A DNA stretch of 64,000 nt. Origin: Calothrix brevissima NIES-22 (GTDB lineage Bacteria > Cyanobacteriota > Cyanobacteriia > Cyanobacteriales > Nostocaceae). Shown here one piece after another: positions 1-64,000 of this stretch. The stretch is taken from the NCBI RefSeq assembly GCF_002367995.1, contig NZ_AP018207.1:682001-746000 (forward strand), read 5' to 3'. Within the stretch, counting starts at the first letter, position 1. Each line of letters starts with the position of its first letter. The notes beneath the pieces are model-generated. The model was given only the letters and a program-made list of their open reading frames with translations, did not search any database and was not told where the DNA came from. The position numbers and the translations under genes were made by a program.

Positions 1-489
1 AAGAATAATCACATTACATACATTGAATTAAAAATAAATGGGGATCAATTTCAACATAATTGCTAATTAGTAATTAACTCTACAAATGTTGAGTTTTGTA
101 AAGCAAAAATAGCTTTTTTATCCAAGTGTTAATTGCTGAACTTGCTGATTTAGCAGGTGTTTGGCGAAATATTACAAATTGTAAAATAATCTCATTCATC
201 CTGTTGCAAATATTTTTTTATGGTGAGAGAAATACTTTCTTGTTAAGAGATAATTGAATTGATTTACGTTTTTATCAGCATATTTAGGGTTTAAATTCGC
301 TTTATGCGCAAATTTTCCCCAATTGGATTGGTAATTCCCCATACTGTAGCGATTGGCTACTGGAGAATTACTGTAGTGTGGTCTGCGGTATTTGTTACAA
401 AAATTACCGAGTGGAAAATGCGATCGCTCTTTTGCCGGTTCAATGAGCAAATTATGGGTTTCTGCGCTCAATATAGGGATAAATGTTGT

Positions 490-643
490 CTCGCATACCC
501 GAAATAACGCCCGCAGGCTAGAAGCCTGGGGCTATCGTTACCAAGCCCACCTTTGTGGGCTAAGGAAATTTAGCCTGCTTTTGCAGGCTTTGTAGAATTA
601 GCCGCACCCTTCTAGGGTGACGGCGATATTTCGGGATAGCGAG
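490..643. repeat. MITE-like palindromic repeat
   Basis: Imperfect terminal inverted repeats of 22 bp lie at 490-511 and 622-643 (about 18 of 22 positions match; shared core CCCGAAATA). Smaller hairpins sit inside, such as AAGCCCACCTTTGTGGGCTT-like and AGCCTGC/GCAGGCT arms. No reading frame in it looks like a protein. This style of small nested-hairpin repeat is common in Nostocales genomes. Bases 1-489 before it hold no gene I can support: short frames there lack start-site signals and recognisable protein character. Confidence 0.55.
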
Positions 644-662
644 GTGATATCAATATATTGAG

Positions 663-885
663 GGCATGGCAGTGCCCATTGGTGTCAACTTAAGCTAAAA
701 GCTATACAGGGCGGGCGTTGTACAAAAACCTTCGCCCTCATCCCCTAACCCCTTCTCCCTCAGGGAGAAGGGGAATTGAATTTCTTGCTCCCCTCTCCCT
801 GAGGGAGAGGGGCTGGGGGTGAGGGCGAAACCTTGCAACCAAGCGGTTTTCACGTTAAGTTGACACCAATGGGCAGTGCCATGCC
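663..885. repeat. MITE-like element with 31-bp inverted ends
   Basis: The ends 663-693 and 855-885 are nearly perfect 31-bp inverted repeats (one mismatch) containing the core TTAAGTTGACACCAAT and its complement. A second nested palindrome (CCCTCATCCCC ... GGGGTGAGGGCG type arms, about 730-830) would fold into a long hairpin. A further direct copy of the end sequence (TTTCACGTTAAGTTGACACC) begins near 1027, so the end was probably copied or the element inserted more than once. Bases 886-1128 contain only that copy and other repeat-like sequence, with no gene seen. Confidence 0.6.
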
Positions 886-1128
886 CCTACCATCCATTTA
901 TCTCGTTTCCAGCCTCTGGCTGGAAATGCGGATTCGTGGGCTGCCGCCTCGTCTTCTGATAAATTGAGGCAGAGCCTCATAAATCTAAGCTCCCACGCAG
1001 AGCATGGGAGCTAGATGGAATCGGGGTTTCACGTTAAGTTGACACCAATCGGGGAGACCCCGCCCCTACGATGTGGGATAATTGATATTTTGGTATTTTG
1101 GTATTTACTCATGGCAAATAATTAACCA

Positions 1129-1443
1129 TCAATCGAATTGAGTAAGAACAATTTCTTTCTCCTCATTCGGAAAATTAGCTACTAATTTTAAACTTCCACC
1201 AAGAGCCTGAATACAACGTGAAAGAGTGACAACTTGAATATCTTCTTGGCTTTCTAACTGAGCAAAAATAGATTCAATACCAAGGTCTTTTGGCAAATCA
1301 TCCTCTGTCAAACCTAACGACTCTTGAAGTTCCATCAAATTAATATGAATTAGTGCGAGTTTAGCAAGAGTTTTGCTCTTTTCCCGGCGTTCTGGTGTCA
1401 TTCTCTGGCGCAATTCGCTAAAAGGTTTTGTTTTCATCTTCAC
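1129..1443 (-). CDS. XRE-family helix-turn-helix regulator (HigA-like antitoxin)
   Basis: A 104-aa protein. Its first half is a basic, helix-rich segment, and its second half (about residues 40-95) matches the small XRE/HigA helix-turn-helix pattern, with the typical stretch VVTLSRCIQALGGSLKLVA near the C terminus. Such proteins bind DNA and usually act as antitoxins with a RelE/HigB-type toxin or as autorepressors. No toxin gene lies next to it: upstream (1444-1732) and downstream DNA are noncoding. It is therefore an orphan antitoxin, a remnant, or a stand-alone regulator. The ATG at 1443 gives the full domain; a second ATG two codons in is also possible. Its position between small repeats and a CRISPR array fits an accessory region. 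The family call is fairly safe; the partner and target are unknown. Confidence 0.65.
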   Translation of the reverse strand: MKMKTKPFSELRQRMTPERREKSKTLAKLALIHINLMELQESLGLTEDDLPKDLGIESIFAQLESQEDIQVVTLSRCIQALGGSLKLVANFPNEEKEIVLTQFD

Positions 1444-1732
1444 CTTTCATATCAGTTTAAATAGGTATTCAAACCCCATTTTAAAAAAGAATGTGACACA
1501 TACATTCGTAGGGGTGGGGTCTCCCCGCCCCTCCCCGCCAGAGTCTCCCCACCCTTAACGACAATCCACAACACACAATCATTAATTAAATTGATATCAC
1601 ATAATTTAATCAGATTATTTTCCTTCAGAGATTCCTATTTCTACCAATCAATTAGAAAATTTCCAGGAAATGCGATCGCTCTTTTTCAGCCTAAGTTTAT
1701 AGGTTAACAATCTGAATAAATATCATACCTAA
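1444..1732. other. Intergenic region without a supported gene
   Basis: AT-rich sequence with a GC-rich low-complexity patch of GGGGTGGGG/CTCCCC type around 1510-1555 and one HIP1 site near 1673. I see no credible coding frame or RNA gene. It separates the XRE gene from the leader-distal end of CRISPR array A. Confidence 0.5.
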
Positions 1733-3429
1733 TTTTTAATCCCCTTGCGGGGTAAGGGTAACTGTAACTATCTTGAGAACTACTTTGTAGAAGATATTTT
1801 TGTACTGTTTCCATCCCCTTGCGGGGTAAGGGTAACTGTAACTGGCTAAACCACCGTTAACCGACGAAGATTTACTAGTGTTTCCATCCCCTTGCGGGGT
1901 AAGGGTAACTGTAACTGTTGCACTCTAACACAAAGTAGCAAGACTGTACTATCGTGTTTCCATCCCCTTGCGGGGTAAGGGTAACTGTAACAACTTTTGA
2001 GCGATGTCCATGTAGAGTTTCATGGTCAGGTTCCATCCCCTTGCGGGGTAAGGGTAACTGTAACTGCAAAAAAGTACTGACTACCATCATCTACAAAGTG
2101 AGTTTTCATCCCCTTGCGAGGTAAGAGTAACTGTAACAAGATGAAGTAGATAGTGATTGTAACTCTAAAAGGTTTTCATCCCCTTGCGGGGTAAGAGTAA
2201 CTGTAACCAGAAAGTGCAATCCAGTTCAAATTCGTTGTATGTCAGAAGTTTCCATCCCCTTGCGGGGTAAGAGTAACTGTAACTTTACTTAAGATTGTTA
2301 ATTTGTAGAGTAATTGGATACTAAGTTTCCATCCCCTTGCGGGGTAAGAGTAACTGTAACACGTTAGAGACTTAGGACAAGATCCTAATTACTATCTAGT
2401 TAGGTTTCCATCCCCTTGCGGGGTAAGAGTAACTGTAACCAGCCGTGTAACGTCACCTACGGCGATCGTAACGGTAAATACCAAGTTTCCATCCCCTTGC
2501 GGGGTAAGGGCAACTGTAACTTACCTTCTATTCACAATCCTGCCTGCTGCTAATAGCGAGCCAGTGGAAGTTTCCATCCCCTTGCGGGGTAAGGGCAACT
2601 GTAACAGGGTGGTCTTGCCGCAGCCGGACGCACCGAGCAAGGCGACGTTTCCATCCCCTTGCGGGGTAAGGGCAACTGTAACTATGACCATCAGGTTGAC
2701 CAGCAATTGCTGATCGAGTTTCCATCCCCTTGCGGGGTAAGGGCAACTGTAACTCTGGATTCTTAAAAAATGTATCTACAATCTCAGACGTTCTAGTTTC
2801 CATCCCCTTGCGGGGTAAGGGCAACTGTAACAATACTTGACCATGTTCTTTATAGTTCACTATCACTAGGTTTCCATCCCCTTGCGGGGTAAGGGCAACT
2901 GTAACGATACAGTAACATTAAGGGATTGTACATCTACAGTTTCCATCCCCTTGCGGGGTAAGGGCAACTGTAACTCCCAAAAGATATGTTAGTTAAGAGT
3001 AAATAATTATGGTTAGTTTCCATCCCCTTGCGGGGTAAGGGCAACTGTAACTCAGCGAGAGCTTCTTTTCCAGAATATTCCTAGAACACACCGATGTTTC
3101 CATCCCCTTGCGGGGTAAGGGCAACTGTAACTTGGCCTGTATTCTGCCTAACTAGTGACTTATTCACAGTTTCCATCCCCTTGCGGGGTAAGGGCAACTG
3201 TAACAACAATAAGTGCTGGGGTAATTAAGCTGAGGGAGGTATATAGTTTCCATCCCCTTGCGGGGTAAGGGCAACTGTAACTTCATGTGTATTCCAACAC
3301 GACAGATTTGACCTAGTTTCCATCCCCTTGCGGGGTAAGGGCAACTGTAACTAATGGAGTTAGTACAGCCGCGTTGCAGACTCAGGCTAATACGTTTCCA
3401 TCCCCTTGCGGGGTAAGGGCAACTGTAAC
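1733..3429 (-). CRISPR. CRISPR array A, 23 repeats of 36 bp (type III-D locus)
   Basis: There are 23 repeats and 22 spacers of 33-49 bp. In the likely crRNA orientation (minus strand) the repeat starts GTTACAGTTGCCCTTACC and ends GCAAGGGGATGGAAAC. The arms CCCC/GGGG can form a short stem, and the last 8 nt (ATGGAAAC) would be the 5' handle. The repeat at 1733-1768 is degenerate at its outer end, marking the leader-distal end, so the leader lies beyond 3429 next to the cas operon. Repeat variants occur in blocks on the plus strand: GGGTAACTG in repeats 1-5, GAGTAACTG in repeats 6-10 and GGGCAACTG in repeats 11-23. Repeats 5, 6 and 7 carry further single changes. The apparent reading frames across the array are translations of repeats and are not genes. 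Confidence 0.97.
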
Positions 3430-3809
3430 CCCTCGCTTTGAAACCCTTATCACCCATAGCTTCCAGAGGCGGTTTGCGACGGGGTACTCATTTTATTTTT
3501 CTCCCGTCCAAAAATAACTAGAAGAAATCCCTGAAAGGCTTACAGAATAAGCAATCGGCAGGGTCTACGAGAAAACTAGGGTTTCAGCGATTTGGCGACT
3601 CGGCCGCAAAACCGCTTTTTCCTTTCAGGGTAGTATGGAAATCTACCCTCACAACCAAGATATTTATGCAATTTTCAAGGTTCTGTTCTCTATTAAGCCT
3701 AGAGAAAGCACGTAAAACTTAACTAAAAATTTGCAATGTAAATAACATAATTCACAGACATATATTCGTCAAGCCTTACCTATAAAAAACTTAAAGCAGC
3801 AACACTGAG
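3430..3809 (-). promoter_or_regulatory. Leader region of CRISPR array A
   Basis: Noncoding DNA between the leader-proximal repeat and the last gene of the III-D operon; on the minus strand it lies upstream of the array. It holds a 10-bp inverted repeat (CCCTGAAAGG at 3529-3538, CCTTTCAGGG at 3621-3630). A 19-bp motif at 3667-3685 (TGCAATTTTCAAGGTTCTG) recurs with one mismatch in the leader of array B at 22044-22062. The shared motif supports a conserved leader signal, although here it sits about 240 bp from the first repeat and in array B only about 27 bp away. No promoter was assigned precisely. Confidence 0.6.
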
Positions 3810-4454
3810 TTAATTTACATACTTCACGCTTTTAATCGTCCCATCATCCTTAACAGCCGAAATTTTCACCTTCACCACCTGTCCCTCATGGAGAATACTA
3901 GCTTGCTTCGGTTCCTTCTCAGTTAACTTAATCGTCCCCAAAATTTCATAGGTGACTTTATTCCCGTTGATTTTGGTAACCTTCGCCTCAATAACTTGCT
4001 CAACTTGAAAATCTTGCGCTTGCGCTATTTTCGCAATTTCCGCTTGACGCGCTGACTCCACAGGTAGCGCTTTGGGAGTCGCAATTTCCCCAATTGGGAC
4101 ACCAGCATCTCTGTAATAACGCATCAGACGCGATACCCAACCTAAAATTTGCAGCATGGTATCAGCATCGCTGACGCCTTTGAGATAATCGCTACAAGCT
4201 TTCTCAATACTGCGGTAATAATCGGTGGTTTTACCACTGTGTCCAATTTGTCTACCATTACTGACGAGGGTTTTCAGGTATTGGAAGAACCGGGAAGTAG
4301 CATTTGGCTGGTTTACAGAAGCGCGGAGATAAGCGACAGCTTTACCCAACTCATTGACATCTGTATTTTCTTTAACTAAAATTTGGGCGATCGCATGAGC
4401 AATTTCCCACTGTGCATCTGTGAGAGATTCCGAAGACAACTCAGCTATTGTCAT
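3810..4454 (-). CDS. Uncharacterised protein at the 3' end of the III-D operon
   Basis: A 214-aa protein that I do not recognise as a named Cas family. The N-terminal 120 residues are predicted mostly helical (AVAYLRAS, YYRSIEKACSDYLKG and similar stretches). The C-terminal 60 residues alternate beta-prone segments (QVIEAKVTKINGNKVTYEIL, GQVVKVKISAV), suggesting an OB-fold or small beta-barrel that could contact RNA. It starts 3 bp after the upstream RAMP gene (stop at 4458), so it is almost certainly cotranscribed with the III-D effector genes and is the last gene of the operon. A structural or RNA-binding accessory role is possible, but this is inference from position and composition. The ATG at 4454 fits the tight spacing. 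Confidence 0.6.
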   Translation of the reverse strand: MTIAELSSESLTDAQWEIAHAIAQILVKENTDVNELGKAVAYLRASVNQPNATSRFFQYLKTLVSNGRQIGHSGKTTDYYRSIEKACSDYLKGVSDADTMLQILGWVSRLMRYYRDAGVPIGEIATPKALPVESARQAEIAKIAQAQDFQVEQVIEAKVTKINGNKVTYEILGTIKLTEKEPKQASILHEGQVVKVKISAVKDDGTIKSVKYVN

Positions 4455-4457
4455 AAT

Positions 4458-5510
4458 TTAATACATTCCCGATGGTGGTTCGCGGTCGGTGGGATAGCGT
4501 AAAATTGCAGCCAGTTCTTCTAATTGCGGTTTTTGAATCAAGCGTGAATGTGCTGCTTGAATATTTTTTTGGATAAATTGTTGTAATTTTTCCCCAATCA
4601 ACTCATCAGATTGATTGAGATTATAAGATGAATAACGCTGTTTCAGGTTTTGCGGTTGGTGGATTTTATCGATATTCACAGTCATTGTTCCCATCCCTAT
4701 CGGTTTACCACCGCCAACTTTTAAAGCCATCGGATATTTAGCATCTTGTCCTAAAACAATTAATAAAGTACCTAATTCTTCGGCTGTCAAATTTTTAAAA
4801 TGTAATTGAGTGGTAAAAATATATTCTCTCCCAGCTTGTTGTACAGGAATTCCTGAATTTTGACCTTTATCAATTGCCTTGATAGTATTATAATAAAACT
4901 TGCGTCCGGCAACTTTACCGCGAATAAAATATGCGCCACGTTCATCAGGACGAGGACGATATAATGAAGGCATAAATCCGGTAGCAAAGCTGATATTTTC
5001 ACACTTTGCATCGTTAAAATCTAGCAAACCTTGCCAATCTAATGCACCAAAAACTCTACTAGCTGGACAAAGTTGTTCTTTCTGGCGACAAGGTAAGCGT
5101 TCTTGAGGAATTTTATCTCTATATCTATTAGTAATAACTGCTAAAGTACTATTAGTAATCGCCTCATATACAGACCGAATACAACCTTTTAGTGAACTAC
5201 CTTGAATCGAGAGTTTTTGGTCAACACCCTGTACCATAGTTTTAATCAGGGGAATTTTTTGACCAATATCGCTACCCATAACCACCACTCCAGTAGAGAC
5301 ATGGAGAGGAGTCTGCACTTTTAGGGTAAGATACAAAGTACCATGCAGGCGATCGCTAAAATATTTATGATGTCCAGCCGGACGCTGTAAATTAGGGCGT
5401 TCACTGGGAAAAGAAACGAATTCATAAGGTTTCTTGACAAAATCTGAAGATGAACCCCCACCGTTAGGGCGATTAGGTGGTTGAGGTCTTGAGGGGCGAT
5501 TTACTGTCAT
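4458..5510 (-). CDS. Type III RAMP protein, Csm3/Cas7-like (gr7)
   Basis: A 350-aa RAMP-superfamily protein. After a Pro/Gly-rich disordered N terminus (about residues 1-30) come the marks of a Cas7-type backbone subunit: a ferredoxin-like strand (LYLTLKVQTPLHVSTG), the motif IQGSSLKGCIRSVYEA near residue 105, and the glycine-rich loop KVGGGKPIGMGTM near 270. Two Cys-containing motifs (LPCRQKEQLCPASRVFGAL) could bind a metal. Cas7 subunits line the crRNA in type III complexes, and Csm3-like ones carry the aspartate that cuts target RNA every 6 nt; I did not locate that residue with certainty. It is one of four such paralogues in the operon, a hallmark of III-D. It follows csx19 with a 2-bp gap. 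Confidence 0.85.
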   Translation of the reverse strand: MTVNRPSRPQPPNRPNGGGSSSDFVKKPYEFVSFPSERPNLQRPAGHHKYFSDRLHGTLYLTLKVQTPLHVSTGVVVMGSDIGQKIPLIKTMVQGVDQKLSIQGSSLKGCIRSVYEAITNSTLAVITNRYRDKIPQERLPCRQKEQLCPASRVFGALDWQGLLDFNDAKCENISFATGFMPSLYRPRPDERGAYFIRGKVAGRKFYYNTIKAIDKGQNSGIPVQQAGREYIFTTQLHFKNLTAEELGTLLIVLGQDAKYPMALKVGGGKPIGMGTMTVNIDKIHQPQNLKQRYSSYNLNQSDELIGEKLQQFIQKNIQAAHSRLIQKPQLEELAAILRYPTDREPPSGMY

Positions 5511-5512
5511 AA

Positions 5513-5956
5513 TTACTGTGTAATTGTCAAAGCGACAAAGTGAACTGTAGAAGTTTGTTTATCGATAAAATAACGTTGGGCGATATTTGCTGCTTTCTCA
5601 GGAAATCCTTTAGGAAAACGAGTTTCTGTAGATGCATATAAATGAGCATTTCTATCTTGAATATCCCAATCTTTACCCACAGGACTAAAATCAGCATATT
5701 CACCAGCAACACTTAAAAGCAGCACTTCATAACTATCTTTACGTTTATACTTCCACCGCAATTCACAATTTTGATTAAACATTTGTCCTTCCAGCATCGG
5801 GAAGTCATTTTCTGTGGGTACTTGTTTCCAATTATCGCTAACCTTATGAGTCCATCTCAGGAAGTAGTAACTAGGTTCAATTGCAAATTGTTGAATTAAA
5901 TTGAGCAATTCTGCAACTGATAAAAGTTTTTCTTTTACACCAACAAAAGCCATCAT
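5513..5956 (-). CDS. csx19: Csx19-like type III-D protein
   Basis: A 147-aa protein matching what I know of Csx19, a small protein typical of III-D loci: an aromatic N-terminal patch (SYYFLRWTHKVSDNW), then ELRWKYKR, then EVLLLSVAGEYADF and a C-terminal LYASTETRFPKGFP. Its biochemical function is not well defined; in III-D effectors it is described as an associated subunit. The gene overlaps the upstream RAMP gene by 4 bp (ATGA) and is followed after 2 bp by another RAMP gene, so it is translationally coupled. Two consecutive ATG codons (5954-5956 and 5951-5953) are possible starts. The family assignment rests on motif memory and context. Confidence 0.7.
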   Translation of the reverse strand: MMAFVGVKEKLLSVAELLNLIQQFAIEPSYYFLRWTHKVSDNWKQVPTENDFPMLEGQMFNQNCELRWKYKRKDSYEVLLLSVAGEYADFSPVGKDWDIQDRNAHLYASTETRFPKGFPEKAANIAQRYFIDKQTSTVHFVALTITQ

Positions 5957-6918
5957 CTTGATACCCCTAATAAACTACTCCAAGATTTAACAGCACGTTC
6001 AAATAAATCTGTAACCGTACCATCTCGCCAAGTAAGTTGCACACCAAAACCTAAATTCATCTCTTGTGCTGCTACAGGAGTATCTTGATAATCTGGTTTA
6101 GAGAAACCATATAATTGTGCGTCTTCATCTGCTAAAAATTCCCCAGCACCTAAAAGATAAGTATGATTCCATTGTTTTTGACTACCAATAGCCTGAATGT
6201 GACGTTTATCTTCCAACAAAACACAACCAGGATATTGCACAACTGCTTGATTCAATTTCACCTGTACAGTACCCAAACCGCGAGATTTTGCAAAACCCAA
6301 ACCAAACCAACCGTCATCTAAATCGCGCAATACTAAACCAAGTAAACCCAATTGGGAGAGAGTGAAGTTTTTGAGGTGAATTTTAGTTTTAAATTCCCCA
6401 GCCGTACAAACTTGATAATTAAAAGGCCCCACCGCTACCGAACCAAAAACTCTATCAATTGCAACCCCATTCCGTTCTTCAATTTTCAAAGGCTGAGATT
6501 TATCTGGATAAGCATCTTCAATTCTCAATCTACTAGCAATAGAAGTATTACCAAATATTTGGTCAGTAAAACTGGAGAGTTTGTAAATATCTGGTGCAGG
6601 TAAATCCTTACCATCTTTAGTTTTGAGATAATCATATTTATCACTTAATGGATCGTTAGCCCAAAGAAAATTTGAGTTATTTGGATCGCGCTTATCTCTA
6701 CCTACAGTCCTGACAATTCTTTCAGCATGGGCGCGAATTGCACCTTTTAAACTACTTCCAGGTAAATATATAGAACGCCCACCAGCATGATATGTTTCCA
6801 CAAATTCCATATCCGGCTTAGTCGGATCGGCTCCTTCCTTACCCGATTTAATCAGCATCGGCCCGTCAGGAATTAGGGTTAAATCAATAGTACAATGGTT
6901 AACAAATCTTTTGTGCAT
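5953..6918 (-). CDS. Type III RAMP protein, Csm3/Cas7-like
   Basis: A 321-aa RAMP protein. Near the N terminus it has TIDLTLIPDGPMLIKSG, then the Cas7 signature YLPGSSLKGAIRAHAERIVR (about residues 52-71), then IFGNTSIASRLRIEDAYPD, and a glycine-rich loop GLGFAKSRGLGTVQVKL near 210. These are standard backbone features that hold the crRNA. The long tail after residue 230 is not recognised. It lies between a PD-(D/E)XK-like gene (26-bp gap) and csx19 (4-bp overlap). As in other III-D operons, several divergent csm3 paralogues appear in tandem instead of one repeated subunit. Confidence 0.85.
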   Translation of the reverse strand: MHKRFVNHCTIDLTLIPDGPMLIKSGKEGADPTKPDMEFVETYHAGGRSIYLPGSSLKGAIRAHAERIVRTVGRDKRDPNNSNFLWANDPLSDKYDYLKTKDGKDLPAPDIYKLSSFTDQIFGNTSIASRLRIEDAYPDKSQPLKIEERNGVAIDRVFGSVAVGPFNYQVCTAGEFKTKIHLKNFTLSQLGLLGLVLRDLDDGWFGLGFAKSRGLGTVQVKLNQAVVQYPGCVLLEDKRHIQAIGSQKQWNHTYLLGAGEFLADEDAQLYGFSKPDYQDTPVAAQEMNLGFGVQLTWRDGTVTDLFERAVKSWSSLLGVSR

Positions 6919-6944
6919 AGCTATATTTAGTTGAGAAAGTTTGT

Positions 6945-7565
6945 TTAGGCTGCAACTAAATTATTTAGCTGCGATTCACATTGTTGAAATACAAAATTAA
7001 CAATAGCAAAAAGTTTATCTAGCTCATAAATAGTATAAGGAGTGATATTTCTAGTAAAAATATCACTTTCTAGTTTCCCAAATTGCCATGTCGCACCATT
7101 AGATACAATGCCATAAATTACTATTTGATATTCTCCATTTAGTCTTTGGGCTGCAATCATTTCTGCTAAACATTGCGCCCAACCAGTTTCAAAGTTATCT
7201 TGCTTGGCTTCTACTAAAATGAAGTATGGTTTATCAAAGACAACTTTCCCTAATGGCGAACGTTTAGCCAAAATATATTCAGGAAAACCAGATAATTTTT
7301 CGTCATAGTTTAGAGAATAATGACTCCACAAAATAAACTTGCTGCTATATAGTTTCCAAACTTGTTTTAATACTGGAGATATCAAATTTTCACATATAGC
7401 AAATTCAGAACAGTTAACTGCACCTTCTCGCATCGTAAATTCTAAATCTTCCCGGAAGTAATCAGGAATATTGAATTGAACTTCACTGACAAAATTAGCT
7501 TCGCTATAGGTGACTTGAAATTCTTTGAGAACTTCCTCAATAGTTTTGAAACTGCTGAAAGCCAT
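6945..7565 (-). CDS. PD-(D/E)XK-like nuclease-fold protein in the III-D operon
   Basis: A 206-aa protein. The arrangement GFPEYILAKRSPLG followed by YFILVEAKQDNFETG and then QCLAEMIAAQ fits the PD-(D/E)XK fold: acidic residue in the first motif, E-x-K in the second, then a conserved Gln. Related cyanobacterial proteins are usually annotated hypothetical. The frame opens at a TTG at 7580, but the ATG at 7565 is preferred because AGGAGGG lies 5-11 bases upstream; that Shine-Dalgarno itself sits just after the end of the preceding csm3 gene (stop at 7577). Its placement among effector genes suggests an ancillary nuclease of this CRISPR system, or simply a passenger. No CARF or other sensor domain is visible, so how it would be switched on is unclear. 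Confidence 0.65.
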   Translation of the reverse strand: MAFSSFKTIEEVLKEFQVTYSEANFVSEVQFNIPDYFREDLEFTMREGAVNCSEFAICENLISPVLKQVWKLYSSKFILWSHYSLNYDEKLSGFPEYILAKRSPLGKVVFDKPYFILVEAKQDNFETGWAQCLAEMIAAQRLNGEYQIVIYGIVSNGATWQFGKLESDIFTRNITPYTIYELDKLFAIVNFVFQQCESQLNNLVAA

Positions 7566-7576
7566 AGTTACCCTCC

Positions 7577-8449
7577 TCAAGAATTTGGCGTGACTTCAGT
7601 TGTTTGAGTCTTAGCTTGATTTTCTCGTAAATAATGAATCAGCGAATTTGTCCAATCTTGCTTTAAATTGGACTCTTTCACATCTTGATAGCTGGGTAGT
7701 TTTTCCGATGAATTACTATTTACCAATTCTTGCAAGTATGTCAGTAATTTTTCTGGGTTGTTGCTGACATCTAACCAGTACATTGTGTCAATATCTAGTT
7801 TAACCACACCCAAGCCACGCGATCGCCCTCCACCCAGAGGTATTTGTTCAGTCTCAAACTGATGTAACCCAATCATCAACAGTCCCAGTTCATAATCCTC
7901 CGCGTTTTCTACCACCGCTTTAAATTCAAACTGCGTCCCTGCTGGTACAACTTGGAAATCGTAGAGTTTCCCATCTGCTGCGGTTTCGGTGTCTCTATCA
8001 ATAGCTACCCCGTCTCTTTCTTGGTATTGTCCAAACCAAGTATCAGGGACTACAGTTAAATCTCTGACTTGGAATTTGCTAGCAATCCAGGGTGAACCAA
8101 ATAGCAGAGAAGTTAAATCTGTTTGGGCGATCAGTTCTTTAGTGAAAGCCTCATCGTTATCATAATCCTCTTTTAATAGTTTTATTGCCTGAGAAGTAAT
8201 TGACCATTCGGCTTCTATAGCGGGATTTGCGGCTAAATTAGGATTGATACCTCTGAGGAAACTTTCTAAGCGCGATCGCATTGCACCTTTAAAGCTAGAA
8301 CCTGGTATTAATGGATTACCCAAACTGTCTTTAATTACAGGTAAATCTGAGCCTATCGGTTCACTAGAACGACCTGCACTGATACGTAATGCTGTTTTTG
8401 TTGTCAGTACGCCTATAATTTCTAGGCGATTTTTGAAGGTGTCAAACAT
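7577..8449 (-). CDS. Type III RAMP protein, Csm3/Cas7-like
   Basis: A 290-aa RAMP protein with the motif LIPGSSFKGAMRSRLESFLR near residue 48 and a classical glycine-rich loop PLGGGRSRGLGVVKLDID near 203. VAIDRDTETAADGKLYDFQV in between is typical of Csm3-type subunits. It should form part of the backbone around the crRNA; a catalytic aspartate of the Csm3 type may lie in the early loop (GSDLPVIKDS), but this is a guess. The gene follows the CARF gene by 14 bp. The C-terminal 60 residues (SNSSEKLPSYQDVKESNLKQ) are polar and probably flexible. Confidence 0.87.
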   Translation of the reverse strand: MFDTFKNRLEIIGVLTTKTALRISAGRSSEPIGSDLPVIKDSLGNPLIPGSSFKGAMRSRLESFLRGINPNLAANPAIEAEWSITSQAIKLLKEDYDNDEAFTKELIAQTDLTSLLFGSPWIASKFQVRDLTVVPDTWFGQYQERDGVAIDRDTETAADGKLYDFQVVPAGTQFEFKAVVENAEDYELGLLMIGLHQFETEQIPLGGGRSRGLGVVKLDIDTMYWLDVSNNPEKLLTYLQELVNSNSSEKLPSYQDVKESNLKQDWTNSLIHYLRENQAKTQTTEVTPNS

Positions 8450-8463
8450 TTTTAATATACCCC

Positions 8464-9627
8464 TTATTTTTTAATTCCTTCTTTTTTGTAGATATGTTCA
8501 TGAGTACCAAAATATCTTAAAGATAATTTGTTGCTGTCTACAACTTTACAGCTAAGTCTTAATTCCTGTGCTGTAATATTAATATGTTCTATATCTGTTT
8601 TTTCATATCTACGTAATCTCAGAACATCATCATCCTTTAATGCACTAATACCATCACGGTAATTCAATAATAAATTAGCTACTCTTGCTATTTTTTCCTG
8701 TAGAACTACTTTCTTTTTAACATCAGTGGTACTAGCAAAATCTGTTTCAAGATAGTCATTACAATATTCTAATCTCTTAATGATTTTGGGAAAATTGAGT
8801 AAATTTTTAGAAAATAATTCCTGTTTACATTCATTCCAAATTAATTTACCCCAAATAGATAATTCTAAGTATTGACCGGTACACTTTCGCCAGTTAGGAG
8901 GTAATTTATTGGCATATTCCCATGACACAGGTACTTTTCCAATATCCATCACAGCTAATTGGATGGCATATTCCTGCACTTCTGGTTTATCTATAATTAT
9001 GGGTAATTTAGGAATTGTAATTATTTTATTAGAGCCTTCAAAAATATATATAATTTCATCTGCATATAACATCCCTATTGTATTAAAATAACCTTGCATT
9101 GCTTTAAAGCCACCTACGAGATTAAAGCAAATTGTGTATCCTTTATACTCATCAAGTATTTTCTTCTTAAGAATAGGGATTAAATTGGCAATACCTTCAC
9201 TAAATTGTTCATTGCTATCAGTAGAAAAATTTTCGCTATATAATGGTAAAACGTTATTTATTTTTTGTGATTTTAAAAATTTCTCTAACAATAGCGCACA
9301 GTCTCTTCCTTGTGCAGTATCAGTATAAATCAAACAGTGATGGTCTTCTCTTGCTTGCTCTATTTTCTTATTATACAAGCCATACAAACCATTTAGTTCT
9401 GCACTAGCTTGCCGAATGTCTTCAATATTTCCTGCTAGTTTGTTGTTAGCTCTACTTTTTAATTTTTCTATAATATCAATTATATCCTCGGACATTAGCA
9501 TTTTTTCCTCACTATAATTTGCGGTTTCTAATAACTTCTCATTCCAATAAATTTCATCATCAGATGTTAGATCAATTTGGTTCGTTAATAAACTAGTGCC
9601 AACAGTTGTAACTACTAGTCTCTGCAT
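8464..9627 (-). CDS. CARF-domain effector, probable CARF-RelE (Cami1-like)
   Basis: A 387-aa protein. Residues 1-210 fit the CARF fold of the APE2256/TIGR02619 group: the strand VVTTVGTSLL at the start, TDTAQGRD in the middle, and the ligand-pocket signature NLVGGFKAMQGYFNTIGMLY followed by ADEIIYIFEGS. CARF domains bind the cyclic oligoadenylate made by Cas10. Residues 250-350 are helical. The last 40 residues (LRLSCKVVDSNKLSLRYFG then THEHIY) resemble the strands of a RelE-type mRNA interferase. CARF-RelE proteins such as Cami1 cut ribosome-bound mRNA when activated. The CARF part is well supported; the RelE part is a weaker inference. It sits between the small-subunit gene and a csm3 gene, in the same operon as a GGDD Cas10. 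Confidence 0.75.
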   Translation of the reverse strand: MQRLVVTTVGTSLLTNQIDLTSDDEIYWNEKLLETANYSEEKMLMSEDIIDIIEKLKSRANNKLAGNIEDIRQASAELNGLYGLYNKKIEQAREDHHCLIYTDTAQGRDCALLLEKFLKSQKINNVLPLYSENFSTDSNEQFSEGIANLIPILKKKILDEYKGYTICFNLVGGFKAMQGYFNTIGMLYADEIIYIFEGSNKIITIPKLPIIIDKPEVQEYAIQLAVMDIGKVPVSWEYANKLPPNWRKCTGQYLELSIWGKLIWNECKQELFSKNLLNFPKIIKRLEYCNDYLETDFASTTDVKKKVVLQEKIARVANLLLNYRDGISALKDDDVLRLRRYEKTDIEHINITAQELRLSCKVVDSNKLSLRYFGTHEHIYKKEGIKK

Positions 9628-9654
9628 AGAATTAGACTCCTAAAAAACAATTAC

Positions 9655-10077
9655 TTAAATCTCGCCTTTCCGTTTATATACTAAATAACGCGCACCATAT
9701 CCCAAATAACGTCGGGTTAACTCCAAGTGAATTTTTTTGACGATTTCAGGATCATCTGTATTAGACTCTTGAGCAATTTGTTCTGCTAAATTTTTGATAT
9801 CAGTCTCAATATCTTTGATAATTTTAAATGCTAGTGAGTTCTTACCCCGCCCCCATTTCTTATCACGTCCTACTTGATATAAAAGGAAATTCTTGATTAC
9901 TTCTACACTTTCAGTTGTATCTGAAACTCTTACTATATTACGAAATTGAGATTCTTCTAAATCACCATAAGAATCATGATCGTCTAAGGCTATTTGAATT
10001 AATAGGACTAATTTATCTTCCCGTTTACTAATTCCTCGTTGAATTTTAAGTTGTTCTTGATTGAATACATCACTCAT
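9655..10077 (-). CDS. Probable type III small subunit (Cas11/Csm2-like)
   Basis: A 140-aa, charged and mostly helical protein (IKDIETDIKNLAEQIAQ; KKIHLELTRRYLGYGARYLV). Size, helicity and basic C terminus fit the small subunit that forms the inner filament of type III complexes. No sequence signature proves it. It overlaps csx10 by 4 bp (ATGA), the usual neighbourhood of the small subunit in III-D operons, and it is followed after 27 bp by the CARF gene. Alternative: an unrelated operon-specific helical protein. Confidence 0.6.
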   Translation of the reverse strand: MSDVFNQEQLKIQRGISKREDKLVLLIQIALDDHDSYGDLEESQFRNIVRVSDTTESVEVIKNFLLYQVGRDKKWGRGKNSLAFKIIKDIETDIKNLAEQIAQESNTDDPEIVKKIHLELTRRYLGYGARYLVYKRKGEI

Positions 10078-11294
10078 CTTGCATTCTCCCTAAATACACT
10101 ATGAAACTCATTACAAATTTGCACTTTTCCAAAGCCTTCACAGGTGCGATCGCCTACTCCATATATTTCTAAATTCTCCCAAGCTTTCTCCCATAAATCC
10201 TCTGATTTTACACTGAATAAATACACAGAACCTTTATTAGTGATCAATTCCACATCTTTCATTAAACCCCAAGCAGAATTCCAACCGGAACGATAGTCAT
10301 AGCTGCTATAAGTTGTATGAAGTTCCAAAAAATTATTAATACCCGCAAAATCCTGAAGCATCTTTTCCGAAATTACAGTAGTGCGTTGCCAGTTTTCAGT
10401 TAAGATGGCATCTGCTTGCAAATCTACGGTAAAATAAATACGATTTTCTGGTAAATGTTGGATGGGAAGTCCAAATATATTTTTCCATTCTTCCCAGCGT
10501 TGGCGTAATTTTTGATTAAATTCTTTAACTCTATTGTTAACAGTTGATTTGATTTCACCAGGTAGATTAACTGTAATTTTGACTCTTCCTAAGCCCCGTG
10601 AAGCTGCACCACCTAAACGTAAATCTTCTGGATAATTGCTCAGAAAATTGTATAAAGGTTCTGCTAAATCATCTGCAACGAATATTGTCCCTCTATATAT
10701 GACTGGTTTTTCTTGATAATCTTGAGATTCATTTAAGACTTCTATACTATAAAGCACCTGTTCTTCAGAAGTTGCTCGGCGGCGATTAATACCTACTCTA
10801 GTTAATAAACGGCTAGTTGTCGAATTACGATAATATCTATTCTGCACTTGATAAAAGCCAGTAAAAGCATCGACTCTACCACCATCAACAGGACAATTGG
10901 GATCGTAAATATGACCAAAGCTTTCAGCGCAGAAACGGTCTATTAATGTATCAAAAACACCATTATGTTTAGGATCGTTAGGTTGTGATTTAAAACCTGG
11001 CTTATTTTTGGAACTTAAAGCCGTATTTGGTAATACTCTGACCTCCGATTTAATTTTAAAATCAGCAGGATAGGCATTGTGGAAGATAGCGGGATTTTCG
11101 CCTAAAAATAGCTCGTGAAAATCGTCGCCATGCGTGATGGATGTATTAGCTCGTTTTAATATTACAGATGCGATCGCCCCACGAATTACAGAACCAGGAA
11201 TATAAGTTTCCGCCTCACTTATAGAACCCCCAGGCTTTTGTCGTCCAATAGCTAAAGGAGACAGTGCTTTAATTTCTAAATTTATTTGTTTCAT
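10074..11294 (-). CDS. csx10: Csx10 (Cas5-group RAMP of type III-D)
   Basis: A 406-aa RAMP protein. It starts with INLEIKALSPLAIGRQKPGG, has TYIPGSVIRGAIASVIL near residue 35, a long insertion with possible metal ligands (FCAESFGHIYDPNCPVDGG), RLLTRVGINRRRATSEEQVL near 165, and the glycine-rich loop LRLGGAASRGLGRVKITV near 225. A second Gly-rich segment close to the C terminus (YGVGDRTCEGFGKVQIC) indicates two RAMP halves. Csx10 takes the Cas5 place, capping the 5' handle of the crRNA, and defines subtype III-D. It overlaps the upstream csm3-like gene (stop at 11291) and the downstream small-subunit gene by 4 bp each. Confidence 0.88.
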   Translation of the reverse strand: MKQINLEIKALSPLAIGRQKPGGSISEAETYIPGSVIRGAIASVILKRANTSITHGDDFHELFLGENPAIFHNAYPADFKIKSEVRVLPNTALSSKNKPGFKSQPNDPKHNGVFDTLIDRFCAESFGHIYDPNCPVDGGRVDAFTGFYQVQNRYYRNSTTSRLLTRVGINRRRATSEEQVLYSIEVLNESQDYQEKPVIYRGTIFVADDLAEPLYNFLSNYPEDLRLGGAASRGLGRVKITVNLPGEIKSTVNNRVKEFNQKLRQRWEEWKNIFGLPIQHLPENRIYFTVDLQADAILTENWQRTTVISEKMLQDFAGINNFLELHTTYSSYDYRSGWNSAWGLMKDVELITNKGSVYLFSVKSEDLWEKAWENLEIYGVGDRTCEGFGKVQICNEFHSVFRENAR

Positions 11295-12001
11295 TTCTCA
11301 ATCCCTTTTGCCAAAAAATCCCACGCGGCTTGTTCTACAGGTAATTTTGGTAATTCCCAATGTAACCATCCTAAACCTGTTGACTTACTACCACCCAAAG
11401 CATGAATATGTTGCAGTCCCGCTAAAATTAATGCTCCTGCATAACTTGGAGCGCCTGATAGATGAATCTGGCCTGTAAATCTTAATTGAGTGTTAGCTGG
11501 TGAAGTTTCTAAAAAGTAAAGTTTATTTTCTTCTGCGGTACGTCGGCGGCGGTTAATTGTCACGCCTGGACGCAATACTTCTGGTAAATTATCAGGGTCT
11601 TCTGTACAAATTAAATCATCAAAAATAACACGAGAAGCTAAAACCGGATTCCCAAATATTTGACAAATCAAACAATGATAATTTTCCTCATAACTTGATA
11701 CTTGATATTCTGGACGCTCAAAATTTCCAATTATTCCTGCTCGTTGAGGACACATAGTTTGAGGATTAGGAGAATCACAAATTGACCAATGTAATCCCCT
11801 GGCAAGTTTTTCACATTCATGACGTAGCCGACCTTTAATTTGAGAAGCGGGTATAAGTAAATTTCCTTCAAAGTTACGCACAATTGGCTTATCTGCTAGT
11901 GAACCAGAGGAACCCCCTGCACCAACACATAAAGCTGATTCAATTACAGCTGTAATTTGGTAGGAAGTAATAGGGTTAGATAATTGCTGGAGATATATCA
12001 T
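11291..12001 (-). CDS. Type III RAMP protein, Csm3/Cas7-like
   Basis: A 236-aa RAMP protein. The N-terminal strand (YQITAVIESALCVGAGG) is followed by LLIPASQIKGRLRHECEKLA near residue 50. A Cys cluster (CDSPNPQTMCPQRA, then YHCLICQIFGNP) is a likely zinc site. VTINRRRRTAEENKLYFLE is near residue 145, with a C-terminal glycine-rich loop (LGGSKSTGLGWLHWEL). Among the four csm3-like paralogues this is the closest to the core Csm3 form. It is coupled to cas10 by a 4-bp overlap and to csx10 by another. Confidence 0.87.
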   Translation of the reverse strand: MIYLQQLSNPITSYQITAVIESALCVGAGGSSGSLADKPIVRNFEGNLLIPASQIKGRLRHECEKLARGLHWSICDSPNPQTMCPQRAGIIGNFERPEYQVSSYEENYHCLICQIFGNPVLASRVIFDDLICTEDPDNLPEVLRPGVTINRRRRTAEENKLYFLETSPANTQLRFTGQIHLSGAPSYAGALILAGLQHIHALGGSKSTGLGWLHWELPKLPVEQAAWDFLAKGIEK

Positions 12002-14397
12002 AATTCAGTTTTGCTAGTCAAAATCTTTATTTCATCGACATCACTATCATCATCTGATGCAGCGATGAAATCATATAGATCAACAACATCTCGCCAAATT
12101 GTTTCAAACAAAGGATAATCTGATTTATCATTTTCCAGCGAGCCATCATCATACATCCAAGGTGCTAGATTTCCATTATTTTTTGCATCTTTAGGCTGAC
12201 ACCAAGCTTCTTCAAAGTATTCTTGTAAATTTGGTTTTCCTTGTTTGAGTCGTACCCGGAAGTAACGATAATTGAGAATAGCTGTTTGCTTACCTCTTTC
12301 TAGTAAACTGCGTATTTGATAAAGTTGTGATTTGGGAAACTTAGCTTCTTTCAAAGCTTTTATAACCTTTATCAAACCTCCTAATTCATGGAAAGTATAA
12401 GGAGCAGCATACAATTTTAGTTTTGGTTTTAGATTTTTTAGTAATGCTTGTTTACGAAATTCTTTGATGTCGGAAGAAATCATCGTAACTGATTTCATAG
12501 CCAAAAAATCTACTGTTCCGCCACAATATCCAGCTTTTCTTAACGTTTTAGCACGTTCTTTAGCTGATTTAAGTAACTGTTCTGTTAAGTCTCTAGCATA
12601 GTAAATAGGTGTATTAGATGCGGTAATTAGTACACCAATAGAAGTGCTGAGTTGACATTTAGATATTTTAGCTTCTATAGGTTTATAACGATGTATTTTT
12701 TTCTGTTCTATTGGCTTATTGTCTGACTGAGTTTCATAAGAGCCAATGATAGTCTCACTTCCTGCTATTTCTGTCAAAGGTACTTCCTTGAGGAGAATCC
12801 TTTCAAACTGTTCACCAATAGTTTTGGCAATATTTAATGCTTGATTAGCTGGAACAATGAGGATAATATCATCACCACCAATGGTAATAATTTCAAATGG
12901 ATGAACTATATCACCATTCTGTAAACCTGATTCTGATTCTTCCTCATTAAGATTTTTGAGTTCATGAGGATGAAGGTGATCTGCTAGTGCTTGATACACT
13001 GCATATTCTGTGGCTAATTCTACATCTCTACTAAAAGTCTGATGTTGCTTTGGAGTACGAATTTTCTGAATATAACCACCCATATTATTGCCATCAGCAT
13101 AGATATAGGCTACAAAACCTTTACTAGCATTGGCAATATGGCTGAGGTTTTGAGATATTTCAATGTCTTCAGGTTCAATACCTGCATAGTATTTTTGATC
13201 TAAATTGGGATTATTTTTGAGAAATGACTTAAATTTATCCACCCAACCTTCAATGATAGGACTTTTCCATGTTAATTGAGAATTTTGATACCATCCGGGG
13301 ATTCTGGGTTTTCCTTTCTTGGCTTTGTAACCGACTAAGTGTTTACGAGCCGAAGCTTCAGAAAAATGAGATTCTTTAGGTAGTTCTGGCGGTTGAACAA
13401 TTACTAACGCTGTTCTCCGTTCTCCCTCATCACGTATCAAATAAGGATGGGTTTCAAACATAGGAGGATAACGTCGGCTAGGACGATTAAAATAGTCATG
13501 ACCACTGCGGCGTTGATGAAATAAAATTGCTAATTTGGTAGTTATTTCATTGAAACTTTTACGGTCAGCAAAAGCCTCTTCAACAGCAACAGCTAAATTA
13601 GAGCATCGTTCTGTTTGCGAATTTTTGATATTTTTTTCCAAATTTCCAAAGTAAGCTTGTACTAGCGGTTGCTGATAATTTTGACGATACCAATCTAACC
13701 ATAATGTATTTTCAATAGGCTCTCGGAGCAAGCCAAAGCGAATTTCTAGTAGTTTAAATTTATCTCCAACTGCACAAGAATTTGCTGTTAAAGTTTCTTC
13801 TGTATAGCGTTTTTCAATCGCATTGGCTAAATCATCAACAAATGCAGCCGGACAAAAAGCCAGAATATTACCGCCTGTAGAATAAATAATTAGTTCTGGG
13901 ATAAGAACTTCAGATAAATTAATATTTTTGTGGAAGTTTTTATTTAGCCATGCTCTAACTTCATTACATTCAGCATTATAACGATTAGGATTATCTGCAG
14001 TGGCATAATTACGATTAAAGAATGCAGGTAAATCAATCAGGTTTATTCTATCTAATAAGGCAGATGCACCGCGAATATCTTGAATTTTTGAAGATTCAAA
14101 TAAATATTGCTTAATCTTCGTTGCACCACCATAAACTAAACCAATTTGTGTATTCCAATGCTCTGGATACTTCTCAGGTAATGCTTTTAATTTCTCTAGA
14201 GAATCAGGAAATTCTTCTTGCTGTAATTTCTGTACCTGTCTCATCAATTCTTGAAATTTTTCTGGTAATTCTTTCCTCTGATTTAATGCTTGACGAGTTT
14301 GTGTGACTAAATCATTAGGTTCGCGCTTATCGCCCCAAGCCAAACACCAAGCGATCGCAATTGTTATCGAATTTCTATTTTCCATCTGTGTTGTCAT
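11998..14397 (-). CDS. cas10: Cas10, large subunit of the type III-D effector
   Basis: A 799-aa protein from the chosen ATG. The palm domain motif IGGDDIILIV lies at about residues 506-515 and is intact, so cyclic-oligoadenylate synthesis is expected. Upstream is YADGNNMGGYIQKI, typical of Cas10 palm 1. No N-terminal HD nuclease motif is seen, which fits III-D Cas10 proteins; a lone HD in RSGHDYFNRP near residue 300 does not look like the nuclease. The frame opens at TTG 14415, but ATG 14397 is preferred because GGAG lies 8 bases upstream. The gene overlaps the next RAMP gene by 4 bp. Together with the CARF effector and Csx3 it forms a signalling circuit. Confidence 0.93.
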   Translation of the reverse strand: MTTQMENRNSITIAIAWCLAWGDKREPNDLVTQTRQALNQRKELPEKFQELMRQVQKLQQEEFPDSLEKLKALPEKYPEHWNTQIGLVYGGATKIKQYLFESSKIQDIRGASALLDRINLIDLPAFFNRNYATADNPNRYNAECNEVRAWLNKNFHKNINLSEVLIPELIIYSTGGNILAFCPAAFVDDLANAIEKRYTEETLTANSCAVGDKFKLLEIRFGLLREPIENTLWLDWYRQNYQQPLVQAYFGNLEKNIKNSQTERCSNLAVAVEEAFADRKSFNEITTKLAILFHQRRSGHDYFNRPSRRYPPMFETHPYLIRDEGERRTALVIVQPPELPKESHFSEASARKHLVGYKAKKGKPRIPGWYQNSQLTWKSPIIEGWVDKFKSFLKNNPNLDQKYYAGIEPEDIEISQNLSHIANASKGFVAYIYADGNNMGGYIQKIRTPKQHQTFSRDVELATEYAVYQALADHLHPHELKNLNEEESESGLQNGDIVHPFEIITIGGDDIILIVPANQALNIAKTIGEQFERILLKEVPLTEIAGSETIIGSYETQSDNKPIEQKKIHRYKPIEAKISKCQLSTSIGVLITASNTPIYYARDLTEQLLKSAKERAKTLRKAGYCGGTVDFLAMKSVTMISSDIKEFRKQALLKNLKPKLKLYAAPYTFHELGGLIKVIKALKEAKFPKSQLYQIRSLLERGKQTAILNYRYFRVRLKQGKPNLQEYFEEAWCQPKDAKNNGNLAPWMYDDGSLENDKSDYPLFETIWRDVVDLYDFIAASDDDSDVDEIKILTSKTEL

Positions 14398-14547
14398 TTG
14401 TACATACTCCAGCAATTCTCAACCACACCCCACCCAGAAACGCAAGCATACATCTCATGGGTGAATTTGCCTAAATGCGACTACTCCCCCTGTATCATCA
14501 CCGTAAATCCCCAAATTTATGCAACAGCAGAGAGTTAAATTGGCTAC

Positions 14548-14853
14548 TCAATCAACCAAGTCTCCTAATTTATACGCGGGATTGTGTGTGATAGAAATCA
14601 CATATTTACCAATCTTAGGATCGAAAAAACCAACTGCACCGTAAATATGGGCAAGTTTATGTGCTAAAACAAACGCTACAGGTATGGAGATGGGCCCGTT
14701 AATTTTTAATAACGAACCTCCCTGCAATTCCCCAGCGTTAGCCATTTCCTCTAGTCGCGCGGCTGCATCTTTGACAATTTGGTCATTTTGGGAGGGTTCG
14801 CCAAAATTAACTCGTAAAACCCCATCTTGGAAGTTGATTTTGTACGTAGTCAT
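14548..14853 (-). CDS. csx3: Csx3 (Crn3-type ring nuclease)
   Basis: A 101-aa protein from ATG 14853 (MTTYKINFQDGVLRVNFGEP). The central segment GGSLLKINGPISIPVAFVLA and the tail GKYVISITHNP are characteristic of Csx3. Csx3 enzymes degrade cA4, the second messenger made by Cas10, and so switch off CARF effectors. The frame extends 11 codons upstream to 14886, but that extension lies outside the conserved family start. It is 150 bp upstream of cas10 in the same direction and probably transcribed first or from the same promoter region. Bases 14398-14547 between them are noncoding. Confidence 0.88.
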   Translation of the reverse strand: MTTYKINFQDGVLRVNFGEPSQNDQIVKDAAARLEEMANAGELQGGSLLKINGPISIPVAFVLAHKLAHIYGAVGFFDPKIGKYVISITHNPAYKLGDLVD

Positions 14854-15666
14854 GTTGTTTTCCCGGTGATGAGTTGTTTTCATCATACAGGTAGCTGGAA
14901 GAAGCTTATTCCGATTTTGGTTGAAGATTTGCCTGTTAACTGCTTACATCCCCTAGTGGGGAATAAAACTATAGCAGCGCGCGATCGCACTTTTTATTTA
15001 TTGCTAAATAATCCCATCTTCAGATATATTATTTCTCTACAGGTGGCGATAAATTGTAAAAGCCTAATATCAAATCCTATAATCAACCATATTTACAGAA
15101 TTTCACCTCAGTTATAATCAACATATATATTGCTAATTCATTTCCGCACATTAATTGCGATAAATTACTCTCTTTCAAAGCTTTTGTACTCAAAATCACA
15201 AATTAATAATATTAAATTGTGCGCAATTAAACAATTTTTTTGATAGTTACATTTAAGTTTTATCAAGCTGCTAGTTGCGCTACATATCACAAAACAACTT
15301 TTTGATAAAAAAAATACTCCAAAGATTTTTATTTTCACTGTTTTGACAACTAGTAAAAAAATCCTTAAGCTAATAGATAGGTTTAATTAATCAACGAGAA
15401 AACGGCGATTTTCTTTGGTGAACATCAAGAGTCGTTATCTCAAAAAATCCCCATGAACCAATGAATCAAGACTAAAATCCCAAACTCACGATTGAACTCC
15501 AGCACTCAGTTCCTCTACCACTAACCTAATATTTAAACAACCGGATATCGCCCCAAATATATGTAATTCTATATTCCGGTAATGGTAGAAAAATTGTGGT
15601 TAAAGCTCTTGAGTGTCAATCGTGCGAGTTTGTTTGAGGTTAAGCAAATATGACTAGGAGAATGCC
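14854..15666. other. Intergenic region upstream of csx3 and of the cox cluster
   Basis: About 800 bp of mostly AT-rich DNA separating the divergent csx3 and DUF2231 genes, so it must hold promoters for both. A HIP1 site lies near 14981. A partial palindrome (CATCCCCTAGTGGGGAAT, near 14948) resembles a CRISPR-repeat stem but the flanks do not match. I found no convincing NtcA site. No gene is supported. Confidence 0.5.
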
Positions 15667-16167
15667 GTGTTTGATTATCTAACAAATTTGAATGACCACA
15701 ATTTACCCTATCCGGATACGCTCCATCCAATCGTGGTTCACTTTGTCATTGCGATGGTGCTATTCGCCTTTTGTTGTGATGTAATTGGCTATTTTACGCG
15801 CAACTTTCGCCTATTTGAGGTAAGTTGGTGGAATATGTTCATTGCAACAATTTCCATCTTTGTTGCCATCATTTTTGGTCAATTTGAAGCAGGTTTAGCC
15901 CATCCTTATGAAGCAGCTAAATCAGTCCTCAACGTCCATACACTCATTGGCTGGTCACTATCAGGAATTATTGCCGCCATTACCGCTTGGCGCTACGTAA
16001 TTCGTGCCCGCGATCCTCAGAGATTAACAATTTATTATCTCGGTGCCGGGGCGATTTTAACCGCAATAGTTGGCTTGCAAGTATACCTAGGAGATGAACT
16101 GGTTTGGGTATATGGACTGCATACAGTACCAGTTGTTGAAGCACTCAGAGACGGTCTTTTGCCATGA
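15667..16167 (+). CDS. DUF2231 membrane protein of the cox cluster (first copy)
   Basis: A 166-aa inner-membrane protein with four likely transmembrane helices: IVVHFVIAMVLFAFCCDVIG, MFIATISIFVAIIFGQF, IGWSLSGIIAAITAWRYV and YYLGAGAILTAIVGLQVYLG. The motif LHPIVVHF near residue 19 is the DUF2231 signature; such proteins often accompany terminal oxidases and may help haem or electron transfer. The start is a GTG at 15667, chosen because AGGAG lies 8 bases upstream. It overlaps the second DUF2231 gene by 4 bp (ATGA). As I recall, the Anabaena cox3 locus has the same two-gene head. Confidence 0.85.
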   Translation: MFDYLTNLNDHNLPYPDTLHPIVVHFVIAMVLFAFCCDVIGYFTRNFRLFEVSWWNMFIATISIFVAIIFGQFEAGLAHPYEAAKSVLNVHTLIGWSLSGIIAAITAWRYVIRARDPQRLTIYYLGAGAILTAIVGLQVYLGDELVWVYGLHTVPVVEALRDGLLP

Positions 16168-16769
16168 ACTCAGAACTAATTAACCAATTTAGCGGGCAAC
16201 TCGGCCCAAACGGCTTACCTTACAGTATTCCAGTTCATCCCAACTTAGTCCATCTAACTTTAGGTTTATTCATCATTGGGATTACCTTTGATATCGTTGG
16301 GGCGCTGTTTCCCTTCCAAAAATGGGTTTTTAAATTTTTCGCCATTTCTGTTGAACGTAATAACCTATTTGATGTTGGCTGGTACAACATGGTAGCCGCA
16401 TCTGTCATTACCTTTTTTACAGTCGCTGCTGGCTTTTACGAAATGTTGCTAGCACAACCACCAGCTGATGTGAAAAGCGCTTGGGGATTACCCGCCATAG
16501 ATACGATGATTTGGCATGGTGTCGGTGGTGTATTGTTACTAGCAATTATGATTGGAATGACAGTCTGGAGAGGATACCAGCGCTTTATTACTCGCCGAGA
16601 TGAAGAGAAACAAGTGCAATGGCGCTATCTGTTAACAGGTGTTGTAGTCATGTTTATCTTGTATCTTCACGGCACTTTAGGCGCACAACTAGCCGCCGAA
16701 TTTGGCGTCCACAACACAGCAGATAATTTGTTGCGATTAGGCCAAGACCTAAACACAGCGTTTAAGTAA
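16164..16769 (+). CDS. DUF2231 membrane protein of the cox cluster (second copy)
   Basis: A 201-aa paralogue of the preceding gene. Likely transmembrane helices cover LVHLTLGLFIIGITFDIVG, MVAASVITFFTVAAGFY, GVGGVLLLAIMIGMTVW and LLTGVVVMFILYLHGTLGA. The signature VHPNLVHLTL corresponds to LHPIVVHF in the first copy. Translation is coupled through the ATGA overlap. The 108 bp between it and coxB contain short repeats of the TTGACTATTGACTCTTGAC kind, common between genes of these cyanobacteria. The role is inferred from position in the terminal-oxidase operon; no catalytic motif is seen. Confidence 0.83.
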   Translation: MNSELINQFSGQLGPNGLPYSIPVHPNLVHLTLGLFIIGITFDIVGALFPFQKWVFKFFAISVERNNLFDVGWYNMVAASVITFFTVAAGFYEMLLAQPPADVKSAWGLPAIDTMIWHGVGGVLLLAIMIGMTVWRGYQRFITRRDEEKQVQWRYLLTGVVVMFILYLHGTLGAQLAAEFGVHNTADNLLRLGQDLNTAFK

Positions 16770-16877
16770 TTATGCTTTGCAGAGTCCAAAGTCAAAAGTC
16801 CACAGTCCAAAGTAATGCATTTTGACTATTGACTCTTGACTATTGACTCTTGACCAACGATTAACGCCTCATAGATC

Positions 16878-17819
16878 ATGAAATCCCAGAAAACATTCAA
16901 TTTTTTCGCACTGATAGGAGTCGCGATCGCGATCGCCATCATCACTGCTATCAGTTTCTGGATGGGAAAGCAGGCTTATACCTGGCTTCCTCCACAAGCT
17001 GCGGCTGAATCTATCCTCATCGATGATTTAATCAGCTTCTTAGTTACTTTAGGTGCCTTTATCTTTTTGGGAGTGACTGCTACTCTCATGTATTCGATTC
17101 TTTTCCATCGCGCACCTAAAGGTGATTACAGCGACGGCCCGCCAATTGAAGGTAATATTACCCTAGAAGTAGTTTGGACAGCGATTCCCATCCTCTTAGT
17201 ATTTTGGATTGCCAGTTACAGCTACCAAATCTACGAACAAATGGGGATTCAAGGGCCAATGGCATTGGTACACCTGCATAATCCCGTAGGTATGGAATCA
17301 GCCTATGCAGCACCTAAAGATAAAAATGCCCCAGTCAAGCCTGTAGCCGCACCAGTGGAAAAAATAGACGTAATTGCCAAACAATGGGCATGGGTCTTCC
17401 ACTATCCAGAAACAGATGTTACCAGTAGCGAACTACATCTGCCAAGCGATCGCCGTATCCGTTTGGCATTAAAATCCGAAGATGTCCTCCACGGCTTCTA
17501 TATCCCCGCATTCCGCCTGAAGCAAGACATCATTCCCAACCACAACATTGACTTTGAATTTACACCCATTCGCCCAGGTAAGTACCAACTCACCGATTCT
17601 CAATATAGCGGTACATACTTTGCAACCATGTACGCAGATGTGGTAGTTGAATCTCCCGAACAATACCAGCAATGGCTAGCCCAAGCTGCAACCAACAAAC
17701 CTGTACCCGCAAAAAATCAAGCAGCTTACGAGTATGCCCAAGCCGCTAGTCAATCAGTTAAAACTGGTTGGGCTACTGTCGCACCTGGGTCAGCCCCACT
17801 AGTCAACTATCCTGGTTGA
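16878..17819 (+). CDS. coxB: Cytochrome oxidase subunit II, CuA-less Cox3 type
   Basis: A 313-aa subunit II: one N-terminal hydrophobic segment (FFALIGVAIAIAIITAISFW), a second one near residue 60, and the fold IDVIAKQWAWVFHYPE, VLHGFYIPAFRLKQDIIPNH and FTPIRPGKYQLTDSQYSG. In CuA-containing subunits the last region carries C-x3-C-x3-H; here the Cys and His positions are replaced (TDSQYSGTYFATM), so CuA cannot form. Such CuA-less enzymes (Cox3/ARTO group) are thought to take electrons from quinol. In Anabaena the cox3 operon is induced in heterocysts. The gene is followed after 14 bp by coxA. Confidence 0.92.
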   Translation: MKSQKTFNFFALIGVAIAIAIITAISFWMGKQAYTWLPPQAAAESILIDDLISFLVTLGAFIFLGVTATLMYSILFHRAPKGDYSDGPPIEGNITLEVVWTAIPILLVFWIASYSYQIYEQMGIQGPMALVHLHNPVGMESAYAAPKDKNAPVKPVAAPVEKIDVIAKQWAWVFHYPETDVTSSELHLPSDRRIRLALKSEDVLHGFYIPAFRLKQDIIPNHNIDFEFTPIRPGKYQLTDSQYSGTYFATMYADVVVESPEQYQQWLAQAATNKPVPAKNQAAYEYAQAASQSVKTGWATVAPGSAPLVNYPG

Positions 17820-17833
17820 AAGGACAAGAACCG

Positions 17834-18120
17834 ATGACAAATATCTCAATTGAAGGCGTCACCCTTCCTAGTGGAAAGCCTCAACACGAATCCCCAGGTG
17901 ATTGGAAGCGATACTTTAGCTTTAGTACAGACCATAAAGTTATTGGTATCCAATACCTCGTAACCGCATTTATCTTCTTTCTGGTTGGCGGTATCTTTGC
18001 AATGGTGATTCGTGGCGAATTAATTACCCCCGAATCAGACCTCATCGATCGCACAGTATATAACGGTATGTTCACCATGCACGGCACAGTGATGCTGTTT
18101 TTGTGGACATTTCCCTCTCT
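17834..18120 (+). CDS. coxA: coxA 5' segment (interrupted by a 39.8-kb element)
   Basis: The first 95 codons plus two bases of cytochrome/quinol oxidase subunit I. The segment covers the cytoplasmic start, the first helix (IQYLVTAFIFFLVGGIFAMV) and TVYNGMFTMHGTVMLFLW, with His83 as the expected low-spin haem ligand. After Ser95 the frame runs into foreign DNA and stops at 18149-18151. The missing part resumes at 57881; joining 18120 to 57881 gives FLWTFPSLVGFANYLVPL in frame, as in intact CoxA proteins, for a total of 557 aa. Start: ATG 17834 after AAAGGAC. In the integrated state no working subunit I can be made. Confidence 0.95.
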
Positions 18121-18141
18121 AGATAAACTAACAACGGACAT
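18116..18141. other. Left junction (attL) of the coxA element
   Basis: The core TCTCT is followed inside the element by AACAACGGACAT at 18130-18141. The right junction has ATGTCCCTTGTA at 57858-57869. In the excised circle these two 12-mers would face each other across the core as an imperfect inverted repeat (10 of 12 match), as expected for the two half-sites of a serine recombinase. The centre between them falls on the CT step at 18119-18120. Confidence 0.7.
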
Positions 18142-18180
18142 TTTATGCTAAACTAGTCTGACATTGAGTTTTAGAGCTTT

Positions 18181-19557
18181 ATGCGGGTCGGTTACGTTAG
18201 AGTATCGAAATTTGAACAGAGCGACGCGCTGACTCAACAAACCGCCAGAATTGAAAAAGCTGGCTGTAGCTTGATTTTTTCTGACATCGAATCTGGGCGA
18301 AGCGACAGCCGGAAAAACTTCAACAAAATGCTCGCAATGTGCCGCGAAGGACAAATCAAAGAAATCGCGATCACTCGAATCGATAGACTGGCTAGGTCTG
18401 TGATGACCATCGCTAAAACAATCGCACTACTCGAAAAGTTGAATATCAAACTTGTCATCTTAGATGCCCCTGTAGAAGATGCATCAAGCCCATTTGGGTG
18501 GTTTTCTCTCAATCAAATGGCAGGACTAGCCGAGTTTGAATCTCGGTTGTTACAGAGCAGAGTCAACCACGGATTAGAGCATTTTCGCGAACAAAACAAA
18601 GCTTATCAGCCACCGTTAGGGTTCGCTAGAGTTGACGGTAAGTATGTTCCCGATCTGACTATACATCAGCCCAGTGGAAAAACTAATTGGGCAATAGCCC
18701 AGGAAATTATTCAATATTTTTTATCTCAAAAAACTTCGCTGCGAAATACTATTCAACACTTTATCAAAGAATTCAATATTCAGTTTTCCCCTCCAGGGCT
18801 ACGTTCTTGGTTGTTGAACCCAGTATTGCGAGGTCACACTAGGTATAACGTCAAATTTAATCGCGTTAACCCCGAAAAATGGGATATTCGAGAAAATACC
18901 CATCAGCCTTTGATCTCAAAAGAAGTTTACCAACAGATTGAAACTCGGCTGAGAGAAAATCAACGCCTGTGGGGTAGGAACTTTGAGGGTGCCACACAAA
19001 CAGATATTGGCGGGCGTTTATTGTCTGGGCAAATTATCTGCGGTTCCTGCGGAGGGAAATGTTATGTCCATGATGCTAAAAGATCGATGGGATTGCGATG
19101 CAAACGTCGCCGGGTTTACGGCGAAACTGCTTGCAGCAATAGAACCGCAGTTTCACTGATAAAGGTTGTCGATGCCGTTGATGCTGCCTTAACAACAAAA
19201 GCGATCAAACTCAGGGATTATGTTGTCAGCAGCCAGCCATCGAACCAAGATACCCCAGAAATTATCGAGCTTAAATCCCGTCTTGAGGTGCTGCGAAAAC
19301 TTCCCAAAGATTCGATTATTGAAGAAGCAATCGACCGCACAGTAGTCAAGATTCAGCAACTTCAGCAACAAAACATTCAATTCGCTTTTGTTGGGGCAAG
19401 TTTGCAAAAAGAATTGATAGAAACTTTCGGCGATGATGAGTTCCTTGAGGTTATGCCAGATGAAACCAAGAAGGGTTTGTACAAAAAATTTGTCAAGGAA
19501 GTAAAAGTACTAAACGGCAATGTCATCTCCGTCTTGTTGGTTGAGATACTGCGGTAG
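18181..19557 (+). CDS. xisF: XisF-like large serine recombinase
   Basis: A 458-aa site-specific recombinase. The N-terminal resolvase domain begins MRVGYVRVSKFEQSD with the predicted nucleophile Ser9 and contains EIAITRIDRLARS near residue 62. A recombinase domain follows (PPLGFARVDGKYVPD; SWLLNPVLRGHTRYN), then a zinc-ribbon with Cys pairs (ICGSCGGKCYVHD, then GLRCKRRRVYGETACSNR) and a helical tail. This architecture equals XisF of the fdxN element, whose excision also needs XisH and XisI in Anabaena; I see neither here. It is transcribed inward from the left junction, 60 bp inside the element, and lies in line with the interrupted cox operon. Start ATG 18181. The likely role is excision of the element. 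Confidence 0.92.
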   Translation: MRVGYVRVSKFEQSDALTQQTARIEKAGCSLIFSDIESGRSDSRKNFNKMLAMCREGQIKEIAITRIDRLARSVMTIAKTIALLEKLNIKLVILDAPVEDASSPFGWFSLNQMAGLAEFESRLLQSRVNHGLEHFREQNKAYQPPLGFARVDGKYVPDLTIHQPSGKTNWAIAQEIIQYFLSQKTSLRNTIQHFIKEFNIQFSPPGLRSWLLNPVLRGHTRYNVKFNRVNPEKWDIRENTHQPLISKEVYQQIETRLRENQRLWGRNFEGATQTDIGGRLLSGQIICGSCGGKCYVHDAKRSMGLRCKRRRVYGETACSNRTAVSLIKVVDAVDAALTTKAIKLRDYVVSSQPSNQDTPEIIELKSRLEVLRKLPKDSIIEEAIDRTVVKIQQLQQQNIQFAFVGASLQKELIETFGDDEFLEVMPDETKKGLYKKFVKEVKVLNGNVISVLLVEILR

Positions 19558-19719
19558 CAACTCTGGGTTTGTCATGATCATTTTTTTTGTTGCTTTATCT
19601 ACATTCAACGGCTTCACCAAACGAAATAACATAGCTAGCCTGAGCAGTTCTTCAGATAGAGTTTCGTTCTTCCTGGGAATGTAGCGAGACACATCAAATT
19701 CGGTTTTTCTTTGCGGCAT
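19510..19719 (-). CDS. Small basic protein beside xisF, function unknown
   Basis: A 69-aa frame (MPQRKTEFDVSRYIPRK ...) with a charged, protein-like composition, converging on the recombinase and overlapping its last 48 bp. I do not recognise a family. Small basic proteins next to serine recombinases are often directionality factors, and nothing resembling xisH or xisI is present, so this is a candidate by position only. The ribosome-binding site is weak. It may also be a chance frame. Confidence 0.4.
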   Translation of the reverse strand: MPQRKTEFDVSRYIPRKNETLSEELLRLAMLFRLVKPLNVDKATKKMIMTNPELLPQYLNQQDGDDIAV

Positions 19720-20120
19720 GATTTTTCTGTGGCGTTCTATTTTTAGGTTAGTTTGTCGCCTAAAAATTTCTGTTACCTGCGATGCTTAAGGCGGGCTGCG
19801 CTACGCATTTGCTGAAATGATAGGCACTCTCTGGAAGACGGATAGATTTTATCTGGATTTTGCGTGATTCAATGAGTCACAATTCGCCCTGGCTGCTTGG
19901 TTATTTCGGGCGATCGCAACTTCAATTCTTAGAGGAAACCCTAATTCCCTCATTTAATAGCTGCTCAATGGAGATGACCATCCACATAAATTGCGTGATA
20001 ATTTGAGTGTAATGGAAGCACTAATTAAGTAGAACAAATGTAGCGCTATCGCTTAGTTGAGAACTACCATTACTGTAATTTGCTGTTACCCACAATAAGA
20101 CCCTAGAGGCAAATTTAAAT
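19720..20120. other. Intergenic region without a supported gene
   Basis: Noncoding sequence with one GGCGATCGCAAC HIP1-like site near 19908 and a patch of the small repeat family containing AAGGCGGGCTGCGCTACGC near 19789. The following gene needs a promoter here but none stands out. Confidence 0.45.
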
Positions 20121-20444
20121 ATGTCAAAGAAAGAAAGGAGATTTAAGGCAGTTAGTTCGCTTGATGATGTAGAAATTATTATTCAGGAGCCATGTCAGGT
20201 TCGGTGGGCAGATATGGAAGGTAATAGTGATGTGAGAAAATGTCACTATTGTCAATTAAATGTTTACAACTTTTTAAGCAAGTCTCCTGATGAAATTATC
20301 AATTTGATTAATCTCCATGAAGGCAAACTTTGCGCTCAGTTTTTTGCGCGTTATGATGTGACAATGACGATAGAATCTTGTCAGGAAAAACAAAAAAATA
20401 ATGGGATTGCTAGAGGTAAAATTCAGGTGATAAAGAGACAATAA
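20121..20444 (+). CDS. Conserved Cys-motif hypothetical protein
   Basis: A 107-aa protein with the pattern CQVRWADM, then RKCHYCQLNVYN, then GKLCAQFFARYDVTMTIESC. Proteins of this kind (Cys-x4-W-x2-M, R-x-C-x2-C-x3-V-x-N, G-x-L-C, then a final Cys) occur in many bacteria without known function; the Cys residues may bind zinc or form disulphides. No signal peptide is seen. It stands alone upstream of CRISPR array B on the opposite strand from the array transcript. Start ATG 20121. Confidence 0.6.
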   Translation: MSKKERRFKAVSSLDDVEIIIQEPCQVRWADMEGNSDVRKCHYCQLNVYNFLSKSPDEIINLINLHEGKLCAQFFARYDVTMTIESCQEKQKNNGIARGKIQVIKRQ

Positions 20445-20541
20445 TAAAATCTGTTGATATCTCAATTTAAGTGGCAAATACAGATAAGTAATGCCAACTT
20501 GCCAGCGTTCGCTCAAGCGGATTGATAGTTAATGTTTTAAG

Positions 20542-22017
20542 GTTTCAATCCCTAATAGGGAGTAAATGAAATTTCAACCAACCTGGTATGTTCTATAGCG
20601 TGTACCGTTGCGAGTGTTTCAATCCCTAATAGGGAGTAAATGAAATTTCAACTTGCTTTGCCAAGTTTAGCTGAGACTACTACTGCAACTGTTTCAATCC
20701 CTAATAGGGAGTAAATGAAATTTCAACTCTGGCGCTTATATTCGTGCCCGTGGTTCTACTACGTTTCAATCCCTAATAGGGAGTAAATGAAATTTCAACT
20801 TCTGATACTGTCTGTGGTCTTGCTTCTGGCGTGTTTCAATCCCTAATAGGGAGTAAATGAAATTTCAACTTAGCATTGCGTAATCTGGATTTTTGCATGG
20901 TTTTGTTTCAATCCCTAATAGGGAGTAAATGAAATTTCAACCCAGTTTGGGAAACTGTGCAGGGGGCTTTTGATTCTGTTTCAATCCCTAATAGGGAGTA
21001 AATGAAATTTCAACACAAATGACTCAATATCGATTGAAGACTGCAACGTTTCAATCCCTAATAGGGAGTAAATGAAATTTCAACTGTCCTACGCCAATCA
21101 ATGGATTTACTTCCTGCCAGTTTCAATCCCTAATAGGGAGTAAATGAAATTTCAACATATTAGCAGCAATGGCAGCAAGAGAATCAGTAAGTTTCAATCC
21201 CTAATAGGGAGTAAATGAAATTTCAACCTCTCCTTTGCGGGGCAACCCAGTCTCAGCAGGCGTTTCAATCCCTAATAGGGAGTAAATGAAATTTCAACGG
21301 CACAGCGCAACGCACCAACTCAGTTCCTACAGGTTTCAATCCCTAATAGGGAGTAAATGAAATTTCAACTAAAATGAGGGTATTTACATGGGCAATAAAT
21401 ATGGGTTTCAATCCCTAATAGGGAGTAAATGAAATTTCAACCCGCATTTCCTTTACTCCTGAAGTGGTCTAATGTTTCAATCCCTAATAGGGAGTAAATG
21501 AAATTTCAACCATACATGCGCCACCAACGCCATCTAAGAGTGATCGGTTTCAATCCCTAATAGGGAGTAAATGAAATTTCAACTGGTATGGCGCAAAGTG
21601 AAAACATCCGCGCTTGGGTTTCAATCCCTAATAGGGAGTAAATGAAATTTCAACTCGCAACAATCACAAAGCATGGGGTTGATGACTTTGGTTTCAATCC
21701 CTAATAGGGAGTAAATGAAATTTCAACTTACTGACTTTCCGGATAGCTCGAATTTGGCTTGTGGTTTCAATCCCTAATAGGGAGTAAATGAAATTTCAAC
21801 TTTCAAAGGCACGTAGGCGATCCATTAAATCGGCGCTGTTTCAATCCCTAATAGGGAGTAAATGAAATTTCAACGGTAAAGCATTCCTCTAAGTCGCTTT
21901 CACCTTCTGTTTCAATCCCTAATAGGGAGTAAATGAAATTTCAACCTAAACGATCCAGATAAACCTAGTACCACTACCGCGTTTCAATCCCTAATAGGGA
22001 GTAAATGAAATTTCAAC
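20542..22017 (-). CRISPR. CRISPR array B, 21 repeats of 37 bp (type I-D)
   Basis: There are 21 repeats that I read as identical and 20 spacers of 32-38 bp. In crRNA orientation (minus strand) the repeat begins GTTGAAATTTCATTTACTCC and ends CTATTAGGGATTGAAAC, with stem TCCCTA/TAGGGA and an 8-nt handle ATTGAAAC. The leader must lie between 22018 and the cas2 end at 22231. Complete repeat identity from end to end contrasts with the variant blocks of array A and suggests a younger or well-maintained array. The array lies directly downstream of cas2 of the I-D operon in the same direction and wholly inside the coxA element. Confidence 0.97.
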
Positions 22018-22230
22018 TGCGGAAGCTTGAAAGTTAATCTATATGCAGTTTTCAAGGTTCTGGAGCGCGGATAGCGCCATAATAACATAAGCAATAGTAA
22101 AAATGCAAAACCAAAATAACTGAAAGTCTTTCTATATAAGGCGCGCGGGTGATTGGAGAACAGTGAATGCTTGAAAGCCTGAAGTAGAAATAGTTTCACC
22201 TCATTTTTGGTGAAACTATATTTTCCACAC
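22018..22230 (-). promoter_or_regulatory. Leader of CRISPR array B
   Basis: 213 bp of noncoding DNA between cas2 and the array. Close to the first repeat lies TGCAGTTTTCAAGGTTCTG (22044-22062), matching the array A leader motif with one mismatch. An AT-rich stretch read on the minus strand (TTGCTTATGTTATTATGG, about 22073-22090) could be part of a promoter. A short inverted repeat (GTTTCACC/GGTGAAAC, near 22193-22214) just after the cas2 stop may end the cas transcript. Confidence 0.65.
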
Positions 22231-22518
22231 CTACCCATCCGCGCATTCGGCAAAGAAAATAGTATCATCGGGGACTGGTTCGCCACCAATACGTTCAACC
22301 TTACCAAAGCAGCAACTACACAGAGAGTAAAAACGGATATTGTCCGTATCAGTTTTAATCAACTTATGCAAGCGCGATCGCAGTTTGGCGTATTGGGTAT
22401 CATTCAACTGACATTCAAAAATACTATACTGCACCCATTGCCCATAAGACTTGAGAATGTTATGAATCTTTGTGCGGCGCTTATCTTCGGAAATATCGTA
22501 GGATATAACAACATTCAT
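22231..22518 (-). CDS. cas2: Cas2, spacer-acquisition subunit
   Basis: A 95-aa Cas2. It starts MNVVISYDISEDKRRTKIHN with the conserved Asp after the first strand, then SYGQWVQYSIFECQL, the typical second strand and helix. Cas2 dimers bridge two Cas1 dimers and set the spacer length. The C terminus (CSCCFGKVERIGGEPVPDD) is common in cyanobacterial I-D and III-associated Cas2. It lies 22 bp after cas1 and directly before the array leader, completing the adaptation module cas4-cas1-cas2. Confidence 0.93.
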   Translation of the reverse strand: MNVVISYDISEDKRRTKIHNILKSYGQWVQYSIFECQLNDTQYAKLRSRLHKLIKTDTDNIRFYSLCSCCFGKVERIGGEPVPDDTIFFAECADG

Positions 22519-22540
22519 CGGTAATTTTCCTCTGGAGTAT

Positions 22541-23545
22541 TTACTTCAAAATCAAAGGTGGATACTTGTCAATTTCGCCCATGAGGTATTTCGCTAATAA
22601 TCGAGCTTGTAATTCAAAAGCTTCTTGATAAGTACATTTACGGCCAAATACGGGATGTTTAAATTCCGATAACTTCTTTTGTGCGTATAACTGTAAAAAT
22701 GTTTTTCGTCCCGAAGCAGTCAGAGAAACCGCACCGCTTAAGGGTTCAGAGACAAAATCAGCAGGTATCAACAAGCGTTTATTTAAAGCCGATAACACTA
22801 CCGTATCGACAACCAAAGGGCGAAATTCTTCCATTAAATCTAGTGCCAGAGATGGTCTACCATAACGTTCGCAATGCAAGTATCCTAAATATGGATCGAA
22901 GCCGACAATATTAATTGCACCTTGCACATCATGACGCAACAACGCATAGCCAAAGCTAAGTAAAGAATTCACCGGATCGGTAGGCGGACGGCGGACGCGA
23001 CCGTTAAAATCAAATTCTGGAACCCGAATTAGCTCAGAAAAACAGCCAAAGTAAGCCGCACTACCAGCACCTTCCAAGCCTCGCAGCGAATTAATCTTAT
23101 GAGTTGTGTCAATTGGTGCGATCGCCTGCTCAATGCGAGTAATATTCTTTGATAAGTCTAAATCTGTAGATTCGCGCTGTCGGCGCAGTAATATCTGCCG
23201 ATAATTTTTCAATTTACCGCGCACAAAACCCTGCACCAAGTGAATCGCCTGGGTTGATTCTCCCGCCGCTTGCCATTGCGCCTTGCGAACAAATATATTT
23301 TTAGTAACCTCTGGTTCTAAGCGTCCTAAATAACCACCAGTATGAGTCAGAAATGTTAGCGGAATATGACGCTCAAGTAATTCCGAAATTACAGCAGGTG
23401 AAACAGTAGCACGCCCTAAAACTACAACGCCATCGATTTTTAGCAAAGGTACATCTAAAATCGTCTTTTTCTCAAACTTAACATTTAGACGCTCATCTAC
23501 CTTCCCAATAAAAGCATCTTCTTGGGTAATATAAACTGTGCCCAT
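22541..23545 (-). CDS. cas1: Cas1 integrase
   Basis: A 334-aa Cas1 from ATG 23545 (GTVYITQEDAFIGKVDERLN). An N-terminal beta domain is followed by the helical catalytic domain. The expected metal ligands are visible as Glu in LRGLEGAGSAAYF, His in GYLHCERYGRPSLALDL and Asp in the same segment. The frame extends two codons further to a TTG but the ATG is conventional. Cas1 integrates spacers at the leader end. It is preceded by a 131-bp gap after cas4 that carries a small repeat-like sequence. The protein is complete, so array B should be able to grow. Confidence 0.94.
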   Translation of the reverse strand: MGTVYITQEDAFIGKVDERLNVKFEKKTILDVPLLKIDGVVVLGRATVSPAVISELLERHIPLTFLTHTGGYLGRLEPEVTKNIFVRKAQWQAAGESTQAIHLVQGFVRGKLKNYRQILLRRQRESTDLDLSKNITRIEQAIAPIDTTHKINSLRGLEGAGSAAYFGCFSELIRVPEFDFNGRVRRPPTDPVNSLLSFGYALLRHDVQGAINIVGFDPYLGYLHCERYGRPSLALDLMEEFRPLVVDTVVLSALNKRLLIPADFVSEPLSGAVSLTASGRKTFLQLYAQKKLSEFKHPVFGRKCTYQEAFELQARLLAKYLMGEIDKYPPLILK

Positions 23546-23676
23546 AATCAAATCTCAAAGTAAATTACAAACAATAGGAAAATTTGTCGGGTGTTTTATG
23601 CCGTAGGCTAACGCACCGTGAATCATTGATGGTATATCGGTGCGCTGCGCGACAACACACCCTACTCACTGTCTAA

Positions 23677-24270
23677 TTAATGTGACTCTTGATAACGCTT
23701 GACTTTATCGGTTGCTTGTGGTAAGCATGAAGGGTAAAGACTGCAACCATCACAGCGTTTTGTTTTCATCGGTATTGGCATTGCACCTGTAAATAGCAAT
23801 TGTTGAACAGCCTCAATTATTGCGATCGCACTTTGCCGCAATTCCTGAGTAATTTCTACTAACTGACGTTGATGTGAATGTGCATAATAAATGTAACCTG
23901 TGTTGATACTCTTCCCTGTCATTTCTTCCAAACACAAAGCTTGAGCGCAGACTTGCATTTCATCATTATCCCATTCACCCTTACGACCACGTTTATATTC
24001 AATTGGATAAAATGTGCCATTTTCAGCTTCAATCAAATCTGATTTGCCTATTAATTTATATTTATCAGATTTCAACCAAATTGCGCGTATTTGCCACGTA
24101 TCTTCAAGTTGTCCTTCACCAAATGTATGGACTCGTTCATGTAAACTTGTCCCTTCAATTGTGTATTGATTATCGATAAATTCTCCTGCACAAAACATCC
24201 GCCAACAGCGATGCGAACAGTAGGCATATTGATTTAATGCCGCAATAGGAATGTAATCAATTTCATTCAT
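23677..24270 (-). CDS. cas4: Cas4 exonuclease
   Basis: A 197-aa RecB-like nuclease. The N-terminal Cys motif AYCSHRCWRMF and the C-terminal KRCDGCSLYPSC together provide four or more Cys for an iron-sulphur cluster. The catalytic PD-(D/E)XK residues appear in LIGKSDLIEA and YPIEYKRGRKGEWDN, followed by the QVCAQALCLEE Gln motif. Cas4 trims prespacers and selects those with the right PAM during acquisition in I-D systems. It sits 30 bp after cas6 and ahead of cas1. The ATG at 24270 gives the full-length family start. Confidence 0.93.
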   Translation of the reverse strand: MNEIDYIPIAALNQYAYCSHRCWRMFCAGEFIDNQYTIEGTSLHERVHTFGEGQLEDTWQIRAIWLKSDKYKLIGKSDLIEAENGTFYPIEYKRGRKGEWDNDEMQVCAQALCLEEMTGKSINTGYIYYAHSHQRQLVEITQELRQSAIAIIEAVQQLLFTGAMPIPMKTKRCDGCSLYPSCLPQATDKVKRYQESH

Positions 24271-24300
24271 AATTTAATTTTAGACTTGCACAGAAATAAC

Positions 24301-25119
24301 TTATATCCGACGTACCATACCCATACCCATTGTTGTTTTTCTCCCCAACCCTGCATATAATGCAAAATCAGCTAAAGCGTTAATTTGCTTAATTGCTAAT
24401 GGTTCTACATTTCCTAAAATTCGATAGTTAATTGTGCCAAGACAACCGATAAACTTACTTTCATAGTTGCTGACAACTTCAGTATTGATATCAAAAGCAC
24501 TCGGATAAATTGATTCAATAGGAATACTAGAGATTTCCATCCCACTATACTTATTCCAACGACTAAGTAAGCTATTAAACACACATTCTTTAATGGGGAG
24601 AACTGTATCATATCCACCTTGACGGAAAGATACGGGTGTAGCAAAGCTAAAGCTTAAATTACGCTCTTTCTCTGATGCTTGTTCGTAAAGTTGTGCATAA
24701 TTACAAGCATTAGCCCAAGGTTGCTTTGATTGTGCTGTACCTTGAATTTGAGTAATATACAAATTTGCCGAACCCAAATGCCAAGGATGTTCTGGATTGA
24801 GATTTAACCACAATGGGGTTAATTTGCTAAATAAACCATCATCAAGTAAAGAAACACGCCACCAACAGGGAGTACCAGCCTCAATAGATTTTTGGTGAAT
24901 AAATTGCAACGTTTGGTAATGTGGTTTGGGTTGTCGTTGGATTTGCAATGGAGAGAGAGTAAAGGCTTTATCTGCATTCGATGAGTGTAGATATTCTCCC
25001 AAACTGGGATCTACAGAACTGATGAGAGTGAGAAATAATGCATGGAAATGTCTACCAGTCAAGAATTCTGGGTAGATGGGAGACTGGGGGACAAGATTGA
25101 GAACGAGACTATAAGGCAT
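24301..25119 (-). CDS. cas6: Cas6 crRNA-processing endoribonuclease
   Basis: A 272-aa Cas6 with two RAMP/ferredoxin halves. The early GRHFHALFLTLISS motif contains candidate catalytic or RNA-contacting His residues, and the protein ends with the glycine-rich loop YAGLGRKTTMGMGMVRRI. It should cut array B transcripts 8 nt upstream of each spacer, leaving ATTGAAAC handles. It is the only cas6 in the window, so it may also process array A transcripts, whose repeat has a similar stem and tail; that is inference. It is separated from csc1 by a gene on the other strand. Confidence 0.9.
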   Translation of the reverse strand: MPYSLVLNLVPQSPIYPEFLTGRHFHALFLTLISSVDPSLGEYLHSSNADKAFTLSPLQIQRQPKPHYQTLQFIHQKSIEAGTPCWWRVSLLDDGLFSKLTPLWLNLNPEHPWHLGSANLYITQIQGTAQSKQPWANACNYAQLYEQASEKERNLSFSFATPVSFRQGGYDTVLPIKECVFNSLLSRWNKYSGMEISSIPIESIYPSAFDINTEVVSNYESKFIGCLGTINYRILGNVEPLAIKQINALADFALYAGLGRKTTMGMGMVRRI

Positions 25120-25390
25120 TTTTTCAACTTTTTTAGACTAAGATTTGCTATAGCAATCCTATCTGAGTTGTGAAAATATTTTTTTTGATGAACCGCCTTC
25201 TCTGCGAGAGGCTTCCGCCAACGCGTAGCGTCTCGCAGAGAAGACGCCAAGTACGCCAAGGTTCAGAGAAAAAACTGAGAGTTAGCAAATTTCATAAATG
25301 ATTTAGGATTGCTATATATGCAGGTAAAACTTAAATTATGCAAATGTTACTCTACTTTTGGTAAATGTGATTACACCAGGAGAAAGACAG

Positions 25391-25801
25391 ATGAGAATTG
25401 ATGATTACAATGCAGCCAAAGCGCTGACTGACAAATTAAAGCAGAGCTTACCAATTACAGTTAAGGCTGGTAAAGAGTTTCTCAAAACATTAAAGCAAAA
25501 AGGAGAAGACGCCAATCCAGACAGAGAATTTGAAGTTGATTTTGTCGGTTATTCAGGAGATGATGGCGGGATTATGTGCGGACTAAAAGAGCCGAATAAT
25601 CCCGAAAGTAAGGAGAAATATGTTTCTTCTATTACTCACCTCAAAATTGATCCCAATCATCCCCTAGCTGCTGAAGTTCAGGCTTACCAACGTCAGCGAA
25701 TTCGCAAGTTAATGTTGCAAAATTCCAGAGGTTTTACAGCAGAGTTAATGACAATAGAGCCGACAAGAAAGAAAAAGTCTGCTAAAGGTTTCGGGAATTA
25801 A
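25391..25801 (+). CDS. Uncharacterised protein encoded opposite the I-D operon
   Basis: A 136-aa soluble protein read from ATG 25391, which has AGGAGA 7 bases upstream; the frame extends to TTG 25358. The N terminus is helical (RIDDYNAAKALTDKLKQS), the middle holds FEVDFVGYSGDDGGIMCGL and the end is strongly basic (TRKKKSAKGFGN). I do not recognise the family. It lies between csc1 and cas6 on the opposite strand, overlapping the csc1 stop by 4 bp, so it splits the minus-strand cas genes into two transcription blocks or is read through. It could be a regulator, a ribonucleoprotein accessory or a passenger. Confidence 0.6.
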   Translation: MRIDDYNAAKALTDKLKQSLPITVKAGKEFLKTLKQKGEDANPDREFEVDFVGYSGDDGGIMCGLKEPNNPESKEKYVSSITHLKIDPNHPLAAEVQAYQRQRIRKLMLQNSRGFTAELMTIEPTRKKKSAKGFGN

Positions 25802-26505
25802 CTCCGAAAACGATATTCCATGTAAACAGGAATCTTGAGTTCTTTCATTTCTTTAAATTGGTAGTATTGTCCTCGCATTTGCACATTTTGAATTAAACTA
25901 ACTGGAGGCATATTCACCACATCGTAACTAATTACTTGATTAGTGAACATTACATCTAAGGGATTTAAAGGATATTTGTAGGTGAAGACACCTTCTGTAG
26001 TTTGAGGTTGAGGTAATTGTTCCACTGTCACCTCAGCCTTACTCATCCATTTACCCAAGCGAATCCATTTTGGTAGCTTGATTGGCTTTTGAGAAATTAC
26101 AAAAAACTCAAATTTGCTTTCCGGTGCAATTTCTTTAGCTCTACCAAAACTAGGAATATTTTTCTGCGTCTTCTCCATTTCTACATGGTAGTTATTATTC
26201 GCATATTTCCATGTATTGAGAATCGCAGTATGATTCAATGCACGCGCAGGTGTCACATAAATTCCCTGCTGATTTAGCGGCGTTAAATGTTCCTCATATT
26301 TGGGAACTTGTTCAGGACAAAAGTAACGATAGGAATGTTCTTCAGCTACATTGGTAGCGTAAACTTCGCTATCAACTAAGCCTAATGCATAGCAGAGTGC
26401 GTAATTATGAATTACTGCTTCTGTTTCGTATAATCTGCCGATTTCACGAGTAGCGTAATAAAGGCTATCGTGTAATTCTAATTGACAGCAATAAATAATT
26501 GGCAT
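25798..26505 (-). CDS. csc1: Csc1 (Cas5d of type I-D)
   Basis: A 235-aa Csc1, the Cas5-like subunit that binds the crRNA 5' handle in the I-D Cascade. It starts IIYCCQLELHDSLYYATREI followed by GRLYETEAVIHNYALCYALG, a strong family signature. RALNHTAILNTWKYANNNYH lies mid-protein, and KLPKWIRLGKWMSKAEV near residue 145 is the second conserved block. It is only 5 bp from csc2, so cotranscription is clear. The ATG at 26505 matches the family start. Confidence 0.93.
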   Translation of the reverse strand: MPIIYCCQLELHDSLYYATREIGRLYETEAVIHNYALCYALGLVDSEVYATNVAEEHSYRYFCPEQVPKYEEHLTPLNQQGIYVTPARALNHTAILNTWKYANNNYHVEMEKTQKNIPSFGRAKEIAPESKFEFFVISQKPIKLPKWIRLGKWMSKAEVTVEQLPQPQTTEGVFTYKYPLNPLDVMFTNQVISYDVVNMPPVSLIQNVQMRGQYYQFKEMKELKIPVYMEYRFRS

Positions 26506-26510
26506 AGCGA

Positions 26511-27521
26511 TTACCCTGCTTTAGCAGCCGATTTCTTTTTACTGATGTGTTTGTTAGCGTATTCTTTAGCCTCTGCATCAGCTTTTTGTAAAATTGATTT
26601 TATTCCTGCTTCGCTATTTGTGAGTGCTTTAACTTCACTTAGCAATGGTACGAAAGTTTCACCAATAAAGTCAGTATGAACAATAAATTCATCAGCAATT
26701 AATTCCTCAATCGCACTTTTAGCAGCAGTAATGACATCATCTTCATCTAAAGGCTCAGGAGAATTGATACTATTATTTGACTGCATTTTGTCGTAAATCG
26801 CTTGAGTCCAGCGCAAATTACTAGTAATCTCTCCATCAGCAAAGATAACACCGATTAACTCATTTCTTACGCGACCTGTGCGGGTTGTTTGCGCTCCATA
26901 ATGGCGAGTCCGGAGAATGTTATTAAAGACGTAAAGAAAACTAGCTTCAGTTGGGTCTTTTAATGTGACAATACTAGGAAAGAAAGTTTGCGGTCTAATG
27001 TGGTCTTGTTGGTTAATTCTGCTAGTAACTTCCCCAGGTTTAGAACCATCCTCACCTTTAGAAGCCATTGTGCCATTTTCATAAGGAGCATTGAGGGTAA
27101 AAGTTTCGTGTGATTCATCAAAAGCTGTAATTGAAAATGCTGTATCTACCACAACTTTTGATTTCTCAGAGCCAGAATCGCCAATTGCAAATCCGTAAAT
27201 AATACAATCAGGATTATCCATTGCAAAGTTAACGTTATATTCGCATTCTTCAGCAGTCATTAAGCCATAGTTCCGCAACAATTCTCGTCCAACTAAACGT
27301 TCTGGTGTTGATTGTTTGCGTTTGAACATTGACAGACGGCTAATTGTAGTTTTATCTTTGACTCCTGCTCTGACTCTGGCTTTATTGAGTTCGCCATCTG
27401 TTTGAAATAATGGGTATGATTCGGTGATGCGAATAGTTAAAAAGTGGACATATTTACCCATTGGTTTGTAGGGAATAGCAGTTTGAAATAATTTAGGTTC
27501 AACAGTTTTGAGTAAAGCCAT
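26511..27521 (-). CDS. csc2: Csc2 (Cas7d of type I-D)
   Basis: A 336-aa Csc2, the Cas7-type backbone of the I-D Cascade that forms the filament along the crRNA. Family marks include KYVHFLTIRITESYPLFQTD at the start, the basic TISRLSMFKRKQSTPERLVG, GFAIGDSGSEKSKVV in the middle and ILRTRHYGAQTTRTGRVRN, a likely RNA-contact segment. The tail is Lys-rich (SKKKSAAKAG). A gap of 68 bp separates it from cas10d. Confidence 0.94.
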   Translation of the reverse strand: MALLKTVEPKLFQTAIPYKPMGKYVHFLTIRITESYPLFQTDGELNKARVRAGVKDKTTISRLSMFKRKQSTPERLVGRELLRNYGLMTAEECEYNVNFAMDNPDCIIYGFAIGDSGSEKSKVVVDTAFSITAFDESHETFTLNAPYENGTMASKGEDGSKPGEVTSRINQQDHIRPQTFFPSIVTLKDPTEASFLYVFNNILRTRHYGAQTTRTGRVRNELIGVIFADGEITSNLRWTQAIYDKMQSNNSINSPEPLDEDDVITAAKSAIEELIADEFIVHTDFIGETFVPLLSEVKALTNSEAGIKSILQKADAEAKEYANKHISKKKSAAKAG

Positions 27522-27589
27522 GATATTTCTCCAAAAAATATGATGATTCGATGTAATTTGCAGAGTTTTTAGCTGAGAATCGCTGGTAT

Positions 27590-30500
27590 TTATTCCTTAT
27601 CTGATTCCGAAGATTTTTGATTTTTATCTAAGTTTTCTTTGTCGTCTTCTAAGCGATAAAGAAATTCACAAGTATCGCGAATTAAGTTGAGTTGGCGGCC
27701 TGCTAAACGCGCGCGATCGCCTGCAAAAGATTTTTCAAATACCTCAACTACAAAATACTGTGCAAAATCTAAAATCGCTTGTCGTTCTTCCTCCCTTTTA
27801 CTCATTACCCAGCGTCCCTCAGCAGTGGAAGAATGAACGCGATCCATGAGTTTAAAAACTTCGGCGGCTACAGCTGTAACTAATGTTTCACCGCGAAATA
27901 CACTTAACTCAGCTTTAAGGATAGTTTCAGATGCAATATCAATCGGTTTTAATACAGCATTAGCTTTGGGATTATATCGCTTATTAGCTCTATAAAAGCG
28001 GCGATAAAGTTCCGTTAATTTCTTAGGATGATTGAGACTTGATTCTTCTCCCACAATTAATTCCTCTTTGGTGTAGTCAAATTTTGCATAAGGGTCAAAA
28101 CAAGGATAAAAATGATAGGTGTAAAGCCGAATCTTTTCAACTCTGGCTGAGTCAACTCCCTGGTTACGTGCCCAACGATTAAGATAATAAAATACATACA
28201 AGGGACTAGTTTCTAAATCCTTGGCTAATTCGCTAAATCTTCCCCAGTTGGCATCATAACCAGATTTACCTTGCCGCGCATTCACATCTAAATGAATGGC
28301 GTAAGCAGCAGTTAAGACATTCAGGGGAGCAGGGTATTGAATACCGTTTTCTTGCCAACCTTCCAGAATATAATCTAAACGGAACCTATCTCTTTTTACC
28401 AAAGCGCGAAAAGCATGAGGCGCACTGTCAAGAAAAACGCTTTCTTCAAACTCTGCACCATCATTAAATGGTGGAATTGGCGACTCAGAAACTACAGTTT
28501 TGACATCTAAAATCATCGGGAAAGCAAAGGCTAACCAAGTAGGCATAACCCAAGATTCCGTATCTGTGCTGTCTCGTCCTGGAGGTAGCGCCATGAAATA
28601 AAATGTTAAAGGCTGGTCTTCAGGATAAGCAAGCTTAAATGTCCGGTCTTTTTCATTATCGAGATTTTCATCTATTAAGAAACTATCTACACTTTGATAA
28701 TTTTCTTTATCTAAATGGGCTTGAAAATCCTTGGTGATAAAATGATTGCGGATGCTAGTATCAAAGCGAGTTTGAGCTACGCCACTATAAGCTTTCTGTA
28801 AAAACTTATTAGTTTCTGGGGTAAAGTAATAAGTTGGATAAAAGTACAGATAGCGATATTTCCCATCTTCAAAACGTTTACCTACTGCTTGAGTTTGATT
28901 CATCAAAATTTGTCGCAGCATCATTTCTACACCTGCAATGCTAGAAATATTGCGCTTGGCATTAGAACCACCTAACATTTGTTTATTGGTATAAACCTGT
29001 GGTGTAAATAAAACTGCTGATTCCATCTGCTCTGTTACTGTATAAGCAGAATGAGAAATTGAACAAATTAATTGTCTTCCTCTTCCTGGTTTTTTAGCAG
29101 CATTATAGTTACCTAACTCATTGAGAAAGTTCTCGATTTGCGTTTCAGGTGATGATTGTTGATTTGTATTTGGCAACATCACAACTCGTGATACCCATTG
29201 TCTTAAGTCATCCCAACCATCAGGTAATTGATATTGAGCAAGAAGGGGAGAAATTAAACCTGTCAAGTATTCAATAACTTGCTGGCAAATTTCCCTGACA
29301 TCTTCCACGCCTGGATGTGCTTCCAAATACTTAGCAGCGAGATAATACCATTCATAAGGTACGCCGCCAGTATTACCTTTTAACTTGTTTTCTTTCAGGC
29401 TTTCATTAATACGCTGAATGTGGCGAATCTCAGGGAGATATTCTGTTAAATTCCAGAATTCAGCGACTTTATGAGTTAAATCAAAAGCAGGTATTGCGGG
29501 TAATTTTTTATCTTTCTTGCGAATTACTTCAATTCGATTAACGGCTTCATCCCAAATTTTACGACTGACTAAATCGCCAAATTCTGCTATTTGGTCAATG
29601 CGGATATCATCGGTAAATTTAAAATCAAACTCAGCAGGTAAAACACCTTGTTGTTGAAACTTAACTAAATTTTCACTGCGACTTTTAGCAACAGATGGTT
29701 TAGTAGAACTTAAAATGCGTAATGTTGCATCTAAAGCTACTTTCATTAAGCCGGGAGAGTCAAAAAATAAGTTGTAATATTCGGCATATTTCATGCCTTT
29801 ACCATCACGACCAAATCCTGTTTGTCTGAGTTTTAATTGTCCTGCACATAGGAACTTAATATTATTAACTACAAGGTCTGGTAACTCTTTTGTAGATAGA
29901 TAAGGAGCATTACGCGCTGCGAGATAAATTACTCCTGTTGGCAGATATAGTAAAGGTTCATAATATATCTGCTCATTTGTATTAAGGTTTGTATAAGCTT
30001 GAATTACGGCATTATTAACAACATTAGTTAAAACACCCCGGTTTTCAGCAATACGATGATAAGTGAATTTCAGTTGTCCATCGCTGAGATTATGAATAAT
30101 TTCTTGCAATCTCAGATTTTCTGCATCTTGAGGATGTTTAACAATAGATGCAAGAGAATCAGCTAAACAAGTTAAATCAGCAAGACAGCGAAGAGTACGG
30201 TCTTTAAGAACAGGATTTAAGCCGAATTCCGAAAAATTCCAGTTAGTATCCCAACGGCGTTGAGCATTGTAAGCCAAGCATAATAAATCGTCGAGATATT
30301 CTGTATAAGCTTCTGGATTATTGGGATTGATAAACTGATCGAGTCCTAGTTGTTTGACTTTTTCATCAATAATTTGACGATGTTCTGCTAAGGCTAATTT
30401 GCGACAGTTTTCTGGTACATCGGGAAATTTTTCAAAGTCATGTAAAATGAACCCAGCAATGACTAAGCGCCGTTCTCGTTCTTTGACTACGCGCCGAATA

Positions 30501-30952
30501 GTTGTATCCAGATTTTCTAAGCGTTTCTCAATTAAATTTGCCGGAAATAAACCATTAAGTAAATGTGTATTGAGTGATTGATCTGCCGCATTATCTCGCC
30601 TAACTCTAGTTTTACCTGCGGCTTCTCGCTGTTGGTCTATTTCATCAAAGAATTTACCACCTTTAGCTGTGACACCAATTGCTATTTTTAGCAGATTAGG
30701 TAAAACATACTCGGCAAAATCTGCCATGACTATATCATCAGGATTTTGCACTGTAATAGCTTCTTGCAGTAGCTTGAGTGTGAGTAATTGTTGTTTAGTT
30801 ACGATAGTGCGATCGCTATCACTATCAAAACCAAAATCACCCGATAACCAATCTTCATCTGATGATTCAGAATTTGCAATGTTTTCTATATCTAAAAGTG
30901 ATAATTGCTGATATTCATCTGAAGGTTTTGCAGCTTTACTTTTTTTAGCCAT
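27590..30952 (-). CDS. cas10d: Cas10d, large subunit with HD nuclease (type I-D)
   Basis: A 1120-aa protein and the signature of subtype I-D. The HD nuclease motif appears in GFILHDFEKFPDVPEN with His171 and Asp172, and additional His residues follow (ALAEHRQIIDEK). In I-D the HD domain sits in Cas10d, with the helicase in a separate Cas3'. No GGDD cyclase motif is seen, consistent with I-D. The frame reaches GTG 30961, but ATG 30952 with GAAGAGA just upstream is preferred; it overlaps hepT (stop at 30945) by 8 bp, so cas10d is coupled to the toxin-antitoxin pair. The acidic C terminus ends in KNQKSSESDKE. Confidence 0.95.
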   Translation of the reverse strand: MAKKSKAAKPSDEYQQLSLLDIENIANSESSDEDWLSGDFGFDSDSDRTIVTKQQLLTLKLLQEAITVQNPDDIVMADFAEYVLPNLLKIAIGVTAKGGKFFDEIDQQREAAGKTRVRRDNAADQSLNTHLLNGLFPANLIEKRLENLDTTIRRVVKERERRLVIAGFILHDFEKFPDVPENCRKLALAEHRQIIDEKVKQLGLDQFINPNNPEAYTEYLDDLLCLAYNAQRRWDTNWNFSEFGLNPVLKDRTLRCLADLTCLADSLASIVKHPQDAENLRLQEIIHNLSDGQLKFTYHRIAENRGVLTNVVNNAVIQAYTNLNTNEQIYYEPLLYLPTGVIYLAARNAPYLSTKELPDLVVNNIKFLCAGQLKLRQTGFGRDGKGMKYAEYYNLFFDSPGLMKVALDATLRILSSTKPSVAKSRSENLVKFQQQGVLPAEFDFKFTDDIRIDQIAEFGDLVSRKIWDEAVNRIEVIRKKDKKLPAIPAFDLTHKVAEFWNLTEYLPEIRHIQRINESLKENKLKGNTGGVPYEWYYLAAKYLEAHPGVEDVREICQQVIEYLTGLISPLLAQYQLPDGWDDLRQWVSRVVMLPNTNQQSSPETQIENFLNELGNYNAAKKPGRGRQLICSISHSAYTVTEQMESAVLFTPQVYTNKQMLGGSNAKRNISSIAGVEMMLRQILMNQTQAVGKRFEDGKYRYLYFYPTYYFTPETNKFLQKAYSGVAQTRFDTSIRNHFITKDFQAHLDKENYQSVDSFLIDENLDNEKDRTFKLAYPEDQPLTFYFMALPPGRDSTDTESWVMPTWLAFAFPMILDVKTVVSESPIPPFNDGAEFEESVFLDSAPHAFRALVKRDRFRLDYILEGWQENGIQYPAPLNVLTAAYAIHLDVNARQGKSGYDANWGRFSELAKDLETSPLYVFYYLNRWARNQGVDSARVEKIRLYTYHFYPCFDPYAKFDYTKEELIVGEESSLNHPKKLTELYRRFYRANKRYNPKANAVLKPIDIASETILKAELSVFRGETLVTAVAAEVFKLMDRVHSSTAEGRWVMSKREEERQAILDFAQYFVVEVFEKSFAGDRARLAGRQLNLIRDTCEFLYRLEDDKENLDKNQKSSESDKE

Positions 30953-31388
30953 TCTCTTCACTCAAGGAAATTAAATATGAGTTGACTTGTCTGACATACA
31001 GTGGATATTGCTGTAAAGCAAAACTAATTGCCCTAAAAACTTGCTGCGGATCTATATCGTCATATTCATGAACAAGACGATTTCTTAATCCAGATGATGG
31101 TGCCAATTGTTTTGCTAGTTCGGGAGAAATTACACCATATTTACCAAGCTCAATAAAAGCTTCAAAGTTAGTATTTGAATTTCCTGGATTTAGCTTTGAC
31201 AAGATATGATCGTTAATATCTATCGCAGCTTGAACCATTAATTGTAGCAGTCTTTCTACAACAAGTTGTTGACGGAAATCAGCTAAGAAGTCATCGAGAG
31301 TAGTAGCTCGAAACTCTTCTAACGTGTTGTAATATTTGGTAATGAACCTAAGTCTCACTAAAACTATTTCGGGATCTATATTACTCAT
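30945..31388 (-). CDS. hepT: HepT, HEPN toxin of a MntA-HepT pair
   Basis: A 147-aa HEPN-domain ribonuclease. The active motif R-x4-H-x-Y is present as RNRLVHEY at residues 102-109; the Tyr (109) is the type of residue that MntA modifies with AMP to neutralise the toxin. ATG 31388 overlaps the mntA stop in ATGA form; an upstream GTG at 31397 is less likely. The gene lies between mntA and cas10d and overlaps both neighbours, so it is embedded in the I-D operon. HepT in other cyanobacteria cleaves tRNA or mRNA. Confidence 0.88.
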   Translation of the reverse strand: MSNIDPEIVLVRLRFITKYYNTLEEFRATTLDDFLADFRQQLVVERLLQLMVQAAIDINDHILSKLNPGNSNTNFEAFIELGKYGVISPELAKQLAPSSGLRNRLVHEYDDIDPQQVFRAISFALQQYPLYVRQVNSYLISLSEENG

Positions 31389-31837
31389 GCTCCCCACTTA
31401 TTTAGTTCTCTTTCAATAATTTGATGTTGCTCTTGCCGAAATTTCTTTAACTCTGATTCAGTTTTTAAGGAATTTAATCGAAAAGATTCAAATTGCTCAG
31501 GATATTTTTCAAACAAGAGAATTCCATCACGAGCCACGAAATGAGCTATTAGCCAAGAGCATTGGTTAAGTTCTACAATATCAATGTGGTCAGCATTGAT
31601 TTTTAATACTTCGCCAATCAGCATAGGTAATTCAAACAAACCTGAAATATTATTTTTTATGTAAGCTTCACGCTGTTCTTCATCACACAAAACTGCAAAA
31701 TCCCAGTCACTTTTTGCGTTGGCGTTACCAGTAGCTCTAGAACCAAATAGCACTAACATTTTTAAGTAAGGGATTTTTTCAGGAAGTTGTGAGGCTAATT
31801 CTTGCAGTTCTGCAATTGTTGGAGTGTAATTTTGCAT
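31385..31837 (-). CDS. mntA: MntA, nucleotidyltransferase antitoxin
   Basis: A 150-aa minimal nucleotidyltransferase. The core motif LVLFGSRATGNANAKSDWDF (about residues 28-47) contains GSR and the metal-binding pair in S-D-W-D, with a third acidic residue probably in HIDIVELN. MntA antitoxins add AMP to the Tyr in the HepT active motif. The gene is upstream of hepT with a 4-bp overlap, the standard order. A 180-bp gap after cas3' precedes it and holds an 11-bp inverted repeat that could be its operator. Confidence 0.88.
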   Translation of the reverse strand: MQNYTPTIAELQELASQLPEKIPYLKMLVLFGSRATGNANAKSDWDFAVLCDEEQREAYIKNNISGLFELPMLIGEVLKINADHIDIVELNQCSWLIAHFVARDGILLFEKYPEQFESFRLNSLKTESELKKFRQEQHQIIERELNKWGA

Positions 31838-31926
31838 TTGATAATACTCCTATGTTGTGAATAATCGTCAACAGTTATTTGCTTATCTAGAACTTTTCTA
31901 ATCTGACTATATTTTCAGTCCATCTC

Positions 31927-31953
31927 ATTTCTGCCACCAATAGTGGCAGAAAT
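31927..31953. promoter_or_regulatory. Inverted repeat upstream of mntA-hepT
   Basis: Perfect 11-bp arms ATTTCTGCCAC and GTGGCAGAAAT with a 5-nt loop, 90 bp upstream of the mntA start and 65 bp after the cas3' stop. There is no U-run after the stem in the cas3' direction, so an operator for the toxin-antitoxin pair seems more likely than a terminator. Confidence 0.5.
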
Positions 31954-32017
31954 TATTGGGAATGGTAAGCTAAGTAAAAATTTTTTAAATATTTTTAACT
32001 GCTAGGTAAAATCCCTA

Positions 32018-34210
32018 TTAGGAATTGGAAGCTGAAGCTATCCATATCTCATCTCCTTTACTTTTAAAGGTGTACGCTAGCGTATCTAGCAGTAGTGCAG
32101 AGTGACCAAAAGCGATCGCATACGGTGTGTTAGCATCATGAACGCTGTACTTGTCGCTAATCGGGTAAATTTGAAAGTGCATCGGTAGCCTTAGCCGCAT
32201 CCGCACTTCTGCAACCGGACGGCGAAGCACATAACATACCAAACCCTGTGTTTTTAAGCGTTTGTTTATCTCCCTAATCCATTGGTTTTCAGGTGGCCAA
32301 ACTTCTATACCTATTAAAACCTGGACTTTCCAAGCGTCTATTATTGGCTGCAAGTCACCAAGGTAGTTAAATTTCCAGTTCAACCTTTCCTCGCGGTAAG
32401 AACGCAGCTTGATAAATGCTAGACAGTGAGCAAATCTACCCTTGGCAATAGGTTGTCCGGTGCGTTGTGCGGTTTCTTTCAGTGTCCGTGTAAATGCTGC
32501 CTCAGTCCACATTTCAATTTCTAAGTTGCTCAAAATTCCGGGTAAGTCGTAGGTTTTAAACCTATCAACTTCGTTGGCTTCGGTTAAATCATATAAACCA
32601 CATTGCAAAGGACTAGAACCACGAAAACTTGCAGCATCATCAGCAATAGGATTTCCCGATTTTCCAGAGATTTCTTGCCATTCTTTAGCCCATCCTTTAA
32701 TCCGTCCAGCCATCGATTTCAAACTGGTATTAAATAATTGCTCGCTGACTGTTTGAAATTTATCTCGGCTTTGGGCATACTGTTGTTGAATAGTGCGATC
32801 GCTCAATTGACAACATAATTTAAAAGACTGTACAGCACCCCAACGACGATAATAGCCTTGAAAATCATTAATTTGGCGATATTGCTCTCTAATGGTGTTT
32901 TGTAGAAACGGGCGATCGCAAATACAATTAACTGTTAAGGGCGGAGATTCTACCTGAAATAAACGCTCGACTAAAAAGTTAGGTACAAGCGCATAAGCTG
33001 TAAAATTTGCAAACTGAATTTTCTGCCCTTCTTTGTCATAGCCATCATGTCTGCCTAACCTACCTAAACGCTGGGTAAAATTACCTGCATCGGATGATTC
33101 AAAAATTAGAAAGTTAATTTTAAAATCAACGCCTACATCAATTGTACTCGTGCCAATAACTAAGTCAGCAGCAAGGCTTTGTTCTTTGATTGCTTTTCCA
33201 GAAAGTCCGGTATTTTCGCCTACTTTTAAACCATAAGGCTGTAAAATTTCTTGAAAAAATGGAGTTAATCGCTTGACGGAGGCAATAGAATTGAGAATAA
33301 TTGCGCCTTTACTACCTGGATATTGTTGAAATTGATTGACAATTAAATCAACATTTTCTTTTAACCAAGTTTCTGAAGCTTTTAAAGCTGGTTCTAAGGG
33401 GATAAAATTTAAAGCGATTGGTCTTGCTACTTGCCGCCATCCTTGAGATTTTAATTGCTGTTCTTGTTCTTCAGTCTCAGGAAATTGATATTTATTTTGT
33501 TCGTGGGGATTGATTTCTCGACAGCGAAAACCTGCTGTTTTGAGTTTATCAATTAAGTCTTTATCGGGTGTAGCTGAAAGAAATAAGAATTTTTTGCGGC
33601 GGTTTGTGCAACTAATTAATAACATTGTATTAATAATGCTGGCTATCTGGGGAGCAGCAAACACATGAAATTCATCTACAATAAATAAGCTAAAATTCTT
33701 ATCGATTCTGCTCCATAATTTATCCGGACTATCGCCACGAATAATATAAGCACCGCGATATAAGTAATGGCAAATATCAGGGTTAGTTAATAATGCTTCT
33801 CTTTGGCTGGTAAGAGTTGCGATCGCAGCACTTTTTTTTAAGCCTTCATTTTCGGCATATATTTCTAAATCAGCGCCACTGAGTCGCACTACACGCGGTT
33901 GATTTGCAGGTTGAAATGCTGCAATATAGCCTTGAATTTGTATTTCTTGATCGCGTGCTAGTTCATTAGTTGGGTAAAGTCCAATAGCGGAAGATTCACC
34001 CTGAAGCACTTCTAAATATGCAGCTAAACTTTTACCATCGCCTGTCATGGCTGTGTTGAATATTACATCAATATTTGGATCGCGCAAAGCTTCTAAAGTT
34101 GCTGCTTGATGCCAAGATAATGACCAATCTTCGGGTAATTGTACACCTTTAGGTGTGGGGACTGTTTGGGAATAAACAGATTTGAGATGAATTTTGTAAC
34201 TTTCGGACAT
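32018..34210 (-). CDS. cas3: Cas3' helicase of type I-D
   Basis: A 730-aa superfamily-2 helicase from ATG 34210 (SESYKIHLKSVYSQT). Walker A is TAMTGDGKSLAAYL near residue 70, the Walker B-like box is FIVDEFHVF, motif III is FLSATPD, and motif VI is QRLGRLGRHD. There is no HD nuclease domain, as expected for I-D, where Cas10d supplies it. The protein unwinds target DNA recruited by Cascade. The frame extends upstream to 34276, but that part overlaps the divergent promoter region. It is the first gene of the minus-strand cas operon. A repeat-like palindrome (CCCTATTAGG) lies at its stop codon. Confidence 0.93.
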   Translation of the reverse strand: MSESYKIHLKSVYSQTVPTPKGVQLPEDWSLSWHQAATLEALRDPNIDVIFNTAMTGDGKSLAAYLEVLQGESSAIGLYPTNELARDQEIQIQGYIAAFQPANQPRVVRLSGADLEIYAENEGLKKSAAIATLTSQREALLTNPDICHYLYRGAYIIRGDSPDKLWSRIDKNFSLFIVDEFHVFAAPQIASIINTMLLISCTNRRKKFLFLSATPDKDLIDKLKTAGFRCREINPHEQNKYQFPETEEQEQQLKSQGWRQVARPIALNFIPLEPALKASETWLKENVDLIVNQFQQYPGSKGAIILNSIASVKRLTPFFQEILQPYGLKVGENTGLSGKAIKEQSLAADLVIGTSTIDVGVDFKINFLIFESSDAGNFTQRLGRLGRHDGYDKEGQKIQFANFTAYALVPNFLVERLFQVESPPLTVNCICDRPFLQNTIREQYRQINDFQGYYRRWGAVQSFKLCCQLSDRTIQQQYAQSRDKFQTVSEQLFNTSLKSMAGRIKGWAKEWQEISGKSGNPIADDAASFRGSSPLQCGLYDLTEANEVDRFKTYDLPGILSNLEIEMWTEAAFTRTLKETAQRTGQPIAKGRFAHCLAFIKLRSYREERLNWKFNYLGDLQPIIDAWKVQVLIGIEVWPPENQWIREINKRLKTQGLVCYVLRRPVAEVRMRLRLPMHFQIYPISDKYSVHDANTPYAIAFGHSALLLDTLAYTFKSKGDEIWIASASNS

Positions 34211-34305
34211 AAACTTAAATAGTGTCCGTAACTGGTTGTTAAAAACAATATTGGCACGCAAAATAGAAGTTGGCAAGAGGAAATACGGACAAAGTATACG
34301 GACAA
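34203..34305. promoter_or_regulatory. Divergent promoter region with repeated CGGACA sites
   Basis: Between cas3' and the WYL-type regulator, the hexamer CGGACA occurs at 34204-34209, 34286-34291 and 34299-34304, and inverted (TGTCCG) at 34223-34228. The last two lie in 10-bp direct repeats ATACGGACAA spaced 13 bp, just before the regulator start. They are candidate operators through which the regulator could control both directions. Confidence 0.55.
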
Positions 34306-34309
34306 TTTT

Positions 34310-35179
34310 ATGAGTAGAAAGGGTCAGTCTATAACTTTATCGATATCAGAACGAGATAAAGCCGAGTTAGAAAACTTAGCGCTGGAGTTTGGCATGAAGT
34401 GGGGCGATCGCCCAAATATCTCTAAACTAATAGAAGCGATCGCGCGTCATCATTTAATTATTGGTAAAAATCATGACTGGACAGAATCGCGTCTGCGTGC
34501 TGTCCACCGCGCAATGCTTGCCTTAGCTGATATTGGGCAAAATGAGCAAGCGCAACTAATAGCACAATTATTACTCGAACGTGGCGAACTACCTATACCT
34601 CTGCGTAGCGAAATCGAAACCTTTTTAGGAAATTTACCACCAGCTTGGCGTTTAGAAATAGATCGTTACATTTTACGAGAGCAACCATTTCAATTGAGTT
34701 ATCAAGACGCGAGACAGCATATCTGGAATTTTACTGTCCGTTACGCCAAAGTTACGCCCCACGAAAAGCGCCAATATCTTGATTGCTGGTGTGAAGAGAC
34801 TGAGGGTAACTTGGATGTAGAAGACTTACAGCATAATTGGAGTTTACGTTTAGACAGGATTCAAGATGCTGCTGTTTCGCCGATTGTTGGTGAGTGGCGG
34901 AGTTCTGGGTTAGCAGAGATAGATGTAGAAATGCATCTGTTAGCTGGTTTAGCCTTTGCTTATCAAGCCAAACTCGAAGACAAAATCAATGAATGGCTCC
35001 CAGATACAGCAAAAGTCAAGCACGTTGTCAGGCGTGTCTCTAGTACCTTTTGGTTTATTCGCGAGGTAATGCAATATGCACCAGATTGTGTAATTGTCGC
35101 ACCAGAAAATGTGCGATCGCTTATTCAAAATAAAATTAAAATCCTTTATCATAATTATGGTTTAGATATTGTTTCATAA
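34310..35179 (+). CDS. WYL-type transcriptional regulator of the I-D locus
   Basis: A 289-aa regulator divergent from cas3'. The N terminus (QSITLSISERDKAELENLAL, then PNISKLIEAIARHH) looks like a ribbon-helix-helix DNA-binding segment. The C-terminal half (about residues 120-280) has the WYL-like arrangement with PFQLSYQDARQHIWNFTVRY and VVRRVSSTFWFIREVM. In Synechocystis a related WYL protein, Sll7009, represses the I-D CRISPR. The start at ATG 34310 lies right after two direct repeats that may be its own operators. It is probably autoregulated and controls the cas genes; this is inferred from position. Confidence 0.8.
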   Translation: MSRKGQSITLSISERDKAELENLALEFGMKWGDRPNISKLIEAIARHHLIIGKNHDWTESRLRAVHRAMLALADIGQNEQAQLIAQLLLERGELPIPLRSEIETFLGNLPPAWRLEIDRYILREQPFQLSYQDARQHIWNFTVRYAKVTPHEKRQYLDCWCEETEGNLDVEDLQHNWSLRLDRIQDAAVSPIVGEWRSSGLAEIDVEMHLLAGLAFAYQAKLEDKINEWLPDTAKVKHVVRRVSSTFWFIREVMQYAPDCVIVAPENVRSLIQNKIKILYHNYGLDIVS

Positions 35180-35289
35180 GAATTGAACTTTTTTAGAATC
35201 TCTTACTTTAATCAATTCATACTTTTTACATATGTCTTTTAATGACTAACAGTAAATCAATACATTTTTAACTTCTGAGAAAACCCATA

Positions 35290-35325
35290 GTTTCAATCCC
35301 TCATAGGTAATTAGATTAAAAGTAG
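35290..35325. repeat. Orphan CRISPR-repeat-like sequence
   Basis: GTTTCAATCCCTCATAGG at 35290-35307 matches the first 18 bases of the array B repeat (plus-strand reading) with one mismatch, and the following 18 bases match more loosely. It is isolated, with no second copy beside it, at the regulator end of the I-D locus. It overlaps the last bases of the next gene. A remnant of a former array, or a solo repeat, is likely. Confidence 0.5.
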
Positions 35326-35714
35326 TTTTCGTGCGGGCCAACTCTAGTCACTTGCATACAGCCGCGACCATTGTTGTAAACTTGCAAAATTGGGTACTGG
35401 TCTCTTTGAACTAAGAAACCTACGTACTGGGCTGCGCTTACACTACTATCACAAATAGTTGTGGGTTCACCAGACCTCAACGCCCGATCCGACCATGTAC
35501 ACTCCCCAGGAGACAAGCCCTGGGGTACGGCTCCTGCTCCTGGTTGAAAATTGATTCGCACACCATTACCACCATCGTTTTGGATACTCAGCGTACCGCC
35601 ACCACGACAGGTCAATGGATAACTTTGTTGTGCATTAGCCGTATCGATAGTCATAATTGGGGTAACAATTACTGCTAGAGTAGCCAGCAAAGAAAAATTA
35701 GAAAATACTGTCAT
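35316..35714 (-). CDS. Small secreted protein of unknown function
   Basis: A 132-aa protein with a clear Sec signal peptide (hydrophobic core FSLLATLAVIVTPIM, cleavage probably after TANA). The mature part of about 103 residues has four Cys (PLTCRGGG, GECTWSD, TICDSS, GRGCMQV) that could form two disulphides, and Gly-rich turns. I do not recognise the family with certainty; similar small exported proteins are common in cyanobacteria. It sits alone between the CRISPR locus and the sulfur island. Start ATG 35714. Confidence 0.7.
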   Translation of the reverse strand: MTVFSNFSLLATLAVIVTPIMTIDTANAQQSYPLTCRGGGTLSIQNDGGNGVRINFQPGAGAVPQGLSPGECTWSDRALRSGEPTTICDSSVSAAQYVGFLVQRDQYPILQVYNNGRGCMQVTRVGPHENYF

Positions 35715-36130
35715 CTTCCTACTCCAAAAAATTAGAAAGCTAATATTAGCCTGTGTTCAATAGCTATTAGGTTTGATGAAAAACTTTTATGCAATGGAGC
35801 GAAAAGACTTCTTTTAATTACAAGAGCTACCAAGCTGGGGCTTTTTGTTGCTTTTGTAACTATTAAAACAAAAGCAGATTTCTTAGAGGAAAAGGGTGCG
35901 ATCGCCTTTGGCGGGCGCAGATTTCAATTATTAGCAAGTAATTCACTCACAATTAGATAGTAATTCTTCGTAAAGCCCAGAAGATATCATTTGCAAATGT
36001 CTTCTGGATTTTGCTATCTAAATATAAAATACTAATTATCGATATGGTTATCGTATTTTATGTGATAATATTCATTAAAACACAGACATAGCGCTTCTTA
36101 TTAGAGTTATGAAAATTAGCATATACACCT
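35715..36130. promoter_or_regulatory. Upstream region of the oppB fragment with hairpin and box
   Basis: Noncoding DNA. It contains a degenerate copy of the island box (TAGATAG-N7-TCGTAA at 35954-35973) and directly after it a hairpin (arms AGAAGA/TCTTCT, about 35979-36005), then AAAATACTAATTATCGAT near 36026. The same arrangement recurs at 45901-45999 upstream of another broken gene. A HIP1 site lies near 35898. No gene is supported. Confidence 0.45.
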
Positions 36131-36544
36131 ATGAGTAAATATTTAGTCAAACGATTACTAATTGCTATCCCGACTTTAATTGCTATCAGTATTGTAATTT
36201 TTACGATTCTGGCATTAGCACCAGGCGATCCAATGGGAGAATTTGCCACGAATCCTTCCATCACAGCAGAAGTAAGAGAAAATATCCGCAAATCTTTAGG
36301 TTTAGATCAACCAATTCATATCCGTTATGTCAAGTGGTTTATCGCTTTTATAACTGGAGATATGGGTTATTCTTTTACTAGCCGTAGTCCCGTAATTGGC
36401 TTAATTTTCCAACGTTTAACGACAACCTTGTGGGTAGTAGGTTCTGCTTACCTTGTTGGTGTATTGCTGGCTATTCCTTTAGGAGTAATTTCGGCTCTCA
36501 AACGCAATACTATTGATTTAGGTTATGCAAAGCTACCCTTGTAG
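36131..36544 (+). pseudogene. Truncated peptide/nickel ABC permease (DppB/OppB) fragment
   Basis: 137 codons matching the N-terminal 40 percent of DppB/OppB permeases: first helix LLIAIPTLIAISIVIFTILA, the APGDPMGEF loop, then LGLDQPIHIRYVKWFI and a second helix TLWVVGSAYLVGVLLAIPLG. After Asp-Leu-Gly-Tyr the frame leaves homology and stops. The permease needs four more helices and the EAA loop, all missing, so no transporter can be built. The break lies just before the palindromic repeat at 36617, which may have been involved. No partner opp genes are nearby. Confidence 0.85.
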
Positions 36545-36616
36545 AGCTACAAGGGTTCATATCTGCGTTCATCAGTACTGAGTAGTGCTTCATCGCATTA
36601 ATTTTGCGGTGCTGGG

Positions 36617-36649
36617 AGATCCCCGACTTCTTGAAGAAGTCGGGGATCT
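36617..36649. repeat. Dispersed palindrome, copy 1
   Basis: Perfect 16-bp arms (AGATCCCCGACTTCTT and its complement) around one central base. A second copy lies at 47764-47796. Flanks of about 15-20 bp on each side are also shared in inverted orientation (GTCGCGGATGTTC on one side, CAAAATTAAT on the other), so a repeat of about 70 bp exists in both orientations. It may act as a terminator or as a site for recombination. Both copies lie next to truncated genes. Confidence 0.75.
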
Positions 36650-36724
36650 GAACATCCGCGACTCATCAAAATTAAGGCGATAGACCAGTAGTTCTGAATT
36701 TACTCAGCACTCATGACTCAAAAC

Positions 36725-37693
36725 TTAGTTTGATGAAAGCGCTGGTTGTGCCACCTGAGACTCAGCTTTTTGCTTGAATACACTTGGTACTTCAGCGCTG
36801 AAGGCTTCACCATGAACCACTTCGGAACGAGAACCATCAACACCTACAGGAACATCACCTGTGATGGTGGTGCGATAAAGCAGACGTTCCACATCCAAAT
36901 GATCCAAATCTTGCGGAGCTAAATGCACCGTGGCGCGGTTGTCCCAGAAAGCTATATCACCACTGTTCCAACGGAAGCGAGCGGTGTAGGCAGGTTTAGT
37001 GACTTGCTTAAAGAACAACTCTAGCAAATACTTGCTCTCATCTGGTGACACATTCACAATCCGGGAGACGAAGCCAGGATTAACAAACAAAGCTCGTTCA
37101 CCAGTCTCAGGATGAACTCTAACCACTGGGTGAATGGAAACTAGGGGATTAACCGCAATGCGCTCATTAAATTTGTTGTCGCGGGTTTCATATCCCCTCC
37201 CATTGAAACGATGTTCTGCTTTCAATGTGTCTGCTAATGCACGTAAGGGTGCAGATAGTCCTTCATAGGCGGCAACAAGGTTACTCCACTGGGTATCACC
37301 ACCAAAACTAGGAACAGTCACTGCGCGTAAAACTGACGCGGCTGGTGGGTTAATAGCTGCTGTAACATCTGTGTGCCAAGGGCCGCCAGTGCGGAAACCA
37401 TACTGGCGTTCATAAAGCTTACGATCTACAGGTTTGAGTTGAGGAAATCCGGGAACTGGTTCTGGTTCTCCCAAGGGATGAGCGAAAGTTACTTCGCCAA
37501 AACGAGATGTAAACTCGACCTGAGCAGCATGATCGATGTTTTGGTTACGAAAGAATAAGACTTTCCACTTTAATAATGCTTTACGAATTTCTTGTACTTG
37601 CTCGTCAGAAAGAGAGCGGGAAAGGTCTACACCACCAATTTCCGCACCGATGAAACCAGCTACTTGTTTAACTTCTATATGTTTATAGCCCAT
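36725..37693 (-). CDS. TauD/TfdA-family Fe(II)/2-oxoglutarate dioxygenase
   Basis: A 322-aa dioxygenase. The iron ligands are in GPWHTDVTAAINPP (His-x-Asp, near residue 105) and in RATVHLAPQDL (distal His), with the 2-oxoglutarate Arg in RLLYRTTITGD. The N terminus has GAEIGGVDLSRSLSDEQV, typical of TauD. Such enzymes release sulfite from taurine or other alkanesulfonates or cleave sulfate esters. Neighbouring sulfonate-type transport and monooxygenase genes support an organosulfur role. Substrate identity cannot be read from sequence. It is divergent from the MFS gene across a shared regulatory region. Confidence 0.88.
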   Translation of the reverse strand: MGYKHIEVKQVAGFIGAEIGGVDLSRSLSDEQVQEIRKALLKWKVLFFRNQNIDHAAQVEFTSRFGEVTFAHPLGEPEPVPGFPQLKPVDRKLYERQYGFRTGGPWHTDVTAAINPPAASVLRAVTVPSFGGDTQWSNLVAAYEGLSAPLRALADTLKAEHRFNGRGYETRDNKFNERIAVNPLVSIHPVVRVHPETGERALFVNPGFVSRIVNVSPDESKYLLELFFKQVTKPAYTARFRWNSGDIAFWDNRATVHLAPQDLDHLDVERLLYRTTITGDVPVGVDGSRSEVVHGEAFSAEVPSVFKQKAESQVAQPALSSN

Positions 37694-38015
37694 GAAGATT
37701 CTCCAGAGTTTTATCTGTCAGGAGGTGTTCACACTCGCCTATTTCTTGAGAAATGTTGCTGATACCCAATATTTACGAGCAACTTTTCTATCTTGGGAGC
37801 ATAACTGAGATTATCATACATTATTCCGATAGAGTTAACGTAGTATGCAATCACTAAATAGGAATTTTCTATATTTGCATAGAAACTCTGGTCTATATTT
37901 TTATCTGCTAATATCCAGTAGGCAAACGTGTTAGGGCAGACAGACAAGCAAATAGTGATTATTTTAATATCATTAGTTAACCTAATTATTAGTAGACCAT
38001 AATGAAATTTTCCTC
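37694..38015. promoter_or_regulatory. Divergent control region of tauD-like and MFS genes
   Basis: 322 bp. The island box CCGATAG-N7-GTAGTA lies at 37826-37845, preceded by TTGGGAGCATAACT at 37793. The same pair (TTGGGAGCATAAACT, then the box with GTAGTATGCAA) recurs at 51852-51899 upstream of ssuC. The distance between the two parts is 47 bp here and 37 bp there, a difference of one helical turn. This suggests binding sites for one regulator. Confidence 0.55.
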
Positions 38016-39308
38016 ATGAAAATTTGGCATAGACAATTCGGGGAAAGCATTAGTAACATCACGTACCATTATTTACCTGCTTTACGCTGGCGTAATTTTC
38101 GCCTGTTTTTTGGAGGACAGTTACTATCAATGTCTGGGACATTTATGACCCAGCAATTAACTATTCCTTGGCTGGTATACGATTTAACTAAGTCTGCTTG
38201 GTTGTTGGGGGTTGCAGGGTTTGTTCAATTTTTACCTACGTTATTACTGATTCCCTTTTCGGGGATATTATCCGATCGCTGGAGTCGTCGTGACTTGTTA
38301 ATGTTGGTGCAGATATTGGGAATTAGCGTTTCCTTGGCGTTAACAATTCTGACTTTTACTAAATGGATTACTTTTCCTAGCCTATTGGTACTGAGTGTTC
38401 TCAATGGTTTGCTGAAGGGCTTAGATATGCCCGTGCGTCATACAATCGTTACTGAAACCGTAGACGATCGCGCTGATTGGAGTAATGCGTTGGCGTAGCC
38501 CGCCGAAGGCATCGCGCTAAATTCAGTCATGTTAAGTTCTTCTTTAGTATTGGGGCCTGCTATGGGCGGGATTTTGATAGCTACTTTAGGGGTAGAATAC
38601 TGTTTTCTCTACGATACCCTTAGCTATATTCCTGCCATCCTCACCATACTAGCAATGCGGCTACCAGTTAGACCGATGGAAGCTCTTAGCGGTATTAGAG
38701 ATACGTTGCTGAAATTATGGGAGGGATTTGAATATGTCTGCCAATTCTACGCCATTAAAGTCATGTTACTCATGCTGACGTTAAATGGTTTAGTGGGGAT
38801 GTCTCATATTGCACTTATGCCTGTTTTTGCGGCTAAGGTTTTAAATGGAGATGCAACTACAATGGCACACCTCAGCACCTCAGCGCCCATTGGCTCGTTC
38901 CTGGCTTGTGTGTATTTAAGTATGCGGCGAGGGATTGGAGGCTTAGAGCGTGTAATTGTAGTATCTCAAGTTGCGATCGGTTTAAGTCTGATATCCTTTT
39001 CACTATCGCGTCAAGTCGAGCTGTCCATCATCGTACTGGTGTTTACAGGCTGCTTTAGCATCCTACAAATTACAAGTAGCAATATGATTATTCAAACCCT
39101 AGTTGCTGAGGATAAGCGCGGACGAGTTATGAGTTTTTATGCTTTAGCAACGGTGGGTACAATCCCCTTTGGAAATTTGCTAGCGGGAACTTTAGCTGAC
39201 AAATTTGGTGCGACTCATGCCTTAATTGTCTGTGGTAGTATAAGCATTTTAGGTGCGTTATGGTTCTCTACACAATTGGCAACTGTGAGACGTTGGATTG
39301 ACAGATAA
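38016..39308 (+). pseudogene. MFS transporter gene with an in-frame amber stop
   Basis: A 430-codon major facilitator gene (EntS-like exporter type: RNFRLFFGGQLLSMSGTFMT, FSGILSDRWSRRDLLMLVQI) interrupted after codon 160 by TAG at 38496-38498. The stop lies in a small repeat GCGTAGCCCGCCGAAGGC inserted between ALA and LNSV codons. The insertion keeps the frame, so the rest (LGPAMGGILIATLGVEY and more) is intact to 39308. Only readthrough or re-initiation at ATG 38529 would give a product, and that lacks the first helices. The original role may have been efflux. Confidence 0.8.
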
Positions 39309-39766
39309 ATTAATTTTGGATTTTAGATTTTGATGAAAATATACTCAATCTAAAATCTAAACTTTAGCGAATAAGTAACTGTTATTTCAATACGGTTCAG
39401 TTAGCAACAAAAACCAGATTTAACGTAGGTTGGGGAGCCACTGCGTTGGACGGGTTTCCCGGCTTGTTCGCGTAGCGTCTCCCCTTGGGAGAAGCAAGTG
39501 GCGTTTGAGGAACGAAACCCAACTTACAATTACAGTATATTACAGGTAAATGAGGTAAGCGCTTCGGGGCATGGCAGTGCCAGTGCCCCTACAATCAAGG
39601 ATCATCTGTACTTCACCAACTGGCAATTTGCTGTATCCGTAACTGAACTGTATTTATTGGCTTTTATTTTATAAAAACTACGTTTCTATAAAAAAACATC
39701 TCCCACTAACCAACAGTTACATAGGAGATGATTCATGACACCTAACTGTACAGGAGAAACTTGTGC
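39309..39766. repeat. Intergenic repeats between MFS and nifE
   Basis: 458 bp without a gene. It holds an ATTTTAGATTTTGATG/CAATCTAAAATCTAAA hairpin near 39319-39361, a repeat of the GTAGGTTGGG ... CCCAACTTAC type around 39425-39526, and a segment at 39557-39650 (GCGCTTCGGGGCATGGCAGT onward) that recurs at 44757-44840. A short inverted repeat (ATCTCCCACTAACC, ACATAGGAGAT) near 39700-39730 after the nifE stop may be a terminator for nifE. Confidence 0.5.
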
Positions 39767-41179
39767 CTATGGCTGATAGCTGATTTTGTCATCCCAAGGA
39801 GCAGATTTGGTAATTTGTTGCCATATAGGACTATACAAAGCTTCATGTAGTTCGCGTGCTAATACTACCAAACCTGCGTAACCAGCATAAGCATGATGAC
39901 GTTCATGGTTAATATCTAAAAACGGAATTCGCGTTTTGAGTGCTGTATATTTATTGCCAGCCCCAGTAATTAAAATATCGGCTTTGGTTTGGTTTAACAC
40001 CTTTAATATTTCTGGGGGAGTTGTATCAGATAAAAGCATTCCATCTGTACCAAGATATTGTTTAATTTTAGCTTTCTCCTCTTCTGTGGTTTTGCCATCT
40101 GTAGCTGCTATAACTTCCATTCCTAAGTCTTGGGCAGCTAATATCAACGACCAACTTTTGACACCACCTGTAGAAAGCAGAATGCGCTTTCCTTTTAAAT
40201 CAGCAAGGTAAGGAGCTAAAGCAATATCGAGAGCAGCATTTTCTTGAGCAATTAACTTTTCTGTACGTTCTTGCAATTCATGAGCAACAATATTATCTCC
40301 CAAAGAGAGACTTAATTGTGTTGCAATATTCCGCAAGCAATTATTTAAGTTAACCGCACCATAAAAAGATTCTTCAATATAAGGAATTCTATAGCGCTCT
40401 GCCATAGTTTGTGCCATTTGGATGGCTACATTTGAGCAAAGCACTACATTTAATTTAGCACGATGAGCATAACAAACTTCTTGATAACGCGCATCGCCTG
40501 TAATTTTGGCAAGAACCCGAATCCCCATTTTTTGAAATAAGGGTAAGATATTCCAAGTTTCACCAGCAACGTTATAGTCGCCAACAATATTAATATCGAA
40601 TGGCGTAGTAAATTCAGGTTCGGCTGTGCCAATGACAGCATTTAATAAAACTTCGTTACCGATGCGATTCCCTAAATTTTTACTCCCAAGAAATCCCGGC
40701 GCATTGACATAGATAACGGGAATATTAATTTGTTGTTTAGCTAGTTGACAGACGCTTTCAATATCATCACCAATCAAAGCAGACAAGCAAGTTGCATAAA
40801 CGAAAATAGCAGCAGGATGATAGCGTTGAGCAGCATCTACAATCGCTTTATAGAGTTTCTTTTCTCCACCAAAAACGATATTACCCTCGCTAAAATCGGT
40901 AGTAAAAGCAGTTTGGTATAACTGCGAGCCTGATGAAAGGCTACCATGAGTTGCCCAAGGATTATGAGTACAAGAAACAGCACCATGTACTAAATGAACA
41001 GCATCGGTAATAGCGCCTACAGAAACCATTGCACCATCAAAAGGGCAATTTCCTTGGGTTGAACCTGGTTGTGGTGGTTTGTTACAAGTGAGTTTTTTCT
41101 TACCATGAAGTTTTTTCTGGTTAGCTTTGCAAACTGTTTCGCTAAGTGTTTCGTTAATGACTACTTGAGTATTATTCAT
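39767..41179 (-). CDS. nifE: NifE-like nitrogenase cofactor scaffold protein, orphan
   Basis: A 470-aa NifE-type protein. Cluster Cys residues are visible in GNCPFDGAMVSVG, HGAVSCTHNPW and YATCLSALIGDD. FGGEKKLYKAIVDAAQRYHP, YVNAPGFLGSKNLGNR and IRVLAKITGDARYQE are strong NifE/NifD family marks. NifE with NifN forms the scaffold on which FeMo-co is built. No nifN or other nif gene is in the window, and most nitrogenase clusters are elsewhere. The start is ATG 41179 because AGGAG lies 6 bases upstream; the frame extends to 41221. The protein looks intact. It may be a second copy, a vnf/anf-type relative, or a relic. Confidence 0.85.
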   Translation of the reverse strand: MNNTQVVINETLSETVCKANQKKLHGKKKLTCNKPPQPGSTQGNCPFDGAMVSVGAITDAVHLVHGAVSCTHNPWATHGSLSSGSQLYQTAFTTDFSEGNIVFGGEKKLYKAIVDAAQRYHPAAIFVYATCLSALIGDDIESVCQLAKQQINIPVIYVNAPGFLGSKNLGNRIGNEVLLNAVIGTAEPEFTTPFDINIVGDYNVAGETWNILPLFQKMGIRVLAKITGDARYQEVCYAHRAKLNVVLCSNVAIQMAQTMAERYRIPYIEESFYGAVNLNNCLRNIATQLSLSLGDNIVAHELQERTEKLIAQENAALDIALAPYLADLKGKRILLSTGGVKSWSLILAAQDLGMEVIAATDGKTTEEEKAKIKQYLGTDGMLLSDTTPPEILKVLNQTKADILITGAGNKYTALKTRIPFLDINHERHHAYAGYAGLVVLARELHEALYSPIWQQITKSAPWDDKISYQP

Positions 41180-42141
41180 GCTTCTCCTAGTGTTGAAGAT
41201 GATTACAAAATAGCTAATCATGAGAAATTAGGAGTATTATTTTCTTCCTATCTCCTATTTTCATTACTTAGGTATTTTGCTTTCTAGTTTTTACCTATCT
41301 TTCTAGATAGTGAAAGACAAAGTTTATGGGAATTAATTGCTGAAAAGCTACAAAACAGGACTAACGCAATAGCATTTGCAATAAAAACAGTAATTACTCT
41401 GATGCATCCTGTATTTTCAGAAAGATATGCATGAGGTACATCATCACCTCTAGCCCCTCAACACAAGGAGATGTAACTCACTAAAATGAGAAAAACTAAT
41501 ATTGTTTGATTAATATTAGATTATCTAAATATTAGCATAACTAATTTTAATTAACTAAAGTCTTATTTTTATATTTAGAGAACAAATATTATTAAATATT
41601 TAGGCAGAATAATGAGATACATTCGTTCTCTGTACCTAATCTTGTGTTTTATGGTTAGACCGATATATTAAAGTTTTAGTCTCTACTGTGATATGTATTT
41701 TATTTAACACTAATAACCACTTATATTTAGTTTATTATAGCTAGATTAATTTTAATGTACGTTAATTCTATAGTCTAACCGGGTTATGCTAGGGAATTTA
41801 TCTTTAAATTTGCACAGTAGAGACAGTTTTTACTATGCTCCTGAGCTTCTGTTTCGATTCGATGCTGAGTGCGATCGCTCTTCTGCTCTAGGATATTTTG
41901 CCAAAACCCACCTCTGTTAAATATTTCCCGATATACTGTTCCCTATTTATCATTTATGTGCAATTCTTAATCTTATATTTATTAACTCCGGTAACTCGAT
42001 TAAGTTACAGTAGTATTATACTAGTTTTTGCAACGTCATGCTTATAGCCCTGCAATTATCTAGGGAAATCATGGTTAAAAGGCTATAGCAATATCACACA
42101 CAACGTTATTCAGCATTTCAACAAAAAGTAGAGCAGACAGT
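41180..42141. other. Long AT-rich intergenic region upstream of nifE and AKR
   Basis: About 960 bp with no supported gene. Two separate inverted repeats occur: GTCTCTACTGTG at 41679-41690 with CACAGTAGAGAC at 41813-41824, and GGTTAGAC at 41653-41660 with GTCTAACC at 41773-41780. They interleave and do not nest. Both flanking genes are transcribed away from here, so it must contain their promoters. A HIP1 site lies at about 41871. Confidence 0.45.
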
Positions 42142-43146
42142 ATGACCAAATATGTAAATCTTGGCAGAACTGGACTAAAAGTATCGCGTATTACCCTGGG
42201 TACGATGACTTATGGCTCTCGGAAATTACGCGAATGGGTATTAGAAGAAGAAGAAAGTCGCCCATTTATCAAACTGGCTTTGGATTTGGGAATTAACTTC
42301 TTTGATACCGCCGATGTCTATTCTTTGGGCGCGAGTGAAGAGATTGTTGGGCGCGCCTTGAAAGACTTTGCTCAACGAGATCAAGTTGTAATTGCTACCA
42401 AAGTACATGGTAAAGTTGGCGACGGGCCGAATGATAAAGGACTTTCTCGCAAACATATTTTTGACAGTATCGATGCTTCTTTGCGGCGACTACAGACAGA
42501 TTATGTAGACTTGTACCAAATTCACCGTTGGGATTATGAAACACCAATTGAGGAAACTCTAGAAGCGCTGCATGATATTGTCAAAGCTGGTAAAGTCCGT
42601 TATTTAGGAATTTCTAGCGTTTTTGCATGGCAATTAGCTAAAGCTCTCTATACAGCAGATATTCATGGCTTTTCTCGTTTTGTCTCGATTCAAAATCACT
42701 ACAACCTAGTTTATCGGGAAGAAGAACGAGAAGTTATACCCCTTGCTCTCGATCAAGGACTTGGTATTATTCCTTGGAGTCCCTTAGCGCGGGGATTTTT
42801 AGCCGGAAATCGCAGTAAATCAGAATATGGCGAAACTCTGCGGGCAAAAACTGACGAATTTGCTCACAATCTCTACTATCAAGATTCTGATTTTAAAGTA
42901 GTTGATCGCGTCGTTGAATTAGCTGGAAAACGAGGTGTTAAACCCACACAAATTGCTTTAGCTTGGCTATTACATCAACCAGGTGTCACATCTCCCATCA
43001 TTGGCGCTAGTAAGATAGAACATCTCAAAGAAGCTGCGGAGGCTGTAGATTTAGAGCTTTCTCAAGAAGAACTCAAATTCTTAGAAGAACCTTACACACC
43101 TCATCCTATCTTAGGGCATCAATATCCCTCTGGAAATCGTCCGTAG
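42142..43146 (+). CDS. Aldo/keto reductase
   Basis: A 334-aa AKR of the voltage-channel-beta/YhdN-like branch. The catalytic tetrad is visible as Asp and Tyr in FFDTADVYSLGASEE, Lys in VIATKVHGKVG and His in LYQIHRWDYETP. NADPH contacts are likely in IPWSPLARGFLAG and in the C-terminal IIGASKIEHLKEAAEA. It reduces aldehydes or ketones with NADPH; the substrate is not known. In this island it could act on aldehydes left after desulfonation of alkanesulfonates, but that is inference. It stands alone, followed by 356 bp of noncoding DNA. Confidence 0.9.
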   Translation: MTKYVNLGRTGLKVSRITLGTMTYGSRKLREWVLEEEESRPFIKLALDLGINFFDTADVYSLGASEEIVGRALKDFAQRDQVVIATKVHGKVGDGPNDKGLSRKHIFDSIDASLRRLQTDYVDLYQIHRWDYETPIEETLEALHDIVKAGKVRYLGISSVFAWQLAKALYTADIHGFSRFVSIQNHYNLVYREEEREVIPLALDQGLGIIPWSPLARGFLAGNRSKSEYGETLRAKTDEFAHNLYYQDSDFKVVDRVVELAGKRGVKPTQIALAWLLHQPGVTSPIIGASKIEHLKEAAEAVDLELSQEELKFLEEPYTPHPILGHQYPSGNRP

Positions 43147-43502
43147 AGAAAACTGAGGAAGAAACTATTCTTTAGCTATTTTCTTCCTCTTCTCATCACG
43201 AAAGAGAGGGCGATCAAAGCGATCGCAGATTTGAGTTAGCAGCATTTTACTCTTCTATTCCTGGTAGTTATGTTTGAAACTATCAAAATGTCTTTGTTTA
43301 ATTAATTCTATAATTTGCTCAAGATAAAAAGCATCTATAGTAGAAAAATCATCTATTTTGTCACTATCAATATCAAGTACTAGTTGCACTTCTCCGGCGT
43401 CTTCAATAGTTATTTCTTGATATTACAAGGAAATTATCTTTCTTTGTAGTCGTTATAAAGCAGATTTTTGTCAAACATGAATTAGGAGCTATAGAGTCAT
43501 TT
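43147..43502. other. Intergenic region with a possible gene relic
   Basis: On the minus strand 43255-43422 contains a 55-codon open stretch (EITIEDAGEVQLVLDIDSDK, then DAFYLEQIIELIKQRHFDSF) with protein-like composition but no ATG; a GTG at 43389 is possible. It could be the end of a decayed gene. I do not recognise it. A HIP1 site lies near 43220. The substrate-binding protein promoter must be near 43440-43500. Confidence 0.35.
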
Positions 43503-44594
43503 ATGAAATTCACCGCATTGAAACGGATCGCTAATTGGCTTGATTTTTCAAAACATAAAAAACTAACTCAGGAAGTTTCATTTAAAACTATTCCGGCTAT
43601 ATGCGCTTTTAGCTCAGTTTTGAGCTTGTCTATTGTGGGGTTGACTGCAAGCAATATTCAAGATATTGCTGTAGCTCAACAAAAACAAAACTTATCAAAT
43701 GTGACTTTGCGTGTTGCTAAATATAAAGGTGGCTGGGATTTACTTTTAAAATTAGCGAAACAAGATAACTTTCCTTATAAAGTTGAGTTTAAAGAATTTA
43801 CCGCCGGAAATCTGATAGTGCAATCTATCAATGCTAATGCAATTGATGTGGGTTCTGGGAGTGAGATACCGCCCATTTTTGGGATTCAATCTAATGCAGC
43901 AGTCAAGGTAATTGCTTCTAATAGAGGGCCGACTGTAGGTCAAACATTACTTGTACCCAAAAATTCCCAAGCTAGAACTGTTGCCGATCTCAAAGGTAAA
44001 AAAGTCGGTTATGTGCGAGCGACTACAGCCCATTATTTCCTCATCAAGATGTTAGAAGAAGCAGGGCTTTCGTTCAAAGATATTAATGCTGTTGCTTTGA
44101 ATATTCCTGATGGACTTTCAGCTTTTAGACGAGGTGATTTAGATGCTTGGGCTACCTACGGTTATGCAATTCAACAAGCAAAGAAAGATGGTGCTAGAGA
44201 GTTAAAGTCAGCCAAAAATATTCTTAGTGGTAACTTTTTGATTTACGCATCTCCGAAAGCGATCGCAGATCAAAATCAAAAAGCTGCAATTGGTGACTTT
44301 CTTTGTCGGCTCAAAAAAGCTCAAAATTGGCGAGAAGCGAACAGTAAGAACTTAGAAACTTGGTCTCAAGCCTATGCACAAGCAATTGGTGTAGATATCA
44401 AGCTGGTTCTAGACGATGCTAAAGAGGGTTTGCAACAACGCCGTTCTCAAGTTCTTCCCGTATCCAAGGAAGCGATCGCTTCTCAACAAAGAGTAGCAGA
44501 TACCTTTGCGAAAAGTGGTGTAATTCCATCTAAGGTGAATGTTGCGCCTCTGTGGGATGGGACTTTTACTAATGCAATTAATCAGTGCAAATAA
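43503..44594 (+). CDS. Sulfonate/nitrate-type ABC substrate-binding protein
   Basis: A 363-aa periplasmic binding protein of the SsuA/NrtT group. A long N terminus contains a hydrophobic segment (IPAICAFSSVLSLSIVGLTA), so it is probably exported. The binding-domain signatures are VTLRVAKYKGGWDLLLKLAK, SINANAIDVGSGSEIPP and ADLKGKKVGYVRATTAHYFL. SsuA-like proteins deliver alkanesulfonates to SsuBC. A second, lipoprotein-type homologue is encoded at 53726. This one has no adjacent permease or ATPase and may share the SsuBC pair encoded 8 kb away. Start ATG 43503. Confidence 0.87.
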   Translation: MKFTALKRIANWLDFSKHKKLTQEVSFKTIPAICAFSSVLSLSIVGLTASNIQDIAVAQQKQNLSNVTLRVAKYKGGWDLLLKLAKQDNFPYKVEFKEFTAGNLIVQSINANAIDVGSGSEIPPIFGIQSNAAVKVIASNRGPTVGQTLLVPKNSQARTVADLKGKKVGYVRATTAHYFLIKMLEEAGLSFKDINAVALNIPDGLSAFRRGDLDAWATYGYAIQQAKKDGARELKSAKNILSGNFLIYASPKAIADQNQKAAIGDFLCRLKKAQNWREANSKNLETWSQAYAQAIGVDIKLVLDDAKEGLQQRRSQVLPVSKEAIASQQRVADTFAKSGVIPSKVNVAPLWDGTFTNAINQCK

Positions 44595-44645
44595 TTCGTA
44601 ATTCGTAATTCGTAATTCGTAATTCGTAATTCGTAATTCGTAATT
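44592..44645. repeat. Heptanucleotide tandem repeat TAATTCG
   Basis: About 7.7 copies of TAATTCG directly after the stop codon of the binding-protein gene. Two related copies (TAATTCGTAATTCGTAAT) lie after the other binding-protein gene near 54792. Heptameric short tandem repeats (STRRs) are typical of heterocystous cyanobacteria. Confidence 0.9.
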
Positions 44646-44756
44646 GCAGAGTTAAAGAATTAACGCCTAATGTGAATAGATTTATCAAACGCTTGTCATC
44701 TGTTATAGAGATCAAAACATTTGTAGGACAAGAACATTTTCTATCACATCAGGCGT

Positions 44757-44840
44757 AAGCGCTTCGGGGCATGGCAGTGCCAGTGCCCCTACAATCAACG
44801 ATAATCTGTACCTAAGCAACTGGCAATCTGCTGTAACTAT
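44757..44840. repeat. Dispersed repeat, second copy
   Basis: GTAAGCGCTTCGGGGCATGG ... GTGCCCCTACAATCAACG, then CAACTGGCAATCTGCTGTAA; nearly the same as 39557-39650. It ends against the stop of the CmcJ-like gene. Copy number elsewhere in the genome is unknown. Confidence 0.7.
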
Positions 44841-45713
44841 TTATGCAGGATAAAATACGAATGTTCGCAACTCAATACTTTGTCTTGCTGGCGCATTTGG
44901 GGGGCTGGTTGGATCGTCAAAGGCTGAGTGGGCGGAAAAACGAGCAGGCCCGTTTTCTGCGGAATCGAAACATTTAATAAATATGACTTCATTCCGCCGC
45001 ATTTCGGGGAAATAATACCACTTATGTTCTGGGTTATATGTGACAGCGTAGGTTTCACCGGTGCGATCTGGATATACTAAATCACCGGCTACGAGTTCTT
45101 GTGGTTCGATAGTGCGTGCATCAGTCAATGCTAATGGCGATTCTAAAATTGTATCTGCAATTCCCCGCCAAACATTGATAATGGCAAATCTTTTCTGTAA
45201 GAGGGCTTCAATCTCATCATTACCTAAGCCTCTTTTTTCTAACTCCCACCGCGCTCTTGTATAGCCAGATTTAGCGGTAAAGTCATTATGTACGCGCTTA
45301 CCAGGTTCTCTAATTTTATTTTCACCTGGTTTGCTGATATCGGCATTCCGTAGGGTGTGATCGAAGATTACTACTTTAGTTGCACCTGTAACTTCTTTTA
45401 ATAATTGCTCTGCTTCTGGGTAGTAAACTTGACGTATTTCGTCTTCGTTATAAAAGTCGCGGACATTGGTATTATGTTCGGAAAAAGCAAATCCCTCTCG
45501 ATCCAGTAGAATATCCTCTCTTCTAGAACGAGCATTGTAGATTCGAGATTTGCGGATTTCATAGGCTGTATTAGAACGGGGAATACCTGATGGTGGTTCA
45601 TAGGTATAGTTGACAGGTTTTTGCGCCATCGGGACTAGATAATTGAGATTGGCCTCTACATATGGCAACTCTTGAGAAGCTAGTTTATCGATAACTTGGC
45701 TGTTGAAGCTCAT
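44841..45713 (-). CDS. CmcJ/NvfI-family oxidoreductase
   Basis: A 290-aa protein of the CmcJ/NvfI (GA4-desaturase-like) family: NYLVPMAQKPVNYTYEPPSG at the start, then LLDREGFAFSEHNTNVRDFY, VIFDHTLRN and GKRVHNDFTAKSGYTRARWE, which holds a His-x-Asp candidate iron pair. AIINVWRGIADTILESPLAL and a C-terminal QSIELRTFVFYP follow. Members are presumed Fe/2-oxoglutarate dioxygenases or methoxylation partners in secondary metabolism. Its presence in a sulfur island suggests oxidation of an organosulfur or related compound, but no substrate can be named. Start ATG 45713. Confidence 0.8.
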   Translation of the reverse strand: MSFNSQVIDKLASQELPYVEANLNYLVPMAQKPVNYTYEPPSGIPRSNTAYEIRKSRIYNARSRREDILLDREGFAFSEHNTNVRDFYNEDEIRQVYYPEAEQLLKEVTGATKVVIFDHTLRNADISKPGENKIREPGKRVHNDFTAKSGYTRARWELEKRGLGNDEIEALLQKRFAIINVWRGIADTILESPLALTDARTIEPQELVAGDLVYPDRTGETYAVTYNPEHKWYYFPEMRRNEVIFIKCFDSAENGPARFSAHSAFDDPTSPPNAPARQSIELRTFVFYPA

Positions 45714-46547
45714 ATTTCATGCCCTTTTAGTGTGGAGAATTTGGACTCAATACTTATACACAAAGGTTATCTGTTGCGACTAAGTTCAACACCTAATTTC
45801 TGAATATAGGAATCCAGTTTGATTATGGAAAACGCCATCTAGACTAAGAGATTAATTGTAGAGTTAGCATCTTAACTCTACTAATCTAGATTTCAAAAAT
45901 CCGATAGGAATCCTATAGTAAAGACTAGAAGACACCCTTTGTAGATGTCTTCTGTCCGTGACTATGCCAATTGCAGTAACATTAAAATACTTATTATCGA
46001 TTGATTTATAGTAGATTAATGCAATAATAGTAATTGAAAGACACAGAAGTTACAAGCTCTTTGTCAACAAACTATACATTTTGCTCAATACCTTTGTTAA
46101 TTGGCAAAGGTTGAATAGCAAATTAGAGCTAGCAAATACGAGTAAAACAGGAGAGATTACCAAAAGATTTGTCCAGAACATAGGCTACCGTATGGTAGAT
46201 AAACTTTTGCTGACTGAGAATGGTTTAACTCTTATTGTTTCGCAAGAATTTATTAGTACGCATACTTGATTTTCTGAAATGAATCTGCTATAAACCTATA
46301 TTAAAATTAGGTTTATATCTCTCACAAAAATTTGTGAATTAAACATAATGTAGAGAGTAGAAGCATTGGCGATCGCTAATTCTAATTGTCGAGTTTAATT
46401 CTCAAATCCGCAGATTCATCAATTGTTGACATTCCATTGGCTTTTTACTCAATCTAATTAGCTCAGTTTAACCCTCGCCTGAAAAAGAGCGACCTGCTAC
46501 CAGGTGAGATAAATAGTTTGGTAGTTATAGAACAGTGAGGTTAAGAC
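45714..46547. promoter_or_regulatory. Intergenic region with island box and hairpin
   Basis: About 830 bp. The box CCGATAG-N7-ATAGTA lies at 45901-45920, followed by a hairpin with 8-bp arms AGAAGACA/TGTCTTCT (about 45927-45953) and AAAATACTTATTATCGAT near 45984, as in the region upstream of the oppB fragment. A 62-codon frame opening with TTG at 46081 looks protein-like but has no start signal; I leave it uncalled. The downstream gene at 46548 is broken. Confidence 0.45.
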
Positions 46548-47112
46548 ATGACTGTAGCTTTAGCGCGTCCAGGCTATCGTGAGTTTGAAACTGAAACCGC
46601 CGATCGCATTTTCGCTCGACTAGCATCCCATATTCCACCTGCACCTATAGATGAACCTCGACCGATTACCTCCAAAGAGGAGCAGGAAAACTTTGCACAG
46701 TACTTGATTGCAGGTGCAGCCCATGATTCCTATATAGTGCAAGTTATCGGTAGAGCGATCGCTAATTTAGTTCCAGACGACTTACACTTGCAACTATTTT
46801 GTAGACAAAATACTACCTGATGAAGCAGCGCATCGGTTAGCCGTCATTGACTGGTGGAAGCAAATTTATGACAAAGCATCAGCAAATGAGCGAGCCGAAC
46901 TAGCCCAACGACTGTTAGATCGAGATGAAGAGATTCAGCAACGACGTAAGAACTATCTTATAGACCATTGGGATACTGCTCATAAAGCCAAGGGTATTAC
47001 CGGAGTTGATGGTATTAACGCCGTTTACGATGGTTGGCGCAGAGAAGTTTTAGCTTATCTGCTTGATACTCCCGTTGAGCAACTACCAAAACTTTTGAGC
47101 GTGAGCCAATGA
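46548..47112 (+). pseudogene. Frameshifted conserved hypothetical gene
   Basis: The first frame (MTVALARPGYREFETETADR, then ENFAQYLIAGAAHDSYIVQV) ends at 46820. A one-base shift at the T-run near 46797-46800 continues smoothly as VDKILPDEAAHRLAVIDWWK, then ERAELAQRLLDRDEEIQQRR and so on to the stop at 47112. Joined, this gives about 187 codons. I do not recognise the family; it is helical and charged. It is either a real frameshift or a sequencing error. It lies in a stretch with several other broken genes, which favours decay. Confidence 0.7.
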
Positions 47113-47252
47113 ATTTTGGCGTTGCATAATTGCGGAATGATTTATCTCACGCAAAGACGCAGAGACGCAAAGAAGAGGAGGAAAAGAAAGAAGTTTATTA
47201 ATTTCCCATGCCCAATGCCCCATGCCCCATGCCCCATGCCCCATATATAACC

Positions 47253-47750
47253 ATGACTCAAACTGGGGTGAATGCAGGGATTATTCGCAGTGTTTTGCGT
47301 GATGCTACAAATCTTATCCACAAACGCCCCAGAACTTTCTATCACGCCGTAGCAGAGCAAGCAGCAGATGACCCATTATTGCAGCAAACCGTCGGGCAAC
47401 TCTCCGCCAACGCCTTTGCAGCAGAATCAATTGTCCTGGCTGCGGCTGATGGTTTGGATCGCCTGACGGCTGCAAAAGGTCAAGGTGAAGAGGCGGAATT
47501 AGCCATAGCTTTAGCAACTTCTTTGAGTGCAGCTAAGGCGAAATTAATTGTTGATGACTTGGCGCTACGTTCAGCAACTCTGTTATTTGAAGTTGGTGGT
47601 GCTTCCACAACTAAGAAAAGCTCGAATTTAGATCGTCATTGGCGCAACGCCCGCACTTTAGCATCCCATAATCCCGGACACTTCAAAGCCCGTGCAGTGG
47701 GAGATTATGAAATTAACGGTACACCGCTACCGCAGCGAGGATTTTTCTAA
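47253..47750 (+). pseudogene. C-terminal fragment of an SfnB/DszC-like flavoprotein
   Basis: From GVNAGIIRSVLRDATNLIHK to the end, this is about 90 percent identical by eye to the last 160 residues of the intact gene at 56470-57708, including GGASTTKKSSNLDRHWRNAR. The first 60 percent (FMN/substrate domains) is missing. The open frame extends upstream into a CCCATGC heptamer repeat (47208-47245), which marks the break. No product of the fragment should be active: the C-terminal helical bundle alone cannot bind flavin properly. Confidence 0.85.
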
Positions 47751-47763
47751 GTCGCGGATGTTC

Positions 47764-47796
47764 AGATCCCCGACTTCTTGAAGAAGTCGGGGATCT
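47764..47796. repeat. Dispersed palindrome, copy 2
   Basis: Same 33-bp palindrome as 36617-36649, here in inverted orientation with shared flanks (GTCGCGGATGTTC before it, AGCAAAATTAAT after it). It lies 11 bp after the stop of the flavoprotein fragment. Confidence 0.75.
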
Positions 47797-47869
47797 CGCA
47801 GCCTAGCAAAATTAATGAGACAAAGCACTAAGCGCGATTTTCCCAGTCAAATATTCACACAGAAAAACA

Positions 47870-48283
47870 ATGACACAAATTGTAGAGAAAGTTCTAGAAC
47901 CTCAAATTAATTTCTCGGCTCCTGTCACAGCCAATTCGCCAGAACTCCAGCAGCTTTTGGATTTTATTGCTGTTGGGGCTGCGGAACGCGATCGCGATCG
48001 CATTCTGCCCTATGATGTGGTTGAATTAATCCGGCGTTCCAGGTTGGGTGCATTGCGAATACCCGTTGCTGAAGGTGGTGCTGGTAGTAGTGCACGGGAA
48101 TTGTTTGAGGTTGCCATTCGTCTGGGTGATGCTGATGCGAATGTTGCTCACATTGTCCGCAATCATTTCTCCGTTACAGAGCGAATTTTGCGTTCGGAAC
48201 GCACCGAGAGAAATCGGCGCTGGATTAAAGCCGCAGTTGATGGCGCAATCTTTGGTAGCGCCGCCACTGAAAAAAAGAAATAG
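47870..48283 (+). pseudogene. N-terminal fragment of an SfnB/DszC-like flavoprotein
   Basis: 137 codons matching the start of the intact flavoprotein at 56470: NSPELQQLLDFIAVGAAERD, IPVAEGGAGSSARELFEVAI and NVAHIVRNHFSVTERILRSE. After AAVDGAIFGSAATE the homology ends in KKK and a stop. The sequence beyond the break is metQ-like. The order C-terminal fragment (47253) then N-terminal fragment (here) is what a tandem duplication with internal deletions would leave. Confidence 0.85.
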
Positions 48284-48942
48284 CCCCTAGTCAAGGCTTC
48301 GACTTTGAGATTGTAACTATCGCTGATTCGGTGAAAATTAACGATGCTCTCAAGGGTGGAGAAATTGATGCTAATTTTTTCCAGCATGAACCGTTTATGA
48401 AACAAGCCGCTAAAAGACTCAACGCGGATTTTGTGATGTTAAATCGTAGTTATACTACAATAACTGGACTCTACTCTAAAAGGCTCAAAATCAAATCAGT
48501 GAATGAAGTTCCTGTAGGGGCAACAATCGCCATTTCTAATGATGATAGCAATCAGGATCGTGCTCTAAAATTCCTCAAACACATCGACTTAATTAACTTA
48601 AAAGAAAAGTCAAGTGAGTATTTTAGCGTCAAGGATGTTATTGATCATCCCAAAAAACTGCAAATTAAGGAATTAGATAATTACGCCATTGTCAGAGCTT
48701 TGGATGATTTAGATTTAGCTGTGACATCTGCATCTTTTCTTGTCCAAGCAAAGGTAAACTTAGAACCCATTATCTTAGATGAAGTTGGTATGGCTAACAA
48801 AAATTATGCTGTGGGTTTAGCAACTGTGCAATCAAAAATCAACGATCCAAATATTCAAAAGCTCAATCAATTAGTTGTAGATCCTAAATTGAAGGAGTAT
48901 ATCAACAACTACCTTAAAGGTACGATTGCCCCTGCCTTTTAA
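48268..48942 (+). pseudogene. 5'-truncated MetQ/NlpA-like binding protein
   Basis: From GFDFEIVTIADSVKINDALK to the stop, about 215 codons match MetQ/NlpA family proteins, with GGEIDANFFQHEPFMKQAAK the clearest motif and LATVQSKINDPNIQKLNQLV near the end. The signal peptide and the first strand are missing; they were replaced by the flavoprotein fragment upstream, in a different frame. Such proteins bind D-methionine or related ligands for import. The only open starts (GTG 48331) give an unexported product, so it is very probably dead. No metN or metI is nearby. Confidence 0.8.
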
Positions 48943-49293
48943 AAAGAAGAAATATTGAGGAAGTTTAAATTTTGGTTAAATAACTTCTCAACCTAAAATT
49001 CAGTATAAGGTTAATCTAACAATTTAGGACTTACGCAGTGTCAGATATTTTTCATGCTTTTTGTCAACGGTCAATAGTCCATAGTCCAAAAACCTGAATT
49101 TTGACCATTGACTTTTGACTTTTGACCACCCTTGTGAGGGTTTTTGTGTTCGGTGCATAAGTCCTATAATTATGCCTGATGTGAATTTGAAATCCCCCTT
49201 TCTCAATGAGGGTTTCAAGATTGGTTAAAAATCGAGGTTTTGCAACTCAATTCACATCTAGATGTAAATCCAAAATTGTTTGATGGAGAGCTG
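48943..49293. promoter_or_regulatory. Upstream region of the FMN monooxygenase gene
   Basis: 350 bp. A TTGACCATTGACTTTTGAC-type repeat lies at about 49100. GCCTGATGTGAATT at 49174-49187, AGGGTTTCAAG at 49209-49219 and TTCACATCTAGATGTAA from 49251 recur in the same order at 51923-52050 upstream of ssuC, with an identical 35-bp offset between the first two. This looks like a duplicated promoter or leader. Confidence 0.5.
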
Positions 49294-50628
49294 ATGAGCA
49301 AAGCAAAGCAATTGAAACTGGGTGCGTTTATGCGCCCTGTAAGTATACATACTGGCGCTTGGCGTTATCCTGGGGCTTTGCCTGATGCCAATTTCAACTT
49401 CCCAGCACTGAAAAAATTCATCCAGAAACTAGAACAGGGCAAGTTTGACGCATTTTTTATGGCAGATCACTTGGCGCTGCTGAATATGCCGATTAACGCC
49501 CTCAAGCGCAGCCACACAATTACTTCCTTTGAGCCTTTCACTCTGCTTTCTGCCCTCGCCAGTGTTACCGAACACATCGGTCTAGTAGCCACAGCTTCCA
49601 CCACCTATGACGCGCCTTTCCATATTGCTCGTCGCTTTGCGTCTCTCGATCATATTAGTGGCGGTCGTGCCGGCTGGAATATTGTTACCACATCCAATCC
49701 AGATGCAGCACTCAACTTCGGCTTAACAGAAGATATAGAGCATGACGAACGCTACAAGCGGGCTAGGGAATTCTACGATGTCGTCACTGGTCTTTGGGAT
49801 TCTTTCGCTGACGATGCGTTTGTTCGGGACGTAGAATCAGGGATTTATTTCGATCCCGAAAAAGTTCATGTTTTGGCGCATCAAGGAAAATACCTCTCGG
49901 TACGGGGGCCATTGAACATTGCTAGACCTGTCCAAGGTTGGCCTGTGATTGTTCAGGCGGGTGCTTCCGATGCTGGGCGACAATTAGCCGCCGAAACTGC
50001 TGAGGTCGTATTTGCTCCGGCTGGTAATCTGGAAGCAGGTAAGGCTTTATTTGCTGATATTAAGGGACGAGCGCAGTTGATTGGCCGTGACCCAGACAGC
50101 ATCAAAATTCTTCCTGGTGCTTTGGTAATAGTGGGCGAAACTGTGGAAGAGGCGATCGCTAAACGTGCCCATTTGGATAGTCTAGTACACTATGACAGTG
50201 GAATTGCTAGCTTGAATAGTGCCCTTGGCTACGATGTTTCTGGTTACGATCCAGATGGCCCCTTGCCAGAAATCCCTGAGACTAACGCTGGTAAAAGCTC
50301 ACGCGAACGAGTTATAGCCTTGGCTGAACGTGAGAAGCTAACTATTCGGCAGTTAGCGCAACTTATCGGTAGTTATGGCGGATTAGCCTTCGTTGGTACG
50401 CCCCAAACCATCGCTGATGAGATGGAGCAATGGTTGAATGAGGAAGGGTCTGACGGCTTCAACATCATGTTTCCTTTTTTACCTGAAGGGTTAAATGATT
50501 TCATAGACAAGGTTGTGCCAGAACTCCAACGGCGGGGAATCTTCCGCAAAGAATATGAAGGGAAAACTCTACGGGAAAATCTGGGACTTGTCCGCCCTGC
50601 TAACCGCTTTTTCGAGTCTAAGTCATGA
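49294..50628 (+). CDS. FMN-dependent monooxygenase, NtaA/SnaA/DszA family (copy 1)
   Basis: A 444-aa bacterial-luciferase-like monooxygenase. Family marks include GAFMRPVSIHTGAWRYPGAL at the start, FDAFFMADHLALLN, LVATASTTYDAPFHIARRFA and GRAGWNIVTTSNPDAALNFG, then WPVIVQAGASDAGRQLAAET. These enzymes use FMNH2 from a reductase to oxidise chelators, sulfones or other substrates. With SsuABC-like transport nearby, a sulfonate or sulfone substrate is likely. Start ATG 49294 because GGAGAG lies 4 bases upstream; the frame extends to TTG 49240. No flavin reductase is visible in the window. A paralogue lies at 54987. Confidence 0.9.
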   Translation: MSKAKQLKLGAFMRPVSIHTGAWRYPGALPDANFNFPALKKFIQKLEQGKFDAFFMADHLALLNMPINALKRSHTITSFEPFTLLSALASVTEHIGLVATASTTYDAPFHIARRFASLDHISGGRAGWNIVTTSNPDAALNFGLTEDIEHDERYKRAREFYDVVTGLWDSFADDAFVRDVESGIYFDPEKVHVLAHQGKYLSVRGPLNIARPVQGWPVIVQAGASDAGRQLAAETAEVVFAPAGNLEAGKALFADIKGRAQLIGRDPDSIKILPGALVIVGETVEEAIAKRAHLDSLVHYDSGIASLNSALGYDVSGYDPDGPLPEIPETNAGKSSRERVIALAEREKLTIRQLAQLIGSYGGLAFVGTPQTIADEMEQWLNEEGSDGFNIMFPFLPEGLNDFIDKVVPELQRRGIFRKEYEGKTLRENLGLVRPANRFFESKS

Positions 50629-50696
50629 TTTTATCCCTCAGCTTGCCTCTAAATATCAATTGTCAAAAACATTATTAGCCTTCATAGGAGGATACA

Positions 50697-51329
50697 TTGT
50701 CATCTACATCGCTTCTTCTCTATGTCGATTCCCAGTACGCTAGCCCCTATGCGCTCTCGGCTTTCGTATCTCTGCATGAAAAAGCACTAGCATTCGATAT
50801 CCAAACTCTTGATTTAGCTGCTAATGTCCAAAACGAGCCAGATTTTGCAGCTAAGTCATTAACACGGCGCGTACCAACTTTGATTCATGACGGATTCGCC
50901 TTGTCTGAATCCTCTGCGATCGCAGAATACATCGATGAGGTGTTTCCCGGTACTCCTTTATACCCAAAAGAACCACAGAATCGAGCTAGAGCGCGTCAGG
51001 TACAAGCATGGCTCCGTAGCGACCTCACACCCATCAAACAAGAACGCTCGACTGAGGTGATTTTCTACGGAGTCAAAAAGCCACCGCTTTCTTTGGAAGC
51101 AAAAAAAGCTGCTGAGAAATTATTCTCTGCTGCTGAATTACTGCTTGCTAGCAACACCGAAAACCTATTCGGTCAATGGTCTATTGCTGATGTGGATTTG
51201 GCCTTAATACTCCATCGCCTAATTCTCAACGGCGATCCAGTACCCGATAAATTGGTAGCTTACGCCAAGCATCAATGGGAAAGGCCATCTGTTCAGCTAT
51301 GGGTCAATCAACAACGCCCACCACTGTAA
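50697..51329 (+). CDS. Glutathione S-transferase family protein
   Basis: A 210-aa GST. The N-terminal thioredoxin-like domain starts STSLLLYVDSQYASPYALSA and has RRVPTLIHDGFALSESSAIA with the cis-Pro and Ser-Glu glutathione contacts. The C-terminal helical domain follows, with LFGQWSIADVDLALILHRL. The start is TTG 50697, supported by AGGAGG 5 bases upstream. It resembles YfcF-type GSTs. In the organosulfur island it may handle thioether or electrophilic intermediates. It follows the monooxygenase by 68 bp. Confidence 0.85.
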   Translation: MSSTSLLLYVDSQYASPYALSAFVSLHEKALAFDIQTLDLAANVQNEPDFAAKSLTRRVPTLIHDGFALSESSAIAEYIDEVFPGTPLYPKEPQNRARARQVQAWLRSDLTPIKQERSTEVIFYGVKKPPLSLEAKKAAEKLFSAAELLLASNTENLFGQWSIADVDLALILHRLILNGDPVPDKLVAYAKHQWERPSVQLWVNQQRPPL

Positions 51330-51371
51330 ATCAATTTTAGATTTTCCCCACGATATTTAAAGATAAAAATA

Positions 51372-51738
51372 ATGATTAAGAGTCCAGAGAAACTTGCAGA
51401 TAACACCTTCCAGTTTACGACCCCTGTAAAAGCTAACTCGCCGGAACTCCAGCAGCTTTTTGATTTTATTGCTCTGGGTGCTTCGGAACGTGATCGCGAT
51501 CGCATTTTGCCTTTTGATATTATCGACCTGCTCAGGCGATCGCGCTTGGGTGCATTGCGAGTCCCTGTAGCTGAAGGTGGCGGTGGTAGCAGTTTACGCG
51601 AACTGTTTGAAGTCATAATTCGCCTGGGAGATGCTGATCCCAACCCTATCTTCCCACAATCCAGCTGCTTTCAAAGCGCGTGCGATCGGCAACTACGAAA
51701 TCAACGGTACACCTCTACCCACAGGAGCCTTTTTCTAG
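51372..51738 (+). pseudogene. Internally deleted SfnB/DszC-like gene
   Basis: Starts MIKSPEKLADNTFQFTTPVK and is homologous to residues 1-95 of the intact flavoprotein. After GDADPN it jumps to the last 28 residues (SHNPAAFKARAIGNYEING, then GAFF) in another frame, ending at TAG 51736-51738. About 290 codons are missing. The first frame itself runs on to 51836 but as nonsense. It is the third damaged copy of this gene in the island. Confidence 0.88.
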
Positions 51739-52073
51739 ACTCTGATGTGAGCGATCGCACAACAGGGGCAGAAAAATCAATGCCCAATGCCCAATGCCCA
51801 TTTTCTAAAAGCTTACTGATTGTTACAACAAATTGACAACTTGTGGAAAATTTGGGAGCATAAACTACGGTATATCGGTAGATGATTGGTAGTATGCAAA
51901 ATATTTGGGGATTGTAATTTACGCCTGATGTGAATTAAAAACGCCTGTTTCGCCATAAGGGTTTCAAGCCTTGTGAAAAATCCTGGTTTTGGAACTATCT
52001 AGAAATTACAAGGTTTTCGTCCTCATTTCACATTAGAGGTAATCCAAAATCTAAAATCCAAAATGGTATCACC
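51739..52073. promoter_or_regulatory. Control region of the ssuCBA-like operon
   Basis: 335 bp. It contains TTGGGAGCATAAACT at 51852-51866, the island box TCGGTAG-N7-GTAGTA at 51875-51894 and the duplicated module beginning GCCTGATGTGAATT at 51923-51936. The operon begins at GTG 52074. The first two signals are shared with the tauD/MFS region, the third with the monooxygenase region at 49174. Confidence 0.55.
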
Positions 52074-52952
52074 GTGAGTGCTTTTGATTCTAGCGGGATT
52101 CAACTACAGACAGAATTATCTAACCAAACTCTAGAACTTGTCGATCTCAGTGCCAGAACACAGCGATCGCCTTGGCATGAAGCTTGGGATTTGTGGCGCG
52201 GGCGACTAATTAGAGTAGCTAGTCCAGTATCGATTATCATCCTTTGGCAGTTGGTTTCGATGTTCGGCGTTATCCCAGTAGAGATACTGCCATCTCCGAC
52301 GGATATTTTAGCGGCATTTGCAGAGTTAATCAGACTCGGTGAACTACAAGAAGCACTGCCAACTTCATTATCGCGATCGCTCACAGGGTTGACTATAGGC
52401 GGCAGTATCGGTCTAATTTTGGGTTTATTTGCAGGTTTGTGGCGAATTGGCGAAGAAATTTTCGATGCACCACTGCAAATGCTGCGGACAATTCCATTTA
52501 TCGCCCTTGTACCATTGTTTATCACCTGGTTTGGCATTGATGAGACAGCCAAGATTATTGTGATTACTGTTGCTACTATATTTCCTATTTATCTGAATAC
52601 CTATGCAGGGGTTCGCGGTGTCGATCCCAAACTCTTAGAAGCTGCCACTGTTTTTGGACTTTCGCGCCAGGAGACAGTACGCCACGTTATTATGCCGATG
52701 GCGTTACCTTCTATTCTGATTGGTTTGCGCTTCTCTGCGGGTACATCATTACTAGCGTTAGTTGTAGCCGAACAAATCAATGCGCGATCGGGTATTGGCT
52801 ATATCCTCAACAATGCCAACGCTAACCAACGCTCTGACATCATTATTGCTGGCATCATCGTCTATGCAGTACTGGGAATTACCAATGATGTAGTGATGCG
52901 TCTGATTGAGCATCTAGCTCTACCTTGGAGGCCGAACATTGTCCTTAGTTAA
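52074..52952 (+). CDS. ssuC: Sulfonate-type ABC transporter permease
   Basis: A 292-aa permease of the SsuC/TauC/NrtB type. The N terminus is polar; then come helices such as VASPVSIIILWQLVSMFGVI, GLTIGGSIGLILGLFAGLW and IIVITVATIFPIYLNTYAGV. The EAA-type coupling loop is visible at LLEAATVFGLSRQETVRHVI, followed by PMALPSILIGLRFSAGTSLL. It probably forms dimers with SsuB in the inner membrane. GTG 52074 is the only good start. It overlaps the ATPase gene by 14 bp. Confidence 0.9.
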   Translation: MSAFDSSGIQLQTELSNQTLELVDLSARTQRSPWHEAWDLWRGRLIRVASPVSIIILWQLVSMFGVIPVEILPSPTDILAAFAELIRLGELQEALPTSLSRSLTGLTIGGSIGLILGLFAGLWRIGEEIFDAPLQMLRTIPFIALVPLFITWFGIDETAKIIVITVATIFPIYLNTYAGVRGVDPKLLEAATVFGLSRQETVRHVIMPMALPSILIGLRFSAGTSLLALVVAEQINARSGIGYILNNANANQRSDIIIAGIIVYAVLGITNDVVMRLIEHLALPWRPNIVLS

Positions 52953-53736
52953 TCACACACCATCCCAAACTACTACTTTGCACGCGGTGGAACTCACCCA
53001 AGTCCGCCGAATCTTTGGTAAACGGGCTGTTCTTGACGGTATCGATTTGAAAATCTGCCAAGCCGAATTTGTAGCGGTGCTTGGCCCTTCTGGTACTGGT
53101 AAAACTACACTCCTACGTCTATTATCTGGTCTTGACCGCACTGATAGCGGCTCAGTACGAGTAGCAGCTAACCGTTCAGTTGTGTTTCAAGAACCCCGGC
53201 TAGTTTTCGCCAAGCGAGTCTGGGAAAATGTCGTATTGGGACGCAAAGGAATTGGTGCAAGGCGAGAAGCATTGATAGCTTTAGAAGAAGTTGGACTCGC
53301 TACTCATGTTGATGCTTGGCCGAAGACTCTTTCCGGAGGAGAAGCCCAACGTGTAGCCCTTGCTAGAGCCTTAGTGAAGCAACCAAATCTACTACTACTA
53401 GATGAGCCATTCGCCAGCCTTGATGCTCTTACCCGCATCAAAATGTATGAATTGGTGGGTCAATTGTGGGAACGCCATCATCCGGCGGTTGTTCTCGTTA
53501 CCCATGATGTTGATGAAGCAATTCTGCTAGCGGATCGGATTTTGGTATTGGCACATGGCACTATCGGTCTAGATTTAACAGTGAATGTAGATAAACCACG
53601 CGATCGCGCCGATCCTGCTTTTGTCTCACTTCGCCTGCGTCTATTGGCAGAACTCGGCGTTGCTCCTGCACAACAACCAACTGAACTAATTCAAAACGCC
53701 GTCTTATCGCACGGGAGAACTCATCATGAAATTTAG
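52939..53736 (+). CDS. ssuB: Sulfonate-type ABC transporter ATPase
   Basis: A 265-aa ABC ATPase. Walker A is GPSGTGKTTLLRLLSGL (near residue 50), the Q-loop is VVFQEPRL, the signature is LSGGEAQRVALARAL, Walker B is LLLLDEPFASLD and the H-loop is VLVTHDVDEA. The start is TTG 52939, supported by GGAGG 7 bases upstream and the overlap with ssuC. It energises import with SsuC and the lipoprotein SsuA that follows after an 11-bp overlap. Confidence 0.92.
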   Translation: MSLVNHTPSQTTTLHAVELTQVRRIFGKRAVLDGIDLKICQAEFVAVLGPSGTGKTTLLRLLSGLDRTDSGSVRVAANRSVVFQEPRLVFAKRVWENVVLGRKGIGARREALIALEEVGLATHVDAWPKTLSGGEAQRVALARALVKQPNLLLLDEPFASLDALTRIKMYELVGQLWERHHPAVVLVTHDVDEAILLADRILVLAHGTIGLDLTVNVDKPRDRADPAFVSLRLRLLAELGVAPAQQPTELIQNAVLSHGRTHHEI

Positions 53737-54790
53737 TCGGCGAGATGTTCTCGTATCTTTGGGTGTATTAACTGCGGGAGCGATCGTTAGCTGCCGTGAC
53801 CTGAAAAAAAGTGAAAATGGTAAAACTTCAGTCACAGCTGCGCCTGTGAGTGCTAGCAATGGGCGAGTCAAGCTCATCGTCGGACAACAGGATAACGCTT
53901 TACAAGAAACCGTTGCCGCCTCTGGAGTGCTAGAAGGATTACCCTACGATTTACAATGGGCGGTGATTCCCGGCCCCGCAGCCCAGTTAGCTGCACTTTA
54001 TTCCAAAGCGATCGATGTTGGTTTGGTGGGTGATACTTCGCTGATTGTCGAACAAGGGCGTGCCAAAACCGATTGGACAGAAGCAACAGCCCCACTGCAA
54101 AACGTCGCCTATCGCAAGAACCCCGATCCAGCATATCGAGCAACCATCACCGCAGTCCGCAACAGTGCCAATATCAAAACCCTGGCAGATTTGCGAGGTA
54201 AGAAATGGGCTTCTAATTTTGGTGGTATCAATTATTTCATGTACGTATTATCACGAATTGAAGCGGGATTGAAGCCCAAAGATGTGGATTATGTAGAACT
54301 CGTTGATGGCGCTGCGGCTGGTGCTGCCTTTAAAGCCGGTCGTGCTGATGTGTTTTCGGGAAGCGTCGGCACGATTAAGGAAGCTCTAGATAGTGGTGAT
54401 GCGCGGATTTTGCTTTATGCAGAAGATTTGGGAATGCTGGCGGCTGGTGCTTTTACAGCCCGTACCGATGTGATTCGCGATCCAGATAAGAGCAAAGCAC
54501 TGGCTGATTTCTTCGAGCGAGTCCGCAAACACTACGATTGGTACGCTAAAAATCTTGATGTCGTAGAAAAGATTTACGTTGAGAAACGCAAGCAGAAGCC
54601 CAAGTTAGCAAAATATTTCGCAGCGCAAAGCTTTGGTGCATTTGTTCCCATTGATGACGATGTTGTGAAGCGTCAGCAGCGTCTTGCCGATAGATTATTT
54701 GACGCGGGAGAGATTCCGAAAAAAATCGATGTCAATGTTCATAACAACCGACAGTTTAATTCGGCAGCGATCGCATCTAGCAGCAAGTAA
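53726..54790 (+). CDS. ssuA: Sulfonate-type ABC substrate-binding lipoprotein
   Basis: A 354-aa binding protein. The N terminus has a twin-arginine motif (SRRDVLVSLGVLTAG) and the lipobox IVSC, so it is likely a Tat-exported lipoprotein. The binding fold shows VKLIVGQQDNALQETVAASG, QLAALYSKAIDVGLVGDTSL and LADLRGKKWASNFGG. It should deliver sulfonate-like ligands to SsuBC. It overlaps ssuB. The ligand cannot be predicted from sequence. A strong 23-bp palindrome follows 60 bp downstream. Confidence 0.9.
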   Translation: MKFSRRDVLVSLGVLTAGAIVSCRDLKKSENGKTSVTAAPVSASNGRVKLIVGQQDNALQETVAASGVLEGLPYDLQWAVIPGPAAQLAALYSKAIDVGLVGDTSLIVEQGRAKTDWTEATAPLQNVAYRKNPDPAYRATITAVRNSANIKTLADLRGKKWASNFGGINYFMYVLSRIEAGLKPKDVDYVELVDGAAAGAAFKAGRADVFSGSVGTIKEALDSGDARILLYAEDLGMLAAGAFTARTDVIRDPDKSKALADFFERVRKHYDWYAKNLDVVEKIYVEKRKQKPKLAKYFAAQSFGAFVPIDDDVVKRQQRLADRLFDAGEIPKKIDVNVHNNRQFNSAAIASSSK

Positions 54791-54849
54791 TTATTAATTC
54801 GTAATTCGTAATTTGGGGACATCCAATTTTTTAAATACCCAATAAATTT

Positions 54850-54905
54850 GTAGTGCGAGCATCTTGCTCGCTGATGTTCCAAAGCGAGCAAGATGCTCGC
54901 ACTAC
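54850..54905. terminator. Strong hairpin after the ssuCBA-like operon
   Basis: Perfect 23-bp arms (GTAGTGCGAGCATCTTGCTC and so on) separated by 10 nt. No T-run follows immediately, so it could be a processed-RNA stabiliser or a dispersed repeat as well as a terminator. Bases 54791-54849 contain two TAATTCG heptamers. Confidence 0.55.
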
Positions 54906-54986
54906 GGAATATGGGTAATTTATTTTTTGTAAGTCCCTTGGGAAATCTTCATCCTTCCTCCTGCCTTTCTTCAGGGAATCTAGACA

Positions 54987-56333
54987 ATGACTAATCGTCG
55001 CCAACTACACCTTAATCTGCTATTCAATAACGCTGGTAACTATAGCTCGGCTTGGCGCTGGCCTGATAGCGATCCGGGTGCTTTTATAGATGTACAATAT
55101 TATGTCCGCACGGCCAAGCTTTGCGAGCGGGGAACTTTTGATGCGGTTTTTTTAGCGGATCATCCGGCTTTGAGTGATTATCCTGAATATCGCCCATTTC
55201 AATCATTGGAGCCGACGATCGCATTGGCAACGGTGGCGGCTGCTACTGAGCGCATTGGACTAATTGCTACAGCCTCGACTACATATAATGAACCTTTTAA
55301 TATTGCCCGTCGCTACGCCACCCTAGATCGTGTTAGTGGTGGTCGTGTTGGTTGGAATGTTGTCACTACAGCCAATCCGGAGGCTGCATATAACTTTAGT
55401 CAAACCGAAGTAGTTTCCCATAGCGACCGCTACGAAAGAGCGGCGGAATTTACGGAGATTGTCCAAGCTCTGTGGGATAGTTGGGAAGATGACGCATTTA
55501 TTGGTGATAAAGAATCTGCCCGTTTTATAGATACCTCTCGCGTCCATTCAATTAATCACAAGGGCAAGTATTTTTCTGTACAAGGGCCGTTGAACGTGCC
55601 GCGTTCGCCTCAAGGTCGGCCTGTTTTGGTACAAGCTGGTGGTTCCGATGATGGGCGAGATTTGGCGGCGAAATATGCTGAAGTCATCTTTACGGCGGCT
55701 CAATCCCTACCTCAGGCGATTGACTACGCTAATGATTTACGCAACCGCGCCCGTAAATTTGGGCGATCGCCAGATTCCATTGTTATCTTACCCGGTCTTG
55801 TGACTGTCATCGCCAGCACTGAAGCCGAAGCTAAACGCCGCGAACAAGAACTCTGGGAACTAGTTCCGATAGAATACGGACTTGGTAGGTTGGCTAATAT
55901 ACTGCAAGTTGACCCAGATGTTTTAAAGTTGGACGAGCGTTTACCAGAGAATTTGCCGCTACCAGTAAATAGCAATCAAACTATGTTTAATGTTGCAGTT
56001 AATGTAGCTAGAAAAGGCAATTTGACTGTGCGGGAGTTAATCAAAGCTTTAGGTGGTGGTGGGACAATGCATCGCATTATTGTCGGTACACCAGAACAAG
56101 TGGCAGATTCCATTGAAGAATGGTTTCTATCGGGTGCAGTTGGTGGCTTCAACGTAGTACCTGATGTAATCGCCTCCGGCTTAGAAACATTCGTTGATTT
56201 TGTGGTTCCAGAACTACGCCGCCGAGGAATTTTCCGCACTGAGTATACTGGCCGCACTTTACGAGAGCATTATGGCTTAGAACGCCCAGAAAGCCGCTAT
56301 GCACGCGAAAAACGTCAAGCCGTTCCCGCCTAA
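54987..56333 (+). CDS. FMN-dependent monooxygenase, NtaA/SnaA/DszA family (copy 2)
   Basis: A 448-aa paralogue of the monooxygenase at 49294. The marks are LHLNLLFNNAGNYSSAWRWP, FDAVFLADHPALSDYPEYRP, LIATASTTYNEPFNIARRYA and GRVGWNVVTTANPEAAYNFS. The C terminus (FVDFVVPELRRRGIFRTEYT) matches copy 1 (VVPELQRRGIFRKEYEG). The two differ enough to act on different compounds. It follows the ssu operon and precedes the SfnB/DszC-like gene, the usual company for desulfurisation pathways. Start ATG 54987. Confidence 0.9.
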   Translation: MTNRRQLHLNLLFNNAGNYSSAWRWPDSDPGAFIDVQYYVRTAKLCERGTFDAVFLADHPALSDYPEYRPFQSLEPTIALATVAAATERIGLIATASTTYNEPFNIARRYATLDRVSGGRVGWNVVTTANPEAAYNFSQTEVVSHSDRYERAAEFTEIVQALWDSWEDDAFIGDKESARFIDTSRVHSINHKGKYFSVQGPLNVPRSPQGRPVLVQAGGSDDGRDLAAKYAEVIFTAAQSLPQAIDYANDLRNRARKFGRSPDSIVILPGLVTVIASTEAEAKRREQELWELVPIEYGLGRLANILQVDPDVLKLDERLPENLPLPVNSNQTMFNVAVNVARKGNLTVRELIKALGGGGTMHRIIVGTPEQVADSIEEWFLSGAVGGFNVVPDVIASGLETFVDFVVPELRRRGIFRTEYTGRTLREHYGLERPESRYAREKRQAVPA

Positions 56334-56469
56334 GGGACTTCCAAAATAATCAATCGCTTTGACAAGCAGGGGGAGCAGAGGAAGCATTCCCGATGAAAAA
56401 ATTTCACAACCAAACGTGAAAATCTCTCTTTCCCATGCCCAATGCCCATTTCTATCAAAGATAAACACC

Positions 56470-57708
56470 ATGATTAAGAGTCCAGAAAAAGTTTTAGATA
56501 CCACAATCCAGTTTTCCGCGCCTGTAACAGCTAATTCACCAGAGTTACAAACCCTTTTAGACTTTATTGCTTTAGGGGCTTCGGAGCGCGATCGCGATCG
56601 CATTCTTCCTTTTGATATCATCGACCTCATCCGTAGTTCCCGCTTAGGTGCATTACGCATCCCCGTTGCTGAAGGTGGTGCTGGTAGTTCAGTCCGGGAG
56701 CTATTAGAGGTTGTAATTCGCCTGGGTGATGCCGATCCTAACGTTGCTCATATTGTGCGAAATCACTTCTCAGTCACAGAAAGAATTTTGCGTTCTCAGC
56801 GTAGCGACAGGAATCGTCGATGGCTCAAAGCTGTCGTTGATGGTGCAATTATTGGACTGGCGGCGACAGAACTAGAAGCCAAACGCTCTGGTGGCGGTCA
56901 AGTCGTGAATACAAAATTAACACCCGATGGTAAGGGCTATCGTCTCAATGGTAAGAAGTATTACAGTACTGGCAGTATTTATGCAGATTTAATTTTCGTG
57001 CGGGTGTTAGCAGCAGATGAAACGAATGCATTCATCCTCATTCCGCTAAACCGTGAGGGAATAGAGCTTGTAGACGACTGGGACGGTTTCGGACAAAGGT
57101 TAACAGGTACAGGCACGACTACCTTCACCAATGTTCGTGTCGAAGCTGATGAAGTCATATTAGAGACAGATACAGATAGAGACAACTTACCTTACAATAT
57201 CGTCCCGCAATTATTCCTAACGGCAGTGAACGCAGGGATTATTCGCAGTGTATTGCGCGATGCCATCAATCTCATCCACAAACGCCCCAGAACCTTCTAC
57301 CATGCCGTAGCCGAGCAAGCAGCAGATGACCCACTCTTGCAGCAAACCGTCGGTCAAATCTCCGCCAACGCCTTTGCCGCCGAAGCGATCGTCCTAGCCG
57401 CCGCCGATGCTCTAGATCGCCTTGCTATTGCCAAAACCCAAGGTGAAGAGGCAGAAACAGCAGCAGCGCTAGCCGCTTCTTTAAGTGCCTCCAAAGCCAA
57501 ATTAATTGTCGATGACTTAGCACTACGTTCAGCCACTCTATTATTTGAAGTTGGTGGAGCTTCCACAACCAAAAAAAGCTCAAATTTAGATCGTCATTGG
57601 CGCAATGCTCGCACCTTAGCATCCCACAACCCCAGTCATTTTAAAGCCCGCGCCATTGGCGACTACGAAATCAACAACAAACCACTGCCAACCAGAGGAT
57701 TTTTCTAA
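56470..57708 (+). CDS. SfnB/DszC-like acyl-CoA-dehydrogenase-fold monooxygenase
   Basis: A 412-aa flavoprotein from ATG 56470 (MIKSPEKVLDTTIQFSAPVT), the same start as in the damaged copy at 51372; the frame extends to TTG 56359. Blocks include NVAHIVRNHFSVTERILRSQ, GLAATELEAKRSGGGQVVNT, GYRLNGKKYYSTGSIYADLI and GGASTTKKSSNLDRHWRNAR. SfnB/DszC-type enzymes use reduced flavin to oxidise sulfones or dibenzothiophene-like thioethers. It is the only complete copy of four in the island and the last gene before the right junction. Confidence 0.9.
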   Translation: MIKSPEKVLDTTIQFSAPVTANSPELQTLLDFIALGASERDRDRILPFDIIDLIRSSRLGALRIPVAEGGAGSSVRELLEVVIRLGDADPNVAHIVRNHFSVTERILRSQRSDRNRRWLKAVVDGAIIGLAATELEAKRSGGGQVVNTKLTPDGKGYRLNGKKYYSTGSIYADLIFVRVLAADETNAFILIPLNREGIELVDDWDGFGQRLTGTGTTTFTNVRVEADEVILETDTDRDNLPYNIVPQLFLTAVNAGIIRSVLRDAINLIHKRPRTFYHAVAEQAADDPLLQQTVGQISANAFAAEAIVLAAADALDRLAIAKTQGEEAETAAALAASLSASKAKLIVDDLALRSATLLFEVGGASTTKKSSNLDRHWRNARTLASHNPSHFKARAIGDYEINNKPLPTRGFF

Positions 57709-57875
57709 AATCAGTTAACTGTTTAGATGGGCAGAGGAGACAAGGAATTTTAGATTTTAGATTTTGGATTTTAGATTTTAGATTTTAGATTCAAATACAA
57801 TCCAAAATCGCAAATCCAAAATCTAAAATTGTTTTTAATGCCCCATGCCCCATGCTTATGTCCCTTGTACGCTCA
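57709..57875. repeat. Heptamer repeats at the right end of the element
   Basis: TTTTAGA heptamers (about 57748-57790) and their complement (ATCTAAAATT near 57822) can form a hairpin; CCCATGC heptamers follow at 57841-57855. The right half-site ATGTCCCTTGTA is at 57858-57869. Confidence 0.65.
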
Positions 57876-57880
57876 TCTCT
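57858..57880. other. Right junction (attR) of the coxA element
   Basis: Element half-site ATGTCCCTTGTA at 57858-57869, six bases, then the TCTCT core at 57876-57880, after which coxA coding sequence resumes. The core is shared with 18116-18120. In the host orientation the sequence after the core is TGTAGGATTTGC, giving Leu-Val-Gly-Phe-Ala when joined to the left segment. Confidence 0.75.
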
Positions 57881-59267
57881 TGTAGGATTTGCTAACTATT
57901 TAGTGCCTCTGATGATTGGGGCGCGAGATATGGCTTTTCCCCGCCTAAATGCCGTTGCCTTTTGGATGGTGCCAGTTGTTGGTATTCTCTTAATGGCTAG
58001 TTTCTTTGTTCCCGGCGGCCCCGCCCAAGCAGGTTGGTGGGCTTATCCACCAGTCAGTCTGCAAAACCCCACAGGTCATTTGATTAACGGTCAAGTCATC
58101 TGGTTATTAGCAGTTGCCATCTCCGGCGTTTCCTCGATTATGGGGGCAGTTAACTTTGTCACCACCATCGTCAAAATGCGGGCACCAGGCATGACCTTTT
58201 TCCGGATGCCCCTCTTCGTCTGGGCAGTATTAAGCGCCCAAATCATCCAACTTTTCGGTCTACCTGCCTTGACTGCTGGCGCAGTCATGCTGCTACTCGA
58301 CCTCACTGCTGGTACAGCCTTTTTTGACCCCAGCAAAGGTGGGAACCCAGTTATGTTCCAGCATTACTTCTGGTTCTACTCCCACCCAGCCGTGTATGTG
58401 ATTATTCTGCCTATCTTTGGTATCTTCTCGGAAATCTTCCCTGTATATAGCCGTAAACCTTTATTCGGTTACAAAGTAGTTGCAATTTCCTCCCTCTTAA
58501 TTGCCGTAGTTAGTGCCATTGTTTGGGTACACCATTTGTATGTCAGTGGTACACCTGCTTGGATGCGGATGCTATTCATGTTGACGACGATGTTAGTATC
58601 CGTACCGACTGGTATCAAAGTCTTTGCTTGGGTAGCAACCATTTGGGGTGGTAAATTGCGACTCACCACACCCATGCTATTTGCCCTTGGTGGATTAATT
58701 TTGTTCGTCTTCGCCGGTATCGTTGGCATTATGCTTTCCTCTGTACCTGTAGACGTACATGTGAACAACACCTATTTTGTTGTTGGTCACTTCCACTATG
58801 TACTCTTCGGTACCGTGACAATGGGCTTGTATGCAGCCTTCTATCACTGGTTCCCCAAAATGACCGGTCGGATGTATTACGAAAGCTGGGGTAAATTGCA
58901 CTTTTGGTTAACATTCATCGGTGTGAACCTCAACTTTTTACCTATGCACCCCTTAGGATTGCAAGGGATGTTACGCCGAGTTTCCTCCTACGCCCCAGAA
59001 TATGAATTTTGGAATATCATCGCTAGTCTTGGTTCCTTTCTTTTAGGTATGTCTACGTTGCCCTTCATCTTCAATATGATCGTTTCTTGGATGCATGGCC
59101 CGAAAGCACTCAGCAATCCCTGGCGGGCGATTGGCTTGGAATGGTTAGTTTCTTCACCACCCCCAGTAGAAAACTTTGAAGAAATCCCCATCGTCATTAG
59201 CGAACCCTACGGCTACGGTAAGTCTGAACCCTTAACTCTTCAGGCTCATCAACAATCCCAGTCATAA
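57881..59267 (+). CDS. coxA: coxA 3' segment (interrupted gene)
   Basis: 462 codons of subunit I beginning VGFANYLVPLMIGARDMAFP. The copper/haem centre is visible: WFYSHPAVYVIILP (CuB His and the Tyr region), VWVHHLYVSGTPAW (two CuB His) and VVGHFHYVLFGTV (haem a3 and low-spin haem His). About ten membrane helices follow the usual pattern. In the integrated state it has no promoter or start of its own; the ATG at 57852 lies in element DNA. Joined to 17834-18120 it makes a 557-aa protein of normal length. The reading frame is intact to the stop. Confidence 0.95.
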
Positions 59268-59413
59268 GTAATGCAATAGGGGCTAGAGCGTGTTTGCAAA
59301 CTCCAAAAGTAGGTTGTGGAAAGTAGGCGCAACCCAACCTACTAGCTAGCTCTGTTTCCTAGCCCCTAACCCCTAAATTGCCGCAGTCTGTAAGGTCAAG
59401 GAGAATTTAACCA

Positions 59414-60016
59414 ATGGATAGTTATATCACTACTGAGGAGTTGCATCACCTAGATGGTGAGCATACTCACGACGAAGAAGGCAATAAAATGTTTGGCTTT
59501 ATTGTCTTCTTAATCTCAGAAAGCGTCATTTTCTTGAGTTTTTTCGCTGGCTATATCGTTTACAAAATCACCACACCTAATTGGTTACCATCTGGGGTTT
59601 CTGGTCTAGAAATTAAAGACCCAGCAATCAATACAATTATTCTGGTTTCTAGTAGTTTTGTGATTTACCTAGCAGAACGTGCCCTACAACGCCACGATTT
59701 ATTAAAATTTCGTCTGTTTCTCGCAGCCACGATGGCTATGGGTAGCTACTTTTTGCTAGGACAGGCGATTGAATGGCACGGACTCGCCTTTGGCTTCACA
59801 TCCGGGACGTTTGGTGGCATGTTCTATCTACTAACAGGCTTCCACGGTTTGCACGTATTCACCGGTATTTTATTGCAGCTAATCATTTTGATTCGCTCTT
59901 TTCTTCCTGGTAATTACGACAACGGCCACTTTGGTGTAAATGCAACTTCACTATTTTGGCATTTTGTTGATGTTATCTGGATTGTTTTGTTCATTCTGAT
60001 TTATATCTGGCAATAA
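59414..60016 (+). CDS. coxC: Cytochrome oxidase subunit III
   Basis: A 200-aa subunit III with five likely helices (MFGFIVFLISESVIFLSFFA, TIILVSSSFVIYLAERAL, LFLAATMAMGSYFLLGQA, GLHVFTGILLQLIILIRSF and FVDVIWIVLFILIYIWQ). GFHGLHVFTG and SLFWHFVDVIW are family signatures. The short N-terminal extension is acidic and His-rich (ELHHLDGEHTHDEEG). It is the last gene of the cox cluster, 146 bp after coxA; the gap has a GTAGGTTG ... CAACCTAC repeat. AGGAGA stands 8 bases upstream of ATG 59414. Confidence 0.94.
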   Translation: MDSYITTEELHHLDGEHTHDEEGNKMFGFIVFLISESVIFLSFFAGYIVYKITTPNWLPSGVSGLEIKDPAINTIILVSSSFVIYLAERALQRHDLLKFRLFLAATMAMGSYFLLGQAIEWHGLAFGFTSGTFGGMFYLLTGFHGLHVFTGILLQLIILIRSFLPGNYDNGHFGVNATSLFWHFVDVIWIVLFILIYIWQ

Positions 60017-60504
60017 GCCTTACGCTGTCTACGATTCAAATCTTTCCCCCAAATTACTCCTCTGAGCTTAACTGCGTAGAGGGGTATTTTTTACCTTTTC
60101 TTAACCATAAAATAACTTATATATAACCAAATAATATGTGCTAAACATAATTAAAAATTGTCTAAAACCAAAAAAAATACTGTGTGTTTTTTTGATAAAG
60201 AAATCGTATAAACACAGTTTTGTTGTTGTTAAATAAACATACTTATCTATAAAATGATGTAAATATACAGGGATAATTAACACAGTATTACTTAAATCCA
60301 TGAAATTCAGGTGAAACTAATTTCTTGGATTTATCTCAAACATCTCATCTACTTCACGACCTGCATCAAGATTTTATCCGCCGTAATTTTTTGTGTAAGT
60401 AAGAAATTTTTCTTACCACAAAATTGACCCTAAATTTTTAGTCCACATATCAGCAGAATTCTCATTTCTGTGGTCAACAATTAGCAATTTGGAGAAATTA
60501 ATTA
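60017..60504. terminator. coxC terminator and upstream region of the next gene
   Basis: A stem ACTCCTCT (60056-60063) with AGAGGGGT (60078-60085) is followed by ATTTTTTA, a likely terminator for the cox operon. The remaining 400 bp to the fibro-slime gene are AT-rich noncoding sequence with no feature that I can name. Confidence 0.6.
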
Positions 60505-61290
60505 ATGAAGAAACCCACTGTATTACTACAAGCTTTGGGTGTAAGTATCATGGCGATGTTCGCTGCCTCTTCTGCCAATGCTGCTACCATCACCTTAACA
60601 GGCACAATTCGCGACTTTAACGATACCCATCCAGACTTTGAAGGAAACGTAATTAAAAGAGATCCTGGTATTGTGCAATCAACTCTAGGTGCAGACGGTA
60701 AGCCAGTATACGCAGGTAACCCTAAGACTCTAACAACTAGCGGTAAAACAAACTTTGACCAATGGTATAGAGATACTCCAGGGGTGAATCTCAGCCAACA
60801 GTATAGTATTACTTTAGACGATAGTAATACTCCTGGTTTTTTTTCGTATAGTAACAAACAGTTTTTCCCCATTGATAATCAGCTATTTGGTAACGAGAGA
60901 CGTTCGCATAACTACCACTTCACTTACGAAATAGCTTCTCAGTTTACTTATCGAGGCGGAGAAACCCTGAAATTTAGTGGAGATGATGATGTATGGGTTT
61001 TCTTAAATAAAGAACTAGTTCTCGATTTAGGTGGCGTTCATGGAGAACTGGAAGAAAGCGTGAATCTCGATGAACTGGCTAATGCTTTGAAGATTACTAA
61101 AGGGAAAACTTATGATTTCAATCTCTTCTTTGCAGAAAGACGTACTAATCAATCGAGATTCACACTTACTACTTCCCTAGCTCTAGAACCGCCATCAGTT
61201 CCTGAGCCTCTAACCATTGGTAGTACTATAGTTGCAGCTGGTTTGGGTTTGTGGATGAAGCGCAAGCAAAAAGCTGCGCACTTAGCATAG
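60505..61290 (+). CDS. Fibro-slime domain protein with PEP-CTERM anchor
   Basis: A 261-aa exported protein: a signal peptide (VLLQALGVSIMAMFAASSAN, cleavage near ANA-ATI), then a fibro-slime domain with RDFNDTHPDFEG at the start, GGETLKFSGDDDVWVFLNKE and LVLDLGGVHGELEES. The C terminus has the sorting signal VPEPLTIGSTIVAAGLGLWM followed by KRK, the PEP-CTERM form. Such proteins are sent to the outer surface in organisms with an exosortase. The related domain in slime moulds and bacteria binds ligands at the surface. It stands alone with its own terminator. Confidence 0.9.
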   Translation: MKKPTVLLQALGVSIMAMFAASSANAATITLTGTIRDFNDTHPDFEGNVIKRDPGIVQSTLGADGKPVYAGNPKTLTTSGKTNFDQWYRDTPGVNLSQQYSITLDDSNTPGFFSYSNKQFFPIDNQLFGNERRSHNYHFTYEIASQFTYRGGETLKFSGDDDVWVFLNKELVLDLGGVHGELEESVNLDELANALKITKGKTYDFNLFFAERRTNQSRFTLTTSLALEPPSVPEPLTIGSTIVAAGLGLWMKRKQKAAHLA

Positions 61291-61324
61291 TTGCGTAGTT
61301 GTTCTCATTTTCGCCAACAATTTT

Positions 61325-61367
61325 AATTTAATGCCCTTGGGGAAAATACAAGGGCATTAAATTTTTT
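61325..61367. terminator. Bidirectional Rho-independent terminator
   Basis: Perfect 15-bp arms AATTTAATGCCCTTG (61325-61339) and CAAGGGCATTAAATT (61349-61363) with flanking T-rich and A-rich tracts. It separates the convergent fibro-slime and methyltransferase genes and should serve both. Confidence 0.85.
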
Positions 61368-61371
61368 AGGT

Positions 61372-62001
61372 TCATGATGGTTTTTGTGCTTGAATTACCT
61401 GTAAACTGCCACCTGCATATAACTTGGGTGTAGGGACTGTAAACCCAATTTCTGCTAATAAGCTGGGTAAATCAGTTTTTAATAGTTGCCAAGCTGTCTC
61501 GGTTTCAAACAACAACAAAAATAGTGATAACCCAGGCCAAAATAGAGGATTAGTAGGAGCATGAAAATCTACTAAAGTAAATATACCCCCTGGTTTGAGT
61601 ACTCGATAAACTTCCCTAAGAATATTGCGTAATTGCTCGCTTTCCATCTCATGTAGCGCCACACTCGTATGCACTACATCAAACTCACCATCTGTAAAGG
61701 GCATGTTTTCGGCAAAAGCTTCTACATAAACAGCACTAGGTACATTTTGCCGGGCCCGATTTAAAGATAGGGGAGAGGCGTCTAATCCTGTTACATTTTG
61801 TGAATATTTCACTAAAAATTGCGTCGCTTGACCGCTACCACAACATAAATCTAAAATTTGCGTCTGTGAGTTGATTGTTAAACCTTGCAAAGCTAATTGG
61901 CGAAACCGAGTTTCACCGCCTATACTTAACGCCGCTAAACCAGAAATGCCATCATATAGCCATTGATAGCGGTAACTCCATTCCCTTAAAATTGTTGCCA
62001 T
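61372..62001 (-). CDS. Class I SAM-dependent methyltransferase
   Basis: A 209-aa methyltransferase. SAM motif I is ILDLCCGSGQATQFL (near residue 47), motif II is VTGLDASPLSLNRARQ, and FDVVHTSVALHEM and LKPGGIFTLVDFHAP are the later motifs. It resembles UbiE/phosphatidylethanolamine-type methyltransferases of cyanobacteria. The substrate is not deducible. It is divergent from hemH with 94 bp between the starts, so the two promoters overlap. Start ATG 62001. Confidence 0.87.
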   Translation of the reverse strand: MATILREWSYRYQWLYDGISGLAALSIGGETRFRQLALQGLTINSQTQILDLCCGSGQATQFLVKYSQNVTGLDASPLSLNRARQNVPSAVYVEAFAENMPFTDGEFDVVHTSVALHEMESEQLRNILREVYRVLKPGGIFTLVDFHAPTNPLFWPGLSLFLLLFETETAWQLLKTDLPSLLAEIGFTVPTPKLYAGGSLQVIQAQKPS

Positions 62002-62095
62002 GACATCATTGCGTCCTGTTAACCTTTATATTTAATAAAGATATATTGTTAACATTAGTAAAAAAAACTGAAAAGGTTGGGGGAAAATAACTGCT

Positions 62096-63259
62096 ATGGG
62101 TCGTGTAGGCGTCTTATTACTCAATCTCGGCGGGCCAGATAAGCTAGAAGATGTAGGGCCATTTTTATTTAACCTGTTTTCCGATCCGGAAATTATTCGC
62201 CTACCATTTCGTTGGCTGCAAAAACCCCTAGCTTGGTTCATTGCTTCACGGCGGACAAAGACATCGCAAGAAAACTACAAGCATATTGGGGGTGGTTCGC
62301 CACTGCGCCGGATTACAGAAGCGCAAGGTGAAGCGCTCAAAGAACAACTAAAAGATTTGGGGCAAGAAGCTAATATCTATGTGGGAATGCGTTATTGGCA
62401 TCCCTATACCGAAGAAGCGATCGCGCTTTTAACTCAAGATAAAATTGAACAGTTGGTAATTTTACCTCTGTATCCCCAATTTTCCATTAGTACCAGTGGT
62501 TCCAGCTTCCGACTATTAGAAAGACTTTGGCAAGAAAATCCCAAACTTCAGCCTGCTGAATACACTGTCATTCCTTCTTGGTTTAAACAAAGCGGTTATC
62601 TGCAAGCAATGGCACAACTCATTGCCCAAGAACTAGATCAATTTCCTAACCCTGATGAAGTTCACATTTTCTTCAGCGCTCATGGCGTACCAAAAAGCTA
62701 TGTTGAAGAAGCAGGCGATCCTTATCAGCAAGAAATTGAGGAATGTACAGTTCTGATTATGCGTACCCTCAACCGTCCTAATGCTCACACCTTGGCTTAT
62801 CAAAGTCGTGTCGGCCCGGTAGAGTGGTTGCAGCCATATACAGAAGATGCGTTGAAAGAATTAGGAGCCAAAGGCGTTCAGGATATAGTTGTCGTACCTA
62901 TCAGTTTTGTTTCAGAGCATATTGAGACATTACAAGAAATCGACATTGAATATCGGGAAATTGCTGAAGAAGCGGGAATTCACAACTTCCGCCGCGCACC
63001 TGCTCCTAATACCCATCCCGTATTTATTAGAGCCTTGGCAGATTTAGTGATTGATTCCTTGCAGCAACCGAGCCTGAAGCTGTCTCAAGTCACTCAAATG
63101 AAGAAAAAGGTGAAAATGTATCCCCAAGAGCGTTGGGAATGGGGTATCACCACAAGCGCCGAAGTCTGGAATGGCCGGATTGCGATGCTCGGATTTATTG
63201 CTTTAATTATCGAGCTAGTTACCGGGCGCGGACTATTGCACATGATTGGACTGTTGTAA
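62096..63259 (+). CDS. hemH: Ferrochelatase with chlorophyll-binding-like C-terminal tail
   Basis: A 387-aa ferrochelatase inserting Fe2+ into protoporphyrin IX, the last step of haem synthesis. The body has [20 protein letters not shown] at the start, [20 protein letters not shown] with the active His, and [19 protein letters not shown] with the Glu/His metal site. Residues 345-387 form the cyanobacterial CAB-like tail ([18 protein letters not shown]), one membrane helix with a chlorophyll-binding motif that links the enzyme to photosynthetic membranes. Start ATG 62096. This is a core chromosomal gene. Confidence 0.96.
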
Positions 63260-63344
63260 CTGCAAAGAACAGTCAAGGTGACAACGGAACAGTGTGTTGT
63301 GGAATGAGTCGAGTCATATACAACCCTTGAGGTGCAAACCTACA

Positions 63345-64000
63345 ATGACTCGCAACCAAATCTTTGGGAAATTACTTACAGTATGGACTCTTACCTTAGT
63401 CACGACTACTGTTTGCGGTTGCACTACATTGACTGCCAAATTTCAGGACTCAGTTAGCCAATCTTCCCAAAATAGTCAACCACTCCGCAAGCTCTCAACA
63501 GAATCAGATTCAGGTTACTCTGTTGCTTATTCTCCAGAAGTGGTGAAAGCAAACAATCCTGATGCTTCTACTCTTCTGGCCAGTGCTGGTACTAAAACTG
63601 TTAAACTTTGGCATCCCAGCACTGGAAAGCTTATCCGTACCTTTACCGGACAGGCTTGGGCTGTTAACTTTAGCCCAGATGGTAAAATTCTGGCTAGTGG
63701 GAGTCAGAATGGAAATCTAAATTTATGGAATGTTGACACAGGAAAACTAATCCGTACCCTTGAGCATTCCCAACCAGTAATTGATATAGTATTTAGCCCC
63801 AATGGGCAGACAATAGCTAGTGGTCTTGACCAAGGCGCTAACATGAGGTTGTGGAATTGGCGCACTGGAAAAATTATTCCTATCCCTGATGACTCTAATG
63901 CTTCCAAAAAGGGATTTGATAACTTCAAATCTGTACCCATCGTTTTTAGCCCAGATGGTCAGACTTTATTTGCGAGAAATGGTTCAGGTAACGCGATTAA
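63345..64000 (+). CDS. WD40-repeat lipoprotein, 3' end beyond the window
   Basis: An open frame of at least 218 codons from ATG 63345, continuing off the right edge. The N terminus has a hydrophobic segment and a lipobox-like VCGC (TLTTVCGC-type context), so it is probably an exported lipoprotein. After residue 60 come WD40 repeats: LASAGTKTVKLWHPSTGKLI, FSPDGKILASGSQNGNLNLW and FSPNGQTIASG. The repeats would form a propeller of unknown partner. It follows hemH by 85 bp in the same direction. Confidence 0.85.
   Translation, partial: MTRNQIFGKLLTVWTLTLVTTTVCGCTTLTAKFQDSVSQSSQNSQPLRKLSTESDSGYSVAYSPEVVKANNPDASTLLASAGTKTVKLWHPSTGKLIRTFTGQAWAVNFSPDGKILASGSQNGNLNLWNVDTGKLIRTLEHSQPVIDIVFSPNGQTIASGLDQGANMRLWNWRTGKIIPIPDDSNASKKGFDNFKSVPIVFSPDGQTLFARNGSGNAI

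Follow-up and report, generated by a model that had tools for sequence, protein, structure and literature searches.

In Bacillus, a large serine recombinase removes the skin element from sigK and so frees a gene that serves a terminal cell line alone, and in cyanobacteria the excision of the fdxN element requires XisH and XisI. SP-beta is likewise removed by a recombinase from a terminal-cell gene, spsM (PMC4191935). Closest to the present locus are the interruption elements of coxA2 and coxA3, already published by Hilton, Meeks and Zehr in 2016 (PMC4874684); a further study reports that the Cox3/Qox oxidase of Anabaena sp. PCC 7120 is expressed only in heterocysts (PMC6616624). The window analyzed here, a stretch of 64,000 nucleotides from Calothrix brevissima NIES-22 to which all coordinates refer, contains a 39,760-bp element that we consider very probably to be a heterocyst-type interruption (excision) element in coxA3, the qoxA of the Cox3/ARTO quinol oxidase; its excision, the confinement of excision to heterocysts and a working restored oxidase are the parts of this reading that we infer. 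The first-pass annotation had implied that programmed excision was new for respiration and had proposed a literature check for coxA elements; the check leads to the coxA3 interruption elements of 2016 (PMC4874684), and the implied novelty falls.

The coxA gene starting at position 17834 is broken after codon 95 by the element (18121 to 57880), leaving a 5' piece of codons 1 to 95 plus two bases of codon 96 (17834 to 18120, forward strand) and a 3' piece that begins with the last base of codon 96 and ends with the stop (57881 to 59267, forward strand). The left piece matches positions 2 to 57 of the COX1 model and the right piece positions 54 to 436, and the unjoined left frame meets a stop about 10 codons inside the element. 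Deletion of 18121 to 57880 leaves one continuous reading frame, 557 codons followed by a stop, with the sequence FLWTFPSLVGFANYLVPL over the join 18120/57881, so that both the break and its repair without loss or gain of a codon, as first annotated, are borne out. The split is more than chance because four congeners carry coxA3 uninterrupted across the join, which is spanned by FPSLVG in three of them and by FPSLIG in G001. The direct repeat TCTCT stands at 18116 to 18120 and again at 57876 to 57880; coincidence of this pentamer was rejected as an account of the locus, since TCTCT alone is weak evidence but the restored frame, the unoccupied sites in relatives and the recombinase carry the case.

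The surrounding genes place the split gene in a Cox3/Qox (ARTO, type 1) operon, all on the forward strand: two DUF2231 membrane proteins (15667 to 16167, PF09990, E 3.9e-43; 16164 to 16769, PF09990, E 2.2e-39), coxB3 for subunit II (16878 to 17819), coxA3 and coxC3 for subunit III (59414 to 60016, PF00510, E 1.2e-32), in that order. Subunit II lacks the CuA cysteines, having DSQYSGTYFATM where its paralogue has CAELCGPYHGAM, which agrees with the earlier assignment of the CuA-less coxB and the two DUF2231 genes to a Cox3 cluster and adds coxC to it. The host genome contains a match to PF03574 (264.7 bits), which we take to be the HetR family, and this gene indicates a host of the heterocyst-forming kind. 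The operon order and the lost CuA match Anabaena Cox3/Qox, the agreement in order being one of two genes followed by coxB, coxA and coxC (PMC6616624).

Four other full-length coxA genes are encoded in the NIES-22 genome, and the nearest paralogue of coxA3 (64% identical, at C1:7.948 Mb) is intact and lies in a cluster that is also CuA-less. The first-pass annotation had reasoned that a second intact coxA3 would make the split copy a relic; the assembly holds no intact copy of the split coxA3, this paralogue being the nearest, although it too belongs to a CuA-less cluster. That intact oxidase cluster could stand in for coxA3. One congener, G002, does hold a second, intact coxA3 copy, 86% identical. 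The paralogues lend something to the idea of a dead insertion, in which excision has been lost, coxA3 is a relic and other oxidases fill its role, as does the lack of the excised form: a search of the assembly that allowed up to one mismatch did not find the circle junction. We regard this account as improbable, given that no damage is visible here in the recombinase, the two end arms or the two coxA3 pieces, that the recombinase has a dN/dS of 0.12 among the four congeners that carry it, and that the joined frame is open in all 11 split cases discussed below.

The recombinase, a large serine enzyme of 458 aa encoded 60 bp inside the left end (18181 to 19557, forward strand), has Resolvase, Recombinase and zinc ribbon domains and reaches 526.7 bits with NF041201, the XisF equivalog model of NCBIfam, whose cut-off is 375; the XisF type first assigned to it is thereby upheld. 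Besides the recombinase the element has 37 open reading frames of at least 100 aa, and no Pfam match to XisH or XisI was found among the 33 that were scanned, the other four being antisense or overlapping the cas2 region; XisH homologues are encoded elsewhere in the genome, outside the element. Neither the operon nor the recombinase has a GTA-N8-TAC (NtcA-like) site just upstream. The window as a whole contains 24 such sites against 9.9 expected, an excess of which we make no use since none is just upstream of either.

A comparison of 11 attL/attR pairs from this and related genomes places strand exchange, as a prediction, at a single dinucleotide, CT at 18119 to 18120 on the left, inside TCTCT, and CT at 57879 to 57880 on the right (both forward strand). 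Left and right identity runs of the 11 elements overlap in exactly one dinucleotide (CT; TT in two genomes), so that the pentamer first noted at both junctions is present at both here, but only this dinucleotide is common to left and right in every element. The shared dinucleotide is also the best dyad center of the rebuilt circle site in 11 of 11 cases when shifts of -6 to +6 are considered (unique in 10, tied in G065). The neighboring third position of the Ser codon was set aside as an exchange point, since in G026 the ends differ there (left G, right A); the two sides agree in the other 10. Flanking the dinucleotides are a left arm, AACAACGGAC (18130 to 18139, forward strand; TACAAsGGwC in most relatives), and its inverted partner on the right, GTCCCTTGTA (57860 to 57869, forward strand).

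The locus thus combines a split gene with a restorable frame, a recombinase near one end, direct repeats and an empty site in relatives, and this anatomy, together with the XisF family of the recombinase, a five-gene Cox3/ARTO operon that lacks CuA and the hetR-family gene, fits a heterocyst excision element. We propose that the recombinase made from the left end would pair both end sites, make cuts staggered by 2 bp at the central CT of each and rejoin them, which would give an unbroken coxA3 and a released 39,760-bp circle whose junction would be the dyad site GTCCCTTGTA-n-CT-n-AACAACGGAC. Recombination would be confined to differentiating heterocysts, where the restored oxidase would work. 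Both the exact exchange point, a central dinucleotide, and the circle site are now predicted.

Within the genus, an orthologue of the recombinase (95 to 97% identical) is present in exactly the four of eight genomes that have a split coxA3, the gene being intact in the other four. Family-wide, 17 genes from 15 of the 217 genomes match it at E<=1e-150; 11 adjoin codon 95 of coxA3, and the other 6, in six genomes, adjoin what we take to be the 3' end of nifH, at a half-site that resembles that of coxA3. All 11 split coxA3 genes, which are partly related by descent, join in frame, to full length in 7 and across the first join only in 4, which have a second break. One recombinase lineage thus splits the same position of a respiration gene in four genera, and relatives in genera g18 and g49 have a reversed recombinase layout at that site. 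Misassembly or strain mixture putting unrelated sequence into coxA is in effect refuted by the 11 genomes that share site, recombinase lineage and end arms; nothing in its favor was found for this locus, and its general precedent is that the 2016 survey excluded 7 of its own cases as likely misassembly (PMC4874684).

The recombinase is, to judge by synonymous divergence, younger than its host genes: in five of six genome pairs its dS is 0.07 to 0.19, against 0.45 to 1.2 for coxA and coxB. None of 19 tested cargo proteins recurs in the complete 55-kb element of one congener, and DNA alignment between the elements of congeners (E<=1e-20, >150 bases) matched only the first 1.7 to 1.8 kb, the arm and the recombinase. 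A young recombinase with none of the tested cargo in common suggests a module that moves laterally among strains and trades one cargo for another. The two coxA3 pieces have a similar dN/dS in split lineages (0.076 and 0.046) and in intact ones (0.083 and 0.042; four genomes each). With so young a recombinase, however, this genus may have acquired the insertion recently, and low values then reveal little about how selection acted once the element was in place; the elements of g8 and g18, which are more divergent and have open joined frames, are better evidence. The youth of the recombinase, the cargo that differs between genomes, the use of nifH by this lineage and the lack of an NtcA-like site beside the element would also suit an integrative mobile element whose infrequent excision is open to every cell and is not developmentally controlled, its host gene being simply a safe landing site that vegetative cells do not need. 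Such an element can share the enzymology proposed above and would differ only in its trigger; we rate it as the less likely alternative, because each of the 17 places of the lineage among the 217 genomes is at coxA3 or nifH, both of which have roles in heterocysts, and related published elements in nifD, fdxN and hupL excise during heterocyst development (PMC4874684).

The cargo includes a CRISPR array of 21 repeats of GTTTCAATCCCTAATAGGGAGTAAATGAAATTTCAAC (20542 to 22018), followed on the reverse strand by a probable cas2 (22231 to 22518, 95 aa, named by eye from its translation without a family search) and, by family searches, the type I-D genes cas1, cas4, cas6, csc1, csc2, cas10d/csc3 and cas3' (22541 to 34276), of which the last two are separated by a HepT/nucleotidyltransferase pair. 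A lone nifE lies at 39767 to 41221 (reverse strand; TIGR01283, 568.6 bits, cut-off 505.1). Family searches identify mostly forward-strand metabolic genes from 42142 to 57708, including an aldo/keto reductase, ABC transporter genes, two NtaA/DmoA-type monooxygenases, a GST, an acyl-CoA dehydrogenase and pieces of another, with an unnamed reverse-strand ORF among them (44841 to 45713). Some cargo genes look broken, which would suit a dead insertion, and no phage structural family is among the Pfam matches of the 33 scanned proteins. Our search of the open-licence literature found no paper joining CRISPR, heterocyst and interruption element.

On balance we lean toward a broader reading of the recombinase and its end sites as a recently moving homing module. 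Such a module would target genes that serve the terminal cell alone (coxA3 and, by half-site resemblance, nifH), would take up and replace unrelated cargo of tens of kilobases and would have turned round once with respect to its target. The cargo here includes a whole type I-D CRISPR-Cas system, so that heterocysts would shed from the chromosome, at excision, the immune system of this locus. The young recombinase and the wholly different cargo support the view that such elements are current mobile DNA, tolerated since only a dead-end cell requires the target gene, and are not just ancient regulatory devices.

We found no report of experimental coxA excision in the open-licence literature, and in the NIES genome paper (PMC8634303) the terms "excision," "interrupt," "recombinase" and "cox" are absent. 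Sequence comparison adds to the published elements a single recombinase lineage at the same coxA3 site in 11 of 217 family genomes, a predicted exchange dinucleotide, an apparently young recombinase and probable cargo turnover. The coxA3 elements of 2016, for example that of Calothrix sp. PCC 7103, resemble ours in lying within coxA3 with xis at one end, direct repeats and predicted heterocyst excision (PMC4874684). The likeness is one of gene, and the insertion position may also be shared. The wording of that paper points to a PCC 7103 xis placed near the element end and directed against coxA (PMC4874684), whereas the NIES-22 recombinase is at the start and runs along coxA; the reversed layout seen in g18 and g49 is that of PCC 7103. 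Relative to the fdxN element of Anabaena sp. PCC 7120, the NIES-22 recombinase passes the XisF equivalog cut-off, but the target gene is another and the 33 scanned element proteins include no xisH or xisI partner. The skin and SP-beta elements are more distant, with unrelated host, gene and cell type, and are prophages or prophage-like; the 33 scanned proteins of the NIES-22 element include no phage structural Pfam family.

The window holds, in order, two DUF2231 genes, coxB, a coxA 5' piece starting at 17834, 39.76 kb of other DNA, a coxA 3' piece and coxC, the two coxA pieces matching positions 2-57 and 54-436 of the COX1 model, respectively. coxA is thus split by the element, 39,760 bp at 18121-57880. 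Unjoined, the 5' frame stops about 10 codons inside the element, and in silico deletion of 18121-57880 leaves 557 codons and a stop in a single uninterrupted reading frame, with the join reading FLWTFPSLVGFANYLVPL; the element coordinates and terminal repeat proposed in the first-pass annotation are correct. Its assignment to Cox3 also holds, as the layout agrees with that of the Qox/ARTO operon (formerly Cox3) of Anabaena sp. PCC 7120, alr2729-alr2730-coxB3-coxA3-coxC3, which is expressed exclusively in heterocysts (PMC6616624), and the subunit II gene of the split cluster lacks the CuA cysteines (DSQYSGTYFATM). The CuA motif (CAELCG..HG.M) is kept in three other cox clusters of the genome. 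Six COX1 matches comprise four full-length genes and the two coxA3 pieces; the closest full-length paralogue is 64% identical to the split coxA3 and lies beside a coxB likewise without CuA, so that some oxidase redundancy is possible. The genome has one hetR-family gene, matching PF03574, which we take to be the HetR family.

The 458-aa protein encoded at 18181-19557, at the left end of the element, contains Resolvase, Recombinase and zinc-ribbon domains and scores 526.7 bits against the NCBIfam XisF equivalog model (cut-off, 375), in agreement with the XisF-type serine recombinase proposed earlier just inside the element. Seven genes of the genome exceed this cut-off, the element recombinase among them.

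Within the genus, orthologues of this recombinase (95 to 97% identical, with next-best matches at about 50%) occur in four of eight genomes, that of the window (G000) and three congeners (G002, G004 and G005), and coxA3 is split in exactly these four and uninterrupted in the others (G001, G003, G006 and G007). Besides its split coxA3, congener G002 has a second CuA-less cox cluster, whose coxA (86% identical) is uninterrupted (C1:7422000-7429000). A survey of 217 family genomes at E ≤ 1e-150 found 17 recombinase genes in 15 genomes, of which 11 are located at codon 95 of coxA3 (in the four split congeners, G026, G027, G028, G059, G062, G065 and G194) and 6 adjoin an apparent nifH 3' end, its identity read by eye (G059, G063, G065, G185, G187 and G188); G059 and G065 carry both. 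Among the matches listed, the remaining coxA3 genes are open frames of about full length except in G020 and G182, with coxA3 in two adjoining frames in G020 and G153 and in a shorter frame in G182. Where a single contig spans the whole coxA3 element, its length is 10,323 bp (G028), 13,803 bp (G194), 17,313 bp (G027), 52,636 bp (G065), 54,740 bp (G062) or 55,249 bp (G002).

In 7 of the 11 coxA3 elements the recombinase gene occupies the left end and points in the direction of coxA; in the other 4 (G059, G062, G065 and G194) it occupies the right end and points back. In a midpoint-rooted recombinase tree the four reversed recombinases group as a single clade (98/99), as do the six at nifH (100/99), and no single clade is resolved for the forward seven; a single flip would be enough to account for the orientation change at coxA3. 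In G027, G028, G065 and G194, a further break near codon 254, with a second element, leaves coxA3 in three pieces; the second element of G027 is about 8 kb and carries a different XisF-family gene (448.3 bits). Another coxA paralogue of G027 (54 to 57% identical class; C1:6474000-6510000) is split near its codon 92, its pieces about 33 kb apart and with different end sequences; G026 has pieces similar to this paralogue, and G062 has a break near codon 185.

The exchange point was localized by comparing the two ends of each of the 11 coxA3 elements. The shared stretch differs by element (TCTCT, TCACT, TCTTTAGT, TCTTTAGTTG, CTTGT and others), and all 11 stretches overlap in exactly two positions, which open a Leu codon and read CT in nine elements and, at both ends, TT in G002 and G004. 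When the ends of each element are joined, the resulting circle site follows the pattern GTCCsTTGTA ... CT ... TACAAsGGwC. When mirror symmetry was scored for centres shifted from -6 to +6, the best centre was the shared dinucleotide in 11 of 11 (uniquely in 10, tied at 8 in G065), with 14 of 20 positions complementary in the window element. These two lines of evidence agree and therefore place the predicted 2-bp overlap of the serine recombinase at 18119-18120 and 57879-57880. Immediately before the dinucleotide, the two ends carry the same base in 10 of the 11 elements, and a requirement wider than two bases would be contradicted by the exception, G026, alone. Because G002 and G004 are close, their TT is probably a single event and thus gives just a hint of compensating change.

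The 12 bases immediately preceding the inferred nifH exchange point were also compared with the seven forward coxA3 sites of the 11; that point was positioned solely from its spacing to the ACAAsG arm of one side. Likeness averages 7.6 of 12 positions (range, 5 to 9), compared with a mean of 3.0 (sd 1.3) across 2,568 registers of nifH flanks, a set that includes the six true ones; three registers score as high. This suggests that the recombinase lineage may have moved between coxA3 and nifH via a shared half-site.

For five of the six pairs of split congeners, the wider ones, synonymous divergence is 0.07 to 0.19 for the recombinase versus 0.45 to 1.22 for both coxA pieces and coxB; in the close pair G002/G004, the values are 0.10 versus 0.15 to 0.19. 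By this measure the recombinase appears to be younger than the surrounding genes, the main alternative being that its low divergence reflects an unusually slow synonymous rate. With a younger recombinase, the absence of low divergence in flanking coxA favours site-specific insertion over replacement through homologous recombination. At the DNA level, the window element resembles those of G002, G004 and G005 only up to 1.7 to 1.8 kb from the left end. From the 37 element ORFs of at least 100 aa besides the recombinase, 19 proteins were compared at E ≤ 1e-10: none matched in the complete G002 element, and the incomplete G005 and G004 stretches gave one partial or distant match each (57% over 76 residues and 29% over 274, respectively).

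Among the split congeners, coxA3 has a dN/dS of 0.076 in the 5' piece and 0.046 in the 3' piece (four genomes); the corresponding parts give 0.083 and 0.042 among four intact genomes. Since the insertion may be young in the genus, this is weak evidence of selection; the joined frame, open in all 11 genomes, divergent genera included (at full length in 7 and across the first join in 4), is the stronger indication.

At 20542-34276 the cargo includes what looks like a complete CRISPR-Cas locus of type I-D, with 21 repeats in its array and a cas set in which cas2 was named by eye; the element around it is one that heterocysts are predicted to discard. A lone nifE (39767-41221, on the strand opposite to coxA) exceeds the curated cut-off, as do two other genes of the genome, and there are further transport and FMN-monooxygenase genes, some apparently broken. 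None of 33 scanned element proteins is XisH or XisI; XisH homologues are present elsewhere in the genome. Outside the element, another nifE lies in two pieces at C1:7779802-7787445 (model positions 2-193 and 195-459, with one TAG within the former stretch) and an XisF-family gene (C1:7785487-7786824) between them, probably a nifE interruption element.

The literature check proposed in the first-pass annotation did find described coxA elements. Hilton, Meeks and Zehr (2016; PMC4874684) catalogued 101 such elements from 28 genomes and reported two coxA3 variants as well as coxA2 elements; their Table 1 gives 3 coxA elements in 3 variants, and their Figure 1 is a coxA3 element. The window element therefore belongs to an already known kind and its novelty is modest; in the accessible portion of that paper we found no mapping to two bases, no contrast in age between recombinase and host genes, and no CRISPR-Cas cargo. 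The excision mechanism proposed for the coxA3 element is well supported as an inference. As here, the elements described by Hilton, Meeks and Zehr have variable cargo and, in some variants, differing xis orientation (PMC4874684).
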